From an uncultured Bacteroidales bacterium (GTDB lineage: Bacteria > Bacteroidota > Bacteroidia > Bacteroidales > UBA932), in NCBI GenBank assembly GCA_944326315.1, contig CALVDP010000013.1, forward strand, positions 1 through 51,228: DNA of 51,228 bases, read 5' to 3'. Position 1 is the first letter of the stretch. Every line of letters begins with the position of its first letter. The notes beneath the pieces were generated by a model. The model did not search any database, was not told the DNA's origin, and was given only the letters and a program-made list of their open reading frames with translations. The position numbers and the translations under genes were made by a program. This document shows, in pieces, positions 1 to 51,228 of the stretch.

Positions 1-294
1 CAGAAACGATTTTCCGATTGTTTTCATAGGTCTGACCTGTCAGTGTTATGGACTTCAAAGATAAACAGAAGTACGAAGCGGAGCAAATAAACTTGTCTTG
101 TCCGCATTTTTTATTCGGCGTGTATTTAATGTCATGAAATTCGTGATTTTGTATAATTTCGCCTGCAGTTTTCCGGAAGACGTCTGGCTAATATCGAAAC
201 TTGTGTCATTGTCCTGAAAAGCTTCAAACATGTCAAAATGTCAGATTCTGGTGGGACTTGTGTCAGTCTATCAATATTTTCAAAAAGGGACAGA
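1..294. other. Window start, no gene recognised
   Basis: I see no convincing gene here. A minus-strand open frame without a good start crosses part of it, but its translation resembles no family I know. It does not continue the surface-repeat protein that ends at 295. A short motif, GACACAAGT, occurs twice on the minus strand, which may reflect local duplication. Confidence 0.4.
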
Positions 295-771
295 TTATTC
301 TATGTAAGGCAGTCTGACTGCGAATTCATCATGTCGGCGGAGTATTTCCATGCTCTTGCCGTAAATGGCATATTGCTGACCCAGATTTCCCAACCCGATG
401 CCGTAGCCCGGGACATTTGCACGGAGTCGGATACTGTTCGATACTAGAATGCCGTCATTGCCTATGTGGTTGGAAAATCCGGCAGTCTGCAAGCCTGTCG
501 CGTCGCCCTTAATCACGCTGCTGATACCTGACAACGTGAAAAAACGTTCGTTTTCTGACAAACCTCCTATGAGGTTTACTGATATGGCATTGGAATATTT
601 CCCTGCATGTATTCCGTTTGTCCCCAACGGCGGAACCAAGGTGAATTGGAATGCAGCCTTGTTTTCCGTGCCGCCTGCATTGCCGTTCCGATGGTTGTTC
701 CCGATGGCAAATGTTGATTCCGCATACAATAAGATAAGAACCGCAATGGTTCCTTTGATGATTTTCTTCAT
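295..771 (-). CDS. Short surface-repeat-like exported protein (LA_2272-like)
   Basis: A 158-residue protein starting at ATG 771 (MKKIIKG); an upstream in-frame Met at 891 would put 40 unlikely residues before the signal peptide. A hydrophobic signal segment at residues 5-22 ends near STFA, so it is probably exported. The middle holds glycine/asparagine repeats (VNLIGG, GLQTAGFSN, GIGLGNLG) like those of the LA_2272-type surface-repeat proteins of Bacteroidota. Members I know are usually much longer with many regular repeats, so this one may be short or truncated. The function is unknown. It is transcribed away from the RluA gene at 932. Confidence 0.5.
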   Translation of the reverse strand: MKKIIKGTIAVLILLYAESTFAIGNNHRNGNAGGTENKAAFQFTLVPPLGTNGIHAGKYSNAISVNLIGGLSENERFFTLSGISSVIKGDATGLQTAGFSNHIGNDGILVSNSIRLRANVPGYGIGLGNLGQQYAIYGKSMEILRRHDEFAVRLPYIE

Positions 772-833
772 GTTTTTCTTTTTTTGCAAAAATACATTCA
801 CCGGAAATTTGCCGGAACTGTTTTCCGACGGAG

Positions 834-868
834 TGCCGGATAAGAGGGACGGGATGCCGGATAAGAGG
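834..868. repeat. 21-bp tandem duplication upstream of RluA gene
   Basis: The 14-mer TGCCGGATAAGAGG occurs at 834 and again at 855, so the period is 21 bp (one full unit plus 14 bases). It lies in the spacer between two divergent genes. It has the same period as other duplications in this window. Confidence 0.8.
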
Positions 869-931
869 TATGAAGTGTTGGTTGTAAGCAAACTTTGCCT
901 ATCTTTACAACTTTATCATGAAAATGTCAGG

Positions 932-1741
932 ATGGAGAACGGTACACCTTTCAAACCTTACAGACGGCTGACTCCGGAAGAGTATGCCGATGCGGAGCAG
1001 CGTATCCTTTACGAAGACAACCACCTTCTTGTCGTCAACAAGAGGGCAGGGGAGATCGTACAGGCGGACAAGACGAACGACGAGACACTGACTGAATTGT
1101 ACAAGTCATATATTGCCATGCGGGATTCCCGTCCGGGGAGTGTGTTTATAGGTGTTCCGCATCGTCTTGACAGGCCTGTAAGCGGGATAACTGTGCTTGC
1201 AAGGACATCCAAGGCTCTTGTCAGACTGAACGAGATGTTCCGGACAGGGAATATACATAAATATTACTGGGCGCTTGTCTACGAGGCGCCTGCTGAACCG
1301 CAGGGACATCTGTCCGGCTACATATACAGGAATGAGGCGCAGAACAAGTCGTACATGTGCGCTCCGGGACGGTTGAGGAAAGAGGCAAGACCGGCAGAAC
1401 TTGAGTACAGGACATTGTGCAGGACAGAACGTTACTGGCTTCTGGAAATAAGGCTTCTGACAGGACGGCATCATCAGATCCGCTGCCAGCTTTCGGACAT
1501 GGGATGCATAATCAAGGGTGACCTCAAGTACGGGGCGCCGAGGTCAAATCCGGACGGGAGTATAAGCCTGCATTCCCGCAGGGTGAATTTCATTCATCCC
1601 GTCAGGAAGACTGAAATGACCATAGAAGCCCCTCTTCCCCCTTCATGGAAAGGGATACCGGCATCCGTGCTGCACGGGGTGGGGGAGAGCTATTCTGACG
1701 GCCAGCCTGAATACGGGGCTGAGACCAGCATGGAATTGTAG
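932..1741 (+). CDS. RluA-family pseudouridine synthase
   Basis: A 269-residue enzyme predicted to isomerise uridine to pseudouridine in RNA. The signature HRLDRPVSG carries the catalytic Asp80, and LLTGRHHQIRCQ and GDLKYG are the later conserved blocks. There is no N-terminal S4 domain, unlike the second RluA protein at 6348-7193, so it resembles the shorter RluC/RluA-like branch; the exact RNA target cannot be told. I chose ATG 932 because the conserved domain begins about 25 residues later and the open frame upstream is antisense to the neighbouring gene. The last 52 bases overlap the end of the convergent CYTH gene. Confidence 0.88.
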   Translation: MENGTPFKPYRRLTPEEYADAEQRILYEDNHLLVVNKRAGEIVQADKTNDETLTELYKSYIAMRDSRPGSVFIGVPHRLDRPVSGITVLARTSKALVRLNEMFRTGNIHKYYWALVYEAPAEPQGHLSGYIYRNEAQNKSYMCAPGRLRKEARPAELEYRTLCRTERYWLLEIRLLTGRHHQIRCQLSDMGCIIKGDLKYGAPRSNPDGSISLHSRRVNFIHPVRKTEMTIEAPLPPSWKGIPASVLHGVGESYSDGQPEYGAETSMEL

Positions 1742-2184
1742 TATCTGCGGTCACCGGTGACTTCTTTTCCGAGCCATGCCGGACGAGAGAACGCCTCGTC
1801 TTCGGATGCCAGTTCGATCTCAGCCATGACGAGCCCTGAGTTCTCCCCATGGAATTCGTCCACTTCGAAGACTTTTCCATCGTACGGGACAATATGCCTT
1901 GTCTTGTCGATGATGCCGCATTGGCATAGAAGGAAGAGGTCACGGGCATCGTCTGCCGATATTTCCTTTTCCCATTCATAGCGGCTCATGCCGCTTGCGC
2001 TTCCGGCTCCCTTTATCGTGAGATAGGCCTTGTCGTCACACAGCCTGACCCTCACGGTCCTGCCCTTGTCCCGGCAGATATACCCCTGTGTGATGCGGTG
2101 GCTGCATGTGGCTCCGGCCTTGTAGGAATCGTCTTTGACGAGGAATTTTCTTTCGGTCTCTATGTGCATCTTTTTATATGTCAA
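1690..2184 (-). CDS. CYTH domain protein
   Basis: A 164-residue single-domain protein of the CYTH (triphosphate tunnel metalloenzyme) superfamily. The hallmark ExExK motif is seen as ETERK near the N terminus, followed by charged strands (TVRVRLCDDKAYLTIKG, EVDEFHG, AEIEL) that line the tunnel in this fold. Known relatives hydrolyse inorganic triphosphate or act on nucleotides; which applies here is open. The start could be Met at 2184 or the in-frame Met at 2169, which is closer to the motif. The upstream sequence is interrupted 23 bases before the start by a mobile-element copy, so its native promoter may be displaced. Confidence 0.85.
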   Translation of the reverse strand: MTYKKMHIETERKFLVKDDSYKAGATCSHRITQGYICRDKGRTVRVRLCDDKAYLTIKGAGSASGMSRYEWEKEISADDARDLFLLCQCGIIDKTRHIVPYDGKVFEVDEFHGENSGLVMAEIELASEDEAFSRPAWLGKEVTGDRRYYNSMLVSAPYSGWPSE

Positions 2185-2206
2185 TTTAACTATAATGTTA
2201 TATATG

Positions 2207-2452
2207 TTAATTTAACGTGAGTTCGATGAATTTTAATTATTGAAAATCATCGAACTACCGCTGAGGAGCAGGACGCAAGTCCTGCGACGGGCCCCCGGCG
2301 AGGGGGCGGTAGGGGGTGGCGCCCCTTGGAAAGGGGCTGTCGCCACAGCGACTGGGGTTTAAGAAAATTGGATTTCGCAGAAATCCTTAACGACTGTTCG
2401 ACGAATTCCTTGGTCCTGAGCAACCTAAATTCGTCGAACTGACGTTAATTTA
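2207..2452. mobile_element. MITE-like element copy 1 with 8-bp target duplication
   Basis: The element spans 2215-2444 (230 bp) and is flanked on both sides by TTAATTTA (2207-2214 and 2445-2452). Its ends are imperfect inverted repeats: the left starts ACGTGAGTTCGATGAA and the right, read inward, starts ACGTCAGTTCGACGAA. A left hairpin pairs AGTTCGATGA (2220-2229) with TCATCGAACT (2247-2256). The interior is a chain of perfect short-loop hairpins, such as GCAGGAC-GCAA-GTCCTGC (2268-2285, a GNRA-type loop) and GGATTTC-GCA-GAAATCC (2370-2386). The right hairpin spans 2389-2446. The interior is more GC-rich and differs from the other copies, so it is a divergent subfamily. No coding potential is seen. 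Confidence 0.82.
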
Positions 2453-2483
2453 ACTATATGTCAATTGTTTAGGTGACACTTCG

Positions 2484-3050
2484 TCACATCAGGTATGCGG
2501 ACATGTCATCGCCTTTCCCAAGTCCTTCACGTATTTCCGTCGAAGAAATATTCACTTCAGGTGCATCTGCAACCGTGATCCTGCATTCGAGCCCGTCCCT
2601 GTGCAGCTCTTCTTCAAGTCTTGCCTTCAGTGCATTGCAGTCGAAGCCTTTCCGCGGGAAGACGACAAGTCCGTATTCCGAAATAATCCTTTCATAGTCC
2701 TTCCACCTGTGTATGCCGGCAAGGTTGTCCGCCCCGACCACGAGCGAGAAATCATTTTCAGGTTCGCGTCTTTTCAGCGCGTCCAATGTCCTGACGGTGT
2801 ACTGCGGGGCCGGCATCCTGAGCTCTATGTCATCTGCCCTGGCATTGAGCCCGTTGCGGCGGATAGCCTCGCATGCAGCTGCATACCTTTCTGCCGCACT
2901 GTCTGCGCTTATATTGTCTTTCAGCGGATTTTTCGGGGATACGATCAGGTACACCGTGCTGAAATCCATTTTTTCAGTCAGATATGCGATGATGGCCCTG
3001 TGTCCGATGTGAAGCGGATTGAAGGACCCGGAATATACTGCTATCTTCAT
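2484..3050 (-). CDS. nadD: Nicotinate-nucleotide adenylyltransferase
   Basis: A 188-residue enzyme that joins ATP to nicotinate mononucleotide to make deamido-NAD in NAD synthesis, in the cytoplasm. The nucleotidyltransferase signature GSFNPLHIGH is at residues 8-17, and the C-terminal ISSTEIREGL block is typical of NadD. The length fits the family. Its ATG overlaps the stop of gmk by 4 bases (ATGA), so the two are almost surely one transcript with translational coupling. Downstream lies element copy 1, which separates it from the CYTH gene. Confidence 0.95.
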   Translation of the reverse strand: MKIAVYSGSFNPLHIGHRAIIAYLTEKMDFSTVYLIVSPKNPLKDNISADSAAERYAAACEAIRRNGLNARADDIELRMPAPQYTVRTLDALKRREPENDFSLVVGADNLAGIHRWKDYERIISEYGLVVFPRKGFDCNALKARLEEELHRDGLECRITVADAPEVNISSTEIREGLGKGDDMSAYLM

Positions 3051-3634
3051 TTCTGCCCTGGTCTGATGCCCCTGCGTATGAAGTCTCCAACGACTTTGTC
3101 CGCTTCTGCGAATGTCTTCCGCAGATCATCGTTGACAAGGACATAGTCGAACTGGCCGGCGTATGTCATTTCTTCTGCCGCCTTGGCTACTCTTTTGCCG
3201 ATGGCTTCGGGGCTGTCGGTAGCTCTTTTTTCAAGCCGTTCTTTCAGGACTTCGACAGACGGGGCGCTGATGAAGATGGACAGGGCATGTTCACCGAATA
3301 TCCTCTTGAGGTTCACTCCGCCTTTCACATCGACATCGAAGATTATGACATGTCCCTTTGACCAGATTCTTTCGACTTCGGACTTGAGCGTGCCGTAGAA
3401 TGATCCGGGGTACACTTCTTCGTATTCCACGAACTTGTCTCCGGCTATCAGTTCCCTGAAATGTCCTTCGGAAAAGAAATAGTATTCACGGCCGTCCTGT
3501 TCCTGACCTCTCGGGGCACGGGATGTGGCCGATATCGAGAATTCAAGCTCCGGATAGAGTCCGAGGATATGGTTGACGACCGTACTTTTGCCTGACCCTG
3601 AGGGTGCCGAAAAAATTATTACCTTGTTCTCCAT
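3047..3634 (-). CDS. gmk: Guanylate kinase
   Basis: A 195-residue cytoplasmic enzyme that phosphorylates GMP to GDP. The P-loop SAPSGSGKST lies at residues 9-18, followed by the GMP-binding stretch (TSRAPRGQEQDGREYYF) and the lid region with RATDSPEAI. Start 3634 (MENKVIIF) puts the P-loop at the usual distance; an in-frame Met at 3655 would add seven residues, and the longer frame to 3751 would run through the promoter palindrome. It forms an operon with nadD. Its likely promoter is the minus-strand half of the palindrome at 3701-3720. Confidence 0.95.
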   Translation of the reverse strand: MENKVIIFSAPSGSGKSTVVNHILGLYPELEFSISATSRAPRGQEQDGREYYFFSEGHFRELIAGDKFVEYEEVYPGSFYGTLKSEVERIWSKGHVIIFDVDVKGGVNLKRIFGEHALSIFISAPSVEVLKERLEKRATDSPEAIGKRVAKAAEEMTYAGQFDYVLVNDDLRKTFAEADKVVGDFIRRGIRPGQK

Positions 3635-3700
3635 ACTGACAATGTTGTTCCGCATAATGCTGCGGCGTGTTCCGATATGTTCTTTTATTTTTAATATTCT

Positions 3701-3720
3701 GCAAAAATAATTATTTTTGC
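3701..3720. promoter_or_regulatory. Palindrome with back-to-back -7 boxes (gmk / fba)
   Basis: GCAAAAATAATTATTTTTGC is a perfect 20-bp palindrome between the divergent gmk and fba genes. Each half contains TATTTTTG, a match to the Bacteroidota -7 consensus TAnnTTTG: plus strand 3712-3719, minus strand 3702-3709. It would serve fba 95 bases downstream and gmk 67 bases downstream on the other strand. No clear -33 TTTG is seen on either side. It may also be an operator. Confidence 0.55.
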
Positions 3721-3814
3721 GTGGTTTTGGGAATGACAGCAGGAAAAGCATGGATCTTTGCGGCTGTCAGCCCTGCCGGACGATACGGATAGAATACTTT
3801 TAAATATTAAGGTT

Positions 3815-4816
3815 ATGGTATCTTATAAGAATCTGGGTCTTGTGAACACCAGGGAAATGTTCAAGAAGGCCATCAACGGGGGATATGCCATCCCTGCATT
3901 CAATTTCAACAACATGGAGCAGCTCCAGGCTATCATCCAGGCTGCCGCTGCCACGAAGTCTCCGGTAATCCTCCAGGTTTCCAAGGGAGCGCGCAACTAT
4001 GCAAACCAGACACTTCTCCGCTACATGGCAGAAGGTGCAGTAGAATATGCCAAGGAGCTCGGCTGGGAGCATCCTCAGATTGTCCTCCACCTCGATCACG
4101 GTGATTCATTCGAGCTCTGCAAGAGCTGTGTGGACATGGGCTTCTCTTCAGTCATGATTGACGGCTCTCATCTTCCTTATGACGAGAATGTCGCCCTTAC
4201 CAGGAAGGTGGTAGAGTACGCACACCAGTTCGATGTCACCGTAGAAGGTGAGCTTGGCGTGCTTGCAGGCGTAGAGGATGAGGTTCAGGCAGAACATCAT
4301 ACCTATACAAGGCCGGAAGAGGTAGTGGATTTCACTTCCAAGACAGGATGCGATTCCCTGGCTATCTCCATCGGTACATCTCACGGTGCATACAAGTTCA
4401 AGCCGGAGCAGTGCACCCTTGACCCGAAGACAGGACGTCTCGTACCTCCGCCACTCGCATTCGATGTGCTTGACGGTGTGATGAAGGAGCTTCCTGGCTT
4501 CCCTATCGTACTCCACGGCTCTTCTTCCGTTCCTCAGGAGTATGTGGACATGATCAACCAGTACGGCGGCAAGCTCGATGCTGCCATCGGTATACCTGAG
4601 GAGGAGCTCCGCAAGGCTGCGAAGTCAGCTGTCTGCAAGATCAACATCGATTCAGACTCACGTCTCGCAATGACGGCTGCTATCCGCAAGGTGTTCGCAG
4701 AGAAGCCGGCTGAGTTCGACCCTCGCAAGTACCTCGGACCTGCACGTGACGAGATGAAGAAGCTTTATGAGCACAAGATCATCAATGTGCTCGGATCTGA
4801 CGGGAAGGCTGAATAA
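3815..4816 (+). CDS. fba: Class II fructose-bisphosphate aldolase
   Basis: A 333-residue metal-dependent aldolase that splits fructose 1,6-bisphosphate into two triose phosphates in glycolysis and works in reverse in gluconeogenesis. The zinc-site block is HLDHGDSFE, followed by the strand VEGELGVLAG and the phosphate-binding block LHGSSSVP. The start is ATG 3815 (MVSYKNLG); the frame is open further up but those residues do not fit the family. Codon choice looks more C-ending and even than in neighbours, as expected of a highly expressed gene. A terminator hairpin follows directly. Confidence 0.95.
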   Translation: MVSYKNLGLVNTREMFKKAINGGYAIPAFNFNNMEQLQAIIQAAAATKSPVILQVSKGARNYANQTLLRYMAEGAVEYAKELGWEHPQIVLHLDHGDSFELCKSCVDMGFSSVMIDGSHLPYDENVALTRKVVEYAHQFDVTVEGELGVLAGVEDEVQAEHHTYTRPEEVVDFTSKTGCDSLAISIGTSHGAYKFKPEQCTLDPKTGRLVPPPLAFDVLDGVMKELPGFPIVLHGSSSVPQEYVDMINQYGGKLDAAIGIPEEELRKAAKSAVCKINIDSDSRLAMTAAIRKVFAEKPAEFDPRKYLGPARDEMKKLYEHKIINVLGSDGKAE

Positions 4817-4842
4817 CAATAGCACCCGGACAGGAATATGAT

Positions 4843-4876
4843 GAGGATGGGTCAAAGTCTGGCTCATCCTCTTTTT
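4843..4876 (+). terminator. Rho-independent terminator after fba
   Basis: GAGGATG at 4843-4849 pairs with CATCCTC at 4865-4871 and is followed at once by five T residues (4872-4876). This is a classic intrinsic terminator shape, 27 bases after the fba stop, separating fba from bioB. Confidence 0.8.
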
Positions 4877-5001
4877 GTCCTCCATGGAGCCTTGTTCCAA
4901 ATAATCAATTCTCACGAAGGGAAAATCCTTCCGGACGCCTCCAACGCATGCGGATGCAGTCACTTTCCCTTCATGTGCAAGACAAATCCAATTGTTGGAA
5001 A

Positions 5002-5982
5002 ATGGAAGAAAGATACCCGAATGAAAATGTCCTTCAGCTTGCGGAGCGTGTAATATCCACAGGAAAAGGCATCACGGAAAGCGAGGCGGCGGCCCTGCAG
5101 TCCGCTCCGCTTGACATATTGTGCGAGGCTGCATCCAGGATAACGGCTGCATGTGCGTCTCATAAGTTCGATACATGCTCCATCATCAACGGCAAGTCCG
5201 GCAAATGCCCCGAAGACTGCAAATGGTGCGCGCAGTCAGCCCACTGGCATTCTGATGTCAGTGAATATCCTCTTGCCGATACTGAGAGACTGCTTGATGC
5301 CGCGCTATGCAGCAGAAGCAGGGGGATAGGACGCTTCTCCATAGTCACGAGCGGAAGAAAGCTCACCCATGCGGAAGTGAGACAGCTGTGCGATTCCGTG
5401 AGGGTCCTATCTGAGAAGGCTGGCATATCACTATGCCTGTCTGCCGGCCTGCTTCCGGACGACGATATGAAGGCTCTTGCGGAGGCCGGGATATCAAGAT
5501 ACCATTGCAACCTGGAGACCGCCCCGTCGTATTTCGGGAGACTGTGCACCACCCATACCCAGGCCGAAAAGACAGCTACTCTCAAGGCGGCATCCAGGGC
5601 CGGCATGGAAATCTGCAGCGGAGGGATCATCGGCATGGGGGAGAGCATGGCGCAGAGAATAGAGCTCGCCCTTGTCCTTAGGGATCTCGGTGTCCGGTCA
5701 GTGCCTGTCAATATTCTTTCTCCCATCCACGGGACGCCCCTCGAGAACGAGCCGCTTATTCCGGAAGACGAGATATTGAGGACAATAGCCATTCTTCGGT
5801 TTATTCTTCCCGATGCGGCCCTGAGGTTTGCCGGAGGCCGGGCAAGGCTTTCGCCGCAGGCTGTGCTCCAGGCCTACCGGACAGGTATAAATGCGGCGAT
5901 AATGGGAGACATGCTTACGACTGCCGGGGCGGATATCGATATGGACATGGCCCGTGTCCGTGAAGCCGGATATGAGCTCTGA
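5002..5982 (+). CDS. bioB: Biotin synthase
   Basis: A 326-residue radical SAM enzyme that inserts sulfur into dethiobiotin to make biotin. The 4Fe-4S cysteines are Cys69, Cys73 and Cys76 in GKCPEDCKWCAQS. Later blocks include the CNLETAPSYF stretch, which in BioB supplies substrate and cluster contacts, and RFAGGRARLS, carrying the arginine ligand region of the 2Fe-2S cluster. The start is ATG 5002 (MEERYPNEN), with an in-frame upstream Met at 4948 judged unlikely. No other biotin gene is nearby, so it stands alone. Element copies follow 65 bases after its stop. Confidence 0.95.
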   Translation: MEERYPNENVLQLAERVISTGKGITESEAAALQSAPLDILCEAASRITAACASHKFDTCSIINGKSGKCPEDCKWCAQSAHWHSDVSEYPLADTERLLDAALCSRSRGIGRFSIVTSGRKLTHAEVRQLCDSVRVLSEKAGISLCLSAGLLPDDDMKALAEAGISRYHCNLETAPSYFGRLCTTHTQAEKTATLKAASRAGMEICSGGIIGMGESMAQRIELALVLRDLGVRSVPVNILSPIHGTPLENEPLIPEDEILRTIAILRFILPDAALRFAGGRARLSPQAVLQAYRTGINAAIMGDMLTTAGADIDMDMARVREAGYEL

Positions 5983-6039
5983 TATCCAGCGGTTCCACGG
6001 CATGATGTCCGGATGTCCGGAAGTCACATCGGTGTCACC

Positions 6040-6251
6040 TTATTATAACGTGAATTCGATGAAATGAATGAAATGAATTTCAGAGAATTACCTCTATAGA
6101 GGACGAAGTCCGGCGTAAGTTCTCCCCTACGCAGGGGAGAATTTAAGAGGGGTGACACGAAAAAGGAAAGGGATTTCGAAGAAATCGTAACGTCAGTTCG
6201 ACGGAATCTCTGATATTGAACAGAATAATTCGTCGAACTGACGTTATTATA
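6040..6251. mobile_element. MITE-like element copy 2a with 8-bp target duplication
   Basis: The 196-bp element at 6048-6243 is flanked by TTATTATA on both sides (6040-6047 and 6244-6251). The left end is ACGTGAATTCGATGAA and the right end, read inward, ACGTCAGTTCGACGAA. Inside are the hairpins GGAC-GAA-GTCC, CTCCCCT-ACGC-AGGGGAG (6122-6139) and GATTTC-GAA-GAAATC, then a long right-end hairpin whose arms are about 17 bases. It has the same length as copy 3 at 36548 and differs from it at roughly a dozen positions by eye. With copy 2b it fills most of the 365-bp gap between bioB and the RluA gene. Confidence 0.85.
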
Positions 6252-6335
6252 ACGTGAATTCGATGAAATGAATGAAATGAATTCAAGAGGGGTGACACGA
6301 AAAAGGAAAGGTATTTTGAAGAAATCGTTATTATA
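6252..6335. mobile_element. Shortened MITE-like copy 2b, tandem with 2a
   Basis: A 76-bp derivative (6252-6327) begins with the same left end, ACGTGAATTCGATGAA, and carries the internal block GAGGGGTGACACG. It ends at GAAGAAATCG, the point where the right-end hairpin begins in full copies. A third TTATTATA (6328-6335) follows. It therefore lacks both part of the interior and the whole right hairpin. It lies 12 bases past the stop of the minus-strand RluA gene. Confidence 0.75.
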
Positions 6336-6347
6336 TATGGAACCGGA

Positions 6348-7193
6348 TTATATGCGGAACGGGGCAGGGGAGTTGAATTCCATGATTTCCCCTGTATGAG
6401 GGTGCCTGAATACCAGACGTGACGCATGCAGGGCAAGTCTGCCGAACGGATCAGAGCCGGCCCCGTATTTCCTGTCTCCTGCTATTGGATGCCCAATGGA
6501 TGCAAACTGAGCCCTTATCTGGTTTTTCCTTCCCGTCTCCAGTTCTATTTCCACCATTGAGTAATTCTTTTTCTCGGCGGTGACATGGTAGTGCGTTATA
6601 GCTTTCTTGCCTCCGTTGTCATACGGGGAGGAATGGACTTTCAGTGATTTGGGATTCTCTGTCAGCCATGAGACAATGCTTCCGTCCTTCTCGCTGAAGC
6701 AGCCTTCTGCCGCTCCGGTGTATCTTCTTTCCATGACAATCCGACTCCAGTTCTCCTGGAGAAGTCTCTTGGTCTCCTCGTCCTTGGCGAATACCAATAT
6801 TCCGGAAGTCTCCCTGTCAAGCCTGTGCACGATGAAAATGCGTCCGGTCCTGGATACTTCCTTCATGTATTTGTAGAGCAGGGAATAGGCCGTGACCTCG
6901 TTTTCCTTTCCCGTTGAAATTGCGGGCAGTCCGTGACACTTGTCCACGACAATGAGCCACCGGTCTTCGAATATGACCCTGAGTCTCTTGTCCACGGAGA
7001 TCTTCCTTGTCTGCCTGGATATGCAGATGCGGTCACCTGCCTTGAGCACGTGGTCATAAGCTGTTGTCACCTGCCCGTTTACCGAAATTCGCGAACTCGT
7101 AAGCAGAGCCTTGATACTTGTCCTGCTCTGCGGGGCAAGGGCTGTGTAGAGATATTCAAGCAGGGGCGAATCGTATTGTACTGTTTTTTCCAT
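6348..7193 (-). CDS. RluA-family pseudouridine synthase with S4 domain
   Basis: A 281-residue RNA pseudouridine synthase. Residues about 1-60 form an S4-like RNA-binding domain (SRISVNGQ), then the catalytic domain with HRLDRETSG carrying Asp126 and the blocks ETGRKNQIRAQ and GDRKYG. This architecture matches the RluC/RluD group that modifies 23S rRNA; the site cannot be assigned. The start ATG (7191-7193) is inside the left arm of a perfect 13-bp inverted repeat shared with the divergent CDF transporter gene. The protein is complete although element copy 2b lies just beyond its stop. Confidence 0.9.
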   Translation of the reverse strand: MEKTVQYDSPLLEYLYTALAPQSRTSIKALLTSSRISVNGQVTTAYDHVLKAGDRICISRQTRKISVDKRLRVIFEDRWLIVVDKCHGLPAISTGKENEVTAYSLLYKYMKEVSRTGRIFIVHRLDRETSGILVFAKDEETKRLLQENWSRIVMERRYTGAAEGCFSEKDGSIVSWLTENPKSLKVHSSPYDNGGKKAITHYHVTAEKKNYSMVEIELETGRKNQIRAQFASIGHPIAGDRKYGAGSDPFGRLALHASRLVFRHPHTGEIMEFNSPAPFRI

Positions 7194-7223
7194 TCGGCAA
7201 ATTTACAACTAATTTGCCGAATG
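7191..7223. promoter_or_regulatory. Perfect 13-bp inverted repeat between rluA-like and CDF genes
   Basis: CATTCGGCAAATT (7191-7203) and AATTTGCCGAATG (7211-7223) are exact reverse complements separated by 7 bases. The left arm includes the start codon of the minus-strand RluA gene. The right arm ends 7 bases before a plus-strand -7 match, TATTTTTG at 7231-7238, so the repeat covers the region where RNA polymerase would contact the CDF promoter. This is a good candidate operator, perhaps metal-responsive; that function is inference. Confidence 0.6.
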
Positions 7224-7272
7224 ACCTTTATATTTTTGCATCGGAAAAAGGATAGTAAAAAGGATTAGAGTC

Positions 7273-8190
7273 ATGGATAAGGCATCTTTTCATGGTCATG
7301 ATGTGCATCATCACCATCACGCAATCCCGGCATCTGTCAGCGGGGTGTTCATCTTGTGCATAGTATTGAACCTGCTGTTCGTCCTTATAGAGGCGGCTGT
7401 AGGGTTCATTTCCAATTCCGTGGGGCTGCTCTCCGATGCCGGGCACAATCTCAGCGACGTGTTCAGCCTGCTGATAGCACTGCTTGCCATAAGGATGGCC
7501 GCTATGAAGGCCAGCCGCAAGTTCACCTACGGATACAAGAAGCTGACCGTACTTGCCTCGCTTGCCAATGCCGTCATATTGCTTGTGGCTGTCGGGGCCA
7601 TAATCATAGAGGGCATCGCAAGGATCACCCATCCTCAGGAGGTATCGGGTCAGGCCATATCCTGGACGGCTGGAGCGGGAATACTCATCAACGGCTTCAC
7701 GGCATGGCTCCTGATGCGTGACCAGGACAAGGACCTGAATATCAAGGGAGCTTTCCTTCATATGGCAATGGACACCCTCGTGTCGGCAGGAGTGGTGGTC
7801 TCGGGCCTGGTAATAAGCTGGACAGGGGTGTTGTGGATAGATCCTGCCGTCAGTCTCGTGATCGCGGCTGTGATTCTGCTGTCTACGTTCAATATGCTGA
7901 AAGAGAGTCTGTTCATGTCCATTGATGCTGTCCCTGACAGTGCGGACATGGACAGGATCGAGGCCGGCCTTTCCGGAATAAGTGGTGTGCGCAGCTGGCA
8001 CCACCTGCATGTATGGCCGATGAGCACTACCGAAAATGCCGCGACAGTGCATCTTGTGCTTGACGACATATCTGCAATGGTGTCTGTCATGGATCAGGCG
8101 AGGCGCGTGTTCGACGCTGCCGGAGTATCCCATACCACCATCGAGTGCGAGCCTGAAGGATGCAGCTGCCCGGACCATGACTGCCGTTAG
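7273..8190 (+). CDS. Cation diffusion facilitator metal exporter
   Basis: A 305-residue inner-membrane antiporter of the CDF family, which moves Zn2+ or a similar divalent metal out of the cytoplasm in exchange for protons. The N terminus has a His-rich run (HDVHHHHHH-like, residues 8-16). About six membrane segments follow, with the two transport-site motifs HNLSD and HMAMD (HxxxD in segments 2 and 5, the zinc-type arrangement). The C-terminal cytoplasmic domain has HHLHVWPMS and ends in a Cys/His-rich tail (CEPEGCSCPDHDC), a possible extra metal site. The start is ATG 7273. The shared palindrome upstream suggests regulation. Confidence 0.92.
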   Translation: MDKASFHGHDVHHHHHAIPASVSGVFILCIVLNLLFVLIEAAVGFISNSVGLLSDAGHNLSDVFSLLIALLAIRMAAMKASRKFTYGYKKLTVLASLANAVILLVAVGAIIIEGIARITHPQEVSGQAISWTAGAGILINGFTAWLLMRDQDKDLNIKGAFLHMAMDTLVSAGVVVSGLVISWTGVLWIDPAVSLVIAAVILLSTFNMLKESLFMSIDAVPDSADMDRIEAGLSGISGVRSWHHLHVWPMSTTENAATVHLVLDDISAMVSVMDQARRVFDAAGVSHTTIECEPEGCSCPDHDCR

Positions 8191-8195
8191 CCCAC

Positions 8196-8256
8196 ATGTA
8201 GTCCGCACGCAGACCGTATGTAGTCTGCACACAGACCGTATGTAGTCCGCACACGT
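8196..8256. repeat. 22-bp tandem repeat, 2.8 copies, after CDF gene
   Basis: Units begin at 8196, 8218 and 8240, each starting ATGTAGTC and containing GCAC-CGCAGACC-like sequence; units 1 and 2 differ at two positions and unit 3 is 17 bases long. The following sequence (ACACGTATGCC, ACGTATGCC) is a further degenerate echo to about 8275. The array sits just after the CDF stop and before the next promoter. It is too short, and without spacers, to be a CRISPR array. Confidence 0.85.
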
Positions 8257-8295
8257 ATGCCAACACGTATGCCGCACGCATGTCTGTCATTTTAT

Positions 8296-8326
8296 TTTGA
8301 AAAAAAACAAGGATGCATTATCTTCG
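8296..8326 (+). promoter_or_regulatory. Promoter of the GNAT-like gene
   Basis: TTTG at 8296-8299 and TATCTTCG at 8319-8326 are spaced by 19 bases, fitting the Bacteroidota -33/-7 layout with one mismatch in the -7 element. The first ATG of the gene lies 31 bases later. Confidence 0.5.
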
Positions 8327-8357
8327 CAAAATGTATTGAAACCGATAAACCCTACTA

Positions 8358-9515
8358 ATGCCTAGACCAATGCCAGTTTCAGTGAAGAAAGTGTCATCCT
8401 CAAGGGAGATGCGCACTTTTGTCAAATTTGCCTGTCGGCTTTACCGGAATCATCCTTGCTATGTCCCGAATTTGCTTTCTGATGACGCTGCTACTCTGGA
8501 CAGGAGGAAGAATCATGCTTTCGAATTCTGCGAGGCAGACTATTTCCTGGCATATAAGGACGGGAAGGTGGCTGGAAGGGTCGCCGCCATCATCAACCAT
8601 AAGGCGAATCAGGCATGGAATGTCAGGCAGGTGCGTTTCGGCTGGATAGATTTCATTGAAGACATAGAGGTCCTTGAAGCTCTTCTGGGAGCGGTGTCAG
8701 ACTGGGGCAGAGAGCGTGGAATGACTGATATCGCCGGCCCTCTCGGCTTCACGGATTTTGATCCGGAAGGCATGCTTGTGGAAGGTTTTGACAAGATGGG
8801 AACGATGATTACCATCTATAATTACGAATATTATCCGGCATTTTTCGAGAAGCTCGGCTATCACAAGGAGGTGGATTGGGTGGAGTACCTGATCCGGCTT
8901 CCGGAGGCACTCCCCGAGCGCTTCGAGAAAATGGCCCGCCTTGTCATGGAGAAGAATCATCTCAGGATACGGAAGCTCACCATGTCAGATGTCCGGAAGG
9001 AGAAATACGGACACAAGATGTTCAACCTCATAAACGAATGTTACAAGGATCTCTACGGATATTCGCTGCTTACGGAAAAGCAGATGGACCAGTATGTCCG
9101 TCAGTATCTTACATTCATAGACCTGAGGATGGTGACATTCATAGAGAATGAGGAAGGAGAACTGGTGGCATGCGGAATCACCCTTCCTTCGCTTGCCGAA
9201 GCACTGCGCAAGGCACACGGAAAGCTTTTCCCGTTCGGCTGGTACCATCTGCTCAAGGCACTGTATTTCAAGCGTTCGGACATACTCGACCTCCTTCTTG
9301 TCGCTGCCAAGCCGGAGTACAGGAGCAAGGGCCTGAATTCGGTGATGTTCTATGATCTCATACCGTCCCTTATCGGCTTGGGCTTCAAGTATGCGGAAAG
9401 CAATCCCGAGCTGGAGACCAACCTGAAGGTGCAGACACTGTGGAGCACCTTCGACAGCAAGATACACAAACGTCGCAGGGTCTATGCCAAGTCGCTGGAG
9501 ACAGACCCTGCATAA
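8358..9515 (+). CDS. GNAT-like N-acetyltransferase family protein
   Basis: A 385-residue protein resembling a family of long GNAT-fold proteins common in Bacteroidota. An N-terminal region (RLYRNHPCYVPNL, AYKDGKVAGRVAAIIN) looks like the acetyltransferase core strands. The middle holds GPLGFTDFDPEGMLVEGF, characteristic of this family in my experience. The C-terminal half contains a second GNAT-like part (LLVAAKPEYRSKGLNSVMF). The substrate is unknown, and no membrane or signal segment is seen. An alternative start is Met at 8370. It faces the convergent epimerase gene with an 11-base gap, marking the edge of the mannan locus. Confidence 0.75.
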   Translation: MPRPMPVSVKKVSSSREMRTFVKFACRLYRNHPCYVPNLLSDDAATLDRRKNHAFEFCEADYFLAYKDGKVAGRVAAIINHKANQAWNVRQVRFGWIDFIEDIEVLEALLGAVSDWGRERGMTDIAGPLGFTDFDPEGMLVEGFDKMGTMITIYNYEYYPAFFEKLGYHKEVDWVEYLIRLPEALPERFEKMARLVMEKNHLRIRKLTMSDVRKEKYGHKMFNLINECYKDLYGYSLLTEKQMDQYVRQYLTFIDLRMVTFIENEEGELVACGITLPSLAEALRKAHGKLFPFGWYHLLKALYFKRSDILDLLLVAAKPEYRSKGLNSVMFYDLIPSLIGLGFKYAESNPELETNLKVQTLWSTFDSKIHKRRRVYAKSLETDPA

Positions 9516-9526
9516 GAAATATCATC

Positions 9527-10726
9527 TCAGATGCCTGCCCGCCCGATGATTTCCAGGCACATGCGGCTGTTGTGGTATGGACACTTCCAGAATCCTGCCT
9601 TGTCATCGACGGTATTTGCTGACCCGTCTGCGCGCAGACTCCAGAACCATTCACCGTTTTCACGGTCTATGATATGCCTTCGGATGAAATCCCAGCATTC
9701 AGAGGCTTTCTCCAATGCGTCTTCCCTTCCGGTAATCTGCCATAGATTGAAATACCCCACGACAGTTTCCGCCTGCACCCACCAGTGTCTGTCCGCATCT
9801 ATGGCTCCGGTATCCCCGTGGAATTCATATATCATCCCTCCTCCGGGAATATAGCCTTCAGATGCGGCATCCGCAACTGCGATTACGGCAGGCGTGACCC
9901 TTGCCGTGACTTCCGGATCTTCCAGCACCTCAGCAGCTTCGTACAGCAGCCAGGAGGCTTCGATGTCATGGCCGTACGAAACTATGTCATGACGGCTGTT
10001 CCAGTCTTCATCGAAGAAAAGGCGCAGATGTCCCGTCCTGCCGTCAAGGATCCTGTCCGTGAACAGGAATATGAGATTTCTGAGCTGTCTTTCCAGTTCT
10101 TCATCCTTCCATACCCGGTAAAGGGCGGTGTACGGCTCCAGGATATGCAGGTGTGTGTTCATTGTCTTGCATTCGTTGATATCCTTTTCGCTCAGCCTCA
10201 TGTCCTGTATCATGCCCCAGTCTTCCGTGAACGCTTCGAGATAGCCGTTCTTGTCCCTGTCGAAGCTGTGTGCCTCGATGTCATGGAAAAGCCTTACGGC
10301 ATATTCCAGAGCCTCGGTATCTCCAGTGGCCCTGCAGTATTCGCTGAGCCCGTATATTGCGAAACCGAGAGCGTATATCTGCTTTTTCCTGTCCAACGGC
10401 TGTCCTTCCGGCGTCAGGCTCCAGTAGACTCCGCCGAATTTCCTGTCGTAGAACTTGTCTGTTATTTCCCTTTTGGCACGTGTGGCCGCAGCGAGGTATT
10501 CCGGCTTTCCGGTGATCCTGTATGCCGCTGAAAACGCCCATAAAATCCTGGCGTTCAGTATCGCGCCCTTGTCTGCCGAACTGCAGGCCGTCCCGTCACC
10601 CGATATCCTTCCGATGAAGCCGCCGTTCACCTTGTCTGTCATACGTTCTGCCCAGAAAGGAAGAATGTTCTCTTCCAGTTCCCGGAGCATCCCGTCTTTC
10701 ATTTTCGTTATAATGTCTGTTGTCAT
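9527..10726 (-). CDS. Cellobiose/mannobiose 2-epimerase (AGE family)
   Basis: A 399-residue enzyme of the N-acylglucosamine 2-epimerase fold. Family blocks NTHLHILEPYTALY, SYGHDIEASWLL, HWWVQAE and KCPYHNSRM carry the conserved histidines and aromatic residues of cellobiose 2-epimerases. These convert the reducing-end sugar of beta-1,4 disaccharides, turning mannobiose into mannosyl-glucose. No signal peptide is seen, so it acts in the cytoplasm. It is transcribed away from the AraC regulator at the head of the mannan locus. The GH130 at 27904 would use its product, which strongly supports a mannobiose role over a sialic-acid one. Confidence 0.9.
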   Translation of the reverse strand: MTTDIITKMKDGMLRELEENILPFWAERMTDKVNGGFIGRISGDGTACSSADKGAILNARILWAFSAAYRITGKPEYLAAATRAKREITDKFYDRKFGGVYWSLTPEGQPLDRKKQIYALGFAIYGLSEYCRATGDTEALEYAVRLFHDIEAHSFDRDKNGYLEAFTEDWGMIQDMRLSEKDINECKTMNTHLHILEPYTALYRVWKDEELERQLRNLIFLFTDRILDGRTGHLRLFFDEDWNSRHDIVSYGHDIEASWLLYEAAEVLEDPEVTARVTPAVIAVADAASEGYIPGGGMIYEFHGDTGAIDADRHWWVQAETVVGYFNLWQITGREDALEKASECWDFIRRHIIDRENGEWFWSLRADGSANTVDDKAGFWKCPYHNSRMCLEIIGRAGI

Positions 10727-11015
10727 AGTTGTTTTATGTTTTGTCTGTATTTTTTTCGGTTTCCGGGAGAATTGTCCCTTGCGTCAGTCCGCCTGAGCGA
10801 AACCATAACGGCGGCGCATCCTGGTGCGTATTCCGGATAATCGGATATTCCATCCTGACGAAAGCAAAAGTAACGAATTTCCATGACGGACAATAATTGT
10901 CAGGAAAAATTATTGTGCCGCTATTGTTATAGTGCAAAAATCTGCTAAAAAAGTATCGTTTGTGATAAGATTTTTGTATTTTTGGCTTGAAGATAAACCA
11001 CATGACCGGAACACT
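10727..11015. promoter_or_regulatory. Divergent control region, epimerase / AraC
   Basis: A minus-strand -7 match, TACTTTTG (forward CAAAAGTA at 10865-10872), could start the epimerase transcript with a leader of about 130 bases. An 11-bp palindrome, ACAATAATTGT (10890-10900), overlaps its -33 position. Just beyond are two direct repeats of TATTGT at 10911 and 10922, one helical turn (11 bp) apart, the pattern AraC-type activators often bind. A plus-strand TATTTTTG at 10977-10984 may serve the regulator gene. CGGATAAT at 10834 recurs at 11901 before the operon. Confidence 0.5.
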
Positions 11016-11891
11016 ATGAGCGACGTACTTGAAGAAATCACCCCTCTGTCAGAAAAAGACTGTTTTTACATTGTGGACCGTCACAAGACGGAATTTACCT
11101 ATCCTCTGCATCAGCACCGGGAATATGAACTGAATTTCGTGGAAAACGCTTCCGGTGTCTCCAGAATCGTGGGAGACAGCGTTGAGACCGTAGCCGATTA
11201 TGATCTGGTGCTGATATGCTCCGAAAATCTGGAGCACGCCTGGGACAACGGCAGCTGCACGTCTTCTGATATCCGTGAAATTACGGTGCAGTTCTCCCCG
11301 GACTTGCTTTCCGGGACCATTATGGCCAAGAACCAGTTCGCTTCCATCATGAAGATGTTCCGTGATGCGGATCACGGCGTGGCTTTCTCCATGCATGCGA
11401 TAATGAAGGTCTACGCGGAGCTTGACCGGCTTGCATACGTGCAGGAAGACTTCGAGAGATTCCTGAAATTTCTGAAGATACTGCATGTGCTTTCGAAGAG
11501 TGAGTACAGGATACTTGCCAGCAGTTCCTTTTCCCATGCCGAACGCAATCCTGAAAGCCGGCGGGTCCAGAAAGTCAAGCAGTACATCAACGACCATTAC
11601 ACGGAGCCTCTCCGGCTTGAGGACCTGTCCGGACTTGTCGGCATGACCCCGACATCTTTCAGCCGCTTCTTCAAGCTCAGGACCGGCAAGACGCTTTCAG
11701 ACTACATACTCGATATCAGGCTCGGGTTTGCAGCGCGCCAGCTTGTGGACACTGCCCGGAATATTTCGGAAATATGCTTCGAATGTGGATTCAACAATTT
11801 GTCCAATTTTAACCGTATCTTCAAGTCCCGCAGAGGGGTGACCCCGAAGGAATTCAGAGCGATGTACAAGAAGAACAAGGTTGTAGTATAG
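11016..11891 (+). CDS. AraC-family transcriptional regulator
   Basis: A 291-residue regulator. The N-terminal cupin-like sensor domain has HQHREYELNFV (residues about 25-35). The C-terminal double helix-turn-helix (from about residue 190) has LRLEDLSGLVGMTPTSFSRFFK and the AraC signature ending ISEICFECGFNNLSNFNRIFKSRRGVTPKEFR. It probably senses a sugar released from mannan and activates the operon beginning 86 bases downstream. The start is ATG 11016 (MSDVLEE); the open frame extends 28 codons upstream through the promoter region. Use of an AraC regulator rather than a hybrid two-component sensor is noteworthy for such a locus. Confidence 0.93.
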   Translation: MSDVLEEITPLSEKDCFYIVDRHKTEFTYPLHQHREYELNFVENASGVSRIVGDSVETVADYDLVLICSENLEHAWDNGSCTSSDIREITVQFSPDLLSGTIMAKNQFASIMKMFRDADHGVAFSMHAIMKVYAELDRLAYVQEDFERFLKFLKILHVLSKSEYRILASSSFSHAERNPESRRVQKVKQYINDHYTEPLRLEDLSGLVGMTPTSFSRFFKLRTGKTLSDYILDIRLGFAARQLVDTARNISEICFECGFNNLSNFNRIFKSRRGVTPKEFRAMYKKNKVVV

Positions 11892-11914
11892 TATCATTAT
11901 CGGATAATTAAGTA

Positions 11915-11972
11915 TTTGTTTGCGCGTGCTGCTGTTGATACCTTTGCATCATCAACCGCATAATTGATGATG
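11915..11972 (+). promoter_or_regulatory. Mannan operon promoter and start-site hairpin
   Basis: TTTG (11915-11918), a 20-base spacer and TACCTTTG (11939-11946) match the Bacteroidota -33/-7 promoter exactly. Directly after it CATCATCAA (11947-11955) pairs with TTGATGATG (11964-11972), a perfect inverted repeat at the expected transcription start and ending 5 bases before the GH5-CE7 ATG. It could be an operator or a leader hairpin. Upstream, TTATC-G-GATAA (11897-11907) is a small palindrome. Confidence 0.65.
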
Positions 11973-11977
11973 TATAG

Positions 11978-14506
11978 ATGAAACTGAAACTGATATCCTT
12001 TGCATTATTGTCCGGCTTCGCTCTGTCGTCATGCTCTGACGGGCAGAAGGACCTGGGTTTTTTCCGCGTCTCTGACGGATGCTTTGTCACGGCCGGAGGC
12101 TGCGGTGACGGCGGCGCCCCTTATTATTATATAGGTGCGAATTTCTGGTACGGTGCACTTCTCGGATCCGATACGGAGTATGGGGACATGCAAAGACTTT
12201 CTGCCGAACTGGATTCTCTTCAGGCTCTCGGGATAGACAATCTCCGTGTGCTTGCCGGCGGGGACGGACCTGCCGGAATACCTTCCCAGATAGAACCTTC
12301 CCTTCAGACAGAGGCCGGGGTATATGATGAAAATGTGTTCCGTGGCCTTGACGTCCTTCTGGCGGAACTGGGAAAACGCAAGATGTCTGCGGTGCTCTAT
12401 CTGAACAATGCATGGGAATGGTCAGGCGGTTTCGGCCGTTATCTTGAATGGGCCGGAGCCGGGAAACAGGTACTTCCGTCAGAGGACGGATACCCTGCCT
12501 ATATGGAATATGCCTCCCGGTTCGTGACAGATGAACGGGCCAAAGAACTTTTCGCCGACCATGTCCGTACGGTGGTATCACGTGTGAATACAGTGACAGG
12601 CATTCCGTACAGGGATGATCCGGCCATATTTTCGTGGCAGATAGCCAATGAGCCGAGATGTTTTTCGGCAGCAGACAGCGTCAAGTCGGCATTTGCTGAA
12701 TGGATAGCGGAATCGGCGGCTCTTGTCAAGTCCATTGATCCCAACCACATGGTCTCGACAGGAAGCGAAGGCTCCTGGGGCTGCGAAAACGATATGGAAC
12801 TTTATGAGAAAATTCATTCTTGTCCGGACATTGATTATATGACAGTCCATATATGGCCGTACAACTGGAGCTGGGTCAGTCCACAGTCACTGGAAGGAGA
12901 CCTGGCGGAGGCTATTGCGAATACCGACAGCTATATCGACGCACATGTCGCGATAGCGGAGAAATACGGGAAACCGCTTGTCATAGAGGAATTCGGCTTC
13001 CCGCGGGACGGTCTTGCCTTTGCCAAGGGCACCCCGACAGGATGCAGGGACAGATATTATGCCCATATTTTCGACAGGGTGATTGCCTCGAAGAAGGAAT
13101 GCGGAGTCATTGCCGGCGTCAATTTCTGGGGTTGGGGAGGTATGGCTGAACAGTCCGGCGACACTTTCTGGAAGCCGGGCGATGACTATTGCGGTGATCC
13201 GGCGCAGGAGCAGCAGGGCCTCAATTCGGTATATCTTTCCGACAGCAGTACGATAAAGACTATAAGAGATTGTGTCTCAGAGCTGGAAAGTACGCCTGGA
13301 ATACATGCTGAGGCTGTCCTGGAAAACGACTGGATGTATGTTTCCGACCGAAAGGCCAGGCTTCGTGCCGCCGTGACGTCAGCTGCGGGGGAGGAGCATA
13401 CCGGAATCATAGGGCTGACACTTCTTACGGACACGGGGGACACGGTATCGGTATCTGAAAAACCGGTGGGGAATGTTGTCTGTGATACTGTCTCGTTCTC
13501 TCTTGATCTTGCTCCGGGCTTTTACAGGGCCGTACTATCTTCTTCGCTTTCTTCCGGGGAAGGGTCCTTGGCGGAAAACAGGGAATTGCAGCATTTCAAT
13601 ATCGGCTGCGACCCTGAAAGGATTGTCTCGCCGCAGGACAGACAGGAAGATTTCGATGCATTCTGGGCGGAAAGCATTGAAGAACTGGCCTCTGTGGAGC
13701 CGGAATACAGGATGACTCTGATACCGGAACGCTCGAATGATATCCGGAGTACCTATCGTGTGGATATGAAATCCTTCGGCGGTGAAGCCATATCCGGAAT
13801 TTGTATCGTGCCTGTCAGGGACGGCAAATTCCCTGTATTCATCAATTATATGGGCTATGGGGCCGAAGTCTGGTACAATGACCCTTCCGCGCGTCCGGAT
13901 GCCATAGAGTTCACGCTGTGCGTGCGCAACCAGGGACTCAACCGCAAGCCGGGCGAGAAGGACGACTGGGTGGAGAGAGGACTTGCCGACAGGGATACCT
14001 ATTATTACAGGGGAGCGTTCATGGATGTTGTGCGGGCCGTGGATTTCGCCGCCTCTCTCGAGAAGGCCGACACTTCACGTATTTTCGCGGAAGGGGGCAG
14101 CCAGGGAGGTGCATTCACCCTTGTCGCGGCATCTTTGGACAAGAGGATCAGGGCCATTGCCACGTTTGTTCCGTTCCTTTCTGATTTCCCGGACTATTTC
14201 CGCATTGCAGGCTGGCCTGCCGGTCCGGTATTGGCCGAGGCTGAAAGACTGGGCCTGTCCGATGAAGAGCTTTACCGCACGCTCTCCTATTTCGACGTGA
14301 AGAACTTTACCGACAGGATTGCATGTCCTGTACTCATGGGATTCGGACTTCAGGATGATGTCTGTCCTCCACACACCAATTTCTCTGGATACAATCAGAT
14401 CACATCGCCCAAGAGTTATGTCACCTTTCCTCTTTCCGGGCATCATGTGGAGACAGAAGCCGGATGGTGGGAAGCTCGGGATGCCTTTTTCGGAAAGTTT
14501 CTTTGA
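11978..14506 (+). CDS. GH5 beta-mannanase fused to CE7 acetyl esterase, lipoprotein
   Basis: 842 residues with a lipoprotein signal (lipid Cys19 in LSSCSDG). Residues about 30-430 are a GH5 domain of the mannanase (subfamily 7-like) type, with acid/base Glu225 in QIANEP and nucleophile Glu338 in VIEEFG. A linker Ig-like part (about 435-545) leads to a CE7 (acetyl xylan esterase type) alpha/beta-hydrolase: YYYRGAFMDVVRAVDF, Ser708 in GGSQGG, Asp793 in LQDDVCPP and His822 in SGHH. One protein could thus cut the mannan backbone and remove acetyl groups. It is the first gene of the operon, probably at the cell surface or facing the periplasm. CE7 activity on mannan is inference. Confidence 0.9.
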   Translation: MKLKLISFALLSGFALSSCSDGQKDLGFFRVSDGCFVTAGGCGDGGAPYYYIGANFWYGALLGSDTEYGDMQRLSAELDSLQALGIDNLRVLAGGDGPAGIPSQIEPSLQTEAGVYDENVFRGLDVLLAELGKRKMSAVLYLNNAWEWSGGFGRYLEWAGAGKQVLPSEDGYPAYMEYASRFVTDERAKELFADHVRTVVSRVNTVTGIPYRDDPAIFSWQIANEPRCFSAADSVKSAFAEWIAESAALVKSIDPNHMVSTGSEGSWGCENDMELYEKIHSCPDIDYMTVHIWPYNWSWVSPQSLEGDLAEAIANTDSYIDAHVAIAEKYGKPLVIEEFGFPRDGLAFAKGTPTGCRDRYYAHIFDRVIASKKECGVIAGVNFWGWGGMAEQSGDTFWKPGDDYCGDPAQEQQGLNSVYLSDSSTIKTIRDCVSELESTPGIHAEAVLENDWMYVSDRKARLRAAVTSAAGEEHTGIIGLTLLTDTGDTVSVSEKPVGNVVCDTVSFSLDLAPGFYRAVLSSSLSSGEGSLAENRELQHFNIGCDPERIVSPQDRQEDFDAFWAESIEELASVEPEYRMTLIPERSNDIRSTYRVDMKSFGGEAISGICIVPVRDGKFPVFINYMGYGAEVWYNDPSARPDAIEFTLCVRNQGLNRKPGEKDDWVERGLADRDTYYYRGAFMDVVRAVDFAASLEKADTSRIFAEGGSQGGAFTLVAASLDKRIRAIATFVPFLSDFPDYFRIAGWPAGPVLAEAERLGLSDEELYRTLSYFDVKNFTDRIACPVLMGFGLQDDVCPPHTNFSGYNQITSPKSYVTFPLSGHHVETEAGWWEARDAFFGKFL

Positions 14507-14530
14507 TGATCGGAAAGTTTCTTTGATGAT
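14491..14530. repeat. 20-bp tandem duplication over the GH5-CE7 stop codon
   Basis: CGGAAAGTTTCTTTGATGAT is repeated exactly at 14491-14510 and 14511-14530. The first copy holds the last codons and stop (GKFL, TGA); the second is non-coding. The exact identity suggests recent slippage. Confidence 0.9.
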
Positions 14531-14585
14531 ATGTATGCAAATCATTTGATATTACCTTAATTTATTAACAATAAAAACAATAACC

Positions 14586-17500
14586 ATGAAGATCAAATTG
14601 TTAGTCAGCATGGCATTGCTCTTTTCCTTTTTCCTGGCGGCGTCCTATACAGCCTCCGGACAGGATATGACCATTACCGGAAAGGTACTGGACGAAGCCG
14701 GTGTGCCGGTGATAGGGGCAAGTGTCATTGAAAGCGGCACCCAGAACGGTGCCATTACCGATCTGGACGGAAACTATATCCTTGAAGTGGGCCCGGGCTC
14801 AACGATAGAGATATCATCCATCGGTTTCAAGTCCGTTACCCTCCAGGTGACAGAGACCCGGACTGTGTACGACGTGACGCTTGCCCAGGATACGGAACTC
14901 CTTGACGAAGTGGTCGTGGTCGGCTACGGTACGATGAAGAGGAGCGACCTCTCCGGAGCATCTGTGTCAGTGAGCGAGGACGCGCTCAAGGGATCGGTGA
15001 TATCATCTCTCGACCAGTCTCTTCAGGGCAGGGCAGCAGGTGTCACGGCAGTGACGACATCCGGTGCACCGGGCTCATCGTCATCCATACGTGTCCGCGG
15101 ACAGGCTACCATCAATGCCAATGCCGAGCCTCTCTATGTGATCGACGGTGTGATAGTCCAGGGCGGAGGCAACTCGGGAGCTGACTTCGGTCTGGCGGAT
15201 GCGCTCGGAAACGGAAAGGTGTCCACCATATCCCCTCTGTCCACCATCAACCCTGCGGATATTGTCAGCATGGAAATCCTCAAGGACGCATCTGCGACGG
15301 CGATTTACGGTGCCCAGGGTGCGAACGGCGTGGTCCTCATCACTACCAAGAGGGGAAAGGCCGGCGATGCCAAGATCTCGTATGACGGAATGTTCGCTGT
15401 CTCACAGCAGACCAAACGTCTTGACATGATGAATCTCAGGGAGTTCGCGGAGTTTTACAATGACCTTGCCGTAGTGGGCGAGATGTCCGACCCGAGCGAA
15501 GTCTATTCCGATCCGTCTATCCTCGGCACGGGTACCAACTGGCAGGATGCCATATTCCGTACCGCATACCAGCATCAGCACCAGCTTTCGGTTTCAGGAG
15601 GTACTGAAAAGGTCCAGTATTATGTGTCTGGCTCCTATATGGACCAGCAGGGTACTATTATCGGCAGTAACTTCAACCGTTTCAGCGTGCGTACCAACCT
15701 TGACGCGCAGCTCAAGAAGTGGATCAAGCTCGGACTGAACGTCACCTTCGCCAATACCAACGACGACCTCAAGCTCGCCGACTCGAACCAGGGTCTCATC
15801 TACTACTCACTCACCACCCGTCCTGACATTCCGATATATGACCTTGACGGGAACTACGCTTCCATAGTGGACGAGCACAATACAAACCCGAACCCTATCG
15901 GAATCGCCATGGAGGACGATATCCTGCTCAACCGGCAGAAACTCACGGGTAGCATATTCGCCGACATCACCCCGATAAAGCACCTGGTATGGCGCACGGA
16001 GCTCGGCTTCGACTTCGGCTGGAGCAAGGCTGAACGTTACAAGCCTATGCTTGACTTCGGGAACTGGACCCGAGACACCAACGAAAGCAGCATCCAGAAC
16101 AACAAGAACATCTTCTGGCAGCTCAAGAACTATCTGACCTATTCAAATACATGGGGCAAGCACAGCGTCACCGCAATGGTCGGACAGGAAATGTGGGAAT
16201 CGCGTTATGAATACGCCAGTGTCTTCAACAACGGCCTTCCGTCTGACGTCGTCCATAACCCTTCCCTCGGAACAGGTGACCCGAGCATTTCTGCCGGCTT
16301 CGGAAGCTCGTCTATGGCTTCATTTTTCACCCGTGAGACCTACAACTATGATGACCGCTATCTCCTGACCTATACGTTCCGTTATGACGGTTCGTCCAAT
16401 TTCGGTCCGGATAACCGCTGGGCGGGCTTCCATTCGGTGGCTGCATCATGGAGATTCTCCAACGAGAAGTTCTTCGAGGGTCTCAAGAACGTGATAAGCA
16501 ACGGTAAGCTCCGTCTGGGCTGGGGACAGACCGGAAACGCCAATATAGGCGCATATGCCTGGGGCGCTTCCATAAGCAGGATGCCTACGGGACTGGGAAT
16601 GGGCTACCGTCCGTCCAACATCCCGAACACCGGTATCCGCTGGGAGTCACAGGAGCAGTGGAACATCGGTCTCGACCTCGGCTTCTTCGATGACAGGCTG
16701 AATCTTACCGTGGATGCATATCTGAAGCGTTCCGCCGACATGCTCATGTCGATGCAGCTTCCTTCCTACATGGGTACGCAGGGCAATGTGTCATCAGTCC
16801 TCGCGGCTCCTCAGGGCAACTACGGAAGCATCGAGAACAGAGGACTGGAAATCACCCTCGACACTCATCCTATTGTAGGCAAGTTCACCTGGGACAGCAA
16901 TTTCCAGATTTCGTTCAACCGCAACAAGCTACTGTCTCTGTCAGGCACGGAAAACGCTTCCCTTGTGGGATACGGACAGTGGAACGATGTGGTTTGCGTC
17001 TCTGCAATAGGCGAATCCCTGTACAATTTCTACGGATATGAGGTAGAGGGAGTCTACGAATCCCTTGAGGACCTCCAGAATTCCCCTAAACCAGCAAGAT
17101 ATCCGTCGGACGGAGTGTTCAACAAGTCCAATACGGTATGGGTCGGCGACCTCAAGTTCAAGGACCAGCCTACGGTCGACACGGACGGTGACGGGGTACC
17201 TGACACGGGAGACGGAGTCATCGACGAGAATGACCGCGTGAATCTCGGCTCACCGCTGCCTCTGTTCACTTTCGGATGGACGAACACGTTCACATACAAG
17301 AACTTCGACCTGAGCATATTCCTTAACGGCTCGTTCGGAAACAAGGTCATGAACTACAACTCCATTACCCTAACGCACATGAACAGCGCGTGGACCAACC
17401 AGCTCAATTCCGTTTCCGACAGGGCGCAGCTCGTGCCAATCGACCCTGACAAGGTATATGAGGACGGCTCGATGTGGTACGACGACATCACCAACGTAAG

Positions 17501-17840
17501 GGTGGCCAATCCGGGCACAAAGACCCCGCGTGCGTCCATCAACGACCCTAACGACAACGACCGCATAAGTTCGAGATATGTCGAGGACGGATCTTACCTC
17601 CGTATCAAGAACATTACCTTGGGATACACCTTCCCGAAAAAGTGGATGGACAAGGCAAGGATCGACAACCTGCGCATATACTGCAACATACAGAATCTCT
17701 ACACCTTCACCAGGTATTCGGGATATGACCCTGAAATCGGTGCGAGCACGCAGGATGCCACAGGACTTACCTACGGTGTGGACAACGGACGTTACCCGAG
17801 CCCTACCACCTATTCCATAGGTCTGAACATCACATTCTAA
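14586..17840 (+). CDS. SusC-like TonB-dependent outer-membrane transporter
   Basis: 1084 residues, the usual length for SusC proteins. The signal peptide ends near TASG (residue 25). Residues about 28-110 form the carboxypeptidase-regulatory-like extension (GKVLDEAGVPVIGASV), followed by the VVVGYG box and the plug (SIRVRGQATINANAEPLYVIDGV). The rest is a 22-strand beta barrel ending in aromatic SIGLNITF. An EF-hand-like acidic loop (DTDGDGVPDTGDG, near residue 865) is common in this family. With the SusD next door it would import mannan oligosaccharides using TonB energy. Gap to the GH5-CE7 gene is 79 bases. Confidence 0.97.
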   Translation: MKIKLLVSMALLFSFFLAASYTASGQDMTITGKVLDEAGVPVIGASVIESGTQNGAITDLDGNYILEVGPGSTIEISSIGFKSVTLQVTETRTVYDVTLAQDTELLDEVVVVGYGTMKRSDLSGASVSVSEDALKGSVISSLDQSLQGRAAGVTAVTTSGAPGSSSSIRVRGQATINANAEPLYVIDGVIVQGGGNSGADFGLADALGNGKVSTISPLSTINPADIVSMEILKDASATAIYGAQGANGVVLITTKRGKAGDAKISYDGMFAVSQQTKRLDMMNLREFAEFYNDLAVVGEMSDPSEVYSDPSILGTGTNWQDAIFRTAYQHQHQLSVSGGTEKVQYYVSGSYMDQQGTIIGSNFNRFSVRTNLDAQLKKWIKLGLNVTFANTNDDLKLADSNQGLIYYSLTTRPDIPIYDLDGNYASIVDEHNTNPNPIGIAMEDDILLNRQKLTGSIFADITPIKHLVWRTELGFDFGWSKAERYKPMLDFGNWTRDTNESSIQNNKNIFWQLKNYLTYSNTWGKHSVTAMVGQEMWESRYEYASVFNNGLPSDVVHNPSLGTGDPSISAGFGSSSMASFFTRETYNYDDRYLLTYTFRYDGSSNFGPDNRWAGFHSVAASWRFSNEKFFEGLKNVISNGKLRLGWGQTGNANIGAYAWGASISRMPTGLGMGYRPSNIPNTGIRWESQEQWNIGLDLGFFDDRLNLTVDAYLKRSADMLMSMQLPSYMGTQGNVSSVLAAPQGNYGSIENRGLEITLDTHPIVGKFTWDSNFQISFNRNKLLSLSGTENASLVGYGQWNDVVCVSAIGESLYNFYGYEVEGVYESLEDLQNSPKPARYPSDGVFNKSNTVWVGDLKFKDQPTVDTDGDGVPDTGDGVIDENDRVNLGSPLPLFTFGWTNTFTYKNFDLSIFLNGSFGNKVMNYNSITLTHMNSAWTNQLNSVSDRAQLVPIDPDKVYEDGSMWYDDITNVRVANPGTKTPRASINDPNDNDRISSRYVEDGSYLRIKNITLGYTFPKKWMDKARIDNLRIYCNIQNLYTFTRYSGYDPEIGASTQDATGLTYGVDNGRYPSPTTYSIGLNITF

Positions 17841-17855
17841 TTAAAAAGGAACAAT

Positions 17856-19601
17856 ATGAAATACAATATAATAAAAATTGTTTTTGCTGGTGTCCTTGTC
17901 ATGGGACTGTCTTCCTGCGACGATTTCCTCAACCGTCCTGCCGTAGACACCTACAATGTCTCTAACTTCTACCAGAACGACGCCCAGTGCATCCAGGGTG
18001 TGAACTATCTCTACAATTCGCCGTGGTTTGACTTCCAGAGGGCGTTCCTGTGGGTCGGCGAGGTTATGTCAGGAAATCTCTATTTCGGTGACAGCCAGTA
18101 TCTTGACCTCTCTGTCAATGGTACCGACGTCGATCTTATCAACATGTCCTACTCCCTGTGGTCGGTAAACGGCCATGCGAATACCGTGATAGACAATATC
18201 CTAAATTCCGAGGGGCCGTCACAGGAGGTGAAGAACCAGTGCATCGGGGAGGCCCTGACATGGAAGGCCTTCGCCTATTTCTTCATGGTAAGGTCTTTCG
18301 GTGAGGTGCCTATCATCCATAACAATACCGACTTGATAGTGTCAGGCGAGTACAACAATGTCTATAAGGCCACACGTGCCAATGTGTACGAATATATAGT
18401 GATGACATTGGAGAAGGCCATGGAGCTTCTTCCGAAATCAGGGGTCAATGCCAACGGCCGTATCGACTACTATGCCGCCGAAGCCCTTCTCGCCAAGGTG
18501 TACCTGACCAAGGCCGGACTTTCAGGCAGCCTGAGCGCGGATGACCTGAACATGGCTGCCACCTATGCAGAGGATGTGATACTGAACTCGGGACGCGACC
18601 TGATGGCCAACTATTCCGACCTGTTCCGTCTTGCCAACAACATCAACGAGGAATGCCTCATATCATGGCAGTGGTCTCCGAGCCGCGACCCGTGGACACA
18701 GCAGAACAGCATCCAGCCGGATGTGGCCATGACCGGATTCTCCGATTTCGAGGAGAACTGCTGGGGTGGCTGGAGAGGCCCGTCCGTGGACCTTCAGGAT
18801 GCTTTCGGAGTGAGTGCTGACGAGAATCCGAGCAACAGGGTGGCCGAAAAGGATACGCGCCGCAAGGCTACCATGATGATGGCCGGAGACACATACGACT
18901 ATTTCTGGACCGACAAGGGAGGTTTCGACTATCTGCGCTTCATCTATGATTCAGAAGACTACGGCAGGGGAGGCCCGAGCGGGCAATACCAGTCGGCTAC
19001 CGGGGCGAATGTCGTGAAGCATCTTACCGGACGTCAGGCTGACCATGTCGCAGGACTGGGCGTGACTGCATCAAATATGGCAACAGGCCTTGCCACGCAT
19101 CTTCTCCGTTTCGCCGACGTGCTTCTGATATATGCAGAGGCCAAGATGGGAACGGCACGCGAGACATCTGACGAAGCTGCAATCGAGGCTTTCAACCGTG
19201 TGCGCCGCCGTGCCGGTGTGGATGAGATAACATCCGGTGTCCTCACATGGGAGGACGTCTGGAAGGAACGCCGTCTCGAACTTGCCCTTGAAGGGGACCG
19301 CTGGTATGATTTCGTGCGCAGGTCCTATTATGACATGCAGGGGGCCATCAACGAGATAAGGAACCAGAGAAGAAACGACTGGTACGGGCTTGGCACCCTG
19401 TATGAGGCTTATTACGAGTCCGGCTACCAGACCTGGACAATCACCGAAGATGTCCGTTACAATACCAATACACCGGCTCCTAACGTGACAGCTTCAAGCT
19501 TCACCCTTCCGTTCCCGACAGAGGACATCGTGTTCAACCCGCATCTTGCGGAGCCTGCCGTCGAAGTGGATGTAAGGGCATTGTACAGTTATGACTTTTA
19601 A
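17856..19601 (+). CDS. SusD-like nutrient-binding lipoprotein
   Basis: 581 residues, lipid Cys21 in LSSCDDFLNRP, the acidic residues after it fitting surface export in Bacteroidota. The RagB/SusD fold is shown by the N-terminal YLYNSPWFDF segment, TPR-like helices (EALLAKVYLTKAGL) and the C-terminal block RLELALEGDRWYDFVRR. It acts as the lid of the SusC transporter and presents oligosaccharides to it. It lies 15 bases after SusC, translationally close. The exact ligand is inferred from the neighbours to be beta-mannan oligosaccharide. Confidence 0.96.
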   Translation: MKYNIIKIVFAGVLVMGLSSCDDFLNRPAVDTYNVSNFYQNDAQCIQGVNYLYNSPWFDFQRAFLWVGEVMSGNLYFGDSQYLDLSVNGTDVDLINMSYSLWSVNGHANTVIDNILNSEGPSQEVKNQCIGEALTWKAFAYFFMVRSFGEVPIIHNNTDLIVSGEYNNVYKATRANVYEYIVMTLEKAMELLPKSGVNANGRIDYYAAEALLAKVYLTKAGLSGSLSADDLNMAATYAEDVILNSGRDLMANYSDLFRLANNINEECLISWQWSPSRDPWTQQNSIQPDVAMTGFSDFEENCWGGWRGPSVDLQDAFGVSADENPSNRVAEKDTRRKATMMMAGDTYDYFWTDKGGFDYLRFIYDSEDYGRGGPSGQYQSATGANVVKHLTGRQADHVAGLGVTASNMATGLATHLLRFADVLLIYAEAKMGTARETSDEAAIEAFNRVRRRAGVDEITSGVLTWEDVWKERRLELALEGDRWYDFVRRSYYDMQGAINEIRNQRRNDWYGLGTLYEAYYESGYQTWTITEDVRYNTNTPAPNVTASSFTLPFPTEDIVFNPHLAEPAVEVDVRALYSYDF

Positions 19602-19612
19602 CATCAGACACT

Positions 19613-20935
19613 ATGAAACATTTTGATATCAGATATATTGCAGCCGCAGCTGCAGTCATTGCCGGATTTGCCGTCACTTCCTGCGAGGATGAGCCGGACA
19701 AGTTCAGGCCTACGGAGGGAGTCCCTACGGTCTACTATATCCGTCCGGTGGATGTGAACGCTTCCGATTCCCTGATGACCGGCGCGTATATGGACAACCA
19801 GATATGCATCGTGGGGGATAACCTGCGCAGCGTGTACAGGCTGCTGTTCAATGACCAGGAGGCCGTGCTGAACACGAGCCTGATGACGGACAATACCCTT
19901 ATAGTGACTGTCCCGAGTACTATACCAGGAGTGGTGTCGGACAAGATGTACATGATAACGGCATCCAGGGACACCGTGGCTTATGACTTCAGTGTCATCG
20001 TACCGGGACCTACAGTCAGCTCCATGTCATGCGAATATGCTGATGCAGGGTCTGTGGCCACATTGTACGGGAACTATTTCGTGGATGACCCTAACGTGCC
20101 ACTCGAAATCACGTTCTCCGGCGATGTCCCTGTGACTGAGATACAGTCGATTTCCATGACACAGATTTCTTTCGTGGTGCCTGCAGGTGCTGAAGAAGGA
20201 CCGGTGACGGTTTCCACTATCTACGGCGAGCAGCAGAGCTATTTTCATTATCTGGACAGCAGGGGCTTCCTCTTTGACTTTGACGGTGGTACGGGACTTT
20301 CCAACCACGGCTGGCATAACAGGACCATCCAGGATACGGACGGTATCAGGGGCAATTATGTGCAGCTCGGAGACGGTGCCACAGCCCTGGATGCAGACGG
20401 AGGCTGGAATGACGGGCAGTTCGCGTTTGAATATTGGCCGGGAGACTGGAGCACACCTACGACGTATCCTGCGGACGGTCTTCTTCTGACAGAGCTGGTG
20501 GATTTCAGTGATTTCGCCAACATGTCGCTGAAGTTCGAAATGTACATACCTTCGTCTAATCCGTGGAGTTCAGGTACCATGCAGCTGATTTTTGCCGGTA
20601 CCGATAAAGTTTCCTATGGCAATGCCGGAACCGATATTTACGGGAATACCGTTGCAGGAGCCAACAATACCTACTTTCAGGATGATGTCCTGCCACGCGG
20701 ATTCTACCGTCCGTGGTCCAATACCGGCAGTTTCGACACCGATGACGAATGGATAACGGTCACTGTTCCGTTCTCTGATTTCACATACGGCTTCACCGGG
20801 GCACAGGCTACAGGAACACTGTCTGCCGATGATTTCACCAGCCTCAATATCTTCGTGGTTGGCGGAGGCCTGGCCGGAACGGAATGTACTCCGATAATCA
20901 GGATAGACAATATCCGCGCAGTTTCTAACAGATAA
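19613..20935 (+). CDS. Surface glycan-binding lipoprotein, IPT plus XBD-like domain
   Basis: 440 residues, lipid Cys24 in VTSCEDEPDKF. Two IPT/TIG Ig-like domains (about 40-130 and 130-215) act as a stalk. The C-terminal 225 residues (FLFDFDGGTGLSNHGWHN to IDNIRAV) resemble the glycan-binding domain of SGBP-B proteins, first seen in xyloglucan loci, and are rich in Trp and Tyr (NDGQFAFEYWPGDW). It would hold mannan at the surface next to SusCD. The gap to SusD is 11 bases. Binding specificity is inferred from context. Confidence 0.9.
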   Translation: MKHFDIRYIAAAAAVIAGFAVTSCEDEPDKFRPTEGVPTVYYIRPVDVNASDSLMTGAYMDNQICIVGDNLRSVYRLLFNDQEAVLNTSLMTDNTLIVTVPSTIPGVVSDKMYMITASRDTVAYDFSVIVPGPTVSSMSCEYADAGSVATLYGNYFVDDPNVPLEITFSGDVPVTEIQSISMTQISFVVPAGAEEGPVTVSTIYGEQQSYFHYLDSRGFLFDFDGGTGLSNHGWHNRTIQDTDGIRGNYVQLGDGATALDADGGWNDGQFAFEYWPGDWSTPTTYPADGLLLTELVDFSDFANMSLKFEMYIPSSNPWSSGTMQLIFAGTDKVSYGNAGTDIYGNTVAGANNTYFQDDVLPRGFYRPWSNTGSFDTDDEWITVTVPFSDFTYGFTGAQATGTLSADDFTSLNIFVVGGGLAGTECTPIIRIDNIRAVSNR

Positions 20936-20947
20936 AGATATCAGGAT

Positions 20948-22981
20948 ATGAAAAAGATATTTGGAATGTCGGCTCTGCTTGCAGCAGGCATCATGATACT
21001 GGCAGGATGCCAGAAGGATGAACTGAGCACCGACCAATACACCGCTGACGCCGTGGCACTTAGTGCCTACGGCCCTCAGCCGGTGGCCCGTGGCGGACAG
21101 CTCCGCTTCCTCGGAAGCAATCTGGACAGGATAGTCCAGGTGACAATACCCGGTGTTGACCCGATAACCGAAATAGAGGTGGTACAGGCTGGTGTACCGA
21201 GCGAGATACGTATCATCGTCCCGAAAGACGGGCCTGAGCCGGGTCTTGTGACCCTCGTGGCTGACGACGGGACGGAAATCGTCACCAAGACGGAACTCGC
21301 CTATTCCGAGCCTATTGAGTTCACCGGTTTCACTCCTGCGACTGCCGCTCCCGGCGACATCATAACCATCACGGGAGACTATCTCAACCTCATCAACGAA
21401 GTCGTCTTCTCGGACAATGTGCTTGTTTCCGGCGAGGATTTCGAGACACACACCAGATATGAAATTCAGGTGAAGGTGCCGGCCGAGGCCAGGACTGGAG
21501 TGGTAGGCATCGGTGACCTGGACATGACCCTTCCGGAGAATGACGGACTGTTCGCCAACATCATCGAATCCGAGGAGGAGCTGACTGTGACCCTGCCGTC
21601 AGTGACAGGACTTGCCCCTACGGCCGTACGTCCAGGGGATGAGGTCACGATCACCGGTACTCTGATGGACTGCATAGCTTCAGTCGAATTTGCCGGTGCA
21701 TCCGCAGTCGATGCTGCCGATTTCGTTTCCCGGGATGCGGAGCAGATAGTGGTGACAGTGCCTGCCGATGCGCATGACGGCGAGGTGACATGCGTCTCTG
21801 CTTCAGGGATAGATATCCCTACAGGGGTGTCTGTGACCATCGGCGTGCCCGAAGTGACCGGAGTCTCTGCGGAAAGCAGGTTCAAGGCTGGTCTGAATGT
21901 AGTCATTTCCGGTACTGACCTCGACCTTGTGACCGGGGTGACATTCTCCGGAGATGCCGCTGCTGAGTTCTCTTATTCATCTGAGACAGGGGATATTACA
22001 GCAACCATACCTGCAGCCGCTACAGACGGCGCCATCACTCTTTCAACTGCTGCAGAAAAGACTGTCGGGACTCCGGCCGTGACCCTTGTAAGACCGGTGA
22101 TTACAGGTTTCGGAGCGTCATCGGTGATGGCAGGCGAGGAATTCACTGTCACAGGGACCGACCTCGACCTTGTCACAGGTGTGAAATTGAACGGTGTCGA
22201 TTGCGCGTTCGAGATTGACAGCGAGACCGGGCTGACTGTCACCACTGTTCTGACCAGCACTACAGGCATCGTGACTGTTGTCGTTGCGAACGGTACGGAG
22301 GTAGAGTCAGCGGATGAACTTACTGTGAACCATAATACTGTTACAAATGTCACCGGAATCACAGCTTCGGCTCTTCCGGGGGCTGAGGTGACCATGACGG
22401 GAACATCCTTCAACATGATAGAATCCATCTATCTCGGCGACACCAAGGTCACGTCGTATGTCGGCAGGTCGGATACGGAAATAGTCTTCATCATACCGGC
22501 AGACGTCGCGCCAGGTACCTATACCCCTCATTTCGTCCTGACGACAGGCGAAGGGGAAGACTGTGTGATGTCGTTTGAAGTCCTCGGAGCCGAGCGTACC
22601 ATCTGGGAAGGGAACATCACCCTGACATGGGGAGACGGCGGCAGGGTCCTCATCCCTGTCAGCGGATTTGAAGGCTGCAGCGCCGGCGCACAGATAAACT
22701 TCTATTTCGAACAGACGACAGAGACCTGGAGCCAGGTGCAGATCAATTACGGTGACTGGAGCGCACTTATATTCCCTGAAGTCGGCGAGCAGACATTCAA
22801 GCCGACAGAGAGCTCTGCAGGCTGGGGCTGGACATTCGGTTCAAGATGCCTTACCTGCACCCTGACCCAGGAGATACTCGACAATATCAACGCCAAACAC
22901 GGAGCAGTCGGAGATGTGGACTGCGGTATCATCCTTCAGGGTGACGGCGGTCTGCTTTTCACTAAAGTCACTGTTAAGTAG
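20948..22981 (+). CDS. Surface glycan-binding lipoprotein with six IPT domains
   Basis: 677 residues, lipid Cys21 in LAGCQKDELST. I count about six IPT/TIG repeats from residue 37 to 545; each has the P-G-D/E-x-V-x-I-T-G turn (APGDIITITG, RPGDEVTITG, MAGEEFTVTG) and repeats 4 and 5 share TDLDLVTGV. A C-terminal domain of about 130 residues follows (TIWEGNITLTWGDGG; QVQINYGDWSALIF), probably a beta-sandwich that binds glycan through its tryptophans. The long stalk would reach far from the membrane. It lies 12 bases after the first binding protein. Confidence 0.88.
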   Translation: MKKIFGMSALLAAGIMILAGCQKDELSTDQYTADAVALSAYGPQPVARGGQLRFLGSNLDRIVQVTIPGVDPITEIEVVQAGVPSEIRIIVPKDGPEPGLVTLVADDGTEIVTKTELAYSEPIEFTGFTPATAAPGDIITITGDYLNLINEVVFSDNVLVSGEDFETHTRYEIQVKVPAEARTGVVGIGDLDMTLPENDGLFANIIESEEELTVTLPSVTGLAPTAVRPGDEVTITGTLMDCIASVEFAGASAVDAADFVSRDAEQIVVTVPADAHDGEVTCVSASGIDIPTGVSVTIGVPEVTGVSAESRFKAGLNVVISGTDLDLVTGVTFSGDAAAEFSYSSETGDITATIPAAATDGAITLSTAAEKTVGTPAVTLVRPVITGFGASSVMAGEEFTVTGTDLDLVTGVKLNGVDCAFEIDSETGLTVTTVLTSTTGIVTVVVANGTEVESADELTVNHNTVTNVTGITASALPGAEVTMTGTSFNMIESIYLGDTKVTSYVGRSDTEIVFIIPADVAPGTYTPHFVLTTGEGEDCVMSFEVLGAERTIWEGNITLTWGDGGRVLIPVSGFEGCSAGAQINFYFEQTTETWSQVQINYGDWSALIFPEVGEQTFKPTESSAGWGWTFGSRCLTCTLTQEILDNINAKHGAVGDVDCGIILQGDGGLLFTKVTVK

Positions 22982-22989
22982 CCCTGTAT

Positions 22990-24414
22990 ATGAAACACAT
23001 TTCTTACGCCTTCACAGCTGTCCTGTCAGCGATCCTCGCCTTCTCGTGCCAGACACCTGAGGATGACCCTGTCACAGAAGCAGAACCTCCGCATCTTGTC
23101 TCGTCCTCCCCGGAGGACGGGGCTGTGGATCTCGTGGGGACATCCCTCGACCTGATCCTTACATTCGACCGCAATGTAATGTGTCCTACGGCAGAGCGTG
23201 ACAGGATTGCCGTAAGCGGAGGGGCGCAGATAGCGAACATCGATGCCTATATGCAGGAAGTGACCATCGGTATCTCGGGGCTGGAGCAGGGCTCTGACTA
23301 TACGGTCACTTTGCCGGCAGGCACGGTCACCGGCTATGAGAACAACCCGGCGGAAGAGATAAGCATAACATTTACCATGAAATCCTTTTCCGGAGACAAC
23401 GGGCAGGAGATAGCAGGAACCCTGGTGACGGAAGACCCGATCCCGGCTGCCGCAAGGCTTTATGACTATCTCCGCTCCGTTTACGGGACCCGGACACTTT
23501 CGGGCGCGATGGCACACGTCAACTGGAACACGGACGAAGCCCGATGGATAGGGCAGTGCACGGGAAAATATCCTGCGATAGCCTTTTTCGACTATGTGCA
23601 CCTGGCGGACTCTCCGACGGACTGGATAGACTACGGAGACATCACCCCTGTACGCGAATGGTGGGAGGAAGGAGGTCTTGTCGGTGCCGGCTGGCACTGG
23701 AACGTCCCGATATCCCAGGGAAGCACGGACCTGGCATTCAATGTCGAGACAGACGACGGCAAGGCCAACACTTTCAGCGCTGCCGACGCTGTCACTGAAG
23801 GCACCTGGGAGAATGCCGTGCTGAAAGCGGACCTTGAAAAGATCGCAGGTTACCTTATGCTTCTCCAGGAAGCAGGCATCCCGGTCATCTGGAGGCCTCT
23901 CCACGAGGCTGCAGGCAATACCTACAGCTACGGCACGGGATCCTGGTTCTGGTGGGGAGCGGACGGGGCCGATGCATACGTGGCACTGTGGCGCTATATG
24001 TTCGACTGGTTCAAGTCTGCCGGGCTGCGCAACCTGATCTGGGTGTGGACGACCCAGACATCATCCTTCTCCGACATAGACTATGAATTCTACCCGGGAG
24101 ACGACTATGTGGACATTGTCGGCAGGGACATCTACAACAACACTGACGCTTCATCCGCAGCCGGGCAGTTCAGCACTATCGCATCTCTGTCGGAGCATAA
24201 GATGGTGGCGCTTTCCGAGCTCGGCAATGTGGCTGACATGGGATCCCAGTGGGATGCAGGGGCGCAGTGGCTCTTCTTCATGCCATGGTATGATTACGGG
24301 AACGACTACACCGCAGGCTATGATCACGTCCATGCCGATATCGGATGGTGGACCGAAACATTCGCCTCGGATGCCGTCATTGACCGTTCGGAACTTCCGT
24401 CAGAACTTCATTGA
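22990..24414 (+). CDS. GH26 beta-mannanase with N-terminal Ig-like domain, surface lipoprotein
   Basis: 474 residues, lipid Cys20 in FSCQTPEDDP, with acidic residues that suggest surface display. Residues about 33-130 are a Big_5-type Ig-like domain (SSPEDGAVDLVGTSLDLILTFDRNV). The GH26 barrel follows, with acid/base Glu306 in RPLHEA, nucleophile Glu410 in ALSELG and the substrate-site run GSWFWWG. It is probably the endo-enzyme that opens polymeric mannan outside the cell. It starts 8 bases after the six-IPT gene. Endo rather than exo action is inferred from its placement and domain make-up. Confidence 0.92.
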   Translation: MKHISYAFTAVLSAILAFSCQTPEDDPVTEAEPPHLVSSSPEDGAVDLVGTSLDLILTFDRNVMCPTAERDRIAVSGGAQIANIDAYMQEVTIGISGLEQGSDYTVTLPAGTVTGYENNPAEEISITFTMKSFSGDNGQEIAGTLVTEDPIPAAARLYDYLRSVYGTRTLSGAMAHVNWNTDEARWIGQCTGKYPAIAFFDYVHLADSPTDWIDYGDITPVREWWEEGGLVGAGWHWNVPISQGSTDLAFNVETDDGKANTFSAADAVTEGTWENAVLKADLEKIAGYLMLLQEAGIPVIWRPLHEAAGNTYSYGTGSWFWWGADGADAYVALWRYMFDWFKSAGLRNLIWVWTTQTSSFSDIDYEFYPGDDYVDIVGRDIYNNTDASSAAGQFSTIASLSEHKMVALSELGNVADMGSQWDAGAQWLFFMPWYDYGNDYTAGYDHVHADIGWWTETFASDAVIDRSELPSELH

Positions 24415-24471
24415 CAGAAAACGGAATTGTTCCTGTATCCGTATGTTGGATAAAAGATTACAGACAAGAAT

Positions 24472-26769
24472 ATGAAATATCCTGTTATTTTGACATTGAT
24501 ATCAGTTTTTATGACAGCTTCCTGCAGCAATGATGACAATCCCGTATACAAGGACGCTTCGGCTCCTGTGGAGAAACGGGTAGAGGATCTTCTCGGCAGA
24601 ATGACCCTCGAAGAAAAGGTCGGGCAGATGAACCAGTTCGTCGGACTGGAGCATATCCGGAAGAACGAGGCTTCACTGTCGGAGGAAGACCTGAAGAACA
24701 ATACGGCCAATGCCTTCTATCCGGGATTCAGCGCGGATTCCGTGGCGGAATGGACGAAAAAGGGGCTTGTGGGCTCTTTCCTGCATGTCCTGACCATAGA
24801 AGAGGCCAATTATCTCCAGTCGCTCGCCATGCAGAGCCGCCTTGCCATACCTGTGATTTTCGGTATTGATGCAATACACGGCAATGCCAATGCCCCGGAC
24901 AATACTGTCTATCCTACCAATATCGGACTTGCAAGCTCTTTTGACCTGGACCTTGCGTACAGGATAGCAAGGGAGACTGCCGCCGAAATGCGTGCGATGA
25001 ACATGCACTGGACCTTCAATCCGAATGTAGAGGTGGCACGTGACCCGCGCTGGGGCCGGGTCGGGGAGACTTTCGGTGAAGACCCGTATCTTGTGACGAA
25101 GATGGGGGTGGAGACAGTGAAGGGATATCAGGATGACCTGTCGTCAGATGATGTCCTGGCCTGCATCAAGCATTTCGTAGGAGGCAGCCAGCCCGTAAAC
25201 GGCACCAACGGATCTCCGACCGACCTTTCGGAAAGGACAATCCGCGAAGTCTTCTTCCCTCCGTTCGAGGCCGGAGTCCAGGCAGGGGCAATGTCCCTGA
25301 TGACGGCTCACAACGAGCTGAACGGCATACCTTGCCACTCCAATGAATGGCTCATGGAAGATGTGCTCAGAGGAGAATGGGATTTCAAGGGATTCGTGGT
25401 AAGCGACTGGATGGACATAGAGCACATACATGACCTCCATGCCACTGCGGAAAACCTGAAGGAGGCTTTCTACCAGAGCATCATGGCCGGAATGGACATG
25501 CACATGCACGGCGTGTACTGGAACGAGTATGTCTGTGAGCTCGTGCGTGAGGGAAGGATTCCCGAGAGCAGGATAGATGAATCCGTACGCAGGATTCTGG
25601 ATATCAAGTTCCGGCTGGGACTGTTTGAGCAGCCGTATGCCGACGAGAAGACGACCATGGATGTGCGTCTGTGCGATGCACACAGACAGACGGCACTTGA
25701 AGCTGCACGCAAGTCGATAGTCCTCCTGAAAAATGATGGACTGCTGCCGCTCACGCCCGGGAAATACCGCAGGGTGCTGGTAACCGGCATCAATGCCGAT
25801 GACCATAATATCCTCGGGGACTGGAGTGCGGACCAGAAGCCGGACAACGTCATAACGGTCCTTGAAGGCCTGAGGATGGTGTCGCCGGAGACGGATTTCG
25901 TGTTCGTGGACCAGGATTGGGATCCGCGCAACATGTCCCGACAGGCAGTCGACAGGGCCGCATCGGTTGCCCGTACATGCGACCTGAACATAGTGGTGGC
26001 GGGAGAGTACATGTATCGCGGGCGCTGGACGGAAAGGACATCCGGAGAAGATACAGACCGCTCTGACATTGACCTTGTAGGGCTTCAGGACGAACTGATA
26101 CGCAAGGTCGCGGCTTCCGGAAAACCGACTGTCCTTGTCCTTATTTCCGGAAGGCCTCTCGGCACTGAATGGGCTGCGGAGCATCTTCCGGCCCTTGTCA
26201 ACGCCTGGGAGCCAGGGATGTACGGCGGACAGGCCATTGCGGAGATATTGTACGGGAAAGTGAACCCGTCCGCAAAACTGGCCGTGACCATACCGCGCTC
26301 CGTGGGACAGGTGCAGATGATATACAACCACAAGCCTTCACAGTATTTCCACCCGTATGCAGTGACACCGAGCACTCCTCTCTATCCGTTCGGTTTTGGG
26401 CTTTCATACACTGAATACGAGTATTCCGGCCTTCGTCTGGACCGCGAAGAAATACCGGCAGACGGCTCCCTGACGGTCTCTGTAGATGTCAGGAATGTCG
26501 GGGATATGGCAGGAGACGAGATAGTCCAGCTTTACATACGCGACAGATTCTCTCAGGTGACCCGTCCTGTGAAGGAGCTTAAGGACTTCGCAAGGATATC
26601 GCTTGAACCCGGGCAGACGAAGACAGTCAGCTTCACTGTCACGCCGGACAAGCTGCGTTTCCTGGACAAGAACCTTGAACCTGTCGTGGAGCCGGGAGAA
26701 TTTGTCCTGATGGTCGGACCGTCTTCTGCGGACAAGGATCTTCTGAAGGCAAGTTTCCGGGTGAAATGA
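24472..26769 (+). CDS. GH3 beta-glucosidase-type glycosidase, lipoprotein
   Basis: 765 residues, lipid Cys18 in TASCSNDDNP. The GH3 N-terminal barrel has FGIDAIHGNANAP, ARDPRWGRVGETFGEDPYL and nucleophile Asp312 in VVSDWMD; the second alpha/beta domain has KSIVLLKNDGLLPL and TSGEDTDRSDI, where the acid/base Glu is expected; the C-terminal part is a fibronectin-III-like domain (VRNVGDMAGDEIVQLYIRD). It is similar in layout to BglX. In this locus it would clip beta-linked glucose from glucomannan oligosaccharides. The acidic lipoprotein tail raises the chance of a surface rather than periplasmic site. It is 57 bases after GH26. Confidence 0.93.
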   Translation: MKYPVILTLISVFMTASCSNDDNPVYKDASAPVEKRVEDLLGRMTLEEKVGQMNQFVGLEHIRKNEASLSEEDLKNNTANAFYPGFSADSVAEWTKKGLVGSFLHVLTIEEANYLQSLAMQSRLAIPVIFGIDAIHGNANAPDNTVYPTNIGLASSFDLDLAYRIARETAAEMRAMNMHWTFNPNVEVARDPRWGRVGETFGEDPYLVTKMGVETVKGYQDDLSSDDVLACIKHFVGGSQPVNGTNGSPTDLSERTIREVFFPPFEAGVQAGAMSLMTAHNELNGIPCHSNEWLMEDVLRGEWDFKGFVVSDWMDIEHIHDLHATAENLKEAFYQSIMAGMDMHMHGVYWNEYVCELVREGRIPESRIDESVRRILDIKFRLGLFEQPYADEKTTMDVRLCDAHRQTALEAARKSIVLLKNDGLLPLTPGKYRRVLVTGINADDHNILGDWSADQKPDNVITVLEGLRMVSPETDFVFVDQDWDPRNMSRQAVDRAASVARTCDLNIVVAGEYMYRGRWTERTSGEDTDRSDIDLVGLQDELIRKVAASGKPTVLVLISGRPLGTEWAAEHLPALVNAWEPGMYGGQAIAEILYGKVNPSAKLAVTIPRSVGQVQMIYNHKPSQYFHPYAVTPSTPLYPFGFGLSYTEYEYSGLRLDREEIPADGSLTVSVDVRNVGDMAGDEIVQLYIRDRFSQVTRPVKELKDFARISLEPGQTKTVSFTVTPDKLRFLDKNLEPVVEPGEFVLMVGPSSADKDLLKASFRVK

Positions 26770-26789
26770 TGTGAAAAGAACGAATGGTT

Positions 26790-27878
26790 ATGAAAAAGAT
26801 ATTGGCAACGCTTTCCTTTGCGGCCGCTGTGCTGTCGGCCTGCACTGATAAGGATGCATCAGCACCGGCAGACATCCTGCTTTCGGATCTGCGTGCCTCT
26901 GTGGAAGAAGGAAAGATACTTTTCGGACAGCAGGATGCCTACATGTACGGACATTCGTGGAGAGCAGTCCAGGGAGACCGGCTTGACCGTTCCGATGTCA
27001 GGGACGTATGCGGGAAGAATCCTGCCGTGCTGGGACTTGACCTCGGCGGCATCGAACTTTCCGGACCGGAGAATCTGGACGGAAATCCCTTCGCCATGAT
27101 GCGCCAGGCGGCAATCGAACATTATTCCAGAGGCGGCATAGTGACTTTCTCATGGCATCCCCGCAATCCTCTCACCGGCGGTGACAGCTGGGACGTGTCT
27201 TCCGACAAGGTCGTGACTTCCGTGCTTGAAGGCGGAGAAAGACACGGGGTGTTCATGCAGTGGCTTTCGGCCTGTGCCGACTACCTCGATACTTTCCGGG
27301 ATGCGGACGGGAAGCGCATCCCGCTCATATTCAGGCCGTGGCACGAGCACACCGGCAGCTGGTTCTGGTGGGGCAGGGATCTTTGCACCGAAGAAGAATA
27401 CCTTGCGCTCTGGAAGCTGACGTACGGCTATATGACACAAGAACGCGGTCTTGACAATCTTGTATGGGCCTATTCTCCTGGTGCCGGTGTGGATGCCGAA
27501 GGATATATGGAGCGCTATCCGGGAGACGGTATTGTGGACATCCTGGGACTGGACTGTTACCAGTATGGGGAAGTGCCGGCATCCAACGCCGTATATTCCG
27601 AACAGCTGAAGGAGACGCTCTCGTTCATGGAAAAGCTCGGGGAAGAGCACGGCAAGACAATAGCCCTTACGGAAACCGGCCTTGAAGGCCTGCCTTACGC
27701 CGGATGGTGGACGGAAGTCCTGTATCCTGCCATAAAGGACTGTCCTCTGGCATACGTACTTGTGTGGCGCAATGCTTCCGATATTCCGGGGCATTTCTAT
27801 GCACCGTGGCCGGGACAGGAGTCAGAGGATGATTTCAGGAAATTTGCCGCTGTCGGCAACATTGGTTTTATAGAATAA
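26790..27878 (+). CDS. GH26 mannanase / mannobiohydrolase, lipoprotein
   Basis: 362 residues with lipid Cys18 ([10 protein letters not shown]). A compact GH26 with no extra domain: [15 protein letters not shown], acid/base Glu186 in [14 protein letters not shown], nucleophile Glu295 in ALTETG. It resembles the Bacteroides GH26 that releases mannobiose from chain ends, which would feed the epimerase/GH130 route; that detail is inference from similarity of context. An alternative ATG at 26784 is only 3 bases from the likely AAAAGAA ribosome site, so I prefer 26790. It and the first GH26 are clearly different subtypes. Confidence 0.9.
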
Positions 27879-27903
27879 TGCCTTTACAGTTAAAATTTGT
27901 TAT

Positions 27904-29064
27904 ATGATGAATTTCGACGAAAGACTTGAGTGGCTCAGACAGAAGCATGAGGCCCTCATAACAAGAAAAAACGAGCCGCTTGAAGGAAACGGGATATATG
28001 AAAGATACCGCTATCCTATCCTGACAGGCGACCATGCGCCTCTTGAATGGAGGTATGATCTGAACAGGAATACCAACCCGTATCTTATGGAACGTTTCGG
28101 CATACATGCCACGTTCAATTCCGGAGCCATCAAATGGAACGGGAAATACATCCTTGTGGTCCGTGTGGAAGGTGCGGACCGCAAATCTTTCTTCGCCGTG
28201 GCGGAAAGCCCGGACGGAGTGGACAATTTCCGTTTCTGGGACAGGCCTGTTACCATGCCTGACTACGGCGAGCCTGCGACTAACATTTATGACATGAGGC
28301 TTACGGCCCATGAGGACGGCTGGATCTACGGGGTATTCTGCGTGGAGCGCAAGGACCCTTCCGCAGCTCCGGGAGACCTCTCCGCCGCCGTAGCATCCGC
28401 AGGTGTGGCCAGGACAAAGGATTTCGTGACATGGGAAAGGCTGCCTGACATGGTGTCGTCCGCCCAGCAGCGCAATGTGGTCCTGCATCCTGAATTCGTG
28501 GACGGCAAATACGCCCTCTACACGAGGCCTCAGGACGGCTTCATCGATGCCGGCCGCGGAGGCGGTATAGGCTGGGCTCTTGTGGACAGCATGGAGCATG
28601 TCGTGATCAAGGAAGAGAAGATCATCAATGCAAGGCATTACCACACTATCAAGGAGCAGAAGAACGGGGAAGGACCTGCCCCTATCAAGACTTCCAAAGG
28701 CTGGCTGCATCTGGCCCACGGGGTGCGCGGGTGTGCATCAGGGCTGCGTTATGTGCTCTATCTGTATGTGACATCCCTGGAAGACCCGTCCAGGGTGATA
28801 GCCGAGCCTGGAGGCTTCTTCCTTGTCCCGGAAGGCGACGAATACATCGGAGACGTGATGAATGTGCTGTTCTCTAACGGATGGATAGCGGACGATGACG
28901 GTACCGTGTATATCTACTATGCATCAAGTGACACGAGGATGCACGTGGCCGTGTCTTCCGTGGACAGGCTTCTGGACTATTGTTTCAACACAGAGCCGGA
29001 CGGCTACACCACTACGGATTCCGTAAAGAGACTGAACCGTCTGATCGACAAGAATCAGGAATGA
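27904..29064 (+). CDS. GH130 4-O-beta-mannosyl-glucose phosphorylase
   Basis: 386 residues without a signal peptide, so cytoplasmic. GH130 phosphorylases split mannosyl-glucose with phosphate into mannose 1-phosphate and glucose. The blocks [36 protein letters not shown] (Asp130, at the position of the family's proton-donor Asp), RNVVLHPEF and HLAHGVRG fit the GH130_1 mannosyl-glucose enzymes. Together with the epimerase at 9527 it forms the known intracellular route for mannobiose. A second ATG at 27907 is possible. The gene ends in a 21-bp repeated segment that contains its stop codon. Confidence 0.94.
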
Positions 29065-29115
29065 TTGGAAAAGCATCAGGAATGATTGGAAAAGCATCAG
29101 GAATGATTGGAAAGA
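29054..29115. repeat. 21-bp triplication over the GH130 stop codon
   Basis: Units begin at 29054, 29075 and 29096, each starting ATCAGGAATGATTGGAAA. The first contains the last codons and TGA of the GH130 gene. The third runs into the transporter gene leader, so that GGAAAG lies just before its ATG at 29119. The repetition multiplies AGGA and GGAAA ribosome-site-like runs. Confidence 0.9.
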
Positions 29116-29118
29116 CTC

Positions 29119-30513
29119 ATGATCTATATGAAAAACCGAAACCACGATAAAGCGGCCTTCACGGAAAAGGTAGGATACGGCCTTGGGGACATGTCTTCCT
29201 CGATGTTCTGGAAGATATTCTCGTACTATCTTCCCTTTTTCTATTCCAATGTGTTCGGGCTGTCGCTTGCCCATGCAGGGACACTGTTGCTGATAACTAA
29301 ACTTTACGATGCTGTATTTGACCCTGTAATGGGCATGATTGCCGACAGGACCAGGACAAGATGGGGAGTGTACAGGCCGTATCTGCTGTGGGCGGCCGTC
29401 CCTTTCGCCATCGCGGGCGTACTTACGTTCACCACTCCTGATGCAGGCTATGGCTTCAAGCATGCATTTGCATACATCACGTATATTGTCATGATGACGA
29501 CATACTCGGTCATCAATGTACCCTATGGGGCCATGCTTGGCGTGATTACGCCTGATTCAAGGGAAAAGACCGTCTTTTCCTCCTACAGGATGTTTTTCGC
29601 ATACGGCGGAAGTTTCATCGCACTGGCCATTTTCGAGCCTCTGCTGAAATTCTTCCAGAATACGGAAAATGTTTCCGTGCAGGCTTCATGGCAGTACACG
29701 ATGGTCATTGTCGGGCTTATATGTGCAGTGCTGTTTATCCTTTGCTTCGCAATGACGAAGGAAAGGGTAAGGCCGGAAACTCCTCAGGCAGGGAACGCCT
29801 CAGTATTGAAAGATATCAGGTCCCTTGTAAATAACGGTCCGTGGTGGATATTGCTGGCTGCCGGAATAGGAGTGCTGCTGTTCAACTCTATCAGAGGCGG
29901 GGCCGCAGCGTACTATTTCAAGGACGTGATAGGGACGCCGGCGCTTTTCACCTGCGGCATCTTCCTGGCTGTCGGAGAGGTGGCCAACATGCTTGGAGTT
30001 GCCCTTGCCGTACCGCTTTCCGACAGGCTGGGAAAGAAATCCTCGTATATCCTGGCCTTGGCCGTGGCAGGTGTACTGAGTCTCTTCATCATGTTCATAC
30101 CCTCCACGACAGGAGGCATGTGGACCCTTATCATTCTGCAGATACTGATAAGCATAGCCACAGGTGTTACGCTTCCTCTGCTCTGGAGCATGTTCGCGGA
30201 CATAGCGGACTATTCCGAGTACAGGAATTCCTCGGCATCGACAGGTCTTATCTTCTCTTCGTCTTCAATGTCCCAGAAATTCGGCGGCGCTTTCGGCAGT
30301 GCCTTGATACTGTGGGTGCTGGCAGCATTCGGATACGATACTTCTGAAACTGCCGTACAGTCGCAGACCGCCATTACCGGACTGAAGGCAATGATGAGCT
30401 GGATACCGTCAATAGGTGCGCTCGCAGCTGCCGCAGTGGTGGTCTTCTATCCTCTTACCACATCCAGAATGGCGGAAATTTCATCCGTACTTGCGGAAAG
30501 AAGAAAGAAATGA
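29119..30513 (+). CDS. GPH-type sugar:cation symporter (MFS)
   Basis: 464 residues, about 12 membrane segments. The motif DPVMGMIADRTRTRWGVYRPYLLW after segment 2 is typical of the glycoside-pentoside-hexuronide (MelB-like) group. Between GH130 and the periplasmic hydrolases, it most likely carries mannobiose or similar disaccharides across the inner membrane. I chose ATG 29119 because GGAAAG precedes it by about 5 bases; ATG 29128 (MKNRNHDK) is an alternative, and the frame also begins at a TTG at 29107. Confidence 0.92.
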   Translation: MIYMKNRNHDKAAFTEKVGYGLGDMSSSMFWKIFSYYLPFFYSNVFGLSLAHAGTLLLITKLYDAVFDPVMGMIADRTRTRWGVYRPYLLWAAVPFAIAGVLTFTTPDAGYGFKHAFAYITYIVMMTTYSVINVPYGAMLGVITPDSREKTVFSSYRMFFAYGGSFIALAIFEPLLKFFQNTENVSVQASWQYTMVIVGLICAVLFILCFAMTKERVRPETPQAGNASVLKDIRSLVNNGPWWILLAAGIGVLLFNSIRGGAAAYYFKDVIGTPALFTCGIFLAVGEVANMLGVALAVPLSDRLGKKSSYILALAVAGVLSLFIMFIPSTTGGMWTLIILQILISIATGVTLPLLWSMFADIADYSEYRNSSASTGLIFSSSSMSQKFGGAFGSALILWVLAAFGYDTSETAVQSQTAITGLKAMMSWIPSIGALAAAAVVVFYPLTTSRMAEISSVLAERRKK

Positions 30514-30557
30514 ATTATCTTGGCTGAACGAAAAAACGCTACTTGAAATACTGTACT

Positions 30558-33500
30558 ATGAAACTTTTGAAAACAATAACCGGACTGCTTCTTGCCGCAT
30601 TGCCCCTTGCCGGCACCATGCCTGCAATGGCGGACACTCCTGTCGGGGAGAACGGCTGGCTTTCTGTGAAGGGGCATTCACTGGTCAACGAGAAAGGCAA
30701 TCCTGTGACGCTTTCCGGCGTAAGCATCGGCTGGCACAACCTGTGGCCGAGATTCTACAACCACGGTACGGTAGACCAGCTTGCCGGAGAATGGGGATGC
30801 AATGTAGTCCGGGCAGCGATAGGTGCGGAGCTTGACGGCAATTTCGCTTCCGATCCGGAGACAGCCCTGCAGTCGCTTTACAGGGTGGCTGACGCCGCCA
30901 TAGAGAACGGCATATATGTGATTGTGGACTGGCATGCCCACAAGTTGCGTCTGGATGAGGCCAGGAGGTTCTTCAAGGCTGTGACGGACAGGTACAAGGG
31001 AGTACCCAATGTCATATATGAAGTCTTCAACGAGCCTGTGGACGACAGCTGGGCGGATATCAAGGCCTACGCGGAAGACATCATATCGGTCATAAGGTCA
31101 GCAGAGCCGAAGGCATTGGTGCTGGTGGGCTGCCCTCACTGGGATCAGGACGTGCATATTGTAGCGGATGACCCGATAAAGGGACTGGACAACATCATGT
31201 ACACCCTGCATTTCTATGCCGGGACACACGGCGCTGAACTCCGGGTAAGGGGAGACTACGCCATATCCCGCGGCATTCCGCTGTTCGTGTCGGAATGTGC
31301 TGGCATGAATGCCGACGGTGACGGTCCTCTGGATCTGGAAGAATGGGCTGCATGGTGGGAATGGATGGATGCCAACGGGCTGAGCCGCGTCATGTGGTCT
31401 CTTTCGGACAAGGACGAGACATGTTCGATGCTTCTGCCGTCCGCATCTTCGGAAGGTCCGTGGGATGACGGCGTCATCAAGGAATGGGGCAGGACTGTAC
31501 GTGAATACCTGTCCATTGACCAGGGCAGGGAAAAGGATCTTGTCCATGTCTCTACGGACAGGATGTCGATGGTGCTGGATGCCTGTCCCGGAAAGCAGTT
31601 GCGATATCTGTATTTCGGCGAAAGGCTGTGCGAGTCTGATATGCAGGGTCTCCTGCGCAGCGGAATGCCTTCGGCGGATGCTTATCCGGCTTATGGTATG
31701 AACTGCCTGTCGGAGCCTGCACTGGCAGTGGTGCATCCTGACGGGAACATGACGTTGCAGCTGGTTGTGGAGAGTGTCTCCACCATTCGTGAAGACAATG
31801 CGGAAGTCACCAGGATAAGGCTGAAGGATACCTTCTATCCGTTCTATGCCGACATATGCTACAGAGCTTATGATGACACCGAAATGATAGAGACGTGGAC
31901 TGAGCTTGCAAATATGGCCAAAAAGCCTGTATTACTCAGGGAATACGCTTCGGCATATCTTCCTGTGCGCAAGGGAGACGTGTGGATATCGCATCTGTAC
32001 GGTTCCTGGGCGGATGAGGGCAGGGTGGCCTGCGAGCCTCTTGCTCCTGGCATCAAGGTCATCAGCAACAGGGACGGGGTGCGCAATTCGCACACTTCAC
32101 ACGCCGAGGTCATGATTTCACTGGACGGAAAACCGAGGGAGAACAGCGGGGACGTAATAGGGGCGGCCCTGTGTTACAGTGGAAACTATGAACTGAAGTT
32201 CCATACCGGGGATACGGATTTCCATGGATTCTTCGCAGGTATCAATCCTGATGCATCCGAATACCGCCTTATGCCGAAAGAGACTTTCGTGACCCCGGAA
32301 CTTGCCCTGACATACAGCCGCGAGGGACTCGGAGGCGCAAGCCGGAATTTCCATGACTGGGCCCGCAGATACAGGCTCGCACACGGGGATATTGAACGCA
32401 AGATATTGCTGAACAGCTGGGAAGGAGTCTATTTCGACATTACGGAAGACGGAATGGACAGCATGATGAAGGACATTGCCTCAATGGGAGGCGAACTTTT
32501 CGTGATGGACGACGGCTGGTTCGGAGGCAGATACCAGAGGAACCGGGACAATTCATCGCTGGGTGACTGGCAGACTGACACCCGGAAGCTTCCCAACGGC
32601 ATAGCCGGACTTGTGAAGACCGCCGGAAGTCACGGGATAGGCTTCGGTATATGGATAGAGCCGGAGATGACCAATACTGTCAGCGAACTATACGAAAAGC
32701 ATCCTGACTGGGTGCTGAAACCAGTCTCCCGCGACCCTGTGACAGGACGCGGCGGTACCCAGCTTGTCCTCGACCTGGGCAATCCTCAGGTGCAGGACTT
32801 CGTATTCGATGTCGTGGACAGGCTCATGACAGAAAACCCCGGCATCGAATACATAAAATGGGACGCCAACATGTCGATAATGACCCATGGCTCGCAATAT
32901 CTCGGCAAGGACAGGCAGAGCGAGATGTATATCCGTTATCATCAGGGACTCGTCTCTGTATGCGAAAGGATACGCGCCAAATATCCGGACCTTGTCATCC
33001 AGGCATGCGCAAGCGGGGGAGGACGGGCCAACTACGGTATCCTTCCGTGGTTTGACGAGTTCTGGGTAAGTGACAACACCGATGCCCTCCAGCGCATCTA
33101 CATGCAGTGGGGAACATCGTACTTCTTCCCTGCAATAGCCATGGCATCACATATAAGCGCAGCTCCGAATCATCAGACTTTCAGAACCATACCGCTGAAA
33201 TACAGGATAGATGTGGCAATGAGCGGACGTCTCGGCATGGAAATCCAGCCCAAGAACATGACGGCAGAGGAGAAGGAGCTGTGCCGGAAGGCGATAGCAG
33301 AATACAAGATGATAAGGCCGGTGGTACAGTTCGGGGACATCTACAGGCTGGTCTCTCCGTATGACGGCTTCAACCTTGCTTCCCTTATGTACTGTTCCAA
33401 GGACAAGTCCGAGGCGGTGTTCTACTGGTGGAAGCTGGAGCATTTCAGGAACGAACATCTTCCACGGGTGAAAATGGCCGGGCTTGACCCTGACAGAATG

Positions 33501-33674
33501 TACCGTGTGACTGAGCTTGACAGGATAGACAACAAGCCTCTTCCGTTCGAAGGCATGTCTTTTTCCGGCAGATACCTCATGTCCACGGGGCTTGAGATAC
33601 CTTATACGCATACCGTTGACTACCATTTGCAGAATGACTGGTCAAGCCGTGTGCTTTATCTTGTAGCGGAATGA
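30558..33674 (+). CDS. GH5-GH36 fusion: endo-glycanase plus alpha-galactosidase
   Basis: 1038 residues with a cleavable signal peptide (ends near AMA, residue 26), so periplasmic. Residues about 30-325 are a GH5 of the subfamily 2-like type: GVSIGWHNLWPRFYN, VDWHAH, acid/base Glu159 in VFNEP, HFYAGTH, nucleophile Glu246 in VSECAG, WSLSDKDE. Residues about 335-1035 are a full GH36 alpha-galactosidase: DDGWFGGR, nucleophile Asp769 in KWDAN, CASGGGRANYG, acid/base Asp839 in SDNTDA. One chain would cut the backbone of galacto(gluco)mannan oligosaccharides and strip galactose. The start is ATG 30558; the frame opens at a TTG 15 bases earlier. The stop overlaps the GH2 start. Confidence 0.93.
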   Translation: MKLLKTITGLLLAALPLAGTMPAMADTPVGENGWLSVKGHSLVNEKGNPVTLSGVSIGWHNLWPRFYNHGTVDQLAGEWGCNVVRAAIGAELDGNFASDPETALQSLYRVADAAIENGIYVIVDWHAHKLRLDEARRFFKAVTDRYKGVPNVIYEVFNEPVDDSWADIKAYAEDIISVIRSAEPKALVLVGCPHWDQDVHIVADDPIKGLDNIMYTLHFYAGTHGAELRVRGDYAISRGIPLFVSECAGMNADGDGPLDLEEWAAWWEWMDANGLSRVMWSLSDKDETCSMLLPSASSEGPWDDGVIKEWGRTVREYLSIDQGREKDLVHVSTDRMSMVLDACPGKQLRYLYFGERLCESDMQGLLRSGMPSADAYPAYGMNCLSEPALAVVHPDGNMTLQLVVESVSTIREDNAEVTRIRLKDTFYPFYADICYRAYDDTEMIETWTELANMAKKPVLLREYASAYLPVRKGDVWISHLYGSWADEGRVACEPLAPGIKVISNRDGVRNSHTSHAEVMISLDGKPRENSGDVIGAALCYSGNYELKFHTGDTDFHGFFAGINPDASEYRLMPKETFVTPELALTYSREGLGGASRNFHDWARRYRLAHGDIERKILLNSWEGVYFDITEDGMDSMMKDIASMGGELFVMDDGWFGGRYQRNRDNSSLGDWQTDTRKLPNGIAGLVKTAGSHGIGFGIWIEPEMTNTVSELYEKHPDWVLKPVSRDPVTGRGGTQLVLDLGNPQVQDFVFDVVDRLMTENPGIEYIKWDANMSIMTHGSQYLGKDRQSEMYIRYHQGLVSVCERIRAKYPDLVIQACASGGGRANYGILPWFDEFWVSDNTDALQRIYMQWGTSYFFPAIAMASHISAAPNHQTFRTIPLKYRIDVAMSGRLGMEIQPKNMTAEEKELCRKAIAEYKMIRPVVQFGDIYRLVSPYDGFNLASLMYCSKDKSEAVFYWWKLEHFRNEHLPRVKMAGLDPDRMYRVTELDRIDNKPLPFEGMSFSGRYLMSTGLEIPYTHTVDYHLQNDWSSRVLYLVAE

Positions 33675-36553
33675 TGAGAAGATTTGCTCTGACATTGCTG
33701 ATATCCGTCCTTGCCCCAAACCTTCTTCATGGAGGCTCGGGCAGGGACAGCCTTTTCCTTGACGGCAGCTGGGAATCAACGTTGGGGACATGTGTCCTTC
33801 CGGGGACGACAGATGAAAACAGATTGGGCGGAGGTAATGCCTCCACACCGGTGACATCCGGTCTGACCAGGCTTTATCCATTCGAAGGGAAGGTGACCTA
33901 TACCAGGACAGTGGAAATTCCCGTATCATTCTCGGGAAAACGTCTGTCTCTTGTGCTCGAAAGGACCAAGCCGAGTACATTGTCAATAGACGGAGTGGAG
34001 GCCGGAAGCGATTCCAGCCTTCTCGTACCTCATGTATATGAATTGCCGTCGCTGCAGCCCGGACTGCATGAAATCTCGCTTATAGTGGACAATTCGCCTG
34101 CAGCCGTACCTGAGCAGGTGCGGAGTTCCCATGCCTGGAGCGATGCCACACAGACGAACTGGAATGGTGTTATCGGCAGGATGTTCATAGAGGCTGTGGA
34201 TTCTGTATTCATTTCATCCATGGACATTTTCCCGGATGTGAAGAAGGGAATCGCGCTGGTGCGGACGGAAATTGTTTCAGACAGGGACTGCAGCGCAAGC
34301 CTTTCCATAAGGGCTGTGCCCGAGCCGTCGGACGCGGATGTTCCTGAAGGGAAGGTGCCGGCTTCCAGCATGCCTTCCCGGGTGTCCCGCAGCATAGACC
34401 TTTCTAAGGGCAGGAACGTGCATTCCTTCACTTTGGACATGGGTGACGACCCTCTGCTCTGGAGCGAATTCCATCCTCATCTGTACCGGTTTGACGCGGT
34501 GATGGAGACAGCGGAGTGCAAGGATTCGCTGTCAGTGTATTCCGGCATGAGGGATTTCTCGACAGACGGGACAAGCTTTGCCAACAACGGATGCAAGGTC
34601 TTCCTGCGTGGAAAGCACGATGCATGCGTATTCCCGCTCACAGGCTATCCTCCTATGGATACGGAAGCATGGAGGGAATTGTTCTCCAGGGCCAGGGAAT
34701 ACGGGATAAACCATTACCGCTTCCATTCATGGACACCGCCGGAGGCTGCTTTCGAGGCAGCGGACAGGGAAGGAGTCTATCTGCAGCCGGAGCTTCCTCT
34801 ATGGGGCGCAGTGGAAAGGGCAGACAGCAGTCTTGACATATTCGTGCGCCGCGAAGCCGCAAGGATTCTTGCAGAGTACGGCAACCATCCGTCTTTCGTC
34901 ATGTTTTCATTGGGAAATGAACTGCACGGCGATACCGGTCTGATGGCGGAATGGACAGAGGAGTTCCGAAAGTCTGACGGGCGTCATCTCTATTGCTTCG
35001 GGTCCAACAACAATCTTGGCTGGGAAGGCCCTCAGGACGGTGAGGACTATTTCGTGGCTTGCAGGGTAGGCTGGGGTGAGGGCTATTCGTCGCACACCAG
35101 GACCACCTTCGCCTTTGCCGATGCCGACAAGGGCGGGATATTGAACAATACCAGACCCGGCACAAGGGGTGATTATTCCGGGGCAATATCGGCAAGTCCG
35201 GTACCTGTGGTAAGCCATGAGAACTGCCAGTTCCAGATATATCCCGACTATTCTGAAACAGACAAGTACACGGGTGTGCTGTATCCTTACAATCTGGAGA
35301 TTTTCAGGCAGCGCCTTCATGATAACGGAATGGGAGACAGGGCGGAGGATTTCAGCAAGGCTTCCGGCCGTTTTGCAGTGGAGTGCTTCAAGGCTGATTT
35401 TGAATATGCCTTGCGGACACCGGGCTTCGGAGGTTTCCAGGTCCTTGACCTGCAGGACTATCCTGGACAGGGAACGGCACTTGTGGGAGTCTTGGACGCG
35501 TTCATGGACAGCAAGGGCGTGGTGACGCCGGAGGAGTTCAGACACTTCTGTTCTCCAGTTGTCCTGCTGGCGTCTTTTGACAGCTATTGCCTGACAAGGC
35601 GTGATACTGTTGATGTGGATCTTCTTGTCTCGAACTATACCGAGGAGGAATTCCGTGAGACTTTGCTGTGGAGGCTGTCCGTGACGGATGCACGGGGATT
35701 GTCCGGCAAAGGAGTCCGTTTCCCGCCGGAACTTTCAGGCAGTGTCCCTGTGTCTGTTGCCAACGGAGAAGTGTCGCATTCCGGCAATATCACGGTACCT
35801 CTGGAGGAATATCTCGGTAAGACTCTTGATGACATGGCATTCTGCCTGTCTCTGGAGTTGTCGGCAGGGGAGTATTCGAACCTGTACAAGTTTTGGGTCT
35901 ATCCGGACAATACGGCAGGGGACAGGCTTCCGCGCGGTCTTGTGACGGCAGATACTGCGGATGACAGGCTCAGGCAGATGTTGGAGGACGGCAGGACTGT
36001 GCTGCTTTTCCCTTCGCACGGGGATATTGTGGACAATTCTGTCGGAGGGCTTTTCACTCCTGATTTCTGGAACTGGTCAATGTTCAGAAGAGTATCCGAA
36101 CGGGCCGGAAAGGAGATATCTCCCGGCACACTGTCAGTAATCAACGATCCGGAGCATCCGGCTTTCGGGCTTTTCCCGAATGAAGGCCACAGTGACTGGC
36201 AATGGTGGAGCATCAGCCTGCATTCAAGACCTCTGATAATGGACAGTCTTGACGGATACACGCCTGTGCTGCAGGTGATTGACAATGTGGAAAGATGCCA
36301 CAAGTTAGGCATTGTGGCAGAATTTGCTGTTGGCAATGGCAGGCTGTTGATATGCACGACTGACCCTGATGCCGTATCCGGCACACCGGAAGGGGCGGCA
36401 TTCATCGCATCTCTTGCCGCCTATGCCTCGTCAGACAATTTCAGCCCGTCGTACAGACTGGACTGGAATGACCTGCTTCAGCTTCTGTACGGAAAGGCCG
36501 GAGACAATGAGGTGACTGACGGAGTGGAGAATCCAACTGCTTATTCAACGTGA
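33671..36553 (+). CDS. GH2-family glycosidase, C terminus altered by element insertion
   Basis: 960 residues with a signal peptide (ends near residue 21), so periplasmic. GH2 layout: jelly-roll sugar-binding domain (about 25-180), Ig-like domain (about 185-300), TIM barrel with acid/base Glu417 in FSLGNEL and likely nucleophile Glu517 in VVSHEN, then Ig-like and glutaminase-like (GATase-type) C-terminal regions (about 650-960). The SHEN form is not the usual EfG of beta-mannosidases or LacZ, so its substrate is uncertain; beta-mannoside or beta-galactoside is possible. The ATG overlaps the previous stop (ATGA). The last codon (ACG) and stop (TGA) lie inside mobile-element copy 3. Confidence 0.88.
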   Translation: MMRRFALTLLISVLAPNLLHGGSGRDSLFLDGSWESTLGTCVLPGTTDENRLGGGNASTPVTSGLTRLYPFEGKVTYTRTVEIPVSFSGKRLSLVLERTKPSTLSIDGVEAGSDSSLLVPHVYELPSLQPGLHEISLIVDNSPAAVPEQVRSSHAWSDATQTNWNGVIGRMFIEAVDSVFISSMDIFPDVKKGIALVRTEIVSDRDCSASLSIRAVPEPSDADVPEGKVPASSMPSRVSRSIDLSKGRNVHSFTLDMGDDPLLWSEFHPHLYRFDAVMETAECKDSLSVYSGMRDFSTDGTSFANNGCKVFLRGKHDACVFPLTGYPPMDTEAWRELFSRAREYGINHYRFHSWTPPEAAFEAADREGVYLQPELPLWGAVERADSSLDIFVRREAARILAEYGNHPSFVMFSLGNELHGDTGLMAEWTEEFRKSDGRHLYCFGSNNNLGWEGPQDGEDYFVACRVGWGEGYSSHTRTTFAFADADKGGILNNTRPGTRGDYSGAISASPVPVVSHENCQFQIYPDYSETDKYTGVLYPYNLEIFRQRLHDNGMGDRAEDFSKASGRFAVECFKADFEYALRTPGFGGFQVLDLQDYPGQGTALVGVLDAFMDSKGVVTPEEFRHFCSPVVLLASFDSYCLTRRDTVDVDLLVSNYTEEEFRETLLWRLSVTDARGLSGKGVRFPPELSGSVPVSVANGEVSHSGNITVPLEEYLGKTLDDMAFCLSLELSAGEYSNLYKFWVYPDNTAGDRLPRGLVTADTADDRLRQMLEDGRTVLLFPSHGDIVDNSVGGLFTPDFWNWSMFRRVSERAGKEISPGTLSVINDPEHPAFGLFPNEGHSDWQWWSISLHSRPLIMDSLDGYTPVLQVIDNVERCHKLGIVAEFAVGNGRLLICTTDPDAVSGTPEGAAFIASLAAYASSDNFSPSYRLDWNDLLQLLYGKAGDNEVTDGVENPTAYST

Positions 36554-36750
36554 ATTCGATGAAATGAATGGAATGAATTTCATCGAATTACCTCTATGGA
36601 GGACGAAGTCCGATGTAAGTTCTCCCCTACGCAGGGGAGAATTTAAGAGGGGTGACACGAAAAAGGAAAGGGATTTCGAAGAAATCGTAACGTCAGTTCG
36701 ACGGAATCTTTGATACTGAACATAAAAATTCGTCGAACTGACGTTATTCA
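36541..36750. mobile_element. MITE-like element copy 3 in the end of the GH2 gene
   Basis: The 196-bp element at 36548-36743 is flanked by TTATTCA (36541-36547 and 36744-36750), a 7-bp target duplication. Left end ACGTGAATTCGATGAA; right end, read inward, ACGTCAGTTCGACGAA. Near the left end AATTCGATGAAAT and ATTTCATCGAATT are perfect 13-bp arms, clearer than in copy 2a. Internal hairpins CTCCCCT-ACGC-AGGGGAG (36622-36639) and GATTTC-GAA-GAAATC (36672-36686) are intact. The ACG TGA at its left tip ends the GH2 reading frame. The remaining sequence to 36833 holds nothing else I recognise. Confidence 0.87.
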
Positions 36751-36833
36751 GATTATCCGGGAGCGGATTGACAGGCGGTGTGCCGCCGTGTCCGCCCCCC
36801 CCGGAAGCGGTGTCCTTTCGGGACCGTCGGCCA

Positions 36834-37754
36834 CTACTTCATCATGTTCTTGGTGTACAGCCCGTCGATGATGCCGTCTGCAAGTCCTATTACAGGGACA
36901 TAAATGTAGACGGCTTCCGTTATGTCCGCGATGGTCAGGAATATCCTTGCTGCAGGTACGATCACATCCGCACGGTCAGGCTTCATGGCGTATTCCTCCA
37001 TTCTCTGCTCTACCGTCATGTCCTTGAGCTTGTCATACAGCTCGTGCAGGGAGGTGACCGTCATCCTTGAATACCTTGTGTCACGGCCTTTCACCAGCTT
37101 TATCAGCTTGTTGATGTTGCCTCCGGAGCCGATAATGTTGATACCCGGGTATGAAAGCGCAAGATCCTTCATGTCCTTGGAAAGCCTCTCCCATTCGCTT
37201 TCCGTCACGGCTTCGTTGAGGATTCTGACGGTACCGATGTTGTATGACCTGGAACATACGAGTTCCCCGTCTGCCAGAAGATTGATCTCTGTACTTCCTC
37301 CTCCTACATCTACGTACATGAAATTGCCTTTCCTTCCCCTCATGTATTCGATATGGTTGTTGTATATCATCCTGGCCTCTTCCTGGCCGTCGATGATTTC
37401 TATCCTGATACCGGCTTTCTTCTCGATGGCCTTTATTATGGCAGGACCGTTTGCCGCATCACGCATGGCGGAAGTCGCGCAGGCGCGGTAGTCGGAGACG
37501 TCATAAATTTTCATCAGATTCTTGTAGGCTTTCATCAGCCTGATCATGTTCTTCTCTTTTTTCTCGGATATCATTCCTGACGAGAAAACATCGAAGCCGA
37601 GGCGCAGCGGCACCCTCAGAAGGAGTACCTTGCTGAAATGTGGCGCTTCCGGGCTTTCAAGCTGTTTGATCAGGAGCCGCACGGCATTGGATCCTATGTC
37701 TATCGCTGCATAAGTCACGGCATTTTCCCTGTAATTGGCCAATTCTTCTTCCAT
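36834..37754 (-). CDS. Exopolyphosphatase / Ppx-GppA family phosphatase
   Basis: 306 residues of the Ppx/GppA fold (ASKHA ATPase superfamily), which remove terminal phosphate from polyphosphate or pppGpp. The first nucleotide-binding block is AIDIGSNAVRLLI, then ATSAMRDAANG, DGQEEARMIY and the second phosphate loop VDVGGGSTEI; GSGGNINKL follows. It is about the length of the short Ppx form (no C-terminal HD domain). It lies 134 bases after ppk on the same strand, so they probably manage the same polyphosphate pool. Ppx versus GppA activity cannot be told from sequence alone. Confidence 0.9.
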   Translation of the reverse strand: MEEELANYRENAVTYAAIDIGSNAVRLLIKQLESPEAPHFSKVLLLRVPLRLGFDVFSSGMISEKKEKNMIRLMKAYKNLMKIYDVSDYRACATSAMRDAANGPAIIKAIEKKAGIRIEIIDGQEEARMIYNNHIEYMRGRKGNFMYVDVGGGSTEINLLADGELVCSRSYNIGTVRILNEAVTESEWERLSKDMKDLALSYPGINIIGSGGNINKLIKLVKGRDTRYSRMTVTSLHELYDKLKDMTVEQRMEEYAMKPDRADVIVPAARIFLTIADITEAVYIYVPVIGLADGIIDGLYTKNMMK

Positions 37755-37777
37755 AGCTCTATTCCTTGAAATTAAAC

Positions 37778-37844
37778 GTCTTTCTGCGAAAGACTAAATT
37801 CATCCAAACCTTACTATTCGCATCCGAATGTCCGCCTGACATTC
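37778..37844. other. Two small hairpins between ppk and ppx
   Basis: GTCTTTC-TGC-GAAAGAC (37778-37794) and GAATGTC-CGCCT-GACATTC (37826-37844) are perfect 7-bp stems in the 134-bp spacer. They could be RNA hairpins that attenuate or process the ppk-ppx message. Neither has a T-run on the minus strand, so simple terminators are less likely. Confidence 0.4.
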
Positions 37845-37888
37845 TCATAAACCGCTATTCTTCTTTGGTTTAAGTCTTTTCTGAAATC

Positions 37889-39952
37889 TTACAGGTTCTC
37901 CCTGTAATATTCATACAGTGCTTCCTGCGAGCTCTTGTCCAGCGGGTCATCGCAGGTCCATGGCGTGTTTTCTCCCGAGCCGTCCACAAGCCTGCCCTGA
38001 CGGACATCACGCAGACCGTACTCCACAATCCTTTTCATCTCGATCTTCAGTGTCGGATCATACACCGGAGCCACTACCTCTATCCTGTTGTCCAGGTTCC
38101 TCGGCATCCAGTCAGCCGAACCTATGAACACCTTCTCAACACCTCCTCCCGCGAAAACGAATATCCTCGAATGTTCGAGGAACCGGTCTATTATGCCGCA
38201 TATCCTGAGATGGCAGTCTGCTGGGAGATCCTTCGTGACCAGCGAGCAGTTCCCTCTGACAAGCAGGTCTATTTCCACTCCGGCTGCCGCAGCCTCGTAG
38301 AGCTTGGCCACCATGTCCTGGTCGGTGATATGGTTGATCTTGACCTTGATATATGCAGGCTTGCCGGCCTTCTTGTTCTTGATCTCTGCGTTTATAAGGT
38401 TTATGAACTTCCTTTTCATCCCGTTGGGGGATACAAGAAGCTCCTTGAAGTTGACTGGTATGTACGGCTTCTCGATGAACGAGAAAAGCAGGTCCACATC
38501 CGATGTTATCCGTGGCGAAGCCGTCATTATGATGCAGTCTGTATATGCCCGGGCATTTCCTTCATGGAAGTTTCCGGTGCTGACACAGGCTATGTCCGGA
38601 CCTTTCTTCATCCCGAGGTGTACCACCTTTGAATGTATTTTCAGCCCCTCCACACCGAATATGACTTTCACTCCCGCGTCCTGAAGCTTCTGTGCCCATA
38701 CCATATTGGATTCTTCGTCGAATCTTGCCAGCAGCTCGATGACCGCCGTCACTTTCTTTCCGTTGCGGGCCGCACCGATCAGGGCCTTTATGACCTTTGA
38801 ATCCTTGGCAAGACGGTACAGGGTGATCTTGATGCTCTTGACGTTGCTGTCCAGTGCCGCTTCATGCAAGAGCCCGATGAAAGACGAGAAGCTGTGATAC
38901 GGGACATGCAGGAACCTGTCCTGCTCCCTGACTTTCCGGAGTATGGTGCCCGGCTCACTGAAAGCTTCCTGCACAAGCTGCGGCAAGGGCTTGTATTTGA
39001 GGTCTTTCCTCCCGCAGTCAGGGAACTTCATCAGATCCTTGTGGTTCTGGTACCGCCCGCCCTGTGTCACTGTGTCGCTCAGCCCGAGGTCGAGCTTGCC
39101 GATGACCCTTTTAAGCAGGTCCTGTGGCATGCTGCTGTCATAGACTACACGCAGCGCCTCACCTTTTTTCCTCGATTTCAGTCCTTTGGATATCTTCTGG
39201 AGGATACCGCTTCTCTGGTCATCGTCTATTTCCATCTCGGCGTCCCTCGTGAATTTGAATGCATAGGATTCAAAGGAGGTGTATCCGGACCCGGCGAAAA
39301 TTTTCGGCAGGGAGCATCTGACGACATCGTCGAGATACATGATATAGCTTTTGCCGTCCTTGTCCGGAAGCCTTACAAAACGTCCGCAGCTCTGGACCGG
39401 CAGCTCGAAGAATGCATATTCGTATGCGTGGCCGCCGGAGGCAGTGGCCTTTACGGCTCTGACTGCGTGATAGATACTCTGGTCGGATTCATAGTCGAGA
39501 TGCTTGACGGATGCGAAGCGCACGGGCACAATCAGCCCGTCTATCTTGTCGGCATAGTAGGCATGTATGAAGTCCAGCTGGTCATCAGTGACATCTTTGT
39601 CGGAGATGATGCAGATGTTCTCCCGCCTGAGGTCCTCATATACCTTGTGCACACCTTCCTCGTATTCCTTCTGGTATCTGGCGTTGATCTTTGAAATCTG
39701 TTTCACGGTTGCCTTTGCCTGGGCGGCTTCCTTTGCTCCCTGTTTGCCGTCCCATTCAGCTATCCTGTTCTGGGATGCGACACGGACTCTGAAGAATTCG
39801 TCCAGATTGTTGGAGTAGATACCTAAGAAAGAGAGCCTTTCCAATAGTGGAACTTCAGTCCTGCATGCTTCCTGCAGGACTCGCCTGTTGAAATACAGCC
39901 AGCTGATATCCCTTTCAATATACGGGAATTTTTTCTTCTTGTCGGTCGGCAT
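37889..39952 (-). CDS. ppk1: Polyphosphate kinase 1
   Basis: 687 residues, the usual PPK1 length, making polyphosphate reversibly from ATP. The N-terminal domain has RDISWLYFNRRVL and NLDEFFRVRVA. The phospholipase-D-like catalytic domains carry His440 in LKIHSK (the phosphorylated His of the family) and His594 in FLEHSR. IKITLYRLAKDSKV and STGNFHEGNA are further conserved blocks. It is followed on the same strand by the exopolyphosphatase gene. Start ATG 39952; no clear promoter was found upstream. Confidence 0.96.
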   Translation of the reverse strand: MPTDKKKKFPYIERDISWLYFNRRVLQEACRTEVPLLERLSFLGIYSNNLDEFFRVRVASQNRIAEWDGKQGAKEAAQAKATVKQISKINARYQKEYEEGVHKVYEDLRRENICIISDKDVTDDQLDFIHAYYADKIDGLIVPVRFASVKHLDYESDQSIYHAVRAVKATASGGHAYEYAFFELPVQSCGRFVRLPDKDGKSYIMYLDDVVRCSLPKIFAGSGYTSFESYAFKFTRDAEMEIDDDQRSGILQKISKGLKSRKKGEALRVVYDSSMPQDLLKRVIGKLDLGLSDTVTQGGRYQNHKDLMKFPDCGRKDLKYKPLPQLVQEAFSEPGTILRKVREQDRFLHVPYHSFSSFIGLLHEAALDSNVKSIKITLYRLAKDSKVIKALIGAARNGKKVTAVIELLARFDEESNMVWAQKLQDAGVKVIFGVEGLKIHSKVVHLGMKKGPDIACVSTGNFHEGNARAYTDCIIMTASPRITSDVDLLFSFIEKPYIPVNFKELLVSPNGMKRKFINLINAEIKNKKAGKPAYIKVKINHITDQDMVAKLYEAAAAGVEIDLLVRGNCSLVTKDLPADCHLRICGIIDRFLEHSRIFVFAGGGVEKVFIGSADWMPRNLDNRIEVVAPVYDPTLKIEMKRIVEYGLRDVRQGRLVDGSGENTPWTCDDPLDKSSQEALYEYYRENL

Positions 39953-40137
39953 AATGCTAATTTGAAATTATCCCGTAAAATAACAAAATTTCTGTTAACA
40001 AATTATTAAATTACCGATATCTCGTGAGCTCGGATGTTATCGGCCGGTAGCCTCTTACGCCACCAACAGCATAAAAACATGCTTTTGAAATAAGCTGTAA
40101 TCTTGTTCATCTGTATTATTGTTCCGGAAGTTTTTCT

Positions 40138-40145
40138 TATTTTTG
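40138..40145 (+). promoter_or_regulatory. -7 element upstream of glmS
   Basis: TATTTTTG at 40138-40145 matches the -7 consensus and lies 46 bases before the glmS start. The -33 match is weak (TTG at 40119, 16-base spacing). I saw no glmS ribozyme-like leader. Confidence 0.4.
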
Positions 40146-40191
40146 CCTCCTGTCCATGAAAATGGCGGTTATTGGAAACTTTATCTTCAAT

Positions 40192-42036
40192 ATGTGCGGA
40201 ATTGTAGGTTATCTTGGAAGCGGTGACGCGTATCCTGTGCTCATCGAGGGACTTAAGCAGTTGGAATACAGAGGCTATGACAGTGCAGGCGTGGCGCTTG
40301 TCGGATCGGACGGCAGGCTCAATGTATATAAAGAGAAGGGCAAGGTCGCTGACCTTGAAAACTATACGGCGGACAAGGACAAGTCCGGGCATCTCGGTAT
40401 TGCCCACACCAGATGGGCTACACACGGCGAGCCATGCGCGAAGAATGCGCATCCGCATGTGTCTTCATCCGGACGTTTCGCCATGGTGCACAACGGCATC
40501 ATCGAGAATTATGCAGTCATCAGGGAGAATCTGGAAAAGAAAGGCTATGAATTCAAGAGTTCCACCGATACCGAGGTGCTGGTGCAGCTTATAGACTATA
40601 TCGCTTCACGCGACAATGCCGACACGGTCATCGCCCTGCAGAGCGCATTAAGGGAGGTCGTAGGGGCATACGCCATTGCCCTTGTGGACAAGGAACATCC
40701 TGACTGCCTCTATGCCGCCAGGAAGAGCAGCCCTCTTGTCATCGGTATGAAGGACACCGACTTCTACCTGGCATCGGACGTGAATCCCATCGCGGCATAT
40801 ACGGACAAGGTCGTCTATCTTGAGGACGGGGAGATCGCGTACATGCATTATGGAGACAAGCTCCGTATCGTGAACCTTTCCAATGCGGAATGCTGTCACG
40901 AGGTCATGACAGTCCCGAAGAATCTCGGCAAGGCCGGCAAAGACGGCTTCGGACACTATATGCTCAAGGAAATATACGAGCAGCCGGACTGTATCCGGGA
41001 CTGCATGAGGGGCAGGGTGAATCCTGAAGCGAGGACGGTGACGCTTTCCGCGGTGCATGACCACAGGGACAGGCTTCTGTCGGCCGACAGATTCATAATA
41101 GTGGCCTGCGGTACTTCCTGGCATGCCGGACTGATTGGTAAGCAGCTCTTCGAAGATCTCTGCCAGATACCGACAGAGGTGGCATACGCTTCGGAGTTCC
41201 GGTACTGCAATCCTGTCATAAGGAGCACCGATGTTGTCATAGCCATATCCCAGAGCGGCGAGACGGCAGATACGCTTGCAGCCATCGAGCTTGCGAGGTC
41301 CAGGGGCGCGTTCGTCTACGGTATCTGCAATGCGGTAGGGGCAAGCATCCCGAGGGCCACCGACACAGGCTCCTACATTCATGTGGGTCCGGAAATAGGC
41401 GTGGCTTCCACGAAGGCCTTCACAGGGCAGGTTACCGTGCTTGCCATGATAGCCCTTGATCTGGCGAAAGAGAAGCATACCATTGACGATGAAAGGTATG
41501 CGGCCATGATAGAGGAGCTTGCAGTCATTCCGGACAAGATGAAGGAGGTGCTCAAGTCTGACGGGAAGATCGCCTCGCTTTCGAAAATCTTCACGTATGC
41601 CAGGAACTTCATCTATCTCGGACGCGGCTATTCATACCCCGTAGCCCTCGAAGGTGCGCTGAAGCTCAAGGAAATATCATATATCCATGCCGAAGGCTAT
41701 CCCGCAGCGGAGATGAAGCACGGTCCGATAGCCCTTATCGACGAAGAGATGCCGGTGGTGATCATCGCTCCCAAAAATGCCTTGTACGGGAAAATACTCA
41801 GCAATGTCCAGGAGATAAAGGCCCGCAAGGGCAGGGTGATAGCCATTGTCACAGAGGGAGATGATGTCATAAGCAGGATCGCCGATACATGTATGGAAAT
41901 TCCACGGACCATGGAATGCTTCGATCCGCTTCTCTCGACGATACCCCTCCAGCTTCTGGCATATCATATAGCGGTGTGCAAGGGGAAGGATGTGGACCGG
42001 CCGCGCAACCTTGCCAAGAGCGTCACGGTCGAATAG
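40192..42036 (+). CDS. glmS: Glutamine--fructose-6-phosphate aminotransferase
   Basis: 614 residues. The enzyme makes glucosamine 6-phosphate from fructose 6-phosphate and glutamine, the first step to cell-wall amino sugars. The start is ATG 40192 because the N-terminal Cys2 (MCGIVGYLG) must be exposed as the glutaminase nucleophile; the frame extends 12 codons upstream. The glutaminase domain spans about 1-220, then two SIS sugar-phosphate domains (CGTSWHAG, SQSGETADT, LGRGYSYPVALEGALKLKEISYIHAEGYPAAEMKHGP). The C terminus ends NLAKSVTVE as usual. Confidence 0.97.
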   Translation: MCGIVGYLGSGDAYPVLIEGLKQLEYRGYDSAGVALVGSDGRLNVYKEKGKVADLENYTADKDKSGHLGIAHTRWATHGEPCAKNAHPHVSSSGRFAMVHNGIIENYAVIRENLEKKGYEFKSSTDTEVLVQLIDYIASRDNADTVIALQSALREVVGAYAIALVDKEHPDCLYAARKSSPLVIGMKDTDFYLASDVNPIAAYTDKVVYLEDGEIAYMHYGDKLRIVNLSNAECCHEVMTVPKNLGKAGKDGFGHYMLKEIYEQPDCIRDCMRGRVNPEARTVTLSAVHDHRDRLLSADRFIIVACGTSWHAGLIGKQLFEDLCQIPTEVAYASEFRYCNPVIRSTDVVIAISQSGETADTLAAIELARSRGAFVYGICNAVGASIPRATDTGSYIHVGPEIGVASTKAFTGQVTVLAMIALDLAKEKHTIDDERYAAMIEELAVIPDKMKEVLKSDGKIASLSKIFTYARNFIYLGRGYSYPVALEGALKLKEISYIHAEGYPAAEMKHGPIALIDEEMPVVIIAPKNALYGKILSNVQEIKARKGRVIAIVTEGDDVISRIADTCMEIPRTMECFDPLLSTIPLQLLAYHIAVCKGKDVDRPRNLAKSVTVE

Positions 42037-42053
42037 CCGCCGTACGCGGTTAA

Positions 42054-42126
42054 TATTTTGTAAACGCCGATTAGTATTTCGTAAACAATCATGTAATAAA
42101 AATTAAATTTCCCCGGGCTACTTTTG
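42054..42126 (+). promoter_or_regulatory. Promoter and possible PHO-box-like repeats before TonB receptor
   Basis: TACTTTTG at 42119-42126 is a perfect -7 element with no -33 match at the right distance, as in promoters that need an activator. Upstream, GTAAAC occurs at 42060 and 42081 (21 bp apart, about two helical turns) within TATTTTGTAAAC and TATTTCGTAAAC, with a weaker GTAATA at 42093. Phosphate-regulator (PhoB) sites are phased direct repeats of similar sequence in other bacteria; assignment here is inference. Confidence 0.4.
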
Positions 42127-42142
42127 CCGCAAATTCAAAAGT

Positions 42143-44842
42143 ATGACAGCGAAAGGGAAATTTACGGCTTTTGCGGCACTCTTTCTAATGAGTCTTACGG
42201 TGTATGCCGGGACTGAAACGAATACTATCAGGGGAAAAATCATAGATGCCTCCACTGGCGAGGAAATCATAGGTGCTGCGGTAATACTGAAAGAACTTGC
42301 AGGAACAGGTACGGTCACCGGACTTGACGGAAGTTTCGTCCTCAATACCGACCTTGCCTCATGCACGCTGCTGTGCTCGTCAATCGGCTACAAGGACGCC
42401 GAGGTGTCTTTCATCCATTCATCCACGGGCGAGCTTCTGGTAAGCCTTGTGCCCGACAATATAGCATTGGACGCCGTAATAGTGACGGCCGACAACAAAG
42501 GCAGGACAGAGGCGGCGGCGAGGGGAATAGAGCGGTCTTCCATGAATGTGGTGAATGTGATGAGTGCCAAGGCTATGGAGCTGTCCCCGGACCTGACGGT
42601 GGCAAATGCCATCAAGAGGATGTCGGGTGTCACCATCGAGAGGAACAGCAGCGGGGAAGGACAGTACGCGATACTGAGGGGCATGGACAAGAGATACAAC
42701 TATACCCTTGTCAACGGTGTCAAGATACCGAGTCCGGACAACAAGAACAGATTCGTCCCGCTTGACATCTTCCCGTCAGAGATGCTTGACCGTCTGGAGG
42801 TCACCAAATCGCTTACGGCGGATATGGAGGGCGACGGCATCGGCGGGGCAGTGAACATGGTCATGAAGGATGCTCCGGAAAAGCTGGAGGTCAATGCCAA
42901 TATAGCCACAGGATACAGTGCCCTGTATTTCGACAGGGATTTCGAATCATTCAACCACAGGGCAGGGCAGAAGATATCCCCGTTCGAAAGGATAGGGGCT
43001 GATGCGACCAGGGATTATTCGGTGACAAGTGCCGATTTCACGATGGACAATCTTAAGGTGCGGTATTCGAGACCGAGACCTGATCTTGTCGGCGGCTTTT
43101 CCTTCGGGGACAGGTTTTTCGGCGGCAGGCTCGGGGTCATTGCCGGGGTCAGCTACCAGAATCTTTTCAGAGGCAAGGACACGGACATATATTATGTACA
43201 GGGCTCCACCGGCAATGGCACGGAATACAGGACATATTCGGAAGAACAGAACAGGCTCGGTGCGCATCTCAAGCTCGACTACAGGTTCGGAGGAAGGCAT
43301 AAGCTCATGTTGTACGGCGGATATATGGACCTGAGAAAAAGCGAGGTGAGGGACGGAAGCAACGACAAGGACTGGATTGTCAAGATGCAGTGGGAGCGGC
43401 AGTATATCATAAACACTACACTCAAGGGAGAACATTCGCTGCTCGACAGCGGAAACCTGAAGCTTGACTGGACAGGAGTCTTCTCGAAGGCCTGCAGCAC
43501 CTCTCCGGACAATGCCAAGATATACATCAACATGCAGCAGCCGCATCTCTACAATACGGATTCTGCAGAAAAACGGTGGGAACATAATTCCGACAGGGAT
43601 TTCGCAGGGTATGTGAACCTGTCTTACAGGTTTGACTTCGCGGGAGAATCAGAATTGGTCCTTAAGGCCGGAGGCATGTACAGGAACAAGGCAAGGGACA
43701 GCTTCTTCAACGAATATACCTTCGATTCCGCCACCGGACGCGAGGACCTGCAGTATTACGGCGAAGACTGGACCAACTTCAACGAACTCCTGCTCACTCC
43801 GCGTGCATACGGAAACATCGGCGACCCTCTCAACTATGACGCATGGGAGAATATCGCCGCCGGATACCTGATGGCCAGATACGACTGGCACAGACTTGAG
43901 ATCATAGCTGGGGTCAGGGCCGAGCATACCGACCAGGGTTATGTGCTGGACTATCCGAGAAAGGAGGAATCCGAGGGCGACCAGGACTATACGGACATAC
44001 TGCCGAGCATCCATGTCAAATATAACGTACACAGGAATGCCAATCTCAGGTTTTCATACGGACGTTCGATCAACAGGCCTGGCTTCTTCGAGATAGTACC
44101 TTATACGATTCTTAATGAAGACTACGACGAGAAGGGTAATCCGGACCTCAAGCATACGGTAGCTGACAATATTGACCTCAGGTATGAGTTCTTCCCGAGA
44201 TCATCGGAGCAGTTCATGGTGGGGCTTTTCTGGAAGAGACTTGAAAATCCTATCGAATACGGGCTTATAAATGAAGGCCAGTCCACGTTCATATCGCCGA
44301 TGAATTTCGGAGATGCCACCAATGCAGGTGTGGAAGTGGATGTGATGAAATACTTCAACTGGTTCGGCATAAAGGCCAACTACACATATACTATGTCGAG
44401 CATAACCACCAGCAAGAGGGTACGTCAGGGTACGGAGGTGGTGACGGTGAACCAGACCAGGCCGCTTTACGGACAGGCGGCACATGTCGCCAACCTGTCA
44501 CTCCTGTTCAATTTCCCTCGGTGCGGCATAGAGGCGCAGGTGTCAGGCTCCTATACGGGAAAGAGGCTCAGCGAGATTTCCAACTGGCTCGACAACGACA
44601 TCTGGGAGGCAGGATACGTGCAGCTGGATGCCTCTGTGGAGAAGAGCTTCAAGGCTGGCTTCTCGATATTCGCCAAGGCCTCCAACCTTCTTGACACGCC
44701 TGTGCTGCGGTTCGTCACGTCCAATATCATGACGGATTCCCTTACTTCTTATGAAAGGTACAGGGGTGCCGTGGTGGAAAGAAGGGAATGGCACGGCCAG
44801 GCTGTAACCGTCGGACTGAGATACAGGTTTTCCGGGAAATAA
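42143..44842 (+). CDS. TonB-dependent receptor without SusD partner
   Basis: 899 residues, signal peptide ending near VYA (residue 22). A carboxypeptidase-regulatory-like extension (GKIIDASTGEEIIGAAV, about 30-110) precedes a plug domain (MSAKAMELSPDLTVANAIKRMSGVTIERN, YAILRGMDKRYNYTLVNGVKIPSPD) and a beta barrel that ends TVGLRYRFSGK. It is shorter than SusC and has no SusD gene, so it is closer to the group of receptors with VNGV/RGM plugs. The substrate is unknown; the phosphatase downstream suggests phosphorylated compounds. It is the first gene of a probable three-gene operon. Confidence 0.9.
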   Translation: MTAKGKFTAFAALFLMSLTVYAGTETNTIRGKIIDASTGEEIIGAAVILKELAGTGTVTGLDGSFVLNTDLASCTLLCSSIGYKDAEVSFIHSSTGELLVSLVPDNIALDAVIVTADNKGRTEAAARGIERSSMNVVNVMSAKAMELSPDLTVANAIKRMSGVTIERNSSGEGQYAILRGMDKRYNYTLVNGVKIPSPDNKNRFVPLDIFPSEMLDRLEVTKSLTADMEGDGIGGAVNMVMKDAPEKLEVNANIATGYSALYFDRDFESFNHRAGQKISPFERIGADATRDYSVTSADFTMDNLKVRYSRPRPDLVGGFSFGDRFFGGRLGVIAGVSYQNLFRGKDTDIYYVQGSTGNGTEYRTYSEEQNRLGAHLKLDYRFGGRHKLMLYGGYMDLRKSEVRDGSNDKDWIVKMQWERQYIINTTLKGEHSLLDSGNLKLDWTGVFSKACSTSPDNAKIYINMQQPHLYNTDSAEKRWEHNSDRDFAGYVNLSYRFDFAGESELVLKAGGMYRNKARDSFFNEYTFDSATGREDLQYYGEDWTNFNELLLTPRAYGNIGDPLNYDAWENIAAGYLMARYDWHRLEIIAGVRAEHTDQGYVLDYPRKEESEGDQDYTDILPSIHVKYNVHRNANLRFSYGRSINRPGFFEIVPYTILNEDYDEKGNPDLKHTVADNIDLRYEFFPRSSEQFMVGLFWKRLENPIEYGLINEGQSTFISPMNFGDATNAGVEVDVMKYFNWFGIKANYTYTMSSITTSKRVRQGTEVVTVNQTRPLYGQAAHVANLSLLFNFPRCGIEAQVSGSYTGKRLSEISNWLDNDIWEAGYVQLDASVEKSFKAGFSIFAKASNLLDTPVLRFVTSNIMTDSLTSYERYRGAVVERREWHGQAVTVGLRYRFSGK

Positions 44843-44916
44843 GTCCGGACCATATACCCGGACGGACCGGAGCGAGGAATGATACTATAATCTAACTTAT
44901 AATATAATATCAATTT

Positions 44917-46326
44917 ATGAAGACAAGAAACATTATCATGCTTTCAGCAGCAATGGCATTCGTGCTTTCTGCGTGCGAGAAGGAAAACGGAAACAACAGC
45001 GGCAATGGCGACAATTCCGGCCAGGGCGATGGCACAGTGCAGACGGTATCCGGTACATGGGAAACAGGAAGCACAATAGAGGTGGACAAACATCTGCTTG
45101 TTCCTGAGGGTGAGAGCCTTACAATCGAGCCTGGTGTCACTGTGATTTTCAGCGGATCCGGCGTCGGTGTCAACCATGTCGCCATCGAATTCACAGTGGA
45201 CGGCAATCTTTATTGTCTCGGTACCGAGGACCAGCCGGTGCGCCTTACCGTGGCTGAAGATGAACGGACAGAAGCCAATACTTTCGAAGGTCTCTGGGGA
45301 GGCATAGTGGCTGGTGCGTCCTGTGCTGAAATGGTCATAGATCATACCATCATCGAATATACCGGAGGACAGGTAGTGGAAGGCTCTCCTGCCGCCGAGA
45401 ACGGCTATTACACTGCCGGCGACGATGCATATCCGCAGATCACGACCAATAATCCGAACGGTAACTATGTGATAACCAACAGTATCATCCGCAACGGCTG
45501 GTCAGACGGCATCTACATGATGGGAGGTAATGCCATTATCGCCGACAATATCTTCAGCGCCAACGGATATGACGGTGCGGAAGCAGTCAACGTGAAGTCC
45601 GGATGCAAGGTGGACGTGGCACGGAACATCATGTTCAGCCCCAACACCAACGGACTGAAACTTTCGAGCTCCGACCAGAGCGAGGTGAGGGGACAGGCGC
45701 TCATACAGGCGTACAACAATACTATCATCAATGCCGGATGGAGACGTGACGGCGAGAAAGGCGGCTGTATCTATGTCGAGGAGAACGCGAATGTCAGCGT
45801 ATTCAACAACCTGCTCGTGAACTGCAAGTTCAGGGCTATCACTCCGGCGTATTCCACTCCGACCGAGGAGGACTGCTATGACAGGGAGAATTCGATGATC
45901 GACTACAACTTCTACGCTTCGGGAACAGTACAGGTGCGCGACGAATATGTCTTCTCTGGAAAGGATGAAGACGGCAACGATTATTCCGGGGCAAAATTCC
46001 CGTATGAGGGCTACAGCTACAATCATCCTGAATATGACTACGAGAAAGTGGATGTCAACAGTATTGTCGCAGGCAATGCCGAAGAGGCTGAGGCTCTGGA
46101 CCCGCTGTTTGTCAACTATCCTGTTGACTCCGATCCGTCCCTCTATGCCTGGGATGACGCCTGGGACTTCCATGTGCAGGCAGGATCTCCTGTTCTTGAA
46201 GACGCATACACTCCTTCCGATGACAGCAGGAGACCGTTCTATGCCGAGACCGGACTGACAGTCAACGGCAAGACATATACTTCACCTGCCGTTGAGGCAC
46301 ATTTCGGCGCCTACGGTACCAGATAG
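44917..46326 (+). CDS. Right-handed beta-helix lipoprotein
   Basis: 469 residues, lipid Cys20 in LSACEKENGNN followed by an Asn/Gly-rich low-complexity linker. The body shows parallel beta-helix coils with Asn/Ile ladders (NYVITNSIIRNGWSDGIYMMGGNAIIADNIFSANGYDG, VSVFNNLLVN), as in pectate-lyase-like or cell-surface adhesin folds. I see no definite catalytic residues. It sits 74 bases after the TonB receptor and 24 before a phosphatase, so it may be a surface binding partner of the receptor. The function is unknown. Confidence 0.8.
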   Translation: MKTRNIIMLSAAMAFVLSACEKENGNNSGNGDNSGQGDGTVQTVSGTWETGSTIEVDKHLLVPEGESLTIEPGVTVIFSGSGVGVNHVAIEFTVDGNLYCLGTEDQPVRLTVAEDERTEANTFEGLWGGIVAGASCAEMVIDHTIIEYTGGQVVEGSPAAENGYYTAGDDAYPQITTNNPNGNYVITNSIIRNGWSDGIYMMGGNAIIADNIFSANGYDGAEAVNVKSGCKVDVARNIMFSPNTNGLKLSSSDQSEVRGQALIQAYNNTIINAGWRRDGEKGGCIYVEENANVSVFNNLLVNCKFRAITPAYSTPTEEDCYDRENSMIDYNFYASGTVQVRDEYVFSGKDEDGNDYSGAKFPYEGYSYNHPEYDYEKVDVNSIVAGNAEEAEALDPLFVNYPVDSDPSLYAWDDAWDFHVQAGSPVLEDAYTPSDDSRRPFYAETGLTVNGKTYTSPAVEAHFGAYGTR

Positions 46327-46350
46327 TTCCTTAAATAATCGAGAGAAATC

Positions 46351-47298
46351 ATGAAAAAAACACTTGTATCTCTGCTGCTTGCAGTCCCTGCAATACTTGC
46401 ATCCTGCTCAGCCGGCACAGATCCGGTACAGGCCTGGAAAGAAATGGAGAAGCCGTTGAACTTCTACATCATAAACGATGCGGGGAGGAACGGGTATTAT
46501 GAACAGAAGCCTGTAGCCGCAACCATGGGCAGGATGGCAGAGTTCATAGATATAGAGTTTGTCGTCGCAGCCGGGGACGTCCATCATTTTGAAGGTGTCC
46601 GCAGTGTGTCCGATCCGCTGTGGATGACGAATTACGAGCTGATATACTCCCATCCGGACCTGATGATTCCATGGTATCCGATATGCGGCAACCATGAATA
46701 CCGGGGCAATACACAGGCTGTGGTCGATTATTCCGGAGTGAGTGCAAGGTGGGACATGCCGTCCAGGTATTACACCTTCACCGCCGAGGAGGACAGTGTC
46801 GCTGTCAGAATCGTGATGCTTGACACTACTCCGCTCATCGACAAGTACCGTGAGGATACGGAAAAGTATCCTGATGCATCGATGACCGACATCGCCCCAC
46901 AGCTTGAATGGCTTGACAGCGTGCTTACGGCAGCCCGGGAGGACTGGGTGCTTGTAGTGGGGCACCATCCCGTATATGCATATACCGACAAGTCTGAATC
47001 CGAAAGGCGTGACATGCAGGACAGGGTGAACTCCATACTGCTCAGGCACGGCAATGTCGACATGTATGTATGCGGCCATATCCACACATTCCAGCATATC
47101 CGCAAGGACGGATGTGATATCGACTATGTGGTGAATGCGTCGGCATCACTCGGCCGCGATGTGGAGCCTGTTGACGGTACTGTGTTCTGCAGCCCTGAAG
47201 AAGGATATTCGCTTGTCTCTGCCGACAAGCATGAACTTAGCCTATACATGCTTGACAAGGACGGCAACGTCCTTCATACCGTGACCCGTACCAAATAA
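46351..47298 (+). CDS. Purple-acid-phosphatase-like metallophosphoesterase, lipoprotein
   Basis: 315 residues, lipid Cys19 in LASCSAGTD. The calcineurin-like metal motifs are in order: Asp43 (NDAGRNG), Asp76 (AGDVHH), Asn114-His115 (GNHEYRGN), His205 (VVGHHP) and His243/His245 (GHIHTFQH). The spacing and QLEWLDSVLTAAREDW block match the ACP5/purple acid phosphatase group. At the GDxxY motif the metal-ligand Tyr is replaced by His79, which would remove the purple charge-transfer and may alter the metal pair. It probably frees phosphate from organic esters outside the cytoplasm. Confidence 0.87.
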   Translation: MKKTLVSLLLAVPAILASCSAGTDPVQAWKEMEKPLNFYIINDAGRNGYYEQKPVAATMGRMAEFIDIEFVVAAGDVHHFEGVRSVSDPLWMTNYELIYSHPDLMIPWYPICGNHEYRGNTQAVVDYSGVSARWDMPSRYYTFTAEEDSVAVRIVMLDTTPLIDKYREDTEKYPDASMTDIAPQLEWLDSVLTAAREDWVLVVGHHPVYAYTDKSESERRDMQDRVNSILLRHGNVDMYVCGHIHTFQHIRKDGCDIDYVVNASASLGRDVEPVDGTVFCSPEEGYSLVSADKHELSLYMLDKDGNVLHTVTRTK

Positions 47299-47327
47299 CT
47301 TTCCGCAGCGGTAGGGACGGTAAAGAT

Positions 47328-47370
47328 GAAAGAGGGGGTGAGTCCATAAGTGGAATACATCCCCTCTTTC
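47328..47370. terminator. Long hairpin between convergent genes
   Basis: GAAAGAGGGGGTG (47328-47340) pairs with CATCCCCTCTTTC (47358-47370), 12 of 13 pairs plus a G-T. The loop is 17 bases and there is no strong T-run on either side. It lies between the phosphatase and the convergent amidase gene, so a shared terminator is likely. Confidence 0.6.
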
Positions 47371-47448
47371 CTTGTCACGTGAGGCCTCGGTTTCTCTTTC
47401 TGATACCCGATTCTCAGTGAGAAATCGAACCTCATGACCCTTCTGACC

Positions 47449-48213
47449 TTATACGATATGGAATTTGTCGGCATCTTCCAGAATCGGGAATGTATGGCGG
47501 AAACGCTCCAGGACCCCCATGTCGATTTCTGCTGTCACTGCGGCGCCTGCCTTGTCTCCGCAGTCCGCTATCGTGTTGCCGTTCGGTCCTATGAGCGCAG
47601 ATGCTCCCGGGTAAATGTTCCCGTATCCCGTACCGGTCCTGTTCACCCCGCAGACATAACACTGGTTCTCTATGGCACGTGCCTTCAGAAGGGTCTTCCA
47701 GGCATCTATCCTCTGTGACGGCCAGTTGGCTGCATATATAGCCATGTCATAGTCCATCCTGTTGCGTGACCATACGGGAAATCTGAGGTCATAACATATC
47801 AGCAGGAGTATGCGCATTCCCTTGTATTCCACGATGACCCTCCTGTCTCCCGCCGTGAATGCGCGGTGTTCGTCACCGTATGAGAACAGATGCCTTTTGT
47901 CGTAGATGTCTGTCTTCCCGTCCGGGTGGACGAAACAGAAACGGTTCCTCCATGTATTGTCTTCCGCATGTACGGCGATACTCCCGGCTATCGCACAACC
48001 TCTCTCCCTTGCTTCTCTTTTCATCCATAGCAGCGAGGGATAAGGCGCTTCTTCCGCAATTCCTTCAGGTGAGGTGCAGAAGCCGGTAGAGAACATTTCA
48101 GGAAGGATATACAGGTCGCTTCCCGGGGCCTGGTCCATGAGTGCGGAGGCCGCGTCCGTATTTTTCCGGGGATCTGCCGGTACTATGTCAGTCTGGAGCA
48201 TTGTTATTTTCAT
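47449..48213 (-). CDS. Nitrilase-family amidase (omega-amidase type)
   Basis: 254 residues of the carbon-nitrogen hydrolase family. The Glu-Lys-Cys triad is Glu39 (LPEMF), Lys106 (DKRHLF) and Cys140 (LLICYDLRFP). DKRHLFSYGDEH and CGVNRTGTGYG resemble the YafV/omega-amidase branch that hydrolyses alpha-ketoglutaramate and related amides in metabolite repair. It is cytoplasmic. Its start region faces the divergent CPBP gene across a repetitive 133-bp spacer. Confidence 0.92.
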   Translation of the reverse strand: MKITMLQTDIVPADPRKNTDAASALMDQAPGSDLYILPEMFSTGFCTSPEGIAEEAPYPSLLWMKREARERGCAIAGSIAVHAEDNTWRNRFCFVHPDGKTDIYDKRHLFSYGDEHRAFTAGDRRVIVEYKGMRILLLICYDLRFPVWSRNRMDYDMAIYAANWPSQRIDAWKTLLKARAIENQCYVCGVNRTGTGYGNIYPGASALIGPNGNTIADCGDKAGAAVTAEIDMGVLERFRHTFPILEDADKFHIV

Positions 48214-48217
48214 ACCA

Positions 48218-48292
48218 TTATTGTCTTGTACTGTCTTTGATCTTATTTCTTATTTCTTATTGTCTTGTACTGTTTTCTTATTGTCTTGTACT
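48218..48292. repeat. Direct repeats of TTATTGTCTTGTACT in divergent spacer
   Basis: The 15-mer occurs at 48218, 48257 and 48278; the last two are 21 bp apart. Between them lie further TTTCTTAT runs. The array fills much of the promoter region shared by the amidase and CPBP genes, so copy number could affect expression, but that is inference. Confidence 0.8.
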
Positions 48293-48346
48293 ATCCCATG
48301 ATTTTATTGCCGTTCCGGGACAATTCACTAAATTTCGGAAAATTTG

Positions 48347-48991
48347 ATGAAAACTCAAAATCCGATGAAGAAAGACAATATAAGGCTGATTGTGTCCATA
48401 GCTGTCGCGGCGTGTCTGTGGACATTGATGTTCAGCCCGATGACTTCAGGCTTTTTCAACTTCTGGGGAATGATGTCCGTTTCCGCTGCACTCCTCTTCA
48501 CACTGGCCACAGTATCTGGCGTGAAATGGTGGCGGGAAATATGTCTTGACTGGAAAAATGTTATCATTGGCGTGGCCTTGGCCGCTGCCTTGTGGGGGAT
48601 ATTCTGGACAGGTGACAAGGTATCTTCCTGGATGTTCGGTTTCGCGAGGGAACAGGTGGACATGATTTACGGGATCAAGTCCGGAATCTCGCCGGTGTTG
48701 CTGTCCGTGCTTCTCCTTTTGCTTATAGGCCCTGCAGAGGAAATATTCTGGAGGGGATATGTGCAGAGGACGTTGGCGGACAGGATAGGGAAGAATGCCG
48801 GATTCCTGGTCGCGACGGCAATTTATGCATGTGTGCATATCCCTTCGTGGAATTTCATGCTGGTGATGGCAGCCCTTGTCGCCGGAGCCGTGTGGGGGCT
48901 GGCCTACAGGCTTTGTCCCGGTAAATTCGGTGCCATTGTCATTTCGCACGCACTGTGGGATGCGGCAGTTTTCGTGTGGTTTCCTGTCTGA
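48347..48991 (+). CDS. CPBP-family intramembrane metalloprotease
   Basis: 214 residues, about six membrane segments. The CAAX-protease-and-bacteriocin-processing (CPBP/Abi) motifs are present: EEIFWRGYVQR (glutamates and arginine), YACVHIPSWNF (histidine) and SHALWD (histidine near the C terminus). These enzymes cleave proteins within the membrane; in bacteria targets are mostly unknown. An in-frame TTG precedes the ATG at 48347; Met at 48365 is another option. Confidence 0.9.
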   Translation: MKTQNPMKKDNIRLIVSIAVAACLWTLMFSPMTSGFFNFWGMMSVSAALLFTLATVSGVKWWREICLDWKNVIIGVALAAALWGIFWTGDKVSSWMFGFAREQVDMIYGIKSGISPVLLSVLLLLLIGPAEEIFWRGYVQRTLADRIGKNAGFLVATAIYACVHIPSWNFMLVMAALVAGAVWGLAYRLCPGKFGAIVISHALWDAAVFVWFPV

Positions 48992-49060
48992 TGTCCAAAA
49001 AATGGTTATATTTACCGAAATTTTCCGCTCTCTCCCCGGGGCGGGCAAAACAAACGTCTC

Positions 49061-50074
49061 ATGGAGGTTCAAATTGGAAATGACGCCAGATATGCCGTGA
49101 TCGGATATGGCAGCTGGGCTACGGCGATTGCCGGGATGCTGACCAAAAACCACATATCGGTGGAGTGGTATGTACGCAACAGGGAAGTCCTGGAGGGGCT
49201 TTTGAATGACGGCAGGAATCCCAAATATCTCAGCGAACTTGAATTTGACAGTGCATATATTCATCCGTCAGATGATATCAATGCTGTGGTGGAAAATGCC
49301 GATGTGGTGATTATCTCCGTCCCTTCCGCCTTTCTCATGGATTTCCTTGAGCCGCTTGAGGTCTCCCTTCAGTCCAAGTTCATCATCTCGGCCATCAAGG
49401 GAATAATTCCTGGCTGCTGGCAGACTGTGGCAGAGTATCTTCATGACAGGTACAGCCTGAGTTTCAGGCAGATGGGAATCATAGCCGGACCTACCCACGC
49501 TGAAGAGGTGTCGCGGGGAAAGCTTTCGTTCCTGACCATTGCAAGTGCGGATGAAAGTAATGCCAGGACAGTGGGGGAGAATCTGGCCAGCAGATATATC
49601 CACGTGAGCTATTCAAGTGACCTGTACGGTGTGGAATACGCTTCCATACTCAAGAATATATATGCCCTGTCCGCTGGACTCGCCAAGGGGCTCGGCTACG
49701 GTGACAATTTCATAGCGGTGCTTGTGTCGAACTGTGCCAACGAGATGACACGCTTCATTGAGGAGAGCTATCCTTACAGCCGCAACACATTCACTTCGGC
49801 GTATCTCGGCGATCTTCTGGTGACATGCTATTCCTCATACAGCCGCAACAGAAGGCTCGGACTGCTTATCGGACACGGGTGTACGGTCAAGAGTGCACTT
49901 AACGAGATGACAATGATAGCCGAAGGCTACTATGCAGCGGAGTGTATCCGTCATATAAACCTGAAACACAAGGTCAGCATGCCTATCGCCGACATGGTGT
50001 ACGAGGTTCTGTATATGAACAAGTCTCCAAGGAAAGCCATGGCAGAGTTGAGTTCCATCATGGACATGAGGTAG
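49061..50074 (+). CDS. gpsA: Glycerol-3-phosphate dehydrogenase (NAD(P)+)
   Basis: 337 residues. It reduces dihydroxyacetone phosphate to sn-glycerol 3-phosphate for phospholipid synthesis. The nucleotide-binding loop is VIGYGSWATAIAG near residue 13; further blocks are SAIKGI, GPTHAEEV, the catalytic lysine region YASILKNIYALSAGLAKGLGYGDN and LGDLLVTCYSSYSRNRRLG. The first residues (MEVQIGNDARY) make ATG 49061 a reasonable start. It ends 3 bases before menA, so the two are probably co-transcribed. Confidence 0.95.
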   Translation: MEVQIGNDARYAVIGYGSWATAIAGMLTKNHISVEWYVRNREVLEGLLNDGRNPKYLSELEFDSAYIHPSDDINAVVENADVVIISVPSAFLMDFLEPLEVSLQSKFIISAIKGIIPGCWQTVAEYLHDRYSLSFRQMGIIAGPTHAEEVSRGKLSFLTIASADESNARTVGENLASRYIHVSYSSDLYGVEYASILKNIYALSAGLAKGLGYGDNFIAVLVSNCANEMTRFIEESYPYSRNTFTSAYLGDLLVTCYSSYSRNRRLGLLIGHGCTVKSALNEMTMIAEGYYAAECIRHINLKHKVSMPIADMVYEVLYMNKSPRKAMAELSSIMDMR

Positions 50075-50077
50075 GGT

Positions 50078-50977
50078 ATGGGAAGAAGGCACACTTTTGC
50101 AGAATGGATGACAGCTGTCCGTCCGTGGTCATTCCCGGCATCAGTGATGCCGGTGGTCGTGACCTTGTCCTACCTTTTCTGCGAAGGATATGATATCTGC
50201 TGGGGATTCGGGATCTGGGCTCTTGTCAATATGGTGCTTTTCCATTGCGCGGGGAATACCTGGAGCGACTGGTCGGATTTCCGGAAACAGGTCGATGCCG
50301 GTGACACTTACGGAGCCAGGACCATTACATCGGGAATGTTCTCGGTGGGGGAGATACGCAGGCTTTCCATAGTCCTGCTGGCCGTCTCCTCGTTGTGCGG
50401 CATTGTCCTCGTCTTCCTTACCGGACTGCCGCTCCTGTGGATAGGCCTTGCCGGAGTGGCATGTGCCGTACTGTATCCTCCTCTGAAATATGTGGCTGCA
50501 GGTGATATGGTCATCATGCTTGCCTTCGGCATCCTGCCTTCGCTTGGTACGTCTTACGTGACTGTCGGGGAGGTAGTTTGGGGCGTATTGTGGCCGGCCG
50601 TCCCTGTGTCGCTGATTACCGTTGCCATACTTCATATCAACAATCTCAGGGATATTTCCACGGACAGCCGGGCAGGCATTTCGACATTTGCGATGAAAAT
50701 AGGCTGGAAAAAGTCTGTGATGGTATATAATTTCGAGGTGATTTTCCCGTTCTTCTGGGTATTGTCCTGTGTGCTGGGGAAAATTTTCCCGTGGTGGACA
50801 TTGCTGGTTTTCCTGGCGGCATTCCCTGCCTTGCTCAATGTCCGTACGGCTATCCGCTATCGTGCCGAGGGTACGTCTGCGATAACCGGCCTTGACGAGG
50901 GGACGGCGAAGCTGCAGATGATATTCAGCCTGGCTCTGTCGCTTGCCTTTGTCATTGCCGGACTTCTGAACAGGTAG
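50078..50977 (+). CDS. menA: 1,4-dihydroxy-2-naphthoate polyprenyltransferase
   Basis: 299 residues, about eight to nine membrane segments, UbiA superfamily. It attaches the isoprenoid tail to dihydroxynaphthoate in menaquinone synthesis. The two Asp-rich motifs are NTWSDWSDFRKQVD and NNLRDISTDSRAG, and the RPWSFPASVMPV opening is typical of MenA. Menaquinone is the usual quinone of Bacteroidota. No other men gene is in the window. Confidence 0.93.
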   Translation: MGRRHTFAEWMTAVRPWSFPASVMPVVVTLSYLFCEGYDICWGFGIWALVNMVLFHCAGNTWSDWSDFRKQVDAGDTYGARTITSGMFSVGEIRRLSIVLLAVSSLCGIVLVFLTGLPLLWIGLAGVACAVLYPPLKYVAAGDMVIMLAFGILPSLGTSYVTVGEVVWGVLWPAVPVSLITVAILHINNLRDISTDSRAGISTFAMKIGWKKSVMVYNFEVIFPFFWVLSCVLGKIFPWWTLLVFLAAFPALLNVRTAIRYRAEGTSAITGLDEGTAKLQMIFSLALSLAFVIAGLLNR

Positions 50978-51090
50978 CGGCCAGCCTGTTCTTTACCGGA
51001 CCTTCAAGGCACGCCTGCAGTCCTGCATTATCGGCAGAGTTTCGTCAGGAAAAATTTTGAAAATAATAATACGATTATAAAATTTATTGC

Positions 51091-51098
51091 TATATTTG
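51091..51098 (+). promoter_or_regulatory. -7 element of tRNA-Gly
   Basis: TATATTTG at 51091-51098 matches TAnnTTTG and lies 44 bases before the tRNA. No good -33 element is seen. Confidence 0.45.
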
Positions 51099-51142
51099 CA
51101 GTCCGCAAATGAGGCAGGGTATCTGCCTGGCGGACATACCAT

Positions 51143-51215
51143 GCGGAAATAGCTCAGTTGGTAGAGCATCAGCTTCCCAAGCTGAGGGTCGCGAGTTCGA
51201 ATCTCGTTTTCCGCT
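51143..51215 (+). tRNA. tRNA-Gly (anticodon CCC)
   Basis: A 73-base cloverleaf: acceptor arms GCGGAAA and TTTCCGC pair fully, D arm GCTC/GAGC, anticodon stem TCAGC/GCTGA around loop TTCCCAA (anticodon CCC, reading GGG), T arm GCGAG/CTCGT with loop TTCGAAT, discriminator T. The 3' CCA is not encoded. Confidence 0.97.
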
Positions 51216-51228
51216 CATTCAGGCCGCT

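Follow-up and report, generated by a model that had tools for sequence, protein, structure and literature searches.

A hairpin-rich family of MITEs with IS982-type ends in an uncultured Bacteroidales bacterium

Element copies in the window and in its genome

The window, a stretch of 51,228 nucleotides from the draft genome of an uncultured Bacteroidales bacterium, contains four copies of a hairpin-rich element (Table 1). All four lie where the original prediction had placed them, and re-reading the window sequence bears out the ends claimed for them as well as the tetraloops GCAA and ACGC and the triloops GAA and GCA. The flanking direct repeats are real too, but the lengths first given to them (8, 8 and 7 bp) were one T too long, because the added T is also part of the element's end; the repeats are TAATTTA, TATTATA and TATTCA. 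None of the window copies fully contains an open reading frame of at least 80 aa. The host ORF that runs into copy 4 would, with the empty site rejoined, encode 965 aa with the C-terminus AYSDYPGAD.

Table 1. Elements, flanking repeats and associated features in the window
Feature	Position	Strand	Remarks
Copy 1, 233-bp type MITE	2214..2446	+	Core ACGT...ACGT 2215-2445; from sequence and own-genome matches
Left direct repeat, copy 1	2208..2214	.	TAATTTA
Right direct repeat, copy 1	2446..2452	.	TAATTTA
Left-end hairpin, copy 1	2220..2256	+	Helix 1; outer arm AGTTCGATG, inner arm CATCGAACT
Central structured module, copy 1	2265..2357	+	Model R1
Right-end hairpin, copy 1	2389..2446	+	Helix 8; right terminal inverted repeat forms the outer arm
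Copy 2, 199-bp type MITE	6047..6245	+	Core 6048-6244
Left direct repeat, copy 2	6041..6047	.	TATTATA
Middle repeat, common to copies 2 and 3	6245..6251	.	TATTATA
Right-end hairpin, copy 2	6189..6245	+	
Copy 3, older remnant	6252..6328	+	Internally deleted, without right-end hairpin
Third repeat, right flank of copy 3	6329..6335	.	TATTATA
Copy 4, 199-bp type MITE	36547..36745	+	Core 36548-36744
Left direct repeat, copy 4	36542..36547	.	TATTCA
Right direct repeat, copy 4	36745..36750	.	TATTCA
Host ORF, 960 aa	33671..36553	+	Current stop TGA falls within copy 4

Within the examined stretches of the window's genome we found 59 elements with both ends, which at 144-471 bp are too short for a transposase gene, as this takes about 300 codons. 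The 196-bp copy, used as query, has at least 47 matches in its own genome, and among the matches listed 10 places, copy 2 included, are 100% identical to it across 196 bp. The 230-bp copy has at least 41 matches, nine of them full-length among those listed, scoring in both searches having covered 40 candidates; also among the matches listed, three other copies are identical to copy 1 along 230 bp and five are at 90-100%. The right-end 19-mer occurs, with up to three mismatches, at 188 places (a count that includes both arms of each hairpin); the reversed pattern, used as control, occurs at 3. In plasmid and phage collections the 196-bp copy found no match (distant blastn mode). We also observed that the elements account for a number of the contig ends in the draft.

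Tabulating the flanks, we found that 52 of the 58 elements with both flanks lie between exact, AT-rich direct repeats 6-9 bp long (7 bp in 27, 6 bp in 16, 8 bp in 7 and 9 bp in 2) and that six do not; 51 of the 52 repeats start with TA. With the minimum length set at 5 bp, 49 of 54 elements have flanking repeats, compared with a mean of 2.6 and a maximum of 9 in 1000 flank shuffles. The copies are dispersed, and most have a target duplication of their own; genome-wide copies without duplications were what the original prediction had named as speaking against recent transposition. Terminal inverted repeats, target-site duplications and multiple dispersed copies, which are among the features by which a MITE is recognised, are all present.

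Terminal sequences and the IS982 family

The search for an insertion sequence with matching ends succeeded in a genome of the same genus, G072, but not in the window's own genome, a 103-contig draft with 0 matches to the IS982 transposase. Over its left 19 bp the 1,056-bp insertion sequence of G072 agrees fully with the 199-type left end, and over its right 19 bp it has one mismatch; it encodes a 312-aa ORF assigned to NF033520 (251 bits, cut-off 130) and PF13612. At the single site where it is complete, an exact target duplication is lacking. Of 81 genus genomes, four (G039, G050, G072 and G125) score above the cut-off of the IS982-family profile, and one of them, G125, has 233-type elements as well (at least 10 matches). 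Because the stretch shared by the MITE and the G072 insertion sequence is just about 20 bp at each end, origin of the MITE by simple internal deletion is unsupported.

We considered whether the elements might be REP/REPIN-like palindromes moved through a single-strand mechanism by a REP-associated tyrosine transposase, given that each end is a long hairpin in which the terminal repeat recurs in inverted form and that solo right-end hairpins are present. Target duplications are not expected of that mechanism, however, and their exactness at 52 elements, together with the occurrence in the genus of a DDE transposase with matching ends, makes it very improbable.

The ends of the MITE family, AACGTGARTTCGATGAA and TTCGTCGAACTGACGTT, begin ACGT and are bordered by repeats of 6-9 bp, which fits the values given for the IS982 family (ends 5'-AC, direct repeats of 2-10 bp, 8 bp for IS195; PMC7335449). 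At the positions reported to be most conserved in IS982 ends, AC(N)6T(N)5TT, the AC and the T are present, and the left ends of the MITE and of the G072 insertion sequence alike have AA in place of the final TT. Published ends from another Bacteroidales host, Porphyromonas gingivalis, are closely similar: for ISPg3 they are given as ACGTCAGTTCGA and TCGAACTGACGT, the latter identical to the MITE right end, and for MITE239 the left end is given as ACGTGAGTTCGAT..., which matches the 233-type left end over 13 bases (Klein et al. 2015, PMC4596501). ISPg3, or IS195, has been assigned to the IS982 family (PMC7335449, PMC13305171).

With ends that coincide with ISPg3/IS195 ends and are similar to that of MITE239, this is a new element family of an already known kind. 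The comparison with MITE239 and MITE700 covers published ends, and the available part of their description mentions neither a modular hairpin cargo nor a sense bias (PMC4596501). BrickBuilt, a further P. gingivalis element, is likewise MITE-like and intergenic with a structured internal cargo; its cargo, however, is a 23-nt tandem repeat, and its ends match ISPg1/ISPg9 rather than ISPg3 (PMC4596501). MITECca01 of Cardinium cOegib, with about 240 bp, 169 copies and palindromic inverted repeats, has ends resembling those of its IS982-family parent ISCca4; the parental element is intact in the same genome, whereas none was found in the genome studied here, and the account of MITECca01, as far as available, describes no structured module common to different families (Halter et al. 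2022, PMC9769881). Among the open-licence titles listed on IS982, on MITEs of Bacteroidales and on structured MITEs of operons, none names the present family, and for transposable elements of Cryptobacteroides no paper was listed. By the names of the matching sequences, the genus that hosts it is Cryptobacteroides.

Hairpin modules and their fold

Copies 1, 2 and 4 fold, on both strands, far more stably than 100 dinucleotide shuffles, with z-scores of -6.3 to -9.1. It had been proposed that the hairpins are kept across types; this holds for the two end hairpins and for one hairpin of the GGATTTC/GAAATC type, but in the middle the two types carry different modules. The R1 module of the 233-bp type is ordered as hairpin 1, CCCCC-GGCGA-GGGGG, GGGGGTG, two more hairpins and GGGG. 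Among 250 genus genomes, 25 carry R1, and no genome sampled from the rest of the order does; an order-wide search, whose stricter filters and restriction to the best 17 candidates per genome may miss weak matches, found it in 2 of 247 genomes, both within the genus. R1 is combined with other end sequences as well, and at several R1 loci where the left end is not intact the remaining hairpins are retained.

No known structured RNA family provides a convincing match to the elements in Rfam 15: at gathering scores the window yields just a tRNA, and three element stretches searched with E up to 5 give 13 matches in total, all far under the family gathering score. An intrinsic-terminator scan, whose promoter model is not a Bacteroidales one, returned three weak consensus matches in two stretches (shuffles 0.3-0.4 per stretch), two of them being the 5-bp base of a right-end hairpin.

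Selection on structure, as originally suggested, is partly supported. Alignment A1 comprises 19 elements (4 of the 9 full-length ones of the window's genome and 15 of 20 stretches from other genomes; left out were a longer, internally duplicated element and four that contig ends truncate); from a separate 23-element set, two were left out in which the left-end pattern was not found. Two-sided changes were observed at 9 of 56 pairs, against 4.1 in shuffles, and the covariation score is 0.131, compared with 0.082 for shuffled and at most 0.046 for slid alignments; "further pair types", one of five covariation measures, does not rise above the shuffles. Compensatory changes across species do exist. 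They could, however, also arise from palindrome correction, in which replication switches template at a hairpin, and most copies of the commonest type, the 199-bp one, show decay of one hairpin, the inner arm of the left hairpin matching perfectly in just 5 of 35. Near-perfect stems and short loops are what such correction would leave, and nothing in the data speaks decisively against it: single-pair A-U/G-C exchanges in otherwise unchanged stems, such as the one seen between copies in helix 1, fit both readings. Coupled with an insertion preference as the source of the orientation bias described below, palindrome correction is a substantial possibility, if somewhat short of probable, and it leaves the MITE reading untouched.

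Orientation, empty sites and a mechanism

Between co-directional genes, as called by a home-made ORF scorer, the elements of the window's genome lie 23 times in sense and 6 times antisense, and in a 56-locus genus sample, which includes orthologous or near-identical pairs and whose loci are not all independent, the counts are 27 and 5. The sample is a subset of R1 matches picked by score and genome, not by context (71 model matches less 11 same-place duplicates, a single match at the end of a contig, and tandem matches in L362, with one, and L369, with two). Elements are often immediately upstream of a start codon, and 21 of the 38 loci with a downstream start codon have it 93-103 nt past the module. 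All five of the ten identical and youngest copies that lie between co-directional genes are in sense, as insertion bias would give.

These positions, the compensatory changes in the stems and the loci that keep their hairpins despite lacking an intact left end could be taken to mean that the host selects the elements mainly as functional RNA leaders and that their transposon ends are incidental remnants. Against this, the ten places identical over 196 bp and the individual target duplications of the family point to recent mobility, and the downstream genes examined have no common theme. At one ABC-permease-like gene, moreover, the module is present at 2 and absent at 26 of 28 orthologs (those with at least 57% identity; two at 38-41% were omitted as likely paralogs), so that an ancient conserved leader at that locus is unsupported. 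We regard the host-selected alternative as unlikely. The bioB-rluA locus in G041 is also without the element; orthologous loci that all contain it were what the original prediction had put forward as contrary to recent transposition.

Given that the ends match those of the IS982-family insertion sequence of G072 and those published for ISPg3/IS195 and MITE239, we hold it highly likely that the copies belong to an IS982-mobilised MITE family with interchangeable hairpin modules, lying mostly in sense between co-directional genes and comparable to BOX as a structured MITE. Dispersed copies with individual duplications, the insertion sequence in a congener and the empty orthologous loci all uphold the original proposal of non-autonomous transposition by a transposase encoded elsewhere. 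An IS982-family transposase would recognise the MITE ends in trans and insert the element at AT-rich sites, mostly TA..A, duplicating 6-9 bp; a transposase of the G072 type or a close relative, lost or missing from the draft assembly, presumably moved the window copies. Their interiors consist of interchangeable hairpin modules, and the elements persist in gene gaps, where sense copies between co-directional genes may be transcribed as structured leaders or spacers, like BOX in pneumococcus.

Any RNA function of the elements is something that we infer. A stronger proposal, which we consider doubtful, is that R1 is a mobile RNA leader, carried on IS982-type MITEs and on elements with other ends, which inserts in sense immediately ahead of start codons or between cistrons and which selection keeps for the protection or insulation that the folded transcript gives the message; if so, transposon and RNA would be co-adapted. 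BOX of Streptococcus pneumoniae shares a modular make-up, strong structure, terminal repeats and target duplications, and is transcribed in 5' and 3' operon extensions, where it can affect neighbouring genes (Croucher et al. 2011, PMC3049150). The likeness is of kind only, by the available description. BOX has another host and another transposase relation (ISSpn2 has been proposed), and the pneumococcal repeats are described as over-represented between convergent genes whereas the present family is sense-biased between co-directional ones (PMC3049150).

With this hairpin-rich repeat of uncultured Bacteroidales tied to a definite transposase family, its mobility can be put to the test. The repeat adds to BOX, ERIC and Correia the case of a bacterial MITE with a conserved folded cargo, mostly in sense between co-directional genes, and this combination makes it testable whether the cargo serves the transposon, serves the host message or arises by mutation alone.

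Copy number and target duplications

Against the 2.42-Mb, 103-contig draft genome from which the window comes, the 196-bp query copy gave at least 47 blast matches and the 230-bp copy at least 41, and the right-end 19-mer, allowed up to three mismatches, occurred at 188 places (both hairpin arms counted) versus three for the reversed control. Among the stretches fetched around these matches we identified 59 elements with both a left and a right end. The 199-bp type makes up most of them, with 35 copies that fall into 17 distinct sequences; the remainder, the 233-bp type included, range from 144 to 471 bp, and the longer ones contain extra hairpin blocks. A block of about 85 bp has one orientation in the elements on contigs C10 and C19 and the opposite one on C38; in one direction it reads ATGGAAAAACTTCAGTTTAACCTG, and it may be a captured coding fragment. 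Several draft contigs (for example C21, C58, C66 and C86) start or end in or near an element, and the repeats therefore probably break the assembly.

Reading the element core as ACGT...ACGT, we found an exact direct repeat at 52 of the 58 elements with both flanks and none at the other six. The repeats are 7 bp (n=27), 6 bp (n=16), 8 bp (n=7) or 9 bp (n=2) long; 51 of the 52 start with TA, 42 end with TA, and their mean A+T content is 93%. Direct repeats of at least 5 bp flank 49 of 54 elements; when the right flanks were shuffled 1000 times, such repeats were seen at 2.6 elements on average and never at more than 9. At four places an intact copy and an adjoining remnant have a common target repeat; the three TATTATA in the window are consistent with a recent element having inserted into the target repeat that an earlier one had duplicated. 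The ORF at 33671-36553 takes its stop codon from copy 4; it encodes 960 residues, and the joined empty site would give 965.

Sites free of the element were also observed. In genome G041, 11 bases separate the two matched stretches at the bioB-rluA junction, which in the window is occupied by copies 2 and 3. An ABC-permease-like gene has R1, our model of the central structured module of the 233-bp type, directly upstream in G349 and G128, and the other 26 of 28 orthologs gave no R1 match at E ≤0.01; in most of these the start codon follows closely on the preceding stop codon, at no more than about 120 nt among those read by eye. Not all orthologous loci carry the element; had all of them done so, with the same flanks, this would have counted against recent transposition.

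Coordinates of elements and other features
Feature	Location	Remark
R1 module	window 2265-2357	centre of 233-bp type
Intact copy with remnant	window 6041-6335	common target repeat
Intact copy with remnant	C10:46565	common target repeat
Intact copy with remnant	C2:2729	common target repeat
Intact copy with remnant	C1:87130	common target repeat
Paired ORFs, then several further ORFs	window 14586-19601	presumably a SusC/SusD-like pair and several glycoside hydrolase-like genes of an ordinary polysaccharide-use locus
ORF ended by copy 4	window 33671-36553	
tRNA gene	window 51143-51215	right edge; Rfam RF00005, 73.7 bits
Longer element with ~85-bp insert, L101 2698-3008	G000:C38:10397-10707	direction opposite to L152
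Longer element with ~85-bp insert, L152	G000:C10:29623-30093	direction opposite to L101
Tandem module pair, L362	G128:C18:17900-18900	192 bp apart

An IS982 transposase with matching ends

The right end was present in 12 of 120 genomes, the window's own counted. In G072 (contig C29, stretch L161) the left and right ends span 1,056 bp and enclose a 312-aa ORF that scores 251 bits against NCBIfam NF033520 (IS982 family transposase; cut-off 130) and also matches Pfam PF13612; no exact direct repeat was seen at the one site of this IS. A candidate for the transposase that had been expected elsewhere lies in another genome. Neither protein search nor the family model found an IS982 transposase in the window's own genome, although the repeats that probably break this 103-contig draft could also have kept an IS982 copy out of it. 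Four of 81 genomes of the window's genus exceed the family-model cut-off. One of these, G125, in which the transposase gene runs off the contig end, also holds 233-type elements (at least 10 matches, with the best 9 of 99 candidates scored).

According to PMC7335449, members of the IS982 family have 5'-AC ends and are flanked by direct repeats 2-10 bp long, 8 bp in the case of IS195 of P. gingivalis. Klein et al. (PMC4596501) list ACGTCAGTTCGA/TCGAACTGACGT as the ends of ISPg3 and ACGTGAGTTCGATATAAAGGAA as the left end of MITE239, and assign ISPg3 to IS5; ISPg3 is equated with IS195 in PMC5771137, and IS195 is placed in IS982 by PMC7335449 and likewise by PMC13305171.

The structured module

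Of the seven named public matches of the module (records of the window's own genome possibly excluded), four come from Candidatus Cryptobacteroides species and three from uncultured Bacteroidales MAGs, and because of these we infer that the window belongs to Cryptobacteroides. R1 is present in 25 of 250 genomes of the genus, with up to at least 17 matches in one genome (the best 17 candidates being scored in each), and an order-wide sample of 247 genomes yielded it in two, each a member of the genus. Other copies of the module are joined to ends of a different type from IS982 or stand at places lacking an intact left end. In stretches L244, L245, L321 and L323, modules built on the same plan have end hairpins that bear no relation to the IS982 ends (for example CTGACAAAAATATGAAA type), those in L321 and L323 lying directly upstream of a start codon. 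The terminal hairpin of the tandem pair in L362 likewise has an end sequence unlike the IS982 type, and the pair suggests that the module and its end hairpin can be multiplied together in direct repeats.

From five genomes we took 19 elements of the 233 type, for which RNAalifold predicted 56 pairs. With 18 distinct rows counted, two-sided changes occur in 9 of the 56 pairs, a number that none of 500 shuffles reached (shuffled mean 4.1). The covariation score is 0.131, versus 0.082 in shuffles and no higher than 0.046 when the alignment was slid. These figures are to be read knowing that the alignment scored is also the one on which the structure was predicted and that related sequences may surpass shuffles without any structure. 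One of the five measures, further pair types, did not exceed the shuffles, 439 of 500 of which equalled or passed the observed value. In a second set of 21 elements (20 from G349, G384, G423, G473 and G488, one from G427), 5 of 55 pairs have two-sided changes. Paired changes can also arise by template switching at palindromes, and in the 199 type only 5 of 35 copies have a perfect inner arm in the left hairpin, which tells against structure being strictly required. The proposed selection on structure is therefore only partly supported.

Orientation relative to genes and likeness to known elements

In the window's own genome all 59 elements lie outside called genes. Between co-directional genes 23 are sense and 6 antisense (two-sided binomial p 0.0023); 15 lie between convergent genes, 8 between divergent genes and 7 at edges. 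The count over all 86 right ends is weaker (downstream gene on the same strand 51, opposite 31, none 4; p 0.035). At 56 module loci across the genus the co-directional count is 27 sense versus 5 antisense (p 0.0001). The start of the downstream gene faces the module at 38 of the 56, within 180 nt of the module end at 34 and at 93-103 nt, just past the terminal hairpin, at 21. The downstream genes that were read have no common theme; we take examples to be IF-2, superoxide dismutase and pyruvate formate-lyase activase. In two close species (L233, G053:C54; L248, G068:C52) the same FabH-like gene starts downstream of an element, and upstream of the element is a TATCTTTG box, which we take to be a likely Bacteroidales promoter; the element is therefore probably in the 5' leader of this gene.

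We conclude that the elements are an IS982-mobilised MITE family, biased towards the sense orientation, whose structured cargo is interchangeable. The family is new, its kind is already known and its features are variant; an IS982-derived MITE has been described in Cardinium (PMC9769881). We infer an RNA role for the elements, the closest functional analogy to this family being the BOX element as presented in PMC3049150.
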